This document shows, in pieces, positions 1 through 39,290 of a stretch of DNA of 39,290 nt. Below the pieces are notes generated by a model. It was not told the DNA's origin, did not search any database, and worked only from the letters and a program-made list of their open reading frames with translations. Location: NCBI GenBank assembly GCA_017413085.1, contig JAFPVC010000046.1, forward strand, positions 1 through 39,290, given 5' to 3'. The first letter of the stretch is position 1, and every line of letters starts with the position of its first letter. The DNA is from Prevotella sp. Its GTDB lineage: Bacteria > Bacteroidota > Bacteroidia > Bacteroidales > Bacteroidaceae. The position numbers and the translations under genes were made by a program.

Positions 1-90
1 ATGGCTGACCGCACCCTGGCGATGCGGACGGTGGGTGTGTCGTCTCCACGCTTGTACTACGTCATAGCGTTGAGGCGCCTTCTTTGTTAG
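1..90 (+). CDS. possible 3' end of a gene cut by the window edge
   Basis: The frame starting at base 1 stays open for 29 codons and stops at TAG (88-90). The stretch is clearly more GC-rich than the AT-rich bases that follow it, which fits the end of a coding region. The residues match no family I recognise, and the ATG at base 1 may simply be internal. It could equally be chance; the piece is too short to decide. Confidence 0.2.
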   Translation: MADRTLAMRTVGVSSPRLYYVIALRRLLC

Positions 91-108
91 TCACATTATT
101 ATAATATA

Positions 109-186
109 GCAGTCTTACTGCGGAGACACACACTTTAACTCTACTTTGCAAACTCAACGTGTCTCCGCAGGTGGGCTGCGTTTTTT
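109..186 (+). promoter_or_regulatory. attenuator-like leader with mutually exclusive hairpins
   Basis: Four segments can pair in overlapping ways. A is GCAG (109-112), B is CTGCGGAGACAC (118-129), C is GTGTCTCCGCAG (159-170) and D is CTGCG (176-180), followed at once by six T. A:B gives a small hairpin, B:C a perfect 12-bp stem with a 29-base loop, and C:D a 5-bp stem with loop GTGGG and a U-tract, i.e. a weak intrinsic terminator. Forming B:C would prevent C:D. This is the arrangement of transcription attenuators ahead of the small gene that starts at 245. I see no leader peptide and no clear promoter upstream, so the inverted repeat could instead be a DNA site or an old element end. Confidence 0.35.
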
Positions 187-244
187 GTTTATGGTAGATA
201 GAGGGAGGTTTTTAGTAATAACCAAACAAAGACATTTGACAAAG

Positions 245-646
245 ATGGCAAATATAAAGAATATGCGGATGTGGGACACCATCCGTAAGGATAACCGTAT
301 AGTGACAAAATCATCATGGTTTGGACTGCGCACCACTGCGTTCTATGCACCCACGCATAGCGTGATAGAGGCAAGGAAGATAGAGTACACACCCGGCGAC
401 GGTGAGCGTCTGCTGCACATACTCACCAGCCAGCGTGACGTTATGCTGCAGTCACTGAGCAAGTTCAGCGCACAGCCCACGGTAAACGGCAACTACATGC
501 TTGAGCTGTGCCGCTCGCGCGACGGTTCCTTTGCCGCCATCCAGCTGTTGCAGTTCAAGCATATGATATACGAACCCGTTACCGTCCTCTTCATCCTCGA
601 CGGTATAGAGGCAGAGGCAGTCGCCAACATCGCTGCGCAGGGATGA
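245..646 (+). CDS. conserved-looking hypothetical protein, 133 aa
   Basis: I do not recognise a family. The start was set at ATG 245 (MANIKNMRMWDTIRK), because the earlier in-frame TTG at 146 lies inside the hairpin-rich leader. The protein is soluble, with no signal peptide or membrane segment. Its N-terminus is basic (IRKDNRIVTK). The C-terminal half alternates hydrophobic and charged residues (LLQFKHMIYEPVTVLFILDG), as in a small alpha/beta domain. Third-position GC is much higher than in the flanking DNA, supporting real coding. It stands alone: an attenuator-like leader lies upstream and a strong bidirectional hairpin terminator 44 bases downstream separates it from the convergent ATPase gene. 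Confidence 0.65.
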   Translation: MANIKNMRMWDTIRKDNRIVTKSSWFGLRTTAFYAPTHSVIEARKIEYTPGDGERLLHILTSQRDVMLQSLSKFSAQPTVNGNYMLELCRSRDGSFAAIQLLQFKHMIYEPVTVLFILDGIEAEAVANIAAQG

Positions 647-689
647 CAACGCCATACATCTGAAATGGCTCGCAAAGGCATCTGTATAT

Positions 690-732
690 AAATTAAGGTG
701 TGAATCCAACTAATGGGTTCACACCTTAATTT
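690..732. terminator. bidirectional intrinsic terminator
   Basis: AAATTAAGGTGTGAA (690-704) and TTCACACCTTAATTT (718-732) form a perfect 15-bp stem, extended by CC/GG around the loop. The A/T ends give a T-tract on either strand, so it can end both the small plus-strand gene and the convergent ATPase gene. Confidence 0.8.
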
Positions 733-768
733 ATTATAAGGCTTGTGAAAGCTGAGTAAAGATTATTC

Positions 769-2199
769 TCATCCAAACAAGTCCTTGGCTGTCAGTTGAC
801 TGTGTACGAATGTTGTGTGGATGCCTTTCTTCAATCCAACTGGTGTTATGAATGTATGTACAGCACCACGCTTTAGGTTTGTAAGCTCCATAAACAAATT
901 CTTACGTTGTTGTAGGCGCTCCTCATATTCTTTTGTTATGACAAAGGGACGCTCGCTGAATTTCATTTCTATTAAGTGAACAATCTTATCTGCCCGCTTA
1001 ATCACCAAGTCTATCTGTGCTCCCTTACGTTGGTCTCCTTGTGCAGGGACAAAGCGCCATGATGAGGCTTCTGTTGCCATGCCAGAAATCCCTAATCCTT
1101 GTTTTATTTGTGGAAGGTGGTGTAGGCATACCTCTTCAAATGTAAAGCCTTCCCATGATTCTACGCTTCTGTCTGTAAAATGATGTTGCCAATATTGTTC
1201 GTCTCTTGAATTGTTCCCATCTACGTAGCGTAGATAGAATAATGTATAGAAGTCTGCCAGGCGATATAGCGTAAGTTTGTTTTTATTGCCATACTGGGCA
1301 TAAGATGTAATGAAGTCGCAACGTTCCAGGTTATCAAGCATCTTGGTCAGGCCCCCTCCACTGTAACCAGTTGCTTTTTCTATCTCTGCACGCATAAATC
1401 CCTGGCGTTTTGTGGCAAGAAGCTTAACGATGTTGATATACCTGTCCGCCTTGTTGAACAATGCATTATAGAGTTCGTCAAATTCATTACACAAATCTCC
1501 ACCACGACGAAATATGAGTGAATCCACATTCTCTGGCAGACTAAGGTATGGACGCAGCAGGCTCAGATAATAAGGAACGCCACCAAACAGCATATAGCAT
1601 TGCAGAATCTGGTAGTCATCCCATTCGAAACCATGTTCTTCCAGATAGGCTTTACACTCTTTTAAATAAAATGGTCGCAAGTAGATATGGTGGGTTATGC
1701 GATTATGTAGTCCACCCTGGTTGTCTTCTATTTTTTCTTTCATCCAGTTTGTGGCACTTCCACAGGCTATAAAGACTATGTCATCGCGATTTTGCACCCA
1801 GTTTGCCCAGAAATATTCCAGCTCCGCCAGGAATTCGCTGCCATGCGTATCCATCCAAGGCATCTCGTCAAAGAAAACCACCTTGCGTGCCTCCTTACAA
1901 CCCTCCAGATGTTTCTCAAGACACAAGAAAGCATCATGCCAATTGCCTAAATTATCAGGAATTTTCTCTTTTATTCCATATTGTAAGAGAGCCTCCCTGA
2001 AATTTTGCAGTTGTGCCTCTTTGCTTTGTTTGTGTGCACCTACATAGTGAAAACTATATGTGTCGTTAAAAAACCTCCGCACAAGGAATGTCTTACCTAC
2101 TCGACGGCGACCATACATCACTATCAGCTCTGAGCGTTGAGATTCCATCGCCCATTTTAATTCATCAAATTCGCGCTCGCGTCCTATAAGCTTATCCAT
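769..2199 (-). CDS. solitary AAA-type ATPase with C-terminal DUF234 nuclease-like domain
   Basis: A 476-aa protein of the 'archaeal-type ATPase' group (PF01637 followed by DUF234/PF03008). Walker A is GRRRVGKT at about residues 30-37, Walker B is VVFFDE with D111-E112, and a sensor-like FIACGSATNW follows near 144-152. The middle (about 255-325) reads as winged helix (GYSGGGLTKMLDNLERCDFI). The C-terminus has D397 and E411-x-K413 (IDLVIK...LIEMK), the D...ExK pattern of PD-(D/E)XK nuclease folds. The family is common and multi-copy in Bacteroidales and archaea; its function is unknown and a DNA-directed role is inference. It stands alone, with a consensus promoter (-7 TAATTTTG) about 22 bases upstream of the start and two long inverted repeats immediately beyond the -33 box. 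Lower GC than the core genes suggests transfer. Confidence 0.9.
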   Translation of the reverse strand: MDKLIGREREFDELKWAMESQRSELIVMYGRRRVGKTFLVRRFFNDTYSFHYVGAHKQSKEAQLQNFREALLQYGIKEKIPDNLGNWHDAFLCLEKHLEGCKEARKVVFFDEMPWMDTHGSEFLAELEYFWANWVQNRDDIVFIACGSATNWMKEKIEDNQGGLHNRITHHIYLRPFYLKECKAYLEEHGFEWDDYQILQCYMLFGGVPYYLSLLRPYLSLPENVDSLIFRRGGDLCNEFDELYNALFNKADRYINIVKLLATKRQGFMRAEIEKATGYSGGGLTKMLDNLERCDFITSYAQYGNKNKLTLYRLADFYTLFYLRYVDGNNSRDEQYWQHHFTDRSVESWEGFTFEEVCLHHLPQIKQGLGISGMATEASSWRFVPAQGDQRKGAQIDLVIKRADKIVHLIEMKFSERPFVITKEYEERLQQRKNLFMELTNLKRGAVHTFITPVGLKKGIHTTFVHSQLTAKDLFG

Positions 2200-2220
2200 A
2201 CTATATTATTGTTTTGGTTA

Positions 2221-2251
2221 CAAAATTAATTCTTTTTCAACAAACTACCAA
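2221..2251 (-). promoter_or_regulatory. promoter of the DUF234 ATPase
   Basis: On the minus strand the -33 TTG (2249-2251) is 20 bases from -7 TAATTTTG (2221-2228), the Bacteroidetes housekeeping pattern. The predicted transcript start is about 18 bases before the ATG. The repeat array begins directly upstream of the -33 box. Confidence 0.75.
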
Positions 2252-2348
2252 CGATTTTTATCCAAATGTGACCAAAAAGTAGAGATTTGGATGAAAATGA
2301 GGCGATTTTTGTCCAAATGTGGGCAAAAAGTAGAGATTTGGACAAAAA
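2252..2348. repeat. two tandem long inverted repeats at the ATPase promoter
   Basis: Two 51-bp-period copies begin CGATTTTT at 2252 and 2303. Each holds an inverted repeat around a near-identical 17-base core (gtg..caaaaagtagag). Arms are ATCCAAAT/ATTTGGAT (2260-2267, 2285-2292) in copy 1 and TTTTTGTCCAAAT/ATTTGGACAAAAA (2306-2318, 2336-2348) in copy 2. The outermost core pair changes from A-T to G-C on both sides, so symmetry is preserved. Operator or element end; the position next to the -33 box favours an operator. Confidence 0.85.
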
Positions 2349-2785
2349 TACCACAAGGTGAGAAGCCTTTGAAGGATTGAAAAATTGAAGGGTTGAAGGA
2401 TTGAAAAGTGAAACTCGCTACGCTCAAAGTGAAGAGTGAAAAATACAAGTTACGGTTTGACTGCATGGGAGTTTTGACCTTTGACCCTATACTTTTCACC
2501 TCCCGAATGCGGATTGCGCAGATTGAACGGATTGGCTGCGCACAAGGATTCTCTACTACGAATTATACGAATTGCACGAATTTAATAATTAATGAAAGAT
2601 TATATGGGCATTACATGGGTATTATATGTTAAAGTCAACGAACACTGATTATGCAAAAAAAATTATTAAAAAAAATAATTTGGTTGGCAGGGTGGTGTGA
2701 AAGTCGCTGATGATGCAGTAATCATTATAGGCAAAATGCACAATTTACAATTCTTAAATCCCTGAAACAGAGCTGATAACCACTC
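2349..2785. other. spacer between two ATPase genes; low-complexity repeats, no gene seen
   Basis: The stretch carries GAAGGATTGAAAAATTGAAG (2371-2390), identical over 20 bases to the repeat after the pectate-lyase gene, then a GTGAAA/GTGAAGAG-rich run and an ACGAATTATACGAATTGCACGAATTT run near 2557-2582. Short open frames here have no plausible protein character. It looks like a landing zone of Bacteroidales interspersed repeats between two accessory genes. Confidence 0.6.
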
Positions 2786-2829
2786 ACACAAGTTTGTGTT
2801 ACACAAACTTGTGTTACACAAACTTGTGT
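2786..2829. repeat. three tandem 14-bp near-palindromes at the second ATPase promoter
   Basis: ACACAAGTTTGTGT (2786-2799), ACACAAACTTGTGT (2801-2814) and ACACAAACTTGTGT (2816-2829) follow each other with single-T spacers, a 15-bp period. The first is the reverse complement of the other two. The last unit contains the -33 TTG of the downstream promoter, so a bound protein would compete with or contact RNA polymerase. Confidence 0.9.
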
Positions 2830-2854
2830 ATATGAAAAAAACTTTGTAACTTTG
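2824..2854 (+). promoter_or_regulatory. promoter of the second solitary ATPase
   Basis: TTG (2824-2826), 20 bases, TAACTTTG (2847-2854). The -33 element is inside the third palindromic repeat. Predicted leader about 34 bases. Confidence 0.75.
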
Positions 2855-2891
2855 CCACTGAAAACATTATCTACCAAAAAACATTAAGAGT

Positions 2892-4022
2892 ATGAAAAAG
2901 CCATTTGTTTTTGGTGTAGCCGTTGGCAACGACCATTTTATAGGCAGGGAAAAAGAAATTGAGCGACTGTCAGCAAATTTCAAGTATGGTGTAAACACAA
3001 TACTGATTTCTCCGCGACGCATCGGCAAGACCTCACTCGTCAACCATGTAGCGAACAGCGTAGAAAGCAGCGAATTGCATGTCGTGAAGATGGATATATT
3101 CTCTTGTCGCAGCGAATATGATTTCTACAACATGTTTGCCGCTGCTGTATTGCAGCAAACATCGTCGCGTATCGAGGAATGGCGACAGACAGCACAGGAG
3201 TTTCTCACACGAATCACTCCACGACTGTCCTTCTCGCCAGAACCAATGCAGGAATACAGCGTATCGTTGGGCATTACTCCAAAGACGCATACACCTGAGC
3301 AGATACTCAACCTGCCTGAAATCATCGCACAACGCAAGGGATGGCACATAGTAGTGTGCATAGACGAATTTCAGCAGATAGGTGATTTCCCGGATACACT
3401 GACCGTACAGAAACGCCTTCGCACCGTATGGCAGCACCAGCAGAATGTTTCCTATTGTCTATACGGAAGCAAGCGCAACATGCTCAGTTCGCTGTTTCAG
3501 CAGCGCAGCAAACCGTTTTACAAGTTTGGCTCCATGATGCAGCTTGGAGTCATCCCTACGGAAGACTGGCTGCCGTATCTATGCAGTCGCTTCGCTAATG
3601 AGGGAAAGATGCTGTCAGAAGACATGGCAGCAGAGATATGCAATAGGGTGGAGAACCATTCATCTTATGTGCAGCAACTGGCTTTTTACACGTTGCTTGC
3701 CACCAATGACGCAGCCACGCCTGCCGACATAGACCAAGCATACAGTGACCTGCTTGACGAGAACACCTCGCTGTTTTTAGAAAAGACGGAGCATCTCACC
3801 ACCTATCAGCTCAATTTCCTACGCGCCATCATTGACGGTGTACACACAGATTTCGGTACTGCCAGAGTACGTGAGGAATACAACCTTGGTTCTCCTTCAA
3901 ACATTCCCCGCATACGTGCTGCCCTGCTGGAACGTGAACTGGTGGAAGACCTGGAGTCTGGTATTCATATTTCTGACCCGGTGCTTAAAGTATGGCTTCG
4001 TCAGCGTTTCCGCTGGGCGTGA
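2892..4022 (+). CDS. solitary P-loop ATPase (archaeal-type ATPase family), no nuclease tail
   Basis: A 376-aa ATPase. 'FIGREKEIERL' at 17-27 is the family's N-terminal signature. Walker A is SPRRIGKTS (about 40-48), Walker B VVCIDE with D158-E159, and sensor-1 is CLYGSKRNM. The C-terminus is winged-helix-like (SPSNIPRIRAALLERELVE...ISDPVLKVWLRQRF) and the protein ends there, without the D...ExK domain of the other two ATPases in the window. It is therefore probably an ATP-driven DNA- or protein-remodelling switch of unknown role. It is monocistronic, with its own promoter overlapped by three palindromes. The stop lies three bases from the convergent radical SAM gene, with no terminator between. 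Confidence 0.88.
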   Translation: MKKPFVFGVAVGNDHFIGREKEIERLSANFKYGVNTILISPRRIGKTSLVNHVANSVESSELHVVKMDIFSCRSEYDFYNMFAAAVLQQTSSRIEEWRQTAQEFLTRITPRLSFSPEPMQEYSVSLGITPKTHTPEQILNLPEIIAQRKGWHIVVCIDEFQQIGDFPDTLTVQKRLRTVWQHQQNVSYCLYGSKRNMLSSLFQQRSKPFYKFGSMMQLGVIPTEDWLPYLCSRFANEGKMLSEDMAAEICNRVENHSSYVQQLAFYTLLATNDAATPADIDQAYSDLLDENTSLFLEKTEHLTTYQLNFLRAIIDGVHTDFGTARVREEYNLGSPSNIPRIRAALLERELVEDLESGIHISDPVLKVWLRQRFRWA

Positions 4023-4025
4023 GTG

Positions 4026-4811
4026 TCAGTAGCTTGCCTGACACGGCACACCTGCCTCGCGCTCTACCCTGTCGCGTATGGCGTTGAGCACGTCGGGTGT
4101 AGCCTTTCGCAAGCCAGTGGCAGGTGTCTCGCGGTCAATGGTGTAAATCATCACCTGCTGCGGACGTATGCGCTGCAGTGCCTCAATCCACGGCTTCAGG
4201 AAGTGCTCGGAGGTATTGCTTACGTCTGTTCCGTCGGCCATAGTGCCGTCCATAAACATGGTTTGTATAATCACGTGACCATTGAACTGACAGAGGTCAT
4301 TCACAACATCCTGCACGTTGTAAGCAGGACTGACAGGACGATCCACTCGGTTGATATAGTCAGCATCTACAGTGTCGAGTTTCTGTATGTTGTTGTCAAC
4401 GCGCATCAGTGCCTCGCGCACATCCTGACGGTGAATAAAGGTGGCATTGCTCAACACCGACACCTTGGCCTCTGGAAAATAACGGTCACGCACCTCTATG
4501 GTGTCACCTATTATTGCGGCGAAATCGGGGTGGCCCGTGGGTTCGCCATTACCGGCAAAGGTTATCACATCGAGCGGCTGTCCCTGCTCATGGCGCTGGC
4601 GCAGCACATCGGTGAGACACTGGCGAACTTCATCACGTGTCGGCCGCTTCTCCTTCGGTCGGAAGTCGGCATTGAATCCACATTCACAGTATACGCAGTC
4701 GAATGAACACACCTTGCCGTCGCCCGGCATGAGGTTGACGCCGAGCGACACGCCGAGACGGCGGCTGTGCACTGGGCCGAATATTGGTGATGGATATATT
4801 ATCGTAGACAT
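4026..4811 (-). CDS. radical SAM protein
   Basis: A 261-aa protein. CSFDCVYC (C35, C39, C42) is the CxxxCxxC site for the [4Fe-4S] cluster that cleaves S-adenosylmethionine. 'ITFAGNGEPTGHPDF' just after it is the glycine-rich SAM-binding strand, and 'VSVLSNATF' and 'KLDTVDADY' fit the later strands of the partial TIM barrel. No extra C-terminal Fe-S domain is present. Substrate unknown. The start codon overlaps the 3' end of the upstream phosphatase-family gene by 13 bases, so the two are translationally linked in the rhomboid operon. Confidence 0.88.
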   Translation of the reverse strand: MSTIIYPSPIFGPVHSRRLGVSLGVNLMPGDGKVCSFDCVYCECGFNADFRPKEKRPTRDEVRQCLTDVLRQRHEQGQPLDVITFAGNGEPTGHPDFAAIIGDTIEVRDRYFPEAKVSVLSNATFIHRQDVREALMRVDNNIQKLDTVDADYINRVDRPVSPAYNVQDVVNDLCQFNGHVIIQTMFMDGTMADGTDVSNTSEHFLKPWIEALQRIRPQQVMIYTIDRETPATGLRKATPDVLNAIRDRVEREAGVPCQASY

Positions 4812-5911
4812 AGTTGGCTGATTATGGGGAAATGGTCAGACATGTCGATTGAACGATCTACCGTGCATGCACGCGGTTCAAAATGCTGTGAGCATAGTAT
4901 GTTGTCTATCCTGGCACGCATTCCGAAGTGGCTGTAACTGTAGCCGGGACCGAAAGCCGTCTGGCGGAAACAGTCGGTCAGTGAGCCGCGCTCGTCAAGT
5001 GCTGAGATTATCGTGTTGTAGGTATATGATTGCGGGATGTCGTTGAAGTCGCCGCAAACTATCATGCGCTCCCCGCTGTGGCTACGCAGGAATTCTGCCA
5101 CAGCCTCAGCCTGTCCAGCCCTTTTCTTGGTTGCGCGCAGTATCTTGCCCATAATGGTGCGCGACGTGTTCTTGATTTCATGCCTTTGACTGCGCTGGCC
5201 GTGCATCATCTCGCCAAACTCCTCGCGGTCGCTCATGCTGAAGCCCATGGTCTGCAAGTGACACGACACCACTATTATTTCCTGTCCCTTGTAGTTTATC
5301 CAGAAGGCACCCGAGGTATTGGCCTTTGTCTCGTATTCTATGAGTTGGTGGCGCACTATTGGATAACGGCTTACTATCATTGCGACGGTACCGCTGTAGC
5401 CGTGTATCGTGTCAACGTAGGGATAGTCCTTTTTCAATATACTGTCAATTTCTTTTGAGGCATATTCATCGTAGGTGGACTCCTGCAAGCACACCACATC
5501 AACCGGACGTGACCCTATGTATTCTATTATTTTGTTGGGGTGCATGTTGCGGTATTCGCCCTTGTGATCCCGTGCCCAGTTATACGTATTGTAGCTCATC
5601 ACGGTAAACGTGCTGTCGGTAAACTGTGCCTCGCGGGTCAGTCCTGACAGATGCACGGGGCAGTAGAGCGTAACCGGCTGATAGGCTGCCAGCAGGAACA
5701 GGAACGGAATGCCGAGGTAGCGTTTCTTCATCAGTGCACATACCGCGAGGCATGCCACCGTGAGCACAAGGAACACGGGAAAACCATAGCCGGCGAGCGA
5801 CAGCCACGACCAACTGTTGGGATTGAGAAATCCTGCATAGCCGGTAAACAGCAGTCCGAGACCAGAGAGCAGCGATGCCGCCAGTATGGTTTTGGATAAT
5901 ATCTTCTTCAT
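4799..5911 (-). CDS. membrane-anchored endonuclease/exonuclease/phosphatase family protein
   Basis: A 370-aa protein with about three hydrophobic segments in the first 85 residues, then an EEP (DNase I-like) domain. Signature pieces are FTVMSYNTYNW (about 102-112), VVCLQEST with metal-binding E144, VVSCHLQT, CGDFNDIPQS and the closing MSDHFPI. The family hydrolyses phosphodiesters or phosphomonoesters; the membrane anchor suggests action at or outside the inner membrane. The start is 5 bases after the rhomboid stop and the end overlaps the radical SAM start, so it is the middle gene of a three-gene operon. Substrate cannot be read from the sequence. Confidence 0.88.
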   Translation of the reverse strand: MKKILSKTILAASLLSGLGLLFTGYAGFLNPNSWSWLSLAGYGFPVFLVLTVACLAVCALMKKRYLGIPFLFLLAAYQPVTLYCPVHLSGLTREAQFTDSTFTVMSYNTYNWARDHKGEYRNMHPNKIIEYIGSRPVDVVCLQESTYDEYASKEIDSILKKDYPYVDTIHGYSGTVAMIVSRYPIVRHQLIEYETKANTSGAFWINYKGQEIIVVSCHLQTMGFSMSDREEFGEMMHGQRSQRHEIKNTSRTIMGKILRATKKRAGQAEAVAEFLRSHSGERMIVCGDFNDIPQSYTYNTIISALDERGSLTDCFRQTAFGPGYSYSHFGMRARIDNILCSQHFEPRACTVDRSIDMSDHFPIISQLCLR

Positions 5912-5916
5912 AGTCT

Positions 5917-6873
5917 TTACTTTCTCTGGTCAAAAAGCGTTTTCTTCTCCTCCTCTGTGAGCGAGGCATAACCCGACTGGCGAATCTTGTCGAGTATGGC
6001 ATCTATCTTTGCCTCACGCTCACTTTTCTCCTTGCTCTTTTTTTCGTTATACTCCCAGTCCTGCTGATGTTTCGAGGTAGTGTTCTTGTGACCATAGTTC
6101 AGGTCTTCGTCAACGTCATTGTCTTTGTCAAGGTGCAGCCAACTGCGTATACGTCCCAGTATGGTCTTTGAACTGTCCTTTACCTCATAGCCGTCCCAGC
6201 CATTGAACCCAGGCTTCGTCCTGCGCCATATCCTGAGCAGTATCCAGCCGAAGAGCATACCGCCCAGATGCGCCACATGGGCCACACCGTCGCCGTTCTG
6301 CGCCAGAGCCAGTGCCACCTCTATGGCGGCATAGCCTATCACAAACCACTTTGCCTTGATAGGCACGGGCAGTGGAAATATAAACATGCGCTCCTCAGGA
6401 TATGTCATGCCGAAGGCAAGCAATATGCCATAGATGCTACCCGACGCGCCCACGGTAGTCAGGGCATTCAGTGCCATGCGGTCTGGCATCGAGAGGTTCA
6501 TCATGTCAGAGAGCGTGGCCCCCTGGTCGGCCACCATCAGGTAGACCTGAACAAACTGTGAAATCTCCTGACAGAGTGCCGCACCCAGTCCGCACACCAT
6601 ATAATATATAAGGAAACGTTTTTGTCCGAATGTGCGTTCTATCACGCCGCCGAACATCCACAGGGCAAACATGTTGAAGAAGATATGCTCAAACGATGCG
6701 TGCATAAACATATACGTCAGCACTTGGTATATGCGGAAGTCTGCGGCCTGAAAGTAATGCAGTCCGAAGATGTCGTTAAGGTCTATGCCGCGCCCACCCA
6801 AAACAAGGTAGGCGAGATAGCATATCACATTGATAATAAGCAGGTTTTTTGTAATTACTGGTATTGATCGCAT
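5917..6873 (-). CDS. rhomboid-family intramembrane serine protease
   Basis: A 318-aa integral membrane protease. The catalytic serine is in GASGSIYG (S144) and the histidine in HVAHLGGM (about H202). 'HASFEHIFFNMFALW' (58-72) is the family's HxxxxHxxxNM-type motif preceding TM helices. The six-helix core ends near residue 215. A hydrophilic, charged tail of about 100 residues (KEKSEREAKIDAILDKIRQ) follows and ends in a helical motif 'YASLTEEEKKTLF', common in Bacteroidales rhomboids. The start was placed at MRSIPVITK because an earlier in-frame ATG lies upstream of the predicted promoter -7 box. It heads the operon with the EEP and radical SAM genes. Confidence 0.92.
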   Translation of the reverse strand: MRSIPVITKNLLIINVICYLAYLVLGGRGIDLNDIFGLHYFQAADFRIYQVLTYMFMHASFEHIFFNMFALWMFGGVIERTFGQKRFLIYYMVCGLGAALCQEISQFVQVYLMVADQGATLSDMMNLSMPDRMALNALTTVGASGSIYGILLAFGMTYPEERMFIFPLPVPIKAKWFVIGYAAIEVALALAQNGDGVAHVAHLGGMLFGWILLRIWRRTKPGFNGWDGYEVKDSSKTILGRIRSWLHLDKDNDVDEDLNYGHKNTTSKHQQDWEYNEKKSKEKSEREAKIDAILDKIRQSGYASLTEEEKKTLFDQRK

Positions 6874-6908
6874 AATACTTATTTTCTTCTTTTGATTAAA
6901 ATTCTCTG

Positions 6909-6916
6909 CAAAAGTA
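6909..6916 (-). promoter_or_regulatory. -7 box of the rhomboid operon
   Basis: TACTTTTG on the minus strand matches TAnnTTTG and lies 36 bases before the chosen ATG. I do not see a clean TTG at the usual 20-base distance. It rules out translation starting at 6933. Confidence 0.5.
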
Positions 6917-6965
6917 CAAAAAAACTTGCACATTACCTTATTTTCTTTTGAAATTTGAGTTTTTT

Positions 6966-6996
6966 TTGGTAGTTTGCTCTTTTTTTCTTAACTTTG
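6966..6996 (+). promoter_or_regulatory. promoter of the pectate-lyase-like gene
   Basis: TTG (6966-6968), 20 bases, TAACTTTG (6989-6996). It fixes the transcript start near 7000, so the in-frame TTG at 6994 cannot be the translation start. Confidence 0.8.
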
Positions 6997-7044
6997 CAAA
7001 ATAAACCTTACGAAAACAAAACTAATAAGATAATCAATGAACTA

Positions 7045-10000
7045 ATGAGACTTAAAACAAAATTCTTCTCCCTGCTGATGGCAGGACTAATGAGCATGAC
7101 GGCTGCACACGCCGACGATCTTCTCGCCTTCCCCGGAGCGGCAGGTTGGGGACGCTTCGCCAAGGGCGCACGCGCTACATCTTCTGCAACAGTATATCAT
7201 GTTACCAATCTCAACGACTCTGGCACGGGTTCTCTGCGCGATGCCGTGAGCCAGCCTAACCGCATCGTGGTATTCGATGTCTCGGGCGTTATCCAAATCT
7301 CAAGCCGCATGACTTTTGCCAAGAATCTCTACGTGGCAGGACAGACCGCACCGGGCGAGGGTATCACCGTATATGGTGACGGCTGCTCTTTCTCGGGTTC
7401 CGACAATATCATCGTGCGCTACATACGCTGGCGCATGGGACACAACGGTACCAGCGGCAAGGACTGTGCAGGCATCGCCAACGGACAGAACATGATTTTC
7501 GACCACTGTTCTTTTTCATGGGGTCTTGATGAGACATTCTCCATCAACCCCGACGGCAAGGGTTCGCAGCCTATGTATATCACCCTGCAGAACAACATCT
7601 TTGGTCAGGGACTGATGAGCCACTCTGCCGGCGGACTGATTCAGAGCGACTCCATCACGCTCTATCGCAACCTCTACATTGACAACTCTACCCGCAACAA
7701 CAAAATCAAGGGCACCTGTCAGTATGTGAACAACGTGGTCTACAACTGGAAGAACGGCTGCGTAATCCTTGGCGGCGACAGTGAGGGAACAAGTTATGTA
7801 AACATAGAGTCCAACCTCTTTGTCAACGGCCCTGCTAACGGCGGCAGCGGACTTGGCGGCGGAAACAGCCTTTTCCACTTCTATGGCGAGGACAACTGGC
7901 AGGATTCTAACATGGACGGTGTATTTGCTCCATCGCTCGTGACTACAAACGGTGGTGGCGACTTGGTAAGCACTCCTTATCCTTATCCATACCTTGAGAA
8001 ATACAACGGCGACGAACTGCTCACCATGAACATTCCTACCGTGGGTGCATCACTGCCATACCGCGATCAGACCGACTGCTTCCTGATTGACGAACTCATG
8101 TCGTATGGCACGCTGGGTTCTATCATCTCCAACGAAGAGGGCCTGCCTATCGGCTCGCCAAGCACATGGGCATGGTATACCGGCGTAAAGAAGCAGGACA
8201 CCGACGGCGATGGCATGCCCGACGCATGGGAGGAAGCCAACGGCACCAACCCGGCGGTCGCTGATGCCACGGTAACGGCTGCCAACGGATATCTCAACAT
8301 CGAAAACTACATCAACGGCATAACAGCTGATGACCGCGACTACTTCCTGCGCGCGCCTATCACTCTTGAGGCTGCGAAATCTACTTCGTCAACCATTACT
8401 CTTACATGGCGCGACTATACATACGAGGAGGAAGGCTTCATCATTGAGATGGCAGCCGACGGCAGCAGCGACTATCAGGAAATAGAGCGCGTCAGTGCAA
8501 ACAGTACGTCATACGTCGTGAACAACCTGCAGGACGGCACGTTCTATAATCTGCGCGTTTGTGCATACGGCAGCAACGAAGGTGAAGAGGTTAAGTCTGA
8601 CTATGCGAAAGTTTATGCAAGCACACGTCCAATAGAGGTGGGACTGGTTGATATCGACTCCTACGAGGCTACGCTTACATTGGCAGAAGGACAGACTGCA
8701 TGGAATTACGAGACAGACGCTTGGTTGGAGAACCGCGCTTTCATTGATGGCGACAACGTGCTTCTGAATACTGATGCAGTACAGACGTTAGCAGTGACGG
8801 GCGCGCCAAAACCTGCAGCAGTAGTAGCTAATGGCACAGGCACGCTGACACTGAACGGAGAAATAAGTGGAGAAGGCTCTGTAAATAAAGGCAACACCGG
8901 CACACTGGTACTCAATGGCAAGAGCTCTTACACTGGCGCTACCGTCAACCACGACGGCACGATAGAGTTCAGTGCAATTGCCGACGGTGGTATGTCCTCA
9001 TCCATCGGTGCATCAAGAAACTTTGCCCAGAACTGGATATTCGACGGCGGTACATTCAGCTACACGGGAGCTGCCGCAGCAACTGACCGCAATGCGCAGA
9101 TTCGCAGCAACTCAACACTGAAGACTGCAAACACTCTGACTCTCAACGGCACGTTTGAGGGTTCTGGCCAACTGACATTCGAAGGTCCCGGCCAGTTCAC
9201 CATCGGCACAACTAAATTCTTCGGATACACTGGCGCAACAAGGATTAAGAGCGGCACGGTATACCTGTCAACCACCGACATTTCAAAGAACGGCATAGGT
9301 TCTTCATCAAAGCTTATACTGGCTGGCGGAACGCTCAAAACCAAGGGTGAGTCAAGTGGCTACGAAACCTATTCATTCCCCATCGAGGTGGAGGAAGGCA
9401 CATACAGCTATTTCGCACCAAACCGCAACTGCTCAACCAAGTGCGTAATAACAGGTGCCGGCACGTTTGAATACGTGATACCTTACCTGCGTGAGTATTT
9501 TGATCCGAAGATGGAGAACTTTACCGGAAAGATAGTTGCCAACGGTGTCAGCACCGATGCCTGGGGTTCGCTTTTCCTCTCGGAACACAGTTTCAATATG
9601 CCAACGACGCAGGTTGAACTCAAGGGCAATGCCAAGATGTGTATGTGGGAAACCAACGGCAATGGATTTATAGGAGGTCTGTCAGGCGACGCCGGCACTT
9701 ATCTCAATGCTTCATCGAAGCAAACTAACACTTCTGTATGTAACTGGACAATCGGAGGTTCTAACTCTGATGAGACCTTCCATGGCACCATTACTAACAA
9801 TTGCTGTGCAAAAGGCTATAACTCTACCACAAACAACATCACCAAGGTGGGAACTGGCCTTTGGCGACTGACAGGCAACAATACATACGTAGGAACAACT
9901 AACGTCAATGCCGGCACTCTCATCATTGACGGTAAGAACAGCGGCACTGGTGCATACTACGTGAAGAGCGAGGCTACACTCAAAGGCGAGGGTACTATTG

Positions 10001-11046
10001 CAGGACCTGTCACCGTGCAGAACGGAGGCACCATCGTCGCGGGCGACACCATAACAAGCGGAAAGAAACTCACTCTCACAACGCTGACTATGCAGAGCGG
10101 TTCGACAATGGTAGTACCAGTAGTCAATAATGATCAGAAGTCATACGCACAGAACAACTTCGCCGTGACAACTCTCAACGTGCAGAATGGCGCTGTGCTA
10201 GAGATTGATATGACCAACGTCACTGTGCCGTTTGAGAAAAATAATTATATTCAGGTGTTTGCCAAGGTTCCTACAACTGCAAGCGGTTCGTTCACCATCT
10301 CACCGGCATCACCAGGCGATGGCCTCGTATGGGACACTTCTACCCTGTTCACCGATGGCAAGCTGTATATCCTGGCTGACGGCGAAGACCGTCCAAAGCC
10401 GAAGACCTACAGCCGCAACGTGCTTTACTCTTGGGAGTCGCCTGATGGTACTGCTATTGAGACTGGCGGCATTGCATCTATGCAGAATGCTACGTCCTCT
10501 GCCACAAACCGCGTGAACTACAGGAACACCGTAAACAGTGTTGACTATTACACCATCTCACTGCACGGCAGATCGACAAACATGAACAACAGCCCGTCAA
10601 ACAATGCCACATTCATTCAGATCGACCTTGACGAGCCTATCGAGACTGGCGACTCCGTATGGATTACTGCATACGTGACGAAGAGCACTGCTGCAGAGTC
10701 TTCTCCATACATACTGAGCGGCACATGTGTCGTTGACGACGGTGTTTCTTTCAACAACATCTACAGTGGAAGCCTTAAGCCCAATACCCGTGGCTATGCA
10801 CTGACGGCTGGTGCCAACGGAGAGAAGGTTATAAAGATGACGCGTGGACAGAAAATAGGAACGAATCTCTTTATTACAAAACTCCAGGTTACCCGCTGGG
10901 CTGAAGATATTCCTGATGCTGTAAAAGTGGCTAAGGCAGATGCAGCCAAGGCTGCGGATGGTGCCACATACAATGCAGGTGGACAGCGCATAAGCGACAA
11001 CAGCCGCGGACTGCTAATTCAGAGCGGTAAGAAATACCTTAAGTAA
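7045..11046 (+). CDS. secreted multidomain pectate-lyase-like protein with autotransporter-type beta-strand repeats
   Basis: A 1333-aa protein starting at the ATG after the promoter. It has a signal peptide (MRLKTKFFSLLMAGLM...AHA) and then 'AFPGAAGWGRFAKGAR', the hallmark start of Bacteroidetes PL1-type lyases. The right-handed beta-helix runs to about residue 380 (VTNLNDSGTGSLRDAV, AGQTAPGEGITVYGDG, IFDHCSFSWGLDE). The usual 'SRNPR' strand reads STRNNKIKG, so the catalytic arginine may be replaced. Next come a calcium-type DTDGDGMPDAWEE repeat (about 385), a fibronectin-III-like domain (about 430-530), long beta-rich stretches with passenger repeats (GTLVLNGKSSYTG, GLWRLTGNNTYVGTTNVNAGTL), and the tail 'YNAGGQRI...SGKKYLK', probably for type IX-like export. 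Pectin is the inferred substrate. No SusC/D genes are nearby. Confidence 0.85.
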   Translation: MRLKTKFFSLLMAGLMSMTAAHADDLLAFPGAAGWGRFAKGARATSSATVYHVTNLNDSGTGSLRDAVSQPNRIVVFDVSGVIQISSRMTFAKNLYVAGQTAPGEGITVYGDGCSFSGSDNIIVRYIRWRMGHNGTSGKDCAGIANGQNMIFDHCSFSWGLDETFSINPDGKGSQPMYITLQNNIFGQGLMSHSAGGLIQSDSITLYRNLYIDNSTRNNKIKGTCQYVNNVVYNWKNGCVILGGDSEGTSYVNIESNLFVNGPANGGSGLGGGNSLFHFYGEDNWQDSNMDGVFAPSLVTTNGGGDLVSTPYPYPYLEKYNGDELLTMNIPTVGASLPYRDQTDCFLIDELMSYGTLGSIISNEEGLPIGSPSTWAWYTGVKKQDTDGDGMPDAWEEANGTNPAVADATVTAANGYLNIENYINGITADDRDYFLRAPITLEAAKSTSSTITLTWRDYTYEEEGFIIEMAADGSSDYQEIERVSANSTSYVVNNLQDGTFYNLRVCAYGSNEGEEVKSDYAKVYASTRPIEVGLVDIDSYEATLTLAEGQTAWNYETDAWLENRAFIDGDNVLLNTDAVQTLAVTGAPKPAAVVANGTGTLTLNGEISGEGSVNKGNTGTLVLNGKSSYTGATVNHDGTIEFSAIADGGMSSSIGASRNFAQNWIFDGGTFSYTGAAAATDRNAQIRSNSTLKTANTLTLNGTFEGSGQLTFEGPGQFTIGTTKFFGYTGATRIKSGTVYLSTTDISKNGIGSSSKLILAGGTLKTKGESSGYETYSFPIEVEEGTYSYFAPNRNCSTKCVITGAGTFEYVIPYLREYFDPKMENFTGKIVANGVSTDAWGSLFLSEHSFNMPTTQVELKGNAKMCMWETNGNGFIGGLSGDAGTYLNASSKQTNTSVCNWTIGGSNSDETFHGTITNNCCAKGYNSTTNNITKVGTGLWRLTGNNTYVGTTNVNAGTLIIDGKNSGTGAYYVKSEATLKGEGTIAGPVTVQNGGTIVAGDTITSGKKLTLTTLTMQSGSTMVVPVVNNDQKSYAQNNFAVTTLNVQNGAVLEIDMTNVTVPFEKNNYIQVFAKVPTTASGSFTISPASPGDGLVWDTSTLFTDGKLYILADGEDRPKPKTYSRNVLYSWESPDGTAIETGGIASMQNATSSATNRVNYRNTVNSVDYYTISLHGRSTNMNNSPSNNATFIQIDLDEPIETGDSVWITAYVTKSTAAESSPYILSGTCVVDDGVSFNNIYSGSLKPNTRGYALTAGANGEKVIKMTRGQKIGTNLFITKLQVTRWAEDIPDAVKVAKADAAKAADGATYNAGGQRISDNSRGLLIQSGKKYLK

Positions 11047-11058
11047 TATTTAAGAATT

Positions 11059-11160
11059 GAAGGATTGAAAAATTGAAGTTCGCTAAATCAAGAAACTTCA
11101 ATCTTTCAATCCTTCAACTCTTAAATCCTTCAATTTTTCAACTTTTCAATTCTTCAATTT
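11059..11160. repeat. TTGAAGGATTG-type interspersed repeat forming a long hairpin
   Basis: A 22-base arm (11059-11080) and its reverse complement (11094-11115) match with one mismatch around a 13-base loop; further TTCAATTTTTCAA-type units follow up to 11160. It may terminate the upstream gene, although there is no clean T-tract. The first 20 bases recur exactly at 2371-2390. Confidence 0.75.
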
Positions 11161-11168
11161 TACACAGG

Positions 11169-11750
11169 ATGAAATTAATTTATTTTCATGGTTTCGGTTC
11201 ATCGGGCGCAAGCGGCACAGTGGAGACACTGCGCCACCTCATGCCTGACGACGAGGTTATAGCACCCGACATACCCATCGACCCACTCGATGCCCTACCC
11301 TACCTGCGCGAATTCTGCGAGCAGGAGCAGCCCGACATCATACTGGGAACATCAATGGGCGGCATGTATGCACACCAGATGCACGGATTCAAGCGCATCT
11401 GCGTGAACCCTGCAGTCAACATGTCAACAATGAGCGGTGTGATGAAAACGGGGGAACATAAGTTCTTCAACCGACGCAAGGACAACCAGAAGACATTTCG
11501 CGTCACGCGCGAACTGATACAGCACCACAATCAGGTGGAGCGCCAGCAGTTTAAGAACCTTACCGACGAGGACATACAGCACGTCTGGGGACTCTTCGGC
11601 ATCAACGACAAGACTTGCAACACCTACGGTCTGTTCAGCAAGCACTATCCGCAGTGCAGCCGCTTCGATGGCGAGCACCAGCTCAACGAGAAGGTAATAC
11701 GCAAGGTGGTGCTGCCGCTGATAGATGAGATAATGCACAATGCATTATGA
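11169..11750 (+). CDS. YqiA/UPF0227-type alpha/beta-hydrolase (esterase)
   Basis: A 193-aa protein. 'LIYFHGFGSSGAS' forms the first strand and oxyanion region, GTSMGGMYA (S62) is the nucleophile elbow, and 'FDGEHQLNEKV' near the C-terminus supplies the histidine. This compact layout is that of the YqiA/YcfP family of small esterases. The start was taken at MKLIYFHG: the in-frame ATG at 11073 would add 32 residues encoded entirely by the TTCAATCCTTCAA repeat. The last codons (HNAL) lie inside an ATGCATTATGAATT repeat, and the stop is two bases from the convergent phosphatase stop. Confidence 0.85.
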   Translation: MKLIYFHGFGSSGASGTVETLRHLMPDDEVIAPDIPIDPLDALPYLREFCEQEQPDIILGTSMGGMYAHQMHGFKRICVNPAVNMSTMSGVMKTGEHKFFNRRKDNQKTFRVTRELIQHHNQVERQQFKNLTDEDIQHVWGLFGINDKTCNTYGLFSKHYPQCSRFDGEHQLNEKVIRKVVLPLIDEIMHNAL

Positions 11751-11774
11751 ATTATGCATTATGAATTATGAATT
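11736..11774. repeat. ATGCATTATGAATT low-complexity repeat between convergent stops
   Basis: Iterated TGCATTATGAATTATG covers the last codons and stops of both convergent genes. The same unit is part of the imperfect hairpin at 15239-15345. Confidence 0.7.
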
Positions 11775-12219
11775 CCAACAGTGCCCTGCAACCGTCGAGG
11801 CAGTCGCGCCAGGTGGCATTGAAGTTACCCGTATACCACGGGTCTGCCACGTCGTTCGGACGGTCGGTATAATCCAGCAGCAGGTGTATCTTGCCGTCAG
11901 GGTCGCCGCCACACATGCGCTGCATGTTGCGCAGGTTATAGCGATCCATGCCTATCAGTAGGTCATAATGGTCATAATCACGGCGCGTCAGCTGACGCGC
12001 CGTTTTTCCTTCGCACGATATGCCGTGCTCAGCCAGTTTGCGGCGTGCCGGTGGATAAACGGGGTTGCCCAGTTCCTCGGTGCTCGTGGCGGCAGATGCT
12101 ATCTCAAAACTGTCTGCCAGACCAGCATCAGCCACAAGGCGTTTCATTACAAACTCGGCCATCGGACTGCGGCAGATGTTGCCGTGGCACACAAAAAGTA
12201 TCTTATGTTTTTCCTTCAT
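11752..12219 (-). CDS. low-molecular-weight protein tyrosine phosphatase
   Basis: A 155-aa enzyme of the usual family length. The P-loop CHGNICRS has nucleophile C11 and R17; the general acid is D126 in 'DVADPWYTG', the family's DP motif. It dephosphorylates phosphotyrosine in proteins and small substrates in the cytosol. A consensus promoter lies about 50 bases upstream, back to back with the promoter of the TrpB gene. The final residues (IIHNA) are encoded by an interspersed repeat, as are those of the facing gene. Confidence 0.95.
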   Translation of the reverse strand: MKEKHKILFVCHGNICRSPMAEFVMKRLVADAGLADSFEIASAATSTEELGNPVYPPARRKLAEHGISCEGKTARQLTRRDYDHYDLLIGMDRYNLRNMQRMCGGDPDGKIHLLLDYTDRPNDVADPWYTGNFNATWRDCLDGCRALLEFIIHNA

Positions 12220-12270
12220 CTGTAAGATAATGTTACGCGGTAACGTTCGTCAAGTTCGTCAACTTATCGG

Positions 12271-12301
12271 CAAAGTTACGAAAAAAACGAGAGAAATGCA
12301 A
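12271..12301 (-). promoter_or_regulatory. promoter of the tyrosine phosphatase gene
   Basis: On the minus strand TTG (12299-12301), 20 bases, TAACTTTG (12271-12278). The -33 box is 17 bases from the -33 box of the divergent trpB promoter. Confidence 0.8.
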
Positions 12302-12317
12302 AAGAAAAATACTTTTA

Positions 12318-12349
12318 TTTGTCTATGTCAGAAAATATTATTAATTTTG
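12318..12349 (+). promoter_or_regulatory. promoter of the TrpB2 gene
   Basis: TTTG (12318-12321), 20 bases, TAATTTTG (12342-12349). Predicted leader of about 43 bases before the ATG, with no obvious attenuator or Trp codons in it. Confidence 0.8.
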
Positions 12350-12396
12350 CGTCTTAATGGTAATACTGAACTAATTAGTAAACAATAACACAATAC

Positions 12397-13767
12397 ATGG
12401 AACAGAAAATCCCCTACAAAATCTACCTCACCGAGGATGAGATTCCCACACAGTGGTACAACGTGCGTGCCGACATGAAGAACAAACCGGCTCCGTTAAT
12501 CAATCCTGCCACACTGCAGCCGCTCACAGAAGCAGACCTTGCGCCTATCTTCTGCGAAGAACTGAACAAACAGGAACTCGACAACGACACTCCTTACTTC
12601 GACATCCCTGAGGAGATACAGAAATTCTACCGCATGTACCGCCCTTCACCATTGGTACGCGCATATTTCCTTGAGAAGGCACTGGGCACTCCTGCCAAGA
12701 TATACTATAAGTTCGAGGGCAACAATACCTCTGGCTCACACAAGCTCAACTCTTCCATTGCACAGGCTTACTATGCAAAGAAGCAGGGACTGAAGGGCGT
12801 GACCACCGAGACTGGCGCAGGCCAGTGGGGCACGGCACTGTCAATGGCATGTGCATACTTCGGACTCGACTGTCAGGTGTATATGGTGAAATGCTCTTAT
12901 GAGCAGAAGCCATTCCGCCGCGAGGTGATGCGCACATACGGTGCCAACGTCACTCCGTCACCATCAATGACTACGGAGGTGGGCCGCAAGATTCTCTCTG
13001 AGCATCCTGACACTACAGGTTCTCTGGGCTGTGCCATCTCTGAGGCTGTCGAGGCAGCCGTGAAGCAGGACGGCTACCGCTACGTGCTGGGTTCAGTGCT
13101 CAACCAGGTGCTGCTCCATCAGACCATCATCGGTCTGGAGGCTCAGAAGGCCATGAAGAAGTATGACATCAAGCCAGACGTCATCATCGGCTGCGCCGGC
13201 GGCGGTTCAAACCTTGGCGGTCTGGTAAGTCCGTTCATCGGTGAGATGCTGCGCGGCGAGGCTAAGTATCAGGTTATTGCCGTAGAGCCAGCATCATGCC
13301 CAAGCTTCACACGCGGCAAGTATGCCTACGACTTCTGCGACACCGGCATGATATGCCCACTGGCAAAGATGTATACACTGGGCAGCCAGTTCATGCCAAG
13401 CGCCAACCATGCCGGCGGCCTGCGTTTCCACGGCATGAGCCCTATCCTGTCACAGCTCTATCACGACGGTCTCTTCGAGGCACGCGCCGTGGAGCAGACA
13501 GAGGTGTTCGCCGCTGCAGAGCAGTTTGCACGCGTTGAGGGCATCCTGCCAGCACCAGAGTCAAGCCACGCCATCCGCGTAGCCATCGACGAGGCTCTGA
13601 AGTGCAAGGAGACAGGCGAGGAGAAGACCATCATGTTCGGTCTCACCGGCACTGGTTACTTCGACCTCTACGCCTACGAGCAGTTCAACAACGGCACTAT
13701 GACCGACGTCATCCCAAGCGACGATACCATCGCCGAGGCTCTGGCAAAACTGCCGAAAGTGGAATAA
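12397..13767 (+). CDS. trpB: tryptophan synthase beta chain, TrpB2 type
   Basis: A 456-aa PLP enzyme that joins indole and serine to make tryptophan. The PLP lysine is K116 in SGSHKLNSS and the phosphate loop is GGGSNLGG (about 268-275). 'TETGAGQWGTALSMAC' is the beta-replacement motif. Its length and the N-terminal extension (about 75 residues before 'YRPSPLVRA') identify the TrpB2 branch, which typically works without stable TrpA contact and may salvage indole. No other trp gene is near. It has its own promoter and a strong terminator 25 bases downstream, so it is transcribed alone. Confidence 0.95.
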   Translation: MEQKIPYKIYLTEDEIPTQWYNVRADMKNKPAPLINPATLQPLTEADLAPIFCEELNKQELDNDTPYFDIPEEIQKFYRMYRPSPLVRAYFLEKALGTPAKIYYKFEGNNTSGSHKLNSSIAQAYYAKKQGLKGVTTETGAGQWGTALSMACAYFGLDCQVYMVKCSYEQKPFRREVMRTYGANVTPSPSMTTEVGRKILSEHPDTTGSLGCAISEAVEAAVKQDGYRYVLGSVLNQVLLHQTIIGLEAQKAMKKYDIKPDVIIGCAGGGSNLGGLVSPFIGEMLRGEAKYQVIAVEPASCPSFTRGKYAYDFCDTGMICPLAKMYTLGSQFMPSANHAGGLRFHGMSPILSQLYHDGLFEARAVEQTEVFAAAEQFARVEGILPAPESSHAIRVAIDEALKCKETGEEKTIMFGLTGTGYFDLYAYEQFNNGTMTDVIPSDDTIAEALAKLPKVE

Positions 13768-13792
13768 ACTTGAAAGTTTTTTAATAACAAAT

Positions 13793-13835
13793 CGACAAGC
13801 ACCTGACCGCTATGCAGTCAGGTGCTTGTCGTTTT
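13793..13835 (+). terminator. trpB intrinsic terminator
   Basis: CGACAAGCACCTGAC (13793-13807) and GTCAGGTGCTTGTCG (13817-13831) form a perfect 15-bp stem with a 9-base loop, followed by TTTT. Confidence 0.92.
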
Positions 13836-13859
13836 ATTACAGGGTGCGCATGTCCCCAA

Positions 13860-14858
13860 TTATATTCTGAAAATCTTGTTCATCATAGGAATACGCATCA
13901 ACACGAATGATATTCCCAGTGAAAGAGACATTACCACGAACAGCGTTATCAGCGGTGCACAGGCCAGACCGTCATAATGATGGTGGGGCAGATGTCCGAT
14001 TATAAAACTGTGAATGGCATAGACTGGCAGGAAAAGGTTTGACATCTCCTTTATGACAAGTCTGGCATGTTTGTTCTTGATTTCCAGCCCCTTGATGTAT
14101 ATGAACATACACGTGACAAGCAACAGCACAGGTACTGAGGAATAGAACAGAGAAGCAAATTCAGTGCCGATGACTTTGTCGAAGACCTCTTTGTAGGCCA
14201 GGGCTATGCAGAACAAGAAACAGACTAAGACACCATGAATCTTCACATCCTTGATGCGTGCCAACATTCCCCCGAGCAGGAAATAGAATATCGTATACCA
14301 TATCCTGAATATCGCAAGGATGTCATATTCGAAAAGATGTCCGGAAAACTTGTTTGTCAATGAGTTTGAGAAGAAGAAGCACTGCACTATCAGCAATAGC
14401 ACTGTCACGTAAGCATACTGCTTGAAATACCGGTGATAAAGCACCGACAGCCAGGGAACCAGCAGATAGCACATCATTATTGCGGTAAAATACCAGAACA
14501 CATAGAACCGTCCCGTTCCAATGAACGCATGAGGGTATTCATAAATCACGCTGAAGAAGTCGTCTTTATGAAATAGTACGCGGAACAAGACAAACACCGA
14601 TACCACGATAGTAACGAAGCGCACTATTCCCCATATCTTGCGCATGACATATCTGTAGTTGTTTGTCTTGCGCGGTATCAGGAGATATCCGCTGACCATG
14701 AAAAACAGAGGCATGGAGACCATACCCATGTCATAGAGAATGTCTGCCAGTCCGGTTTTTCCGGGAATGATATAGTATATCATTGAATGTAGTGCCATTA
14801 CTCCCATCATGGCTATTATCTTTATCAAATCAATGGAGTAGTCTCTTTCTTTTGTCAT
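13860..14858 (-). CDS. acyltransferase family 3 membrane protein
   Basis: A 332-aa protein with about ten hydrophobic helices, of the acyltransferase-3 family (PF01757). The N-terminal 'YSIDLIKIIAMMGVMALHS' carries the family's conserved D10 and H24, 'MPLFFMVSGYLL' follows, and a basic loop (PRKTNNYRYVMRK) comes next. Members transfer acetyl or succinyl groups to sugars of surface polysaccharide, peptidoglycan or glycans; the acceptor here cannot be inferred since no glycan gene is adjacent. It is monocistronic, with a consensus promoter about 75 bases upstream and a perfect 35-bp palindrome just beyond the -33 box. Low GC compared with neighbours suggests acquisition. Confidence 0.9.
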   Translation of the reverse strand: MTKERDYSIDLIKIIAMMGVMALHSMIYYIIPGKTGLADILYDMGMVSMPLFFMVSGYLLIPRKTNNYRYVMRKIWGIVRFVTIVVSVFVLFRVLFHKDDFFSVIYEYPHAFIGTGRFYVFWYFTAIMMCYLLVPWLSVLYHRYFKQYAYVTVLLLIVQCFFFSNSLTNKFSGHLFEYDILAIFRIWYTIFYFLLGGMLARIKDVKIHGVLVCFLFCIALAYKEVFDKVIGTEFASLFYSSVPVLLLVTCMFIYIKGLEIKNKHARLVIKEMSNLFLPVYAIHSFIIGHLPHHHYDGLACAPLITLFVVMSLSLGISFVLMRIPMMNKIFRI

Positions 14859-14931
14859 GTGCTTTTAGCGTGGGTTCCATATTTTCCCACAAAATAGTAA
14901 CTGGAATACAATATAATATTTTGACCTGTCA

Positions 14932-14962
14932 CAAAGGTAATGATTTTATTCCGAACGCCCAA
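14932..14962 (-). promoter_or_regulatory. promoter of the acyltransferase gene
   Basis: On the minus strand TTG (14960-14962), 20 bases, TACCTTTG (14932-14939). A perfect palindrome begins 8 bases upstream of the -33 element. Confidence 0.75.
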
Positions 14963-14969
14963 AGAAAAT

Positions 14970-15004
14970 GCTGAAAATCTGAAGTAGTACTTCAGATTTT
15001 CAGC
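14970..15004. repeat. perfect 35-bp palindrome upstream of the acyltransferase promoter
   Basis: GCTGAAAATCTGAAGTA (14970-14986), one central G, then the exact complement TACTTCAGATTTTCAGC (14988-15004). With a one-base centre it is better read as a DNA-protein site than as an RNA hairpin. A plus-strand -7-like TAACTTTG (15008-15015) lies directly on its other side. Confidence 0.85.
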
Positions 15005-15101
15005 GATTAACTTTGTATTTAACTTGCGATTCCTTGCGATAGAAATCACCAAAGTGAATTTTGGTTGCAAATACGCCAAAATTTCGATGTTTTGCTATAT
15101 C

Positions 15102-15145
15102 ACTGTGATACAGCAATATACACAACAAAAGAAAAGAATTGCCGT
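15102..15145. repeat. degenerate direct repeat, copy 1
   Basis: ACTGTGATACAGCAATATA followed by an AACAAAAGAAAAG run. It matches 15580-15621 (ACTGTAGTACAGCGATATA, then ACAACAAAAAAAG) over about 40 bases with a few changes and a 2-base gap. Confidence 0.6.
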
Positions 15146-15155
15146 TTCCTCTTAT

Positions 15156-15218
15156 TGTAATCAGGCCCTAATTACAGTGTAATCAAGCCCTAATTACCCA
15201 CTAATCGGGTGCTGATTA
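15156..15218. repeat. array of three short palindromes
   Basis: Two 22-bp-period units, TGTAATCAGGCCCTAATTACA (15156-15176) with arms TGTAAT/ATTACA, and a variant at 15178-15198. A third inverted repeat TAATC...GATTA follows at 15202-15218. They resemble the promoter palindrome arrays of the three ATPase genes, but no ATPase starts here. Confidence 0.65.
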
Positions 15219-15238
15219 TGGGGTAAAAAGGCCCAAAT

Positions 15239-15345
15239 TAATGCACAATTCATAATGCACAATTCATAATCATTACGCATAATTCGCTTTTTTTGTTGCG
15301 TTTTACTTGATTATGCATTATGCATTATGAATTGTTAATTATTTT
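15239..15345. repeat. AATTCATAATGCAC repeat, long imperfect hairpin
   Basis: AATGCACAATTCATAATGCACAATTCATAAT-type units on the left face ATTATGCATTATGCATTATGAATT on the right, giving a long A/T-rich stem with few mismatches. It belongs to the same family as the repeat at 11736-11774. Confidence 0.65.
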
Positions 15346-15577
15346 AACCTCTATTTTGAGTGCTAAATCCATGCGTCATTTGTTCACAAATTTCTGTCTT
15401 AATATTTGTCAGTATCAGAAATAATATGGGCACTGTAAATGCAACAGAATCTATCCCCTCAGCTATCTCTATTGTTTTATTTGCATAGACAATATCGGTA
15501 CTGTAAGACCGTCTAACAAGAATAGCTATCCGTTTATAATCTGATTGCAAACCGAGAAGGAAGTCATACCAATTCTT
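15344..15577 (-). pseudogene. open frame without start codon, possible gene debris
   Basis: The minus-strand frame is open for 77 codons after an upstream stop, and contains no ATG or GTG start. It begins KNWYDFLLGLQSDYKRIAIL and then has a hydrophobic stretch (VAFTVPILFLILT). I do not recognise a family. Its position between two copies of a degenerate direct repeat suggests a remnant of an element or a truncated gene. It could also be a chance frame in AT-rich DNA. Confidence 0.25.
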
Positions 15578-15579
15578 TT

Positions 15580-15621
15580 ACTGTAGTACAGCGATATAGA
15601 CGACAACAAAAAAAGATTTGT
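15580..15621. repeat. degenerate direct repeat, copy 2
   Basis: Second copy of the unit at 15102-15145, including the small palindrome CTGTAGTACAG. It lies just past the 3' end of the third ATPase gene. Confidence 0.6.
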
Positions 15622-15666
15622 TGGTACGAATTAAGCAAATTCTATGGTTATCTACCTATATAATGC

Positions 15667-16785
15667 TCATACGAAACTCCAAAAGTTGTCTGGTGTGATG
15701 ACCTCAAATGAAGAATCTGTGTAGGTGTTGGCGAACTGGGATGGGGCAGCAGGCTGTTTCCTGCTATTCCATTTGAATTCAAAGGCGCGCATTTTTCCGT
15801 CTTCCATTTCTATGAGATCTATCTCCTTCTGCTCATGTGTGCGCCAGAAATACATTTGGGCGTAACTGTTGCTGTATGCATTGCGCTTTAGTCGTTCACT
15901 TATCATCAGATTCTCCCACAGTGCACCAGCATCAGTGCGTGCATCTAATGGCGCGAAGTTCGATAGTACGGCATTGCGTATGCCATTGTCATAGAAATAT
16001 ACCTTCTTCCCTTTTTTTATCTCATTGCGCAGGTTGCGGCTGAACGACTCCAACCGGAAAACCACGAAGCACTTCTCAAGCAAACCGATATAGTTTTCTA
16101 CGGTTTCCTTATCTATGCCCAGAAGGTTTGACAATTCATTGTATGACACTTCCGAACCCAGTTGCAAAGCCAGAGCACGCACCAATTTCTGCAAGATTTC
16201 AGGTTTCTTGATACCGCGATATGCGAAAATATCCTTATAGAGATAGTTGTTTGTCAGCGTCATCAACATGCGCTTTGCATTGCCTGGCGTGGTCACCACC
16301 TCGGGATAAAGTCCGTATATCAGCCTTTGTTCAAGCAGACGCGTTTCCTCTTTCATTGAGTTGTGCTCGCTTAATTCTCTCAGTGACAATGGGAAAATAT
16401 GATGCTCCAAAAGACGACCTGTTGCTGGTTCGCAGATGTCGTCAGACAGTTCAAGTGATGAGGAGCCCGTAACAATCACTTGTGTGTTTAGTTTTAGATC
16501 ACCAATTTTTTTCAGAGTCAGTCCGATGTTCCTCACACGCTGTGCCTCATCTATAAATACCATGTCATATCCTGTCAGCATTGCTCGCAATTCCGTTGAA
16601 GTCTTATTCTCGAGCAATGCTGCGTCGTCATAGTCATCACAATTCAGCCGCAAACATTTTACGTCTTGATTTTGCAACATGTCAATAAGCGTTGTCTTGC
16701 CTACCTGGCGGGCACCAAGCAGTACTATGACCTTTTTATAAGCCATGTCCGACAATATATTCTTCTCTATAATCCTTTTAATCAT
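15667..16785 (-). CDS. solitary AAA_14/DUF4143 ATPase
   Basis: A 372-aa protein with the AAA_14 (PF13173) plus DUF4143 (PF13635) layout. Walker A is GARQVGKT (24-31), Walker B MVFIDE with D79-E80, sensor-1 VIVTGSSSLELS. 'LIYGLYPEVVTTPGN' starts the second half, followed by a winged-helix-like segment (SYNELSNLLGIDKETVENYIGLLEKCFVV). The C-terminus has D323 and E336-x-K338 (EIDLIE...AFEFK), the same D...ExK spacing as in the DUF234 ATPase. The family is abundant and multi-copy in Bacteroidales; function unknown, with DNA cleavage or defence/addiction roles only inferred. It is transcribed alone from a promoter whose -33 box lies inside a pair of inverted repeats. Confidence 0.92.
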   Translation of the reverse strand: MIKRIIEKNILSDMAYKKVIVLLGARQVGKTTLIDMLQNQDVKCLRLNCDDYDDAALLENKTSTELRAMLTGYDMVFIDEAQRVRNIGLTLKKIGDLKLNTQVIVTGSSSLELSDDICEPATGRLLEHHIFPLSLRELSEHNSMKEETRLLEQRLIYGLYPEVVTTPGNAKRMLMTLTNNYLYKDIFAYRGIKKPEILQKLVRALALQLGSEVSYNELSNLLGIDKETVENYIGLLEKCFVVFRLESFSRNLRNEIKKGKKVYFYDNGIRNAVLSNFAPLDARTDAGALWENLMISERLKRNAYSNSYAQMYFWRTHEQKEIDLIEMEDGKMRAFEFKWNSRKQPAAPSQFANTYTDSSFEVITPDNFWSFV

Positions 16786-16812
16786 AATATTATGATATAT
16801 TTATTATGTCTG

Positions 16813-16843
16813 CAAAGTTAAGAAAAAAAAATCAAACCGCCAA
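16813..16843 (-). promoter_or_regulatory. promoter of the DUF4143 ATPase
   Basis: On the minus strand TTG (16841-16843), 20 bases, TAACTTTG (16813-16820). The -33 TTG is part of the first inverted repeat of the array; predicted leader about 24 bases. Confidence 0.75.
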
Positions 16844-16898
16844 ATTTACACTGAATTTAGCGGTTACAACCGCCAATTTTGGTATAAATTTGGCGGTT
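16835..16898. repeat. two tandem 31-bp inverted repeats at the DUF4143 ATPase promoter
   Basis: Unit 1 has arms AACCGCCAAATT (16835-16846) and AATTTAGCGGTT (16854-16865). Unit 2 has AACCGCCAATTT (16868-16879) and AATTTGGCGGTT (16887-16898). Both are 31 bp with a 33-bp period; each has one mismatch between arms. The spacers differ, so the arms are what is conserved. Confidence 0.88.
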
Positions 16899-16956
16899 TG
16901 GATGATTTCATTGCCTAAATTTTCCATTGGATTACCATAAAAGTTTTTCAAGACAT

Positions 16957-16996
16957 GCGACAGATAACGGAGCAGATTCCGTTATATGTCTGTCGC
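16957..16996. other. bulged hairpin in the 358-base gap upstream of the remnant gene
   Basis: GCGACAG-ATAACGGA pairs with TCCGTTAT-ATGT-CTGTCGC, giving 15 bp with a 4-base bulge, followed by TCCTTTTGTG on the plus strand. No gene is seen in 16899-17143. It could be a decayed terminator or a structured leader of the gene debris that follows. Confidence 0.45.
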
Positions 16997-17069
16997 TCCT
17001 TTTGTGTTCAGTCGCAACAAGGTGGGAAGAAAAAGAGGGAGGGATGGTGTGTATACGTTAATATAACTG

Positions 17070-17077
17070 TAAATTTG
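17070..17077 (+). promoter_or_regulatory. -7 box ahead of the remnant secreted-protein gene
   Basis: TAAATTTG matches TAnnTTTG, 66 bases before the ATG. No TTG is seen at the expected distance, so promoter strength is doubtful. Confidence 0.4.
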
Positions 17078-17143
17078 CACTTGAAAGAATGATGATTACC
17101 ATCTGACTGTCTCAGAAATCAATAAACAAAAAACAGTTATATT

Positions 17144-17495
17144 ATGAAGAACTTTAGAAACATAGCAGCTACGATGCTCATGAGCATCATCGCTACAGTG
17201 AACGCATACGCCGCTGAGGCTGACTACCTACAACGTATCGGGCATCACGGCAGGCGACAACTGCTTTGCCATAGGCGACACACTGTATGCGGCAGTGGGC
17301 AGCACGGCAAACTTCATCTGCAAGAACAAGAGCGACGGCACATTCGACATCGAGGATGAAACAACCGGCACGCAACAGGTGGAGGCAACGGAAAGCACCG
17401 GCAAAGAAAAGTATTACGACCTCAGCGGCCGACTGCTGAACGGTAAGCCACAGAGCGGTGCCTATATCCTCAACGGAAAGAAATACATGAAGTAA
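17144..17495 (+). pseudogene. remnant of a secreted protein: signal peptide plus C-terminal tail, frameshifted
   Basis: The first 26 codons encode a clear signal peptide (MKNFRNIAATMLMSII...AYAAEA). The same frame then turns into Arg/His-rich nonsense and stops at 17359. The frame entered by a shift near 17215-17222 reads sensibly: TTYNVSGITAGDNCFAIGD, then 'YYDLSGRLLNGKPQSGAYIL' and 'NGKKYMK', the C-terminal export-type tail also seen on the pectate-lyase protein. So the catalytic middle is missing and a frameshift separates the two ends. Internal deletion followed by frame decay of a larger secreted enzyme is the simplest reading. A sequencing error could explain the shift but not the missing domain. 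Confidence 0.7.
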
Positions 17496-17534
17496 ACAGT
17501 TATCTATACCTTGAAAAACAAAAACACAAAAAAA

Positions 17535-17570
17535 CCGAGGGCTTCCCGACATAATGCGGGAAGCCCTCGG
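17535..17570 (-). terminator. terminator of the rpoBC operon
   Basis: CCGAGGGCTTCCCG (17535-17548) and CGGGAAGCCCTCGG (17557-17570) make a perfect 14-bp GC-rich stem with an 8-base loop. On the minus strand seven T follow directly, 30 bases after the rpoC stop. It may also stop plus-strand transcripts of the remnant gene, but the plus side has a poor T-tract. Confidence 0.93.
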
Positions 17571-17599
17571 CATTTATAATCAAATATGAAATACTCTGT

Positions 17600-20500
17600 T
17601 TAGCTGCGATACTCAAAGACGCTCGGACGTCCCATGGTGCGACGATCCATCTCCTCGCGTGAGCCTACGATAATCTTCTCGAACTCGCGCAGACCTGTAC
17701 CGGCCGGGATGAGGTGACCGCAGATAACGTTTTCCTTCATGCCCTGCAGTGAATCGCTCTTGCGACGGATAGCAGCCTCGTTGAGCACCTTGGTGGTCTC
17801 CTGGAACGATGCAGCTGACATGAAGCTCTTGGTATGGAGAGCAGCACGTGTGATACCCTGCAGTATCTGTGTAGATGTGGCAGGGATGGCATCGCGCACC
17901 TGCACGGTCTTCATATCATGGCGCTTCAGGTAAGCATTCTCGTCGCGCAGCTTGCGGGCGGTGACTATCTGACCCTTGTGCAGGTTCTCAGAATCACCAG
18001 CGTCAACGACAACTTTCTTACCCCAGATGCGGTCGTTCTCCTCAGCGAAGTCAAGTTTATCGACGATGTCTGACTCAAGGAACGTGGTGTCGCCAGGCTC
18101 GTTAATCTGAACCTTGCGCATCATCTGGCGCACGATAATCTCGAAGTGCTTGTCGTTAATCTTCACACCCTGCAGACGGTAAACGTCCTGTACCTCGTTG
18201 ACGATGTACTCCTGCACGGCGGTGAGACCCTTGATGGCAAGGATGTCCTGCGGAGTGATAGAGCCTGCCGACAGCGGTGTTCCGGCGCGAACAGCATCGC
18301 GGTCCTGAACGAGGAGCTGCTTTGACAGTGGTACGAGATACTTGCGCTGCTCGCCAGTCTTTGAGGTGATGATAACCTCGCGATTACCGCGCTTGAGGGC
18401 ACCCATGGTAACCTCACCGTCGATTTCTGATACAACAGCAGGGTTAGATGGGTTACGAGCCTCGAACAGTTCGGTGACACGTGGCAGACCACCGGTGATA
18501 TCACCTGCACGGCTTACGGTACGTGGAATCTTCACGAGTGTAGCACCCGTCTCTATCATCTGGCCATCTTCAACGTTGACGTGACCGTCAACAGGAAGGT
18601 TATATGTGCCAAGCACCTGACCGCTCTTGTCAAGAATATCGCAAGTAGGAATCATTGAACGATCCTTAGACTCGATGAGAATCTTCTCGGCGATACCTGT
18701 TGATTCGTCGGTCTCTGCCTTATATGTAACACCCTCAACGAAGTCGTTGAGCTTAACCTTACCCTTGAACTCAGATACGATGACAGCATTGAATGGGTCC
18801 CACTTAGCGATGAGGTCGCCCTTCTTCACTTCGTCGCCGGTCTTATAGTAGAGTGATGAACCATAAGGAACAGGTACGCTTGACAGCACGATGCCAGTGT
18901 TCGGGTCAACGAAGCGGCACTCTGTCAGTCGGCTGACTACCATCTCACATTCTACCTTTCCACCCTCTGACTCGTCAACGAACGGAACGGTACGCAGTTC
19001 GTCGAACTCAAGCTTTGCCTCCTCAGTCTTACAGGTAACGGTTGCATTGGCGGCAGCACCACCGGCGATACCACCGGCGTGGAACGTACGCAGTGTAAGC
19101 TGTGTACCTGGCTCACCGATAGCCTGTGCGGCGATGACGCCGACAGCCTCACCCTTCTGTACCATGCGCTGTGTAGCGAGGTTGCGGCCATAGCACTTCT
19201 TGCAGACGCCCTGACGGCTTTCGCAAGTGAGCACTGAACGGATTTCAACTGATTCGATGCCGGCATCTTCAATGGCCTTGGCGCGAGCCTCGTTGATTTC
19301 CTCACCGGCAGGACAGATTACCTGGTTGGTGTGTGGGTTTACTATATCATGAACGCTCACGCGGCCGAGTATACGGTCGTAGAGGCTTGAAATAACGTCG
19401 TCGCCGTTCTTCAAGGCTGTGCAGACAAGTCCACGCAGTGTGCCGCAGTCATCCTCGTTGATGATAACGTCGTGCGATACGTCAACAAGACGACGTGTGA
19501 GGTAACCAGCGTCGGCAGTCTTCATGGCGGTGTCGGCAAGACCCTTACGTGCACCGTGAGAAGCAATGAAGTACTCAAGCACTGACATACCTTCCTTGAA
19601 GTTTGACAGAATCGGGTTCTCAATGGTAGGACGGTCGTCGGCACCAGCCTTCTGAGGCTTAGACATAAGACCACGGATACCAGAGAGCTGTTTAATCTGA
19701 TCCTTAGAACCACGGGCACCAGAGTCAAGCATCATGAACACGGCGTTGAAGCCCTGATCTGCCTCGGTCATCTCCTTCAAAAGGATATTACCTATGTCGT
19801 TGTTAACGTGAGTCCATGTATCGATAACCTGGTTATAACGCTCGTTATCGGTAATGAATCCCATGTTATAGTTGTCGGTAATCTGACGAACCTCTTCATT
19901 ACCCTTCTTGATGAGTTCTTCCTTCTCTGGCGGTATGATGATATCGTCAAGGTTGAACGACAGACCTGCGAGGTATGCCATGCGGTAACCAAGGTTCTTG
20001 ATACCATCAAGGAACTCACAAGCACGTGCGAAGCCTACGAGGTTGATGACATTCTGGATGATGTCGCGCAGTGACTTCTTGGAAATAATGGTGTTAACGA
20101 AGCCCATCTCGTCAGGTACAAGACCATTGACGATAACGCGGCCAACTGAAGTCTCCACCATGTGGCGCACCTTCTCGCCGTCAATCACGTCGTCAACCAT
20201 CACCTTAACCGGTGCGTGGAGGTCACACTTCTTCTCATTATATGCAATGATAGCCTCTTCCGGACCGTAGAATGTCAGTCCCTCACCCTTTGCACCCGGA
20301 CGCATCTTAGTGATGTAGTAGAGACCAAGCACCATATCCTGCGACGGCACAGTGATAGGAGCACCGTTGGCAGGGTTAAGGATGTTGTGGCTCTGCAGCA
20401 TCAGCAGCTGTGCCTCAAGGATTGCCTCGTTGGACAATGGGAGATGGACAGCCATCTGGTCACCATCGAAGTCAGCATTGAACGCAGTACATGCCAATGG

Positions 20501-21928
20501 GTGCAGCTGGATTGCCTTACCCTCAATGAGCTTAGGCTGGAATGCCTGAATACCGAGACGGTGAAGTGTTGGGGCACGGTTCAGGAGAACAGGATGTCCC
20601 TTCATCACGTTCTCAAGGATATCATAGATAATCGGCTCGCGACGGTCAACGATGCGCTTTGCGCTCTTGACAGTCTTCACGATGCCGCGCTCTATGAGCT
20701 TGCGGATGATGAACGGCTTGTATAATTCAGCTGCCATGAGCTTCGGCAGACCACACTCGCCCATGTTGAGTTCCGGACCAACGACAATAACCGAACGTGC
20801 AGAGTAGTCAACACGCTTACCGAGCAGGTTCTGACGGAAACGTCCTGCCTTACCCTTCAGAGAGTCAGAGAGTGACTTGAGCGGACGGTTTGACTCGCTC
20901 TTCACTGCACTTGACTTGCGTGAGTTGTCGAAGAGAGAATCGACAGCCTCCTGAAGCATACGCTTTTCGTTACGCAGGATAACCTCAGGAGCATGAATTT
21001 CCATGAGTCTCTTCAGACGGTTGTTACGTATGATGACACGACGGTAAAGGTCATTCAAGTCTGATGTAGCGAAACGGCCACCATCCAATGGAACGAGCGG
21101 ACGAAGCTCCGGTGGGGTGACAGGAAGTATCTTCATAATCATCCACTCCGGACGGTTCTGGTCACCGTTCTCACCGCGGCTGTTGCGGAATGCCTCCACA
21201 ACCTGCAGGCGCTTCAGTGCCTCGGTCTTGCGCTGTACAGAGCCCTCGTTAGAGGCCTGGTCGCGCAATTCGTATGAAAGAGCATCGAGGTCAAGCTGCT
21301 GCAGAAGCACATAGACAGCCTCTGCACCCATTTTGGCGATGAACTTGTTTGGATCAGTATCCTCAAGCAAATCGTTGTTTGGGTCAAGGCGGTTATCAAC
21401 GATGTCGATGTACTCTTCCTCGTTGATGAAGTCCATGCGATGAGAGCCGTTCAGCTCATTGCCTTCGTCGTCCTTTGCACCAGAGAGTTTACCTGGCTGG
21501 ATAACCACATACTTTTCATAGTATATTACCGCCTCAAGTTTCTTTGTCGGGATTCCAAGCAGATAACCTATTTTGTTTGGCAGTGAGCGGAAGTACCAGA
21601 TGTGAGCCACAGGCACAACAAGTTCAATGTGACCGGCACGCTCGCGGCGCACTTTCTTTTCTGTTACTTCAACACCACAGCGGTCACAGACGATACCTTT
21701 GTAGCGTATGCGCTTATACTTGCCGCAGGCACACTCGAAATCTTTTGTAGGACCGAAGATGCGCTCGCAGAAGAGACCGTCGCGCTCCGGCTTATATGTG
21801 CGGTAGTTGATGGTCTCAGGCTTTGTAACCTCACCATACGAATGTTCCAGTATCTCTTCAGGAGATGCCAGACCGATGGTAATTTTGGTGAAGTTATTCT
21901 TTATGCTGTTTGATTTCTTAAAAGCCAT
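17600..21928 (-). CDS. rpoC: RNA polymerase beta' subunit
   Basis: A 1442-aa catalytic subunit. N-terminal zinc site C66, C68, C81, C84 ([20 protein letters not shown]). The Mg-binding active site is [12 protein letters not shown] near residue 487. A second cysteine cluster [11 protein letters not shown] lies near 900, and [16 protein letters not shown], the bridge/trigger region, follows it. The start was taken at [10 protein letters not shown]; the longer frame to 21991 would overlap the end of rpoB and lacks family similarity. It follows rpoB by 22 bases and ends the operon at a strong terminator. In complex with beta, alpha and omega it performs transcription in the cytoplasm. Confidence 0.98.
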
Positions 21929-21950
21929 AATTTTATTTTGGAATAGGGTA

Positions 21951-24900
21951 TTAATCGAGTTTAATGCTAAGTCCAAGTCCGCGGAGTTCATGCAGCAGCA
22001 CGTTGAGTGACTCTGGTATGCCAGCCTGCGGCATGTTGTCGCCCTTGACGATTGCCTCGTAGCTCTTTGAGCGTCCGTTTACGTCATCAGACTTGACTGT
22101 CAGTATCTCCTGCAATACGTGGCTTGCGCCGAAGGCCTCGATGGCCCAAACCTCCATCTCACCGAAACGCTGGCCACCGAACTGCGCCTTACCGCCGAGC
22201 GGCTGCTGTGTGATGAGACTGTAAGGACCGATAGAACGTGCGTGCATCTTGTCCTCAACCATGTGACCGAGTTTCAAGAAGTATGTCACACCCACCGTTG
22301 CAGGCTGGTCGAAACGCTCACCCGTCTCACCGTCGTAGAGGTGTGTAGAGCAGTAGCGTGGCAAACCTGCCTTGTCAGTCCATTCATTAAGGTCGTCAAG
22401 TTTGGCACCATCGAAGATAGGTGTAGCGAACTTAACACCGAGTTTCTTACCTGCTGCACCGAGCACGGCCTCGAATATCTGACCGAGGTTCATTCGTGAA
22501 GGCACACCCAACGGGTTAAGTACCAAGTCAACTGGACGGCCATCCTCAAGGAACGGCATATCCTCCTGACGTACAACCTTAGACACGATACCCTTGTTAC
22601 CGTGGCGACCTGCAAGCTTATCACCAACGCCAATCTTACGTTTCTTGGCAATATATACCTTAGCCATCTGCAATACGCCAGAAGGCAGGTCATCGCCTAT
22701 GCTGATAGCAAACTTACGGCGCTTCAACTCTGCATCAAGCAACTTATACTTACGCAGGTAGTTGATGATGAGCTGACGTATCATGCCGTCAATACGCTTG
22801 TCGCCAGTCCAGTTATTAGACTGTATGCCATCGTATTCAAGGTTTGCCAGTATGGTAGCTGTGAACTTGCTTCCCTTTGTTACGACCTCAGCATCAGAGT
22901 TGTCGTAGATGCCCTGACAGGTCTTGCCCTCGGTCAGTGTCAACAGTTTCTCGATGAGAATCTCTTTCAGATCCTCGTACTTTGCGTCATATTCCTGTTC
23001 GAGTTTGCCAATGAGAATCTTGTCCTGCTTTTTCGACTCACGTGTCTTAACGGCACGCGAGAAGAGTTTCTTGTCGATTACAACACCAGAGAGTGACGGG
23101 TTGGCCTTAAGTGAAGAGTCCTTCACGTCGCCGGCCTTGTCGCCGAAGATAGCGCGGAGCAGTTTCTCCTCAGGTGACGGGTCGCTCTCACCCTTTGGTG
23201 AAATCTTACCTATCATAATGTCACCCGGCTCTACGCGTGCACCGATACGGATGATACCGTTCTCGTCAAGGTCTTTCGTTGCATCCTCAGATACATTAGG
23301 AATGTCGGAAGTCAGTTCCTCCATGCCGCGCTTTGTCTCACGCACTTCGAGTGAATATTCGTCAACGTGTACTGATGTCAGCACATCATCGCGTACCACG
23401 CGCTCAGAAAGCACAATAGCATCCTCGTAGTTGTAACCCTTCCATGGCATGTATGCCACAAGCAGGTTGCGGCCGAGAGCCAGCTCACCATTCTCGGTTG
23501 CATAGCCTTCAGTGAGGATGTCGCCGGCCTTCACACGCTGACCTTTCTCACAGATAGGACGCAGGTCAATAGTCATGTTCTGGTTGGTACGGCGGAACTT
23601 AGGTATGCGATACTCCTTGATTGCTGGGTCGAAGCTTACGAACTCCTCATCTTCCGTGCGGTCATAAAGTATACGTATTGTTGTTGCGTCTACATATTCT
23701 ATTACACCTTCGCCCTCGGCGGTAATCATGGTGCGTGAGTCCTCGCAGACCTGACGCTCCAGACCTGTACCTACGATAGGTGCATCGTTGTGGAGCAATG
23801 GTACTGCCTGGCGCATCATGTTACATCCCATCAGCGCACGGTGTCCGTCATCATGCTCCAAGAAAGGAATGAGACCGGCTGACACAGATGCTATCTGCTG
23901 TGGCGACACATCCATGAGATTAACCTCTGTAGGCGGTACTACCGGGAAGTCGGCATTGAGTCGGCACTTCACGACATCGCGGATAAATGTTCCGTCATCG
24001 TTGAGCGGGGCATTACCCTGACCAATCATCTGATCCTGCTCTTCCTCAGCGGTAAGATACAGCACATGAGAGTTGTCAAGGTCGGTTATGCCGTTCTCTA
24101 CCTTACGGTAAGGTGTCTCAATGAAACCAAGGTCGTTAATCTGTGCATACATACAGAGTGACGAGATAAGACCGATGTTAGGTCCTTCAGGCGACTCGAT
24201 AGGACAGAGACGGCCATAGTGTGTATAGTGCACGTCACGAACCTCGAAGCCTGCACGCTCACGTGACAGACCGCCAGGGCCAAGGGCAGACAGACGACGC
24301 TTGTGAGTAACCTCGGCAAGCGGGTTGGTCTGGTCCATGAACTGTGACAGTGGGTTCGTTCCGAAGAACGAGTTGATGACACTTGATATGGTCTTGGCGT
24401 TGATAAGGTCGGTAGGTGTGAACACCTCGTTGTCACGCACGTTCATACGCTCACGGATTGTGCGGCTCATGCGACTCAGACCGATAGAGAACTGGTTGGC
24501 CAGCTGCTCGCCCACGGTACGTACGCGGCGGTTAGAAAGGTGGTCGATATCATCAACGGTAGCATTGCTGTTGATGAGGTTAATGAGATACTTGATAATC
24601 TCAATGATGTCCTCCTTTGTCAGAACACGTATGTCGCTGCCAGTGTCAAGTCCGAGCTTGCGGTTGATGCGGTAGCGGCCTACCTCGCCTAAGTCGTAGC
24701 GCTTGTCAGAGAAGAAGAGGTTAAGAATAACCTCGCGTGCGCTTGCCTCATCAGCAGGGTCGGCATTGCGCAACTGACGATATATATAATAAATAGCTTC
24801 CTTCTCTGAGTTTGAGGTATCTTTCGCCAGAGTGTTGAAGATGATTGCATATTTTGATGATGTGTCCTCATCTTTCTGAACGAGAATTGAAGACTGTGCA

Positions 24901-25763
24901 CTGTCAAGGATATCCTGCATGTTATCCTCGGTAATCTCTGTGCCGCGGCTTACGAGCACTTCGTTACGCTCCAATGATACAACCTCACCGGTAGACTCAT
25001 CCACATAGTCTTCTGTCCATGTGCGCATGAGGTTGGCAGCGAGCTTGCGACCGAGTACTTCCTTCAGAGCCTTCTTGGTGAGTTTTACCTCCTCTGCAAG
25101 GTCGAATATCTCAAGAATGTCCTTATCCTTCTCATAGCCGATGGCACGAAGCAGGGTTGTAACAGGCAGTTTCTTTTTACGGTCGATGTAAGCATACATC
25201 ACATTGTTGATGTCAGTAGCAAACTCTATCCAAGAACCCTTGAACGGGATGATACGGGCAGAATAGAGGTTTGAACCGTTGGCATGTACACCCTGGCCGA
25301 AGAACACGCCCGGCGAGCGGTGCAGCTGTGATACGACAACGCGCTCAGCACCGTTGATGATGAAGGTGCCGTTGCTTGTCATATAAGGTATCGTGCCGAG
25401 GAACACATCTGAGATGATAGTCTCAAAGTCGGTGTGTTCTGGGTCTGTACAGAAGAGTTTCATCTTGGCCTTCAGTGGAACACTGTAGGTCAGACCACGC
25501 TCCAGACACTCTTCGATGGTGTAGCGTGGTGGGTCGATGAAATAGTCCAGAAACTGGAGTGTGAAGTTGTTACGTGTGTCTGTGATAGGGAAGTTCTCAC
25601 TGAACACCTTATACAGACCATCCTTCTTACGCTCCTCAGGTGGAGTGTCCAACTGCAGGAAGTCGCGGAAAGACTGCAACTGCACGTCAAGGAAATCCGG
25701 ATATGGCATTGGATTCTTCACGCGTGCAAAGTTGATTCTTGATTCTGCGTTCTTTGGTGTCAT
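21951..25763 (-). CDS. rpoB: RNA polymerase beta subunit
   Basis: A 1270-aa catalytic subunit. The rifampicin pocket region reads [20 protein letters not shown] and then [17 protein letters not shown], near residue 480. The positions equivalent to E. coli D516, H526 and S531 are D, H and S, so the pocket looks wild type. C-terminal landmarks [19 protein letters not shown] and the final [15 protein letters not shown] are present. It is separated from rplL by about 275 bases holding a 14-bp hairpin, which probably sets the ratio of polymerase to ribosomal-protein transcripts. Confidence 0.98.
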
Positions 25764-25870
25764 GCTTTTTTAAGTATGATGTATTATTATATTGATTTCC
25801 AATAGATGTTTCTATAACATTAACGGCTCTAACTCCTCATCCTCTCTCTCCACTAACAGAAAAAGATATG

Positions 25871-25911
25871 AAAAGGTTAGGAACCACCTACTTGGAAGTT
25901 CCTAACCTTTT
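25871..25911 (-). terminator. rplL-rpoB intergenic hairpin (attenuator/terminator)
   Basis: AAAAGGTTAGGAAC (25871-25884) and GTTCCTAACCTTTT (25898-25911) form a perfect 14-bp stem with a 13-base loop and a short T-run at its end. It sits between the ribosomal protein genes and rpoBC, where E. coli has a partial terminator and RNase III site; the same role is inferred. I see no gene in the remaining gap 25764-26039. Confidence 0.75.
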
Positions 25912-25989
25912 CTATTGATAAGTGAAATAGTTAATGAGAAATCATAATGTCTTAACTATTTATCTCCTTAACTACTGATTAATACCGAA

Positions 25990-26060
25990 ATTACTTCAGC
26001 TCTACCTTAGCCTCTTCAGCTAAAGCAGGTTGAGCTTCATTACTTCAGCTCTACCTTAGC
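25990..26060. repeat. duplicated 3' end of rplL
   Basis: The 22 bases at 26039-26060 (end of rplL including its stop) recur exactly at 25990-26011. The match continues after a 6-base deletion, so the downstream copy would encode AEEAKVELK-stop against [10 protein letters not shown]-stop in the gene. The copies are 49 bases apart, hence out of frame with each other. Confidence 0.8.
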
Positions 26061-26420
26061 GCCAGCCTCTTCGATAGCCTTCTTGAGGTTCTCAGCCTCG
26101 CCCTTAGGCATACCCTCCTTGATGGTAGCAGGAGCACCGTCAACGAGATCCTTAGCGTCCTTCAGACCAAGACCGCAAGCCTCCTTCACAGCCTTAACGA
26201 CTGCGAGCTTGTTAGCGCCAACCTCAGCGAGAACAACGTCGAATGAATCCTTCTCAGCAGCAGCCTCAGCAGCGCCACCAGCAGCAGGACCAGCAGCAAC
26301 AGCAACTGCTGCAGCAGCAGGCTCAATTCCATACTCTTCCTTCAGAACTGTAGCAAGTTCGTTTACTTCTTTAACGGTGAGGTTTACGAGTTCCTCAGCA
26401 ATAGCTTTAATATCTGCCAT
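26040..26420 (-). CDS. rplL: ribosomal protein L7/L12
   Basis: A 126-aa stalk protein that recruits translation factors to the ribosome. The N-terminal dimerisation helix ([20 protein letters not shown]) is followed by an Ala/Gly-rich hinge (about 35-58) and the C-terminal factor-binding domain ([17 protein letters not shown], then [16 protein letters not shown]). Length is typical. It lies 94 bases after rplJ. Its 3' end has been duplicated just downstream, leaving the normal ending VELK intact. Confidence 0.98.
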
Positions 26421-26514
26421 TTTATTTTAAAATTTTAATTGTTTTTTACTGTAATGATTGTTAATTTTGTTTTTCATGCTGCGCGCCACAATTCATGCCG
26501 CACGCCCCATGTTC

Positions 26515-27030
26515 TTACTCTGCTTTCTCGCCCAGAGTCTTGAGCACACCGTGAATGGTGGTGCCTGCAGACTGCAGACCAGAAATAACGTTCTTTGCAG
26601 GTGACTGCAGCAGTGCCACAACCTCGGCGATGAGTTCGTTCTTGCTCTTCAGTGCGTCCAGCTCAGCGAGCTTGTCAGCACCTACGAAGAAGCTCTCCTC
26701 AGCGTAAGCAGCCTTCAGTGCAGGTGTACCTTCCTTATACTCCTTGAGTATCTTGGCAGGAACGTTGGCCACCTCGGTAAACATCAGAGCGGTGTTGCCC
26801 TTCAGTGAGCCATAGAGTTCTGAATAGTCAAGCTCAGCGGCTTCAAAAGCCTTAATGAGGAGCTTGTTCTTCACAACTACCATCTTGACCTGCTTTTCGA
26901 AAGCCTTGCGACGGAGATTGCTTGTTGCCTCGGCATCCAGTCCTGTCACGTCTACAACGTAGAAGTGAGGATACTGCTTCAGCATCTCGCCAAGTCCATT
27001 AATGATAGTATCTTTTACTTCCTTTTTCAT
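26515..27030 (-). CDS. rplJ: ribosomal protein L10
   Basis: A 171-aa protein that anchors L7/L12 dimers to 23S rRNA. It begins MKKEVKDTIINGLGEML and shows 'FYVVDVTGLDAEATSNLRR' and 'MVVVKNKLLIKAF', both characteristic. The C-terminal helix (ISGLQSAGTTIHGVLKTLGEKA) is where L7/L12 binds. It starts 18 bases after rplA and precedes rplL, the usual order; L10 normally represses its own message, but I did not identify the site. Confidence 0.97.
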   Translation of the reverse strand: MKKEVKDTIINGLGEMLKQYPHFYVVDVTGLDAEATSNLRRKAFEKQVKMVVVKNKLLIKAFEAAELDYSELYGSLKGNTALMFTEVANVPAKILKEYKEGTPALKAAYAEESFFVGADKLAELDALKSKNELIAEVVALLQSPAKNVISGLQSAGTTIHGVLKTLGEKAE

Positions 27031-27048
27031 TTTACAAAACTTTTAGAG

Positions 27049-27741
27049 TTAATCGGCTGATTTAGGATCAATCTTGATACCCTTACTCATTGTGCTTGAA
27101 ATAAAGATACTCTTGATGTATGTACCCTTAGCAGCAGCTGGCTTGAGCTTGTTGACGGTTGAGATGAACTCCTTGGCGTTTCCGGCGATTGCCTCTGCGC
27201 TCATAGACACCTTACCGATTGAAGTGTGGATGATGCCGGTCTTATCAACCTTGAAGTCGATCTTACCCTGCTTCACCTCTTTGACAGCCTTTGCTACGTC
27301 CATAGTCACGGTGCCGCTCTTTGGGTTTGGCATAAGTCCACGAGGACCGAGGATACGGCCGATAGGACCAATCTTACCCATGCAAGAAGGCATAGTGATG
27401 ATGACATCAACGTCTGTCCAACCACCCTTGATCTTCTCGATGTACTCATCAAGACCAACGTAGTCAGCACCAGCTTCTTTGGCAGCAGCCTCCTGATCAG
27501 GGGTACAGAGTGCAAGCACACGTGTAACCTTACCTGTGCCGTTAGGCAGACTTACAACACCACGAACCATCTGGTTGGCCTTACGGGGATCCACACCAAG
27601 GCGAACGTCAACGTCAACCGAAGCGTCAAACTTAGTTGTGGTGATCTCCTTAACGAGTGCTGCAGCCTCTTCAATACTGTAGAGCTTACCAGTCTCCACC
27701 TTACCGGCTACTGCTTTCTGATTTTTTGTCAGTTTACTCAT
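27049..27741 (-). CDS. rplA: ribosomal protein L1
   Basis: A 230-aa protein of the mobile L1 stalk. The start is MSKLTKNQK; the in-frame ATG 13 codons earlier would add [13 protein letters not shown], which the family lacks. '[18 protein letters not shown]', '[18 protein letters not shown]' and '[19 protein letters not shown]' are diagnostic. It is the second gene after rplK and normally autoregulates that pair by binding the leader RNA. Confidence 0.97.
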
Positions 27742-27857
27742 TTGTTTTTGAAGTTTTTTCGGTACGAACGGCAACCTCACGATTAGTGTGTGTCGCCTCC
27801 CGGAAATGTTAAATTAATCAGCGGATCTCAAATCACAGATTTAAGACTTGCCTTTAC

Positions 27858-28295
27858 TTATGCAGGGAAGTCACCCTTGACGGTGATACCCATGCTGCGT
27901 GCTGTACCAGCAATCTGCTTCATGGCAGACTCTATGGTAAAGCAGTTGAGGTCTTTGAGCTTGTCCTCAGCTATGGTCTTCACCTGATCCCATGTAATCT
28001 CTGCAACCTTGTTACGGTTTGGAGATGCAGAACCAGACTTAACCTTCGCAATCTCCTTCAGCTGCACAGCAGCAGGAGAAGTCTTGATGACAAAATCAAA
28101 AGACTTGTCAGCGTAGTAAGTAATGACAACTGGGAGCACTTTGCCAGCCTTGTCCTGGGTACGAGCATTGAACTCCTTGCAGAAGCCCATGATGTTTATA
28201 CCCTTAGAACCCAGAGCAGGTCCTACCGGAGGTGACGGATTGGCTGCGCCGCCCTTAATCTGCAGTTTAAGTTGTCCAGCAACTTCTTTAGCCAT
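27858..28295 (-). CDS. rplK: ribosomal protein L11
   Basis: A 145-aa protein of the GTPase-associated centre. '[20 protein letters not shown]' marks the proline-rich N-terminal domain that moves during factor binding and forms the thiopeptide site; the C-terminal rRNA-binding domain ends '[15 protein letters not shown]'. It follows nusG after a 108-base gap and precedes rplA. Confidence 0.97.
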
Positions 28296-28403
28296 CTTCT
28301 TTGTTAATAATTAAAATGTTGATTATATAGAAAGGCAGACCGATGGAAGCATTATTTTTGTCAGCCTGCGGTTCTTCAAAATTATTTCCTTATCTATATA
28401 TGT

Positions 28404-28949
28404 TTATCCTTCTTTCTCAACCTGCATGAAGTTGAGCTCAAGTGGAGTGTTGCGTCCGAAAATCTTCACTATGACCTTCAGAGCGCGCTTCTCTGGATTA
28501 ACCTCCTCGATTATACCGCTGAAGCCGCTAAACGGCCCGTCGGTCACTTTCACAGTTTCGTTAACCACGTAAGGAATGTCTACCTCCTCAATGAGCACCG
28601 TCTCCTCTGCAGCACCAACCATGCGGTTGATATCCTGCTGGCGTACGGGTGTTGGCTCATCAAGACCGCCGAGGAATCCGAGGCAATTAGGCATGAAACG
28701 CAAGTCATGAGCAGTATCGCCCACCATCTCTGCTTCAACAAACAGATATCCAGGCAATGCTACTTTCTCTTTGACCACGCGCTTACCATTACGCAAAACT
28801 GCCTGTTTCTCCATAGGTAACAATACCTGAGAAACATGGCTGCGGAGCCTCTCATTGTGCTCACACTCCTTCTCGATGTATTCCTTGAGTTTTGCTTCCT
28901 TTCCAGTTACGGAACGCATAGCATACCATTTGAAATTCTTCTCTGCCAT
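28404..28949 (-). CDS. nusG: transcription elongation/antitermination factor NusG
   Basis: A 181-aa protein. The NGN domain begins FKWYAMRSVTGKEAKLKEYI and includes 'VALPGYLFVEAEMVGD'; the C-terminal KOW domain has 'VKVTDGPFSGFSGIIEEVNP'. NusG binds the beta' clamp and links polymerase to Rho or the ribosome. It lies 17 bases after secE in the classic secE-nusG pair. The full-length KOW and core context argue against it being one of the specialised UpxY-type paralogues. Confidence 0.97.
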   Translation of the reverse strand: MAEKNFKWYAMRSVTGKEAKLKEYIEKECEHNERLRSHVSQVLLPMEKQAVLRNGKRVVKEKVALPGYLFVEAEMVGDTAHDLRFMPNCLGFLGGLDEPTPVRQQDINRMVGAAEETVLIEEVDIPYVVNETVKVTDGPFSGFSGIIEEVNPEKRALKVIVKIFGRNTPLELNFMQVEKEG

Positions 28950-28966
28950 ATCGCCTCCGTAAAAGA

Positions 28967-29155
28967 TTAGTTAGGATAAATCGAACTCATCATGAACCTG
29001 AACAGAGAGTCCATACAGAAGACTACAAGGGCTATAACAAGCGAAGCAGACAACACTACCATTGCGGAGTGTGTCAGCTGTTTGCGTGTAGGCCAAGTTG
29101 TCTTATATACAAGTTCCTCATAGCAGGCCTTGCAATAATTTACAATCTTATTCAT
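28967..29155 (-). CDS. secE: preprotein translocase subunit SecE
   Basis: A 62-aa single-span membrane protein, the short form usual outside Enterobacteria. An amphipathic helix (CYEELVYKTTWPTRKQL) with the conserved W21-P22 is followed by one membrane helix (about 31-52). It clamps SecY in the SecYEG channel. It starts 19 bases after the tRNA-Trp gene. Confidence 0.95.
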   Translation of the reverse strand: MNKIVNYCKACYEELVYKTTWPTRKQLTHSAMVVLSASLVIALVVFCMDSLFRFMMSSIYPN

Positions 29156-29174
29156 TATTATGTCTCGTTATTAG

Positions 29175-29245
29175 CACGGGAGGAAGGAATCGAACCCTCA
29201 TTGACGGTTTTGGAGACCGCTTTCCTACCATTGAAAGACTCCCGT
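29175..29245 (-). tRNA. tRNA-Trp (CCA anticodon)
   Basis: 71 bases with a 7-bp acceptor stem ACGGGAG/CTCCCGT and discriminator G. The anticodon loop CTCCAAA gives CCA, and the T-arm is GGGTTCGATTCC. CCA is not encoded. It sits between tuf and secE. Confidence 0.95.
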
Positions 29246-29250
29246 AAGTT

Positions 29251-29295
29251 AAGTGAAAAGTGAGCAACCACAGTGAGACCACTCACTTTCCACTT
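29251..29295 (-). terminator. hairpin between tuf and tRNA-Trp
   Basis: AAGTGAAAAGTGAG (29251-29264) pairs with CTCACTTTCCACTT (29282-29295), 14 bp with one mismatch and a 17-base loop. No clear T-tract follows on the minus strand, so it may be a processing site or partial terminator. Confidence 0.5.
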
Positions 29296-29337
29296 TTATT
29301 AGTCACTTCCCTTGAAAGGAAGTTGTATAATCAAAGA

Positions 29338-30525
29338 TTAATCCTCGTAAACCTCTGTGATCTGACCAGAACCTACGGTGCGACCACCCTCACGGATAGC
29401 GAAACGCAGACCTGCGTTCAGAGCCACAGCGTAGATGAGCTCTACAGTGATCTCTACGTTATCACCAGGCATTACCATCTCAACACCTGCTGGGAGAGTG
29501 ATCTCACCTGTGCAGTCCATTGTGCGGAGATAGAACTGTGGACGATACTTGTTGCCGAATGGAGTGTGACGACCACCCTCTTCCTTCTTCAGCACGTAGA
29601 TAGAAGCCTTGAAGCGCTTGAAAGGCTTGATCTGTCCAGGATGACAGAGCACCATACCACGCTTGATCTCGTTCTTGTCGATACCACGGAGGAGCAGACC
29701 TACGTTATCACCAGCCTGACCCTCGTCAAGGATCTTGCGGAACATCTCAACGCCTGTTACGACAGACTTCTTATCCTCACCAAGACCGAGGAGCTCAACC
29801 TCGTCACCAACGTGGATACGGCCAGTCTCGATACGACCAGTAGCAACAGTACCACGACCAGTGATTGAGAACACGTCCTCAACTGGCATAAGGAATGGCT
29901 TGTCGAGGTCACGTGGAGGATCCTGAATCCATGTATCACAAGCGTCCATGAGCTCCATGATCTTCTCTTCCCACTTCTCAACGCCGTTCAGGGCACCGAG
30001 AGCAGAACCACGGATGATAGGAGTGTTGTCACCGTCGAAATCATACTGGTCGAGCAGCTCACGCATCTCCATCTCAACGAGCTCCAGCATCTCCTCATCG
30101 TCAACCATGTCGCACTTGTTGAGGAATACAACGAGACGAGGCACGTTCACCTGACGAGCGAGCAGCACGTGCTCACGAGTCTGAGGCATAGGACCGTCAG
30201 TAGCAGCAACCACGATGATAGCACCGTCCATCTGAGCAGCACCAGTTACCATGTTCTTCACATAGTCGGCGTGTCCTGGGCAGTCCACGTGAGCATAGTG
30301 ACGCTTTTCTGTCTGATACTCAACGTGAGCAGTGTTAATAGTAATACCGCGCTCTTTCTCCTCAGGAGCGTTATCAATCTGGTCGAAAGACTTGAGCTCA
30401 GAAAGGCCCTTCTTTGCGAGTACAGTAGTGATAGCAGCGGTCAGAGTTGTCTTACCGTGGTCAACGTGACCAATGGTACCAATGTTAACGTGAGTTTTGT
30501 CACGCTGGAAAGTCTCTTTTGCCAT
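29338..30525 (-). CDS. tuf: elongation factor Tu
   Basis: A 395-aa GTPase that delivers aminoacyl-tRNA to the ribosome. G1 is GHVDHGKTT (19-27), G3 DCPGH (81-85) and G4 NKCD (136-139). The beta-barrel domains contain [13 protein letters not shown] and the C-terminal [14 protein letters not shown]. It lies immediately downstream of four tRNA genes, as in the E. coli thrU-tyrU-glyT-thrT-tufB unit, and is expected to be among the most highly transcribed genes here. Confidence 0.99.
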
Positions 30526-30619
30526 TGTTCTTTTTCTTTTTTATTTGTTGTTAATTTTCTTTAATGCCATGCTGATTTTTCAATTGTTCAGGCTTGACAT
30601 CAGGAGTGATTGAAAAAAG

Positions 30620-30691
<72 letters not shown>

Positions 30692-30710
30692 GTGCTACGA
30701 GAGCAAGTGG

Positions 30711-30783
30711 AGCGGAAAACGGGGCTCAAACCCGCGACCCCCAGCTTGGAAGGCTAGTGCTCTATCAACTGAGCTATTTCCGC
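30711..30783 (-). tRNA. tRNA-Gly (TCC anticodon)
   Basis: 73 bases; acceptor GCGGAAA/TTTCCGC, anticodon loop CTTCCAA region giving TCC, T-arm CGGGTTTGAGCCCG. It is 19 bases upstream of tRNA-Thr(GGT). Confidence 0.95.
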
Positions 30784-30895
30784 AGAAAAATTTTGCGAAG
30801 GCGTTGCTTCTTTGCTTATCTCAATTTTGATGGTGGGATGAACACAAGAACAAGCGTTTCCGCAAAGTCATTTCCCTTATACCTTTTTAAGAGAG

Positions 30896-30978
30896 TGGGT
30901 GGTGATGGATTCGAACCACCGAAGTCGAAAGACAGCAGATTTACAGTCTGCCCCATTTGGCCACTCTGGTAACCACCC
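30896..30978 (-). tRNA. tRNA-Tyr (GTA anticodon)
   Basis: 83 bases with the long variable arm of class II tRNAs; acceptor GGGTGGT/ACCACCC, discriminator A, anticodon loop CTGTAAA giving GTA. Confidence 0.95.
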
Positions 30979-31032
30979 TTATTTTATGCGCACCTTTGCA
31001 TCCTTTGGTTTTCGTTTCCTTGCTTTCTGCGG

Positions 31033-31106
31033 AGCCTCTTGTCGGATTCGAACCAACGACCCCGAGATTACAAATCACGTGCTCTGGCCAACTGAGCTAA
31101 AGAGGC
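31033..31106 (-). tRNA. tRNA-Thr (TGT anticodon)
   Basis: 74 bases; acceptor GCCTCTT/AAGAGGC, anticodon loop TTTGTAA giving TGT, T-arm TGGTTCGAATCC(GA). First gene of the tRNA-tuf transcription unit. Confidence 0.95.
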
Positions 31107-31159
31107 GTCTTCAAGCAGCGAAACCGCATGATGTTGTGCATCATTTTTGATTTCGGGTG

Positions 31160-31190
31160 CAAAGGTACGCATAATTTTTGAAACCGCCAA
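31160..31190 (-). promoter_or_regulatory. promoter of the tRNA-tuf operon
   Basis: On the minus strand TTG (31188-31190, within TTTGGCGG), 20 bases, TACCTTTG (31160-31167). It lies about 54 bases before tRNA-Thr(TGT) and just after the hpf stop. Confidence 0.82.
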
Positions 31191-31208
31191 ACTTTTTGGC
31201 AAGTTTTT

Positions 31209-31511
31209 TTAATAATTTCTTGTTTTTTCTTTCAATTTTGTCAATTTCACCCTCAAAGCGTCTACGCAGAGGTCTATTCCTTCCTCAAACGTGTCGCAGG
31301 TTTTCTCTACGAACTGCGAACCGCTGCCGGGTATCGTCACAGTGATGCTAGTCTGTTTGTTCAGTGCAGTCTGTGGCTTGACAACTTTTAGTTGCACCTC
31401 AACTTTCTGTATATCTTCGTAAGACTTGGCGAGCTTTTCCACCTTCTTGGTGGCAAACTCTTGTAATTTCTCTGTTGCGTCAAAGTGTACGGCCTGAATT
31501 TTAACTTCCAT
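31209..31511 (-). CDS. hpf: short ribosome hibernation promoting factor
   Basis: A 100-aa protein of the HPF/YfiA family (beta-alpha-beta-beta-beta-alpha). 'VKIQAVHFDATEKLQEFATK' and the closing basic helix 'CVDALRVKLTKLKEKTRNY' are typical. It binds the decoding centre of idle ribosomes. The C-terminal dimerisation domain of long HPF is absent. It lies 31 bases after the recombinase gene and is presumably cotranscribed with it and rpsU. Confidence 0.93.
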   Translation of the reverse strand: MEVKIQAVHFDATEKLQEFATKKVEKLAKSYEDIQKVEVQLKVVKPQTALNKQTSITVTIPGSGSQFVEKTCDTFEEGIDLCVDALRVKLTKLKEKTRNY

Positions 31512-31542
31512 AGTATTTTAATTTTAAAGGGTTAGTACTGGC

Positions 31543-32442
31543 TCATCCATCGTTTTCGCGCGGATGGGCATTCGAATAGGTTCGCTTCAGTTCCTCGAAT
31601 GTCACGTGTGTGTATATCTGCGTCGTCTCAAGGCTTTCGTGCCCCAGAAGTTTCTGTACACTGCCCAGCTTTGCATCGTTGTTGAGCATTGCCGTAGCGA
31701 ACGAGTGGCGCAGCACGTGTGGTGAGCGTTTCTTCTGCGTGGTGACTTTCGACAGCCAATGCCTTACTGTGTTGTAAACCTGCACTGGTGTCATCTGCCC
31801 GCCCTTGTCGTTGCGGAACAGTGCTCCGCTATTGTCTGTAGCCGGCGTTTCCGTATCACGCATTGCTTGATATTGTGTCAGGGCTTGGATTATCTCGCTG
31901 CCCATCGGCACCAGACGCTGCTTGCGTCTCTTGCCTGTCACTTTTATCTCGCATGCCACCATGTCAACGTCCTTGTCGCGAAGGGTTATCACTTCGGAAC
32001 GTCGTATGCCTGTAGAATATAATAATAATAATAATGTACGCGCACGTACTTCTTTTATATTATCCATATCCCATTCAAGTCCGTCGAACAGCATCTCTGC
32101 CTCTGCTTCTTTCAGGAAAGCCGGCAGTACTTTCTGTTTCTTCGGGCCTGTCACTCCGTGTGCGGGATCTTTCTTAATGACCTTCTTGCGCAGGGCATAT
32201 CGGTAAAAAGATTTCACTGCACTGAGCTTCAAGCAGACGGATGTGGCTTTCAGCCCCTGTTCCATCATGTGTTCCACCCAGTCGCGCACAACGTCGCTGT
32301 CGGCATCTTCGAGGTTCATGCCACCTTCAAGTCCTTCGATAAACGCGGTGTATTCCTTGAGCGCCTCACCGTAACTCTGTACTGTCAGCGGCGAGGCATT
32401 GCGCTCGGCTTCCATGTATCTCAGGAACTCGTCAGTAATCAT
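31543..32442 (-). CDS. XerC/XerD-type tyrosine recombinase
   Basis: A 299-aa recombinase. An N-terminal SAM-like core-binding domain (about 3-90) is followed by the catalytic domain with R147 (STGIRRSE), K171, H242-x-x-R245 (HVLRHSF), H268 (LLGHESL) and Y277 (TQIYTHV), a complete active set. Its fixed place between rpsU and hpf marks it as the cellular chromosome-dimer-resolving enzyme, not a mobile-element integrase. A second, weaker promoter (-7 TAAATTCG) abuts the start codon and would give an almost leaderless transcript. Whether it is the XerC or XerD partner cannot be settled here. Confidence 0.93.
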   Translation of the reverse strand: MITDEFLRYMEAERNASPLTVQSYGEALKEYTAFIEGLEGGMNLEDADSDVVRDWVEHMMEQGLKATSVCLKLSAVKSFYRYALRKKVIKKDPAHGVTGPKKQKVLPAFLKEAEAEMLFDGLEWDMDNIKEVRARTLLLLLYSTGIRRSEVITLRDKDVDMVACEIKVTGKRRKQRLVPMGSEIIQALTQYQAMRDTETPATDNSGALFRNDKGGQMTPVQVYNTVRHWLSKVTTQKKRSPHVLRHSFATAMLNNDAKLGSVQKLLGHESLETTQIYTHVTFEELKRTYSNAHPRENDG

Positions 32443-32446
32443 GTTG

Positions 32447-32477
32447 CGAATTTACTCAAATAAATTCAGACCGCCAA
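32447..32477 (-). promoter_or_regulatory. possible internal promoter of the recombinase gene
   Basis: On the minus strand TTG (32475-32477), 20 bases, TAAATTCG (32447-32454), one mismatch to the -7 consensus. The transcript would begin at or within a few bases of the ATG. Confidence 0.5.
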
Positions 32478-32532
32478 ATTTTTTAACGAGTTTTAAATAA
32501 AAAGGCAGAAATTTCTTTCCTGCCCTTATTAT

Positions 32533-32727
32533 TTAAGCCTCTTCAGCCTGACGCAGCTTCTGCACGTAAACGGCATGCTCCATCTTGAGACGCTTCAGTA
32601 CAGAGGGCTTGTTGAACTGCTGACGTGTGCGGAGTTCCTTAACGACACCAGTCTTCTCAAACTTTCTCTTAAACTTCTTCAAGGCGCGCTCAATGTTCTC
32701 GCCGTCTTTTACAGGTACAATAATCAT
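32533..32727 (-). CDS. rpsU: ribosomal protein S21
   Basis: A 64-aa basic protein of the small subunit, important for initiation on messages with Shine-Dalgarno sites. 'MIIVPVKDGENIERALKKFK' and 'RKFEKTGVVKELRTRQQF' are diagnostic. It leads the rpsU-recombinase-hpf operon, with its own promoter about 95 bases upstream. Confidence 0.97.
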   Translation of the reverse strand: MIIVPVKDGENIERALKKFKRKFEKTGVVKELRTRQQFNKPSVLKRLKMEHAVYVQKLRQAEEA

Positions 32728-32819
32728 TGCTTTGTCTTTTTGTTTTTAATTTGTTAATAATAAATAGATTATGCGCCTTGCGCCTTGCCTTACAGACATA
32801 ACCACGCAATTTGCGGGTG

Positions 32820-32850
32820 CAAAGTTACTGCTTTTTTTTCAATTGTGCAA
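32820..32850 (-). promoter_or_regulatory. promoter of the rpsU operon
   Basis: On the minus strand TTG (32848-32850), 20 bases, TAACTTTG (32820-32827). Confidence 0.82.
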
Positions 32851-32903
32851 ATAATTTGTAGATAATTTCTTAATTATCAGTATTTTTTCATGTTTTTCCA
32901 TCT

Positions 32904-35900
32904 CTACTTGCTGACATACTTCGCTCCGCGTATTACACTAACCCCACGGTGGGCGGCAGTGGCACGCCTACCGTCTGCGGTATATGCCACTGCCTTTGCT
33001 GTTGGGTTAACTGCCGTGCTGCTCGCTGTATCAATGCCCGTCGGTGTGTCTTCGCTCACGAGATGTATGGTCTGACCGCTCTCCGTTGGGATGTCGTAGA
33101 GATACGTTGCAGGCAGCGTAGTGTCAGGAATCTTCGATGGGTTCACCACTATCGGTGCCGGCATTACGTAAGGCTGCATCAGTTGGTTGGTGTTATTACC
33201 TTCAGCCACTTTCAGCGGTGTGCCGTCTGCCATCTTCAGCGGTTCTGCGGAACGCAGTCGCAGGTTGCCCCCCGCTTTCGATGTTACCGTCACCTCGGTA
33301 ATCTTGCCTTGCTTCCACTGCATGTTATCAATCACGAAGCCACCACGTGAGCACAGACCATTCACTTCGCCTTCGCTCCAAGCTGAGGGCAAGGCCGGCA
33401 GCAGGTGCAGGAATCCGGCGTGACTCTGCACAAGCATCTCGGCTATACCGGCGCAACAACCGAAGTTGCCGTCAATCTGGAACGGTGCGTGAGCGTCAAA
33501 CATATTGGCATACGTGCCGCCGTCAGCATCGCTCATCGTAGCATTCGGATCCATCAGTCGGAGCTGGTTCTTGATGATTGACAGGGCATGGTCGCCGTCG
33601 AGCATACGCGCCCATTCACATACTTTCCATCCCATAGACCATCCGCGGGCAGCGTCGCCGCGGCCGATGAGCGACTTCTTCACTGCCTGATATACCGTAG
33701 CGTTGGTGTATGGCGATACCTGGTTGCCTGGGTATGCTCCCCACAGGTGTGACAGGTGGCGGTGTGAGTTGCTTTCCTTGTCCCAGTCTTCCTGCCACTC
33801 CTGTATCTGTCCGTACTTACCTATCTTATATGGCGTAAGCTTTGCCTTCAGTGCATCAAGTTCCACTGCAAAGTCGGCATCCACGTCGAGTGTGCGTGCT
33901 GCCTCGGCGGTATTCTTCAGCACGTCATATACCATCTGGTTGTCCATTGCAACGCCGCCGAAGAGGGCGCAATTCATCTCCTTGCCGTTGTCGTCGGTAT
34001 ATTTGTTTATGCCCGGATGATTCTCTGGCGAGTTTGACGGACATACTACCATATAACCCGTGTTGGGGTCTTTCACGAGGAAATCCTGGAAGAACTCCGC
34101 ACAGCCTTTCAATACTGGATATACTTCAGCGAGATACTGCTTGTTGCCAGTGAACAGATAGCGTTCCCACAGGTGCGAGCAGAACCATGCGTTACACGTT
34201 GGCCATACGCCAACCGAACCGTTGTCCACGGCTCCTGTGGTGCGCCACAGGTCGGTGTTGTGGTGCAGTGCCCATCCGCGTGCGCCATACATCTGTGTCG
34301 CTGTCTCCGCACCTGTCACGCTTACATCCTTTACCATCTGTATGAATGGCTCATGACACTCTGAGAGGTTTGTCACCTCAGCCGGCCAGTAGTTCATCTC
34401 CACGTTGATGTTCGATGTATATTTAGAGTCCCATGCCGGATACTGGCGCGCGTTAGGATTCCATATACCCTGCAGGTTTGCCGGCTGTGTGCCCGGCTGG
34501 CTGGATGTGATAAGCAGGTAGCGTCCGAACTGGAAGTAGTTCTCAACGAGTCCAGGGTCGTTGCCTCCCGTTGAACGGAACTCCTTTATGCGTGTCTCGG
34601 TGTCTTTCTTCTCCTGCACATCGTTGCTGCCGAGTTCTATGCTCACGCGGTCAAACTGCTCCTGATACTTCTCTGTATGAGCAGCAAGGGCATCAGCATA
34701 AAGGCCTCTCCCCCCGCCCTCTCCGTTAGAGAGGGAGCCGCTGCGCTTTTCAAAGTTGACAATTCCATTGAGGGCTTTGGTGCGAGCATCACCGCTGATG
34801 TCATCATAGTTCACGAAGTTGGTGGCTGATGATATCAGTATTGTAGCTGCAGTGGCATCCTTCACCTCTATCATTGGTGCGCTTGAGTTGCCAGCCACTA
34901 TACCTGCCTGAACGATGTTGCGCTTGCCCGTAGTGGTGAGCGTGCCGCCTTCGTTCAGCACTTTTATGAAGTTATGGCAGGAGAGAAGGTTGTCCACGTT
35001 CTCTGACTGTTCGCGGGCTGCCACGAGTGTAGCCTCAATCATACCGTCGGTAATCTTGTTTACACCCAGTTTTGCCATGTTGGTCTTGGCTGGGGCTGCA
35101 AAGCTTACGCCGAAGTTCAGTTTTCCTTCCTCTGATGCTTCCAGGCGTACTATTGTCACGTCGTCAGCGAGTGATGAGAATACTGTGCGTGTGTATGTCA
35201 CGCCGTCTACCACATACTGTGTCTGGGCTGTTGCAGTATGCAGGTCGAGTGAGCGCACGTAGCCCTGTGCATCGATGGCAGAGGCTTCTGCCCCAGCCTC
35301 TTCGTCGTCATAGCGATGACCGGGGAAGTCAAGCAGCACACAGCCGGCTGCCTGATACTGTGCTCCGTGTGAACCGGCCGACATCCAGTTGGGTATGGCA
35401 AGTTTCTGTGCCGAAACGTAGTCTTTGTTGAATATATACTGCTGCACCTGACTGAGCACCGACTTCGCATTGGCGTTGTAGTTGCGGTTGGGCGACTGTC
35501 CCCAGAATGTGTCCTCGTTAAGCTGCAGCGTGTCAACAGCCACCGAACCGCTCACCATTGCGCCCAAGCGACCGTTGCCCAGTGGCAGGGCTTCCTCCCA
35601 GTACTTTGCAGGGCGGTTATACCACAGGCGGTTATGGCTGTCAAGCACCGGAGGCGGCACGGGGCGCACGCTGCCAGTGGTGAATGTAGTTACAATTTCT
35701 TCATTAAACACGTTGCCGGCAAGGTCGGCTATGGTGCCTGCTGGCAGTGTAAGTGAATACTCGGTAGTGAGGTCGAGGTCTTCGTAGGCAAACGACACCT
35801 TGTTAATGTTTACAGTTGGAACGACACTCACTGTCTTGCCCGTCGCAAGGTTCTTCAGCGTTGCCGCAGCACCGCTGTTGACGCTCACGCCCTCATTAAA

Positions 35901-36677
35901 GAGCATGATAACCTTACCCGAAGGCAGTACATTCGTAGCTGCCTTAGCAGGAGTGATGCTGTTGATTTTAGGTGCCTGAGTGTCCTCTGCCAGTATGTTG
36001 ACGTATTTCAGATTATAGTTGCTGGTCTTTGTGGCCGACTGTATCAGCAGCCTTACTTTTAGGCTTTCCTTGTCGTCGGCGTCAAGGTCGTAATTGGCAT
36101 CCACGTAGGTATTCCAGTGTGAACCCGAGGTGTAGTCGTTGAGTACTGTCCATGTCGTGCCGCCGTCGGTGGAGTAAACCACGCCAAACTTTGTCGACGA
36201 GCTGGAGCCGTCGCCAATGGCAAAGTTCAGCCTTACGTTAGACAGCAACTTCGTTGGCATGGAGATTTCAAAATACTGGTCGTGCTTCGCACCGTTGGCA
36301 TAGTCGCTCGTGGCGGTGAAGTTAGTGGTTGAAGCTGTATTGAGCCTGAGCAGGTAGTTTGGATTGGAACCGCTCGTCGTCAACTGCCATTTGCCGTCGC
36401 TGGTATGCACTGTCACGGTACATTCCTCTGGTACCACCGCGCACTCGTTGGGCAGGAAATATGGCTGCAACTGCGTCCACTTGGTGTTTGCCAATGCCGA
36501 CCAGCCCAGCACGTTGGGCGAATAATAGGCTGTTGTGCCTGATTTCTCCACGTCGTAGCCCGTGGTAAACTCCCAGTGCGCCACCGTGGTGCGGGCTGCA
36601 CTGGCATTGACTGCCGTAAGCATGGCTGCGAATAACAGGGCCGCGCACGACAGAAGAATTTGTTTTTTGTTTCTCAT
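32904..36677 (-). CDS. secreted GH95-family glycosidase (alpha-L-fucosidase/galactosidase type)
   Basis: A 1257-aa exported enzyme. The start is MRNKKQILLSC, since the upstream in-frame ATG lies before the promoter. The signal peptide ends near residue 27 (AVNASA). A beta-sandwich region follows (about 30-230), then a Big_5 Ig-like domain (SITPAKAATNVLPSGKVIML, about 236-329), then GH95 from 'LWYNRPAKYWEEALPLGNGR' (about 342). Family catalytic positions are all present: NIN in TSNINVEMNYWPAE (about 755), the acid Glu in PSNSPEN (about 885) and Asp in QIDGNFG (about 1068). The tail 'YTADGRRATAA' suggests type IX-like export. It probably removes terminal L-fucose or L-galactose from plant or host glycans. 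It is divergent from a sensor-regulator gene. A Gly-rich insert near residue 650 comes from a palindromic repeat. Confidence 0.93.
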   Translation of the reverse strand: MRNKKQILLSCAALLFAAMLTAVNASAARTTVAHWEFTTGYDVEKSGTTAYYSPNVLGWSALANTKWTQLQPYFLPNECAVVPEECTVTVHTSDGKWQLTTSGSNPNYLLRLNTASTTNFTATSDYANGAKHDQYFEISMPTKLLSNVRLNFAIGDGSSSSTKFGVVYSTDGGTTWTVLNDYTSGSHWNTYVDANYDLDADDKESLKVRLLIQSATKTSNYNLKYVNILAEDTQAPKINSITPAKAATNVLPSGKVIMLFNEGVSVNSGAAATLKNLATGKTVSVVPTVNINKVSFAYEDLDLTTEYSLTLPAGTIADLAGNVFNEEIVTTFTTGSVRPVPPPVLDSHNRLWYNRPAKYWEEALPLGNGRLGAMVSGSVAVDTLQLNEDTFWGQSPNRNYNANAKSVLSQVQQYIFNKDYVSAQKLAIPNWMSAGSHGAQYQAAGCVLLDFPGHRYDDEEAGAEASAIDAQGYVRSLDLHTATAQTQYVVDGVTYTRTVFSSLADDVTIVRLEASEEGKLNFGVSFAAPAKTNMAKLGVNKITDGMIEATLVAAREQSENVDNLLSCHNFIKVLNEGGTLTTTGKRNIVQAGIVAGNSSAPMIEVKDATAATILISSATNFVNYDDISGDARTKALNGIVNFEKRSGSLSNGEGGGRGLYADALAAHTEKYQEQFDRVSIELGSNDVQEKKDTETRIKEFRSTGGNDPGLVENYFQFGRYLLITSSQPGTQPANLQGIWNPNARQYPAWDSKYTSNINVEMNYWPAEVTNLSECHEPFIQMVKDVSVTGAETATQMYGARGWALHHNTDLWRTTGAVDNGSVGVWPTCNAWFCSHLWERYLFTGNKQYLAEVYPVLKGCAEFFQDFLVKDPNTGYMVVCPSNSPENHPGINKYTDDNGKEMNCALFGGVAMDNQMVYDVLKNTAEAARTLDVDADFAVELDALKAKLTPYKIGKYGQIQEWQEDWDKESNSHRHLSHLWGAYPGNQVSPYTNATVYQAVKKSLIGRGDAARGWSMGWKVCEWARMLDGDHALSIIKNQLRLMDPNATMSDADGGTYANMFDAHAPFQIDGNFGCCAGIAEMLVQSHAGFLHLLPALPSAWSEGEVNGLCSRGGFVIDNMQWKQGKITEVTVTSKAGGNLRLRSAEPLKMADGTPLKVAEGNNTNQLMQPYVMPAPIVVNPSKIPDTTLPATYLYDIPTESGQTIHLVSEDTPTGIDTASSTAVNPTAKAVAYTADGRRATAAHRGVSVIRGAKYVSK
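34703..34737. repeat. GC-rich palindromic repeat inserted in frame in the GH95 gene
   Basis: CCCTCTC (34717-34723), loop CGTTA, GAGAGGG (34729-34735), next to a run of C and a second CCTCTCC. It encodes SLSNGEGGGRGL between 'NFEKRSG' and the normal 'YADALAAHTEKYQ'. It is the style of short palindromic repeat usually found between Bacteroidales genes. Confidence 0.65.
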
Positions 36678-36709
36678 TGTTTTGTTTGTTTGGATTTGTT
36701 TCTTGCCGG

Positions 36710-36717
36710 CAAAGTTA
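36710..36717 (-). promoter_or_regulatory. -7 box of the GH95 gene
   Basis: TAACTTTG on the minus strand, 33 bases before the ATG. No TTG at the expected -33 position, which suits a promoter needing an activator. Confidence 0.6.
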
Positions 36718-36735
36718 TTCATTATACCATCATAG

Positions 36736-36761
36736 AGCGTGTAAATTATACGCACCACGCT
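36736..36761. promoter_or_regulatory. candidate operator between GH95 and its regulator
   Basis: AGCGTG (36736-36741) and CACGCT (36756-36761) form an inverted repeat with a 14-base centre. It covers the place where the GH95 -33 box should be, in the 181-base divergent intergenic region. Confidence 0.35.
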
Positions 36762-36823
36762 GAAAAAAAGGAGCAAACCCTACGAAAACCAACAAAAATG
36801 CCACTGATGTGAATTATTTTTAC

Positions 36824-36831
36824 TACCTTTG
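36824..36831 (+). promoter_or_regulatory. -7 box of the sensor-regulator gene
   Basis: TACCTTTG, 27 bases before the chosen ATG; no TTG at the expected distance. It excludes the TTG codon at 36829 as a translation start. Confidence 0.6.
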
Positions 36832-36858
36832 CGTATACAAAAAAGCCATCATATCAAA

Positions 36859-39117
36859 ATGAAGAGATTTCTTCTATACATTATTCTATATATAACGGGC
36901 AGTCTGCAGCCGGTCTGCAGCCAGCGCACCGTCACCTATGACGACCGCGCCGGCTTGTCGCACTGGATAGCATCCGACGTGCTGCAGGACAAGCAGGGGT
37001 TTATTTGGATTTCAACGTGGAACGGGCTGAACCGATACGATGGCTATGGTTTCCGCCATGTGAAACCTCAGCCGGGCGATGCACACCATTCTGCCACAAT
37101 AAGGCAGATGCTTCTTGACCATGACGGCAACATAATATGCAAGACAGACGGGGGTCTGTTCAAGTATGACATCCGCCAAAACTCCTTCGGCTCACTGCAT
37201 GGCAAGCAACCGAAGATGCACAGTGGCCGCCCCACTCTCTTCACTGACCGCGAAGGAAACCTGTGGCAGGTGGAACGCTACGGAGTGACGAAGACGTCAA
37301 GACCGCACCATCCTGCCAAGGTAATCAGCGACACGCAGGGAGTGCAGGCGCGCGCCTTCATGCGTCAGAAGGACGGCACATGGTGGCTGGCTACGAAGGA
37401 AGACCAGCGCATACGCATATACAACAATGACAACACCCTGCACGGCTACCTCGGCAGCAACGGCAGCCTGAGCACCACTCCGCAGACTTTCGGCTATAGT
37501 GCCTACTGCATACGCGAAATGCGCAACGGCAGCATCTGGATAGGCTGCAAGCCGGGTGCGTTGCTGCGGCTGACACCCAGCGGGCACGGCTCATACCAAG
37601 TGAAACGCATCATGGCAAAGGGTCTGACATGCGACATTGTCTACGACATTGCCGAAGACAACAGTGGCCGACTGTGGCTTGCCACATTCGGCGGCGGAGT
37701 GCAGTGCATGACAGACCCACAGGCTGACAATCCCACGGTAATCAACTTCAACAGCCATGACAAGATTAGGCGCATTATGCTGACTGGCAGCGGCAGCATG
37801 GCATGTGCCACAACCAACGGACTGCTTACAGCCAGTGTCAATGCTGCTGATGTCAGGCAGACTGTTTTCAAGAGAGTACTGGAGGGTATGTCGCTGATGG
37901 ATGTTGTCGAAGGCAAGCACGGCAATATATACATAGCAACGGCTAACCACGGCATTTATGAGGCAGCAGCCAATAATCTGCTTACAGAGCAGCCGCAGAT
38001 GACGGCACGCAACATGCTTAACTCATCGCTGACCTCTGATGCGTGTATGGCACTGGCGGTGCGGCCTGACGGCAAACTCTTCATAGTGTGCATAGACCGC
38101 ATAATTTGCTATAACCCACAGTCAGGGGAGACGACAACTTTCGCGCGGCAGTTCTGGGACGACGCCTGCCATTTCTCCGAGGAGCGTCCGCTGCTGCTCA
38201 ATGGCGGCACGTGGGTGTTCGGCACCGAACAGGGTGCATACATGGCCACCACCCACAACATGGATTCGCGCGGTTTCATCCCTCCGCTGCTCTTCACCGA
38301 ACTGCATACGGCCAGCAGTCCCGCCATGCTCGACGTGTGCCATCGCGACACCATCGTCATCGACACCGAGAGCCGCAACTTCACTCTCTCGTTCGCTGCC
38401 CTGGATTATACCGACAACTCCGGCATCATGTACCGCACACGCCTCAACGCCGACCAATGGAGCCACCCCACACAGGAGCGCAGCCTAACGTTCTACAACC
38501 TGCAACCGGGCACATATACACTCGAAGTGCAATCTACCGACCGTTACGGCCGCTGGGTGAACAACATGCGCCGGCTGACTATCATTGTAATTCCACACTG
38601 GTATGAGACACTGTGGGCAAGACTGTTAGGATGGCTTCTGCTTACCGCCGCCGTAGTGGCGATAATATATACCGCGCAGCACATCAGGCGGCTACACCGA
38701 CAGCAGCACGAACTGCTTGAGAAATACATGGCGCTGATTGATGCAAGGGAGGAAAAGGAGGAAAAAGAAGAACTTCCTGCGTCTCTTTCAGAGAACGACA
38801 GGTGGTTCCTCAACAAGGTAAAGGAATACATAGAACAGAACATCGGCAACAGCGATGCCAATATTGAAGACATGGCCGCTTATGCCGCAAGCAGCCGCAG
38901 CAATCTGAACCGTCGCTTGCGCTCGCTGATGGGCATCACCGCCGCTCAGCTGCTCATCAATGCCCGCATGGAGCGAGCCAGCCAACTGCTCCGCCCGTCT
39001 GATGGTTCACGTCCCAGCGTGAGCGAGGTGGCCTACCGCTGTGGCTACTCTGACCCGCATTACTTCTCACGCTGTTTCAAGCAGCGTTTCGGTGTCTCGC
39101 CTACGGAATACAAATAA
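36859..39117 (+). CDS. membrane sensor with beta-propeller, Y_Y_Y and AraC domains, lacking kinase and receiver
   Basis: A 752-aa protein laid out like the periplasmic half and output of a Bacteroides hybrid two-component system. Signal peptide (MKRFLLYIILYITGSLQPVC); Reg_prop propeller blades from 'GLSHWIASDVLQDKQGFIWI' (WNGLNRYDGYGF, SGRLWLATFGGGVQ); Y_Y_Y domain (LDYTDNSGIMYRTRL...LQPGTYTLEVQSTDRYGRW); one TM helix (about 580-607). Then a short charged linker (EEKEEKEELP) leads directly to AraC HTH motifs (IEDMAAYAASSRSNLNRRLR, VSEVAYRCGYSDPHYFSRCF). Histidine kinase, ATPase and receiver domains are missing, with no frameshift. It probably senses a glycan in the periplasm and controls the divergent GH95 gene. 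Confidence 0.9.
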   Translation: MKRFLLYIILYITGSLQPVCSQRTVTYDDRAGLSHWIASDVLQDKQGFIWISTWNGLNRYDGYGFRHVKPQPGDAHHSATIRQMLLDHDGNIICKTDGGLFKYDIRQNSFGSLHGKQPKMHSGRPTLFTDREGNLWQVERYGVTKTSRPHHPAKVISDTQGVQARAFMRQKDGTWWLATKEDQRIRIYNNDNTLHGYLGSNGSLSTTPQTFGYSAYCIREMRNGSIWIGCKPGALLRLTPSGHGSYQVKRIMAKGLTCDIVYDIAEDNSGRLWLATFGGGVQCMTDPQADNPTVINFNSHDKIRRIMLTGSGSMACATTNGLLTASVNAADVRQTVFKRVLEGMSLMDVVEGKHGNIYIATANHGIYEAAANNLLTEQPQMTARNMLNSSLTSDACMALAVRPDGKLFIVCIDRIICYNPQSGETTTFARQFWDDACHFSEERPLLLNGGTWVFGTEQGAYMATTHNMDSRGFIPPLLFTELHTASSPAMLDVCHRDTIVIDTESRNFTLSFAALDYTDNSGIMYRTRLNADQWSHPTQERSLTFYNLQPGTYTLEVQSTDRYGRWVNNMRRLTIIVIPHWYETLWARLLGWLLLTAAVVAIIYTAQHIRRLHRQQHELLEKYMALIDAREEKEEKEELPASLSENDRWFLNKVKEYIEQNIGNSDANIEDMAAYAASSRSNLNRRLRSLMGITAAQLLINARMERASQLLRPSDGSRPSVSEVAYRCGYSDPHYFSRCFKQRFGVSPTEYK

Positions 39118-39154
39118 TTATGAAGCATAATTTTACGCATCTAAATTTTGACCT

Positions 39155-39280
39155 ATAGCTCATTTTGCAGGATGTAATAGCCCTCAAAGGCCGATGTATA
39201 CAAGGGTTTTGAGCAATTCAAACGTTTCAGCACGAAATTGACGTTCAAAAATGCCCAATAGCTCATTTTGCAGGATGTAA
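39155..39280. repeat. 23-bp direct repeat, two copies 103 bases apart at the window edge
   Basis: The 23 bases beginning ATAGCTCATTTTGCAGGATG occur at 39155-39177 and 39258-39280. Similarity extends a little further on the right (AGCCCTCAAA against ACGCTCCAA). The array may continue beyond the window. No gene is seen after 39117. Confidence 0.75.
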
Positions 39281-39290
39281 CACGCTCCAA

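What the first reader, a model, noticed from the sequence alone, without database searches (positions are those of the whole stretch)
2221..16898. Three solitary ATPases of different subfamilies each carry a private palindrome array at the -33 box
The genes at 769-2199, 2892-4022 and 15667-16785 are each monocistronic and each has TTG-N20-TAnnTTTG. Each has tandem inverted repeats overlapping or touching the -33 element: CCAAAT...ATTTGG twice, ACACAAACTTGTGT three times, AACCGCCAAATT...AATTTGGCGGTT twice. The repeat sequences are unrelated, but the architecture and position are the same. Unrelated sites at equivalent positions suggest each ATPase, or a linked partner, recognises its own array: self-repression, copy-specific immunity, or an addiction-like switch. 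I know of no described system with this layout, but I cannot search the literature.
Basis: partly seen in the sequence, partly recalled or inferred. Interest (0 to 1): 0.78.

Follow-up and report, generated by a model that had tools for sequence, protein, structure and literature searches.

The report
ATPase genes with private self-operators
Common bacterial ATPase genes, several of them listed as candidate virus-defence genes, each carry their own repeated DNA sites at their promoter, and in the best-studied family the sites change in step with the protein's DNA-reading helix, so each protein probably binds and controls its own gene.

Summary
The three arrays lie where described, and each promoter is TTG-N20-TAnnTTTG. 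In this genome 17 of 18 PF01637/PF13173 ATPase genes have a repeat array within 170 nt of the start, against 34 of 146 control genes. For the family of the middle gene (2892-4022), 14-nt palindromes of period 15 precede 108 of 113 genes (105 of 110 distinct proteins); controls give 0 of 146 and 2 of 159. Where both were located, one palindrome supplies the -33 TTG in 79 of 103 genes. Half-site sequence follows the winged-helix recognition helix. Residue 340: K goes with CC (20 of 23), R with CA (71 of 87), I with TA (33 of 34). Residue 336: S goes with C, A with A. Against a tree-simulated null, the best of 372 protein columns is S336 for half-site position 2 and R340 for position 4; for the other four positions it lies outside the helix. 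Best reading: each ATPase binds its own operator array and represses its own promoter. Two of the three are PADLOC's candidates PDC-S27 and PDC-S01. Binding, repression and the downstream job are untested.

The parts
769..2199 (-). ATPase_2 ATPase with a sub-threshold DUF234 match; PADLOC candidate defence family PDC-S27
   Evidence: Pfam; PADLOC 625 bits
2221..2251 (-). its promoter: TAATTTTG 2221-2228, 20-nt spacer, TTG 2249-2251
2252..2349 (-). its array: two 47-nt units (2252-2298, 2303-2349), each with inverted 14-nt arms around TCCAAAT..ATTTGGA, abutting the -33 TTG
2786..2829 (+). array of the middle gene: three 14-nt palindromes ACACAARYTTGTGT, period 15; the last one supplies the -33 TTG (2824-2826)
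2824..2854 (+). its promoter: TTG 2824-2826, 20-nt spacer, TAACTTTG 2847-2854
2892..4022 (+). ATPase_2 ATPase with a C-terminal stretch read as a winged helix (recognition helix about residues 333-346); no nuclease domain in Pfam, no PADLOC family
15667..16785 (-). AAA_14 + DUF4143 ATPase; PADLOC candidate defence family PDC-S01
   Evidence: Pfam; PADLOC 530 bits
16813..16843 (-). its promoter: TAACTTTG 16813-16820, 20-nt spacer, TTG 16841-16843 (inside the array)
16835..16898 (-). its array: two 31-nt inverted-repeat units AACCGCCAAATT..AATTTGGCGGTT, period 33

Best explanation
Each array is the operator of the gene it precedes. The ATPase binds it with its own winged-helix domain, probably as a multimer on two or three evenly spaced sites, and blocks RNA polymerase because a site overlaps or abuts the -33 box. 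The result is autorepression with a private specificity, so the many paralogs in one genome do not cross-regulate. Shown here: the arrays, their generality, their usual register to the promoter, and, for the family of the middle gene, coupled change of operator and recognition helix. Inferred: physical binding, repression rather than activation, multimer state, the role of ATP, extension of the co-variation to the other families, and what the proteins do once expressed (defence is only proposed in print for two of the three families).
For: Arrays: 17 of 18 own-genome ATPases vs 34 of 146 controls. Family of the middle gene: 108 of 113 vs 0 of 146 controls, 4 of 339 shuffles and 2 of 159 neighbouring genes; 59 of 64 further relatives. 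PDC-S01-type genes across the phylum: 20 of 26 at z>=4, vs 2 of 24 neighbours with non-coding upstream (2 of 33 unfiltered) and 47 of 146 genes of the window's genome. Register (103 genes with both array and -7 located): the last palindrome ends 16-17 nt before TAnnTTTG in 22 of 35 and at 17 in 27 of 33 genes of two array types, and 2 nt before (one 15-nt slot on) in 26 of 35 of the third. In that third type (TAATAA) the copy in the -33 slot carries TTG in 25 of 33, the flanking copies in 9 of 33 and 3 of 28; in the other types every copy tends to carry TTG, so they are not informative. Code: residues 340 and 336 against half-site bases. Tree-simulated null: S336 is the top of 372 columns for h2 (z 6.2), R340 for h4 (z 4.8); helix vs rest p 7e-4. 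Within the R/K class the helix window ranks 1 of 365.
Against: No binding or expression data. Independent-pair tests have too few independent changes to reach significance, although changes almost never go the opposite way. Columns outside the helix also couple strongly with operator bases: windows starting at 122-128 beat the helix in the whole-set Mantel test; V172, L268 and G164 for h2, W226, Y259 and V260 for h3, K194 and Q173 for h5. For h1, h3, h5 and h6 the top column is not in the helix. Within the class without R340 or K340 the helix does not stand out (ranks 43-254 of 365). Where several -7 candidates existed, the script took the one nearest the expected gaps, which favours the register. 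Some arrays lie downstream of the -7 box (for example L004), where occlusion must work as a roadblock. One own gene, L015, has no array, and the distant 376-aa clade scores in only 17 of 34.
Confidence: 0.77

Rival explanations
1. The array is a target on which the ATPase acts for another purpose (iteron- or Orc1/Cdc6-like): the protein loads on its private repeats to open, tether or cut DNA, and promoter control is a by-product.
For: Repeat spacings of about 14-15, 22 and 32-33 nt resemble iterons (recalled comparison). Period-22 repeats precede plasmid-borne relatives of the PDC-S01 gene in Roseivivax, Novosphingobium and Collinsella; two other plasmid copies lie beside repC or repA. The middle family is distantly similar to SSO1545 (2fna). 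A second coupled region of the ATPase domain (windows starting at 122-128) could be a second DNA contact. A study of the plant NLR Rx1 relates such NTPase domains to Cdc6/Orc1 (PMC4599002, passages).
Against: In the family of the middle gene the register is tied to the core promoter and TTG is kept in the -33 slot, which an origin or tether would not need.
Confidence: 0.12
2. Selfish mobile or addiction unit: gene plus array move together and the array marks self for immunity or maintenance.
For: Patchy spread (73 of 151 family genomes; 72 of 393 order genomes at E<=1e-60), decayed copies, 53-54% identical relatives in Fibrobacter, copies on contigs of a viral collection with arrays of their own (L210, L211, L212), an orphan array without an ATPase, and 0 of 14 genus relatives with the ATPase within 1.5 kb of the neighbouring radical-SAM gene.
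Against: Gene order in the genus was too fluid for an empty-site test, and terminal repeats or target-site duplications were not looked for. Three exact array patterns have no match in the viral contigs, so no phage decoys of those types.
Confidence: 0.06
3. A separate host regulator binds the arrays, or the repeats are terminators, attenuators or neutral dispersed repeats.
For: 34 of 146 control genes also reach z>=5, mostly by terminator-like or simple repeats as read by eye.
Against: The two arrays tested are near-private, the copies of an array change together between clades, and the change tracks the ATPase's own recognition helix.
Confidence: 0.05

Closest known systems
PDC-S01 and PDC-S27 (PADLOC phage-defence candidates)
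   Same: The genes at 15667-16785 and 769-2199 match these profiles over their whole length. Of ten further ATPases of this genome scanned, eight match (L001 S27, seven S01); L004 and L009 do not.
   Different: The passages seen of two papers give ATPase plus PD-(D/E)XK domains and prevalence; a word search of PMC12988326 for promoter, repeats, autoregulat, palindrom and operator found only reference titles. The middle gene has no PADLOC family.
Autoregulated operators of toxin-antitoxin and restriction-modification controller proteins (recalled)
   Same: A protein binds palindromes over its own promoter; specificity is private to each system.
   Different: Here the regulator would be the ATPase itself and no partner gene is seen.
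Plasmid Rep proteins with iterons (recalled)
   Same: Evenly phased repeats beside the gene of the protein that binds them.
   Different: Chromosomal promoters and -33 overlap; no replication function shown.
IniR of mycobacteria (PMC5760070)
   Same: SSO1545-like AAA+ ATPase with a DNA-binding domain that binds a promoter (passages).
   Different: IniR induces another operon and carries a MalT-like domain.

Membership tests
PDC-S01 | match to PADLOC PDC-S01 profiles | tested here: met
   window 15667-16785, 530 bits over residues 1-372
PDC-S27 | match to PADLOC PDC-S27 profiles | tested here: met
   window 769-2199, 625 bits over residues 1-475
PDC-S01 / PDC-S27 as antiviral defence | protects against phage | not testable with these tools
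   validation pending for most such candidates according to PMC12988326 (passage)
PDC-S01 / PDC-S27 for the gene 2892-4022 | profile match | tested here: not met
   best 19 bits; filed only as ATPase_2 (PF01637, 34.1 bits against a cut-off of 33.2)
Autoregulatory DNA-binding protein with private operator | repeated palindromic sites at its own promoter | tested here: met
Autoregulatory DNA-binding protein with private operator | operator overlaps or abuts core promoter elements | tested here: met
   window genes; 79 of 103 relatives with TTG in the -33 slot
Autoregulatory DNA-binding protein with private operator | site sequence co-varies with the protein's DNA-reading residues | tested here: met
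   middle family only; independent-pair tests alone inconclusive
Autoregulatory DNA-binding protein with private operator | binding and repression of own promoter | not testable with these tools
   needs gel shift and reporter
Orc1/Cdc6-like initiator | AAA+ plus winged-helix fold | tested here: inconclusive
   weak sequence match to 2fna and 2qen; structure prediction switched off
Iteron-binding Rep | origin function of the repeats | not testable with these tools
   no replication assay possible

The most novel reading that the evidence does not exclude
PDC-S01, PDC-S27 and the ATPase_2 family of the middle gene form one large class of self-addressing ATPases. Each copy carries a readable protein-DNA address (residues 335-340 against a half-site), which lets many paralogs coexist in a genome. 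The array is not only a repressor site but the sensor: losing or titrating the array-bound ATPase, for example when a phage takes over or degrades the chromosome, releases a burst of ATPase or nuclease.
Probability: 0.22. Interest if true: 0.87.

Novelty: new variant of a known kind. Interest (0 to 1): 0.68.

Why it matters
PDC-S01 is reported as the fourth most common defence family in prokaryotes, with experimental validation pending for most such candidates (PMC12988326, passage). A private operator at the promoter gives a concrete handle on how these genes may be controlled. In the family of the middle gene the predicted binding site can be read from the DNA of most members, and 163 natural protein-site pairs are at hand for a recognition code. 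It would explain how many paralogs coexist in one genome, and it warns that expressing such genes without their own promoter may give misleading defence assays.

Tried and rejected
Chance or ordinary promoter repeats: rejected. A generic repeat score alone is weak, since 47 of 146 control genes reach z>=4, so a period-specific score was used for the main family. Plain mutual information was dominated by clade structure; it was followed by partial Mantel and a tree-simulated null. The independent-pair test had too few events. Phage decoy arrays: none with three exact patterns. Empty-site test for mobility: not informative. Structure prediction, and hence fold search, not available.

Rows left out before counts. 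Own genome: 18 genes were kept of those; L007, L010, L026, L029 and L030 were left out as other AAA-type proteins by my reading, L011 was not looked at, and the starts of L008 and L022 were moved to an inner ATG by hand. Middle family: partial loci L085, L091-L093 and L214 were not used (26 of 30 loci; 85 of 86 loci); with L005 and L008 this makes 113, of which L177, L181 and L213 repeat proteins already present. L089, L094, L095, L215 dropped. L089, L094, L095, L215, L382 dropped for array score below 9. L342 (stops inside) not tried, L333, L355, L371, L376 gave no frame, 64 of 68 read; 6 of 40 lacked the motif used to find the start; the own-genome locus L231 not used, 3 of 29 could not be read; 26 of 30 loci, read by eye. 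L139 was set by hand to its register. The neighbour control for PDC-S01 genes had no filter for coding upstream DNA; one search repeats it with the filter (2 of 24). My confidence in the best explanation went from 0.78 to 0.77 on this check because the register rule and the unfiltered control were not stated before.
Full report
WHAT IS THERE. The window is contig C39 of a 2.83 Mb, 62-contig genome estimated 79% complete. It holds three ATPase genes that look solitary: 769-2199 (-), PF01637 with a sub-threshold DUF234 match; 2892-4022 (+), PF01637; and 15667-16785 (-), PF13173 plus PF13635. The three arrays named in the finding are present, and each promoter is TTG-N20-TAnnTTTG. In two of them the TTG is part of the last repeat; in the third the array abuts it.

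IS IT MORE THAN CHANCE. From the matches, 18 genes of these families were kept (omissions are listed under Tried and rejected). With an inverted/direct-repeat score against dinucleotide shuffles, 17 of 18 reach z>=5, against 34 of 146 other genes taken from 20 stretches of 20 kb. L015 is the miss. The class of array follows the protein subfamily. L005, L006 and L008 (376-aa PF01637 type) have palindromes of period 15. The four roughly 450-aa AAA_14 genes have direct repeats with a shared GAAAA core, spaced 32-33 nt or twice that. The three 375-aa AAA_14 genes have long inverted repeats with a CCAAA core, two of them with period 32-33.

RELATIVES OF THE MIDDLE GENE. A search of 151 genomes of the family gave matches in 73. 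The genome collection gave 80 loci, the best of a capped list, from Bacteroidales and Fibrobacter, and viral contigs gave 6. Of 113 upstream regions (110 distinct proteins), 108 have a period-15 array of 14-nt palindromes at score 11 or more; the controls are 0 of 146 genes, 4 of 339 shuffles and 2 of 159 neighbouring genes in the loci. With distinct proteins and 220 nt it is 105 of 110. A later order-wide set gave 59 of 64. A more distant clade gave 17 of 34 at score 12, against 3 of 146 controls and 5 of 170 shuffles.

REGISTER. Array and -7 box were both located in 103 genes. In the ACACAA type the last palindrome ends 16-17 nt before TAnnTTTG in 22 of 35 genes; in the two-copy type with a GG-T-CC joint it ends 17 nt before in 27 of 33; in the TAATAA type it ends 2 nt before, one 15-nt slot further on, in 26 of 35. 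The palindrome in the -33 slot carries TTG in 54 of 55 and 25 of 33 cases. Only the TAATAA type is informative here, because its flanking copies carry TTG in just 9 of 33 and 3 of 28. A caution: where several -7 candidates existed the script took the one nearest the expected gaps. The operator and the -33 box thus share DNA in 79 of 103 genes, which argues for repression by occlusion.

PROTEIN-DNA CO-VARIATION. The half-site varies (HCACAA, CCACAA, TAAYAA, TAACCA, ATACCA, TTACAA, AAATCA and others), and the copies in one array vary together. In 163 proteins, residue 340 of the recognition helix is K with CC at half-site positions 4-5 in 20 of 23, R with CA in 71 of 87 and never with CC, and I with TA in 33 of 34. 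Residue 336 is S with C at position 2 in 64 of 67, A with A in 59 of 63, and R, H, N or G with T in 17 of 18. Because clades inflate such tables, DNA states were simulated 300 times on a tree built from the ATPase domain alone (residues 1-288). The best of 372 columns is S336 for position 2 (z 6.2) and R340 for position 4 (z 4.8), and the 14 helix columns exceed the rest (p 7e-4). Against: for positions 1, 3, 5 and 6 the best column is outside the helix (K149, L332, K194, D165); V172, L268, G164, W226, Y259 and V260 also score high; windows starting at 122-128 beat the helix in the whole-set Mantel test, and the helix does not stand out within the class lacking R or K; independent-pair tests are too small to be significant.

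THE OTHER FAMILIES. PADLOC names 15667-16785 as PDC-S01 and 769-2199 as PDC-S27, and eight of ten further ATPases of the genome that were scanned fall in these two families. Relatives of the PDC-S01 gene in the family carry inverted or direct repeats, with an HTH that seems to differ in step (26 loci, by eye, not scored). Across the phylum PF13635 was found in 33 of 61 genomes; of 29 loci tried, 26 could be read and 20 reach z>=4 (12 reach z>=5), against 2 of 24 neighbours with non-coding upstream DNA and 47 of 146 control genes of the window's genome. Relatives of the PDC-S27 gene were not collected. Outside Bacteroidota, 5 of 13 plasmid loci reach z>=4: period 14 in Vibrio, period 22 in Novosphingobium, Roseivivax and Collinsella, one inverted repeat in Aminobacter; the other eight do not, Thermus and Acinetobacter among them. 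These 13 were picked by hand from the hits.

PRIVACY AND LOSS. The ACACAARYTTGTGT site occurs nine times in the genome with up to one mismatch, five of them in two ATPase arrays. One tandem pair on C36 has similar flanks to the window array but no ATPase in the stretch seen, perhaps a relic of a lost copy. A pattern for one unit of the PDC-S01 array matches only there. The other arrays were not tested genome-wide.

HOW IT MOST LIKELY WORKS. Shown: arrays, generality, promoter register, co-variation in one family. Inferred: the winged helix binds the array, neighbouring sites are filled together, and the promoter is shut. Private specificity would keep paralogs apart. What the expressed protein does is open. 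For PDC-S01 and PDC-S27 a PD-(D/E)XK domain and a defence role are proposed in print, with validation pending for most such candidates (PMC12988326, passages; PMC13356809, passages). For the middle family I found no proposal in the searches below.

LITERATURE. Ten searches were made. DUF4143 appears in one held paper (listing only). No listing or passage seen describes promoter arrays for these ATPases. Most subscription papers and all bioRxiv preprints are not held, and the paper on the SSO1545 structure was not held, so this is not proof of absence.

VERDICT. A real and general feature of very common ATPase families, not described in what I could search. As a kind it is an autoregulatory operator; what is new is the family, the scale and the readable specificity.

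Noticed in passing
L126:1486-1514 (G000:C36:20450-20478): Orphan tandem pair ACACAAGTATGTGT/ACACAAACTTGTGT with flanks like those of the window array but no ATPase in the stretch seen; relic of a lost gene or a second target.
   Followed up: partly
window 695-728 and L126 upstream of the orphan array: The same hairpin AAGGTGTGAATCCAACTAATGGGTTCACACCTTA occurs at both places.
   Followed up: no
window 2369-2407: TTGAAGGATTGAA-type simple repeats, also seen upstream of other genes of the genome (L040, L048).
   Followed up: no
L306, L309, L313, L316 (plasmids): Period-14 or period-22 repeats upstream of ATPase genes in Vibrio, Novosphingobium, Roseivivax and Collinsella plasmids, reminiscent of iterons.
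   Followed up: partly
window 2892-4022, protein residues 122-139: A second stretch, inside the ATPase domain, co-varies strongly with operator sequence; possibly a second DNA contact or a clade marker.
   Followed up: partly
L139, L140, L154, L156, L159: Fibrobacter genomes carry 53-54% identical relatives of this Bacteroidales gene with arrays of their own (L154 weak, L139 in a register set by hand), suggesting transfer.
   Followed up: no
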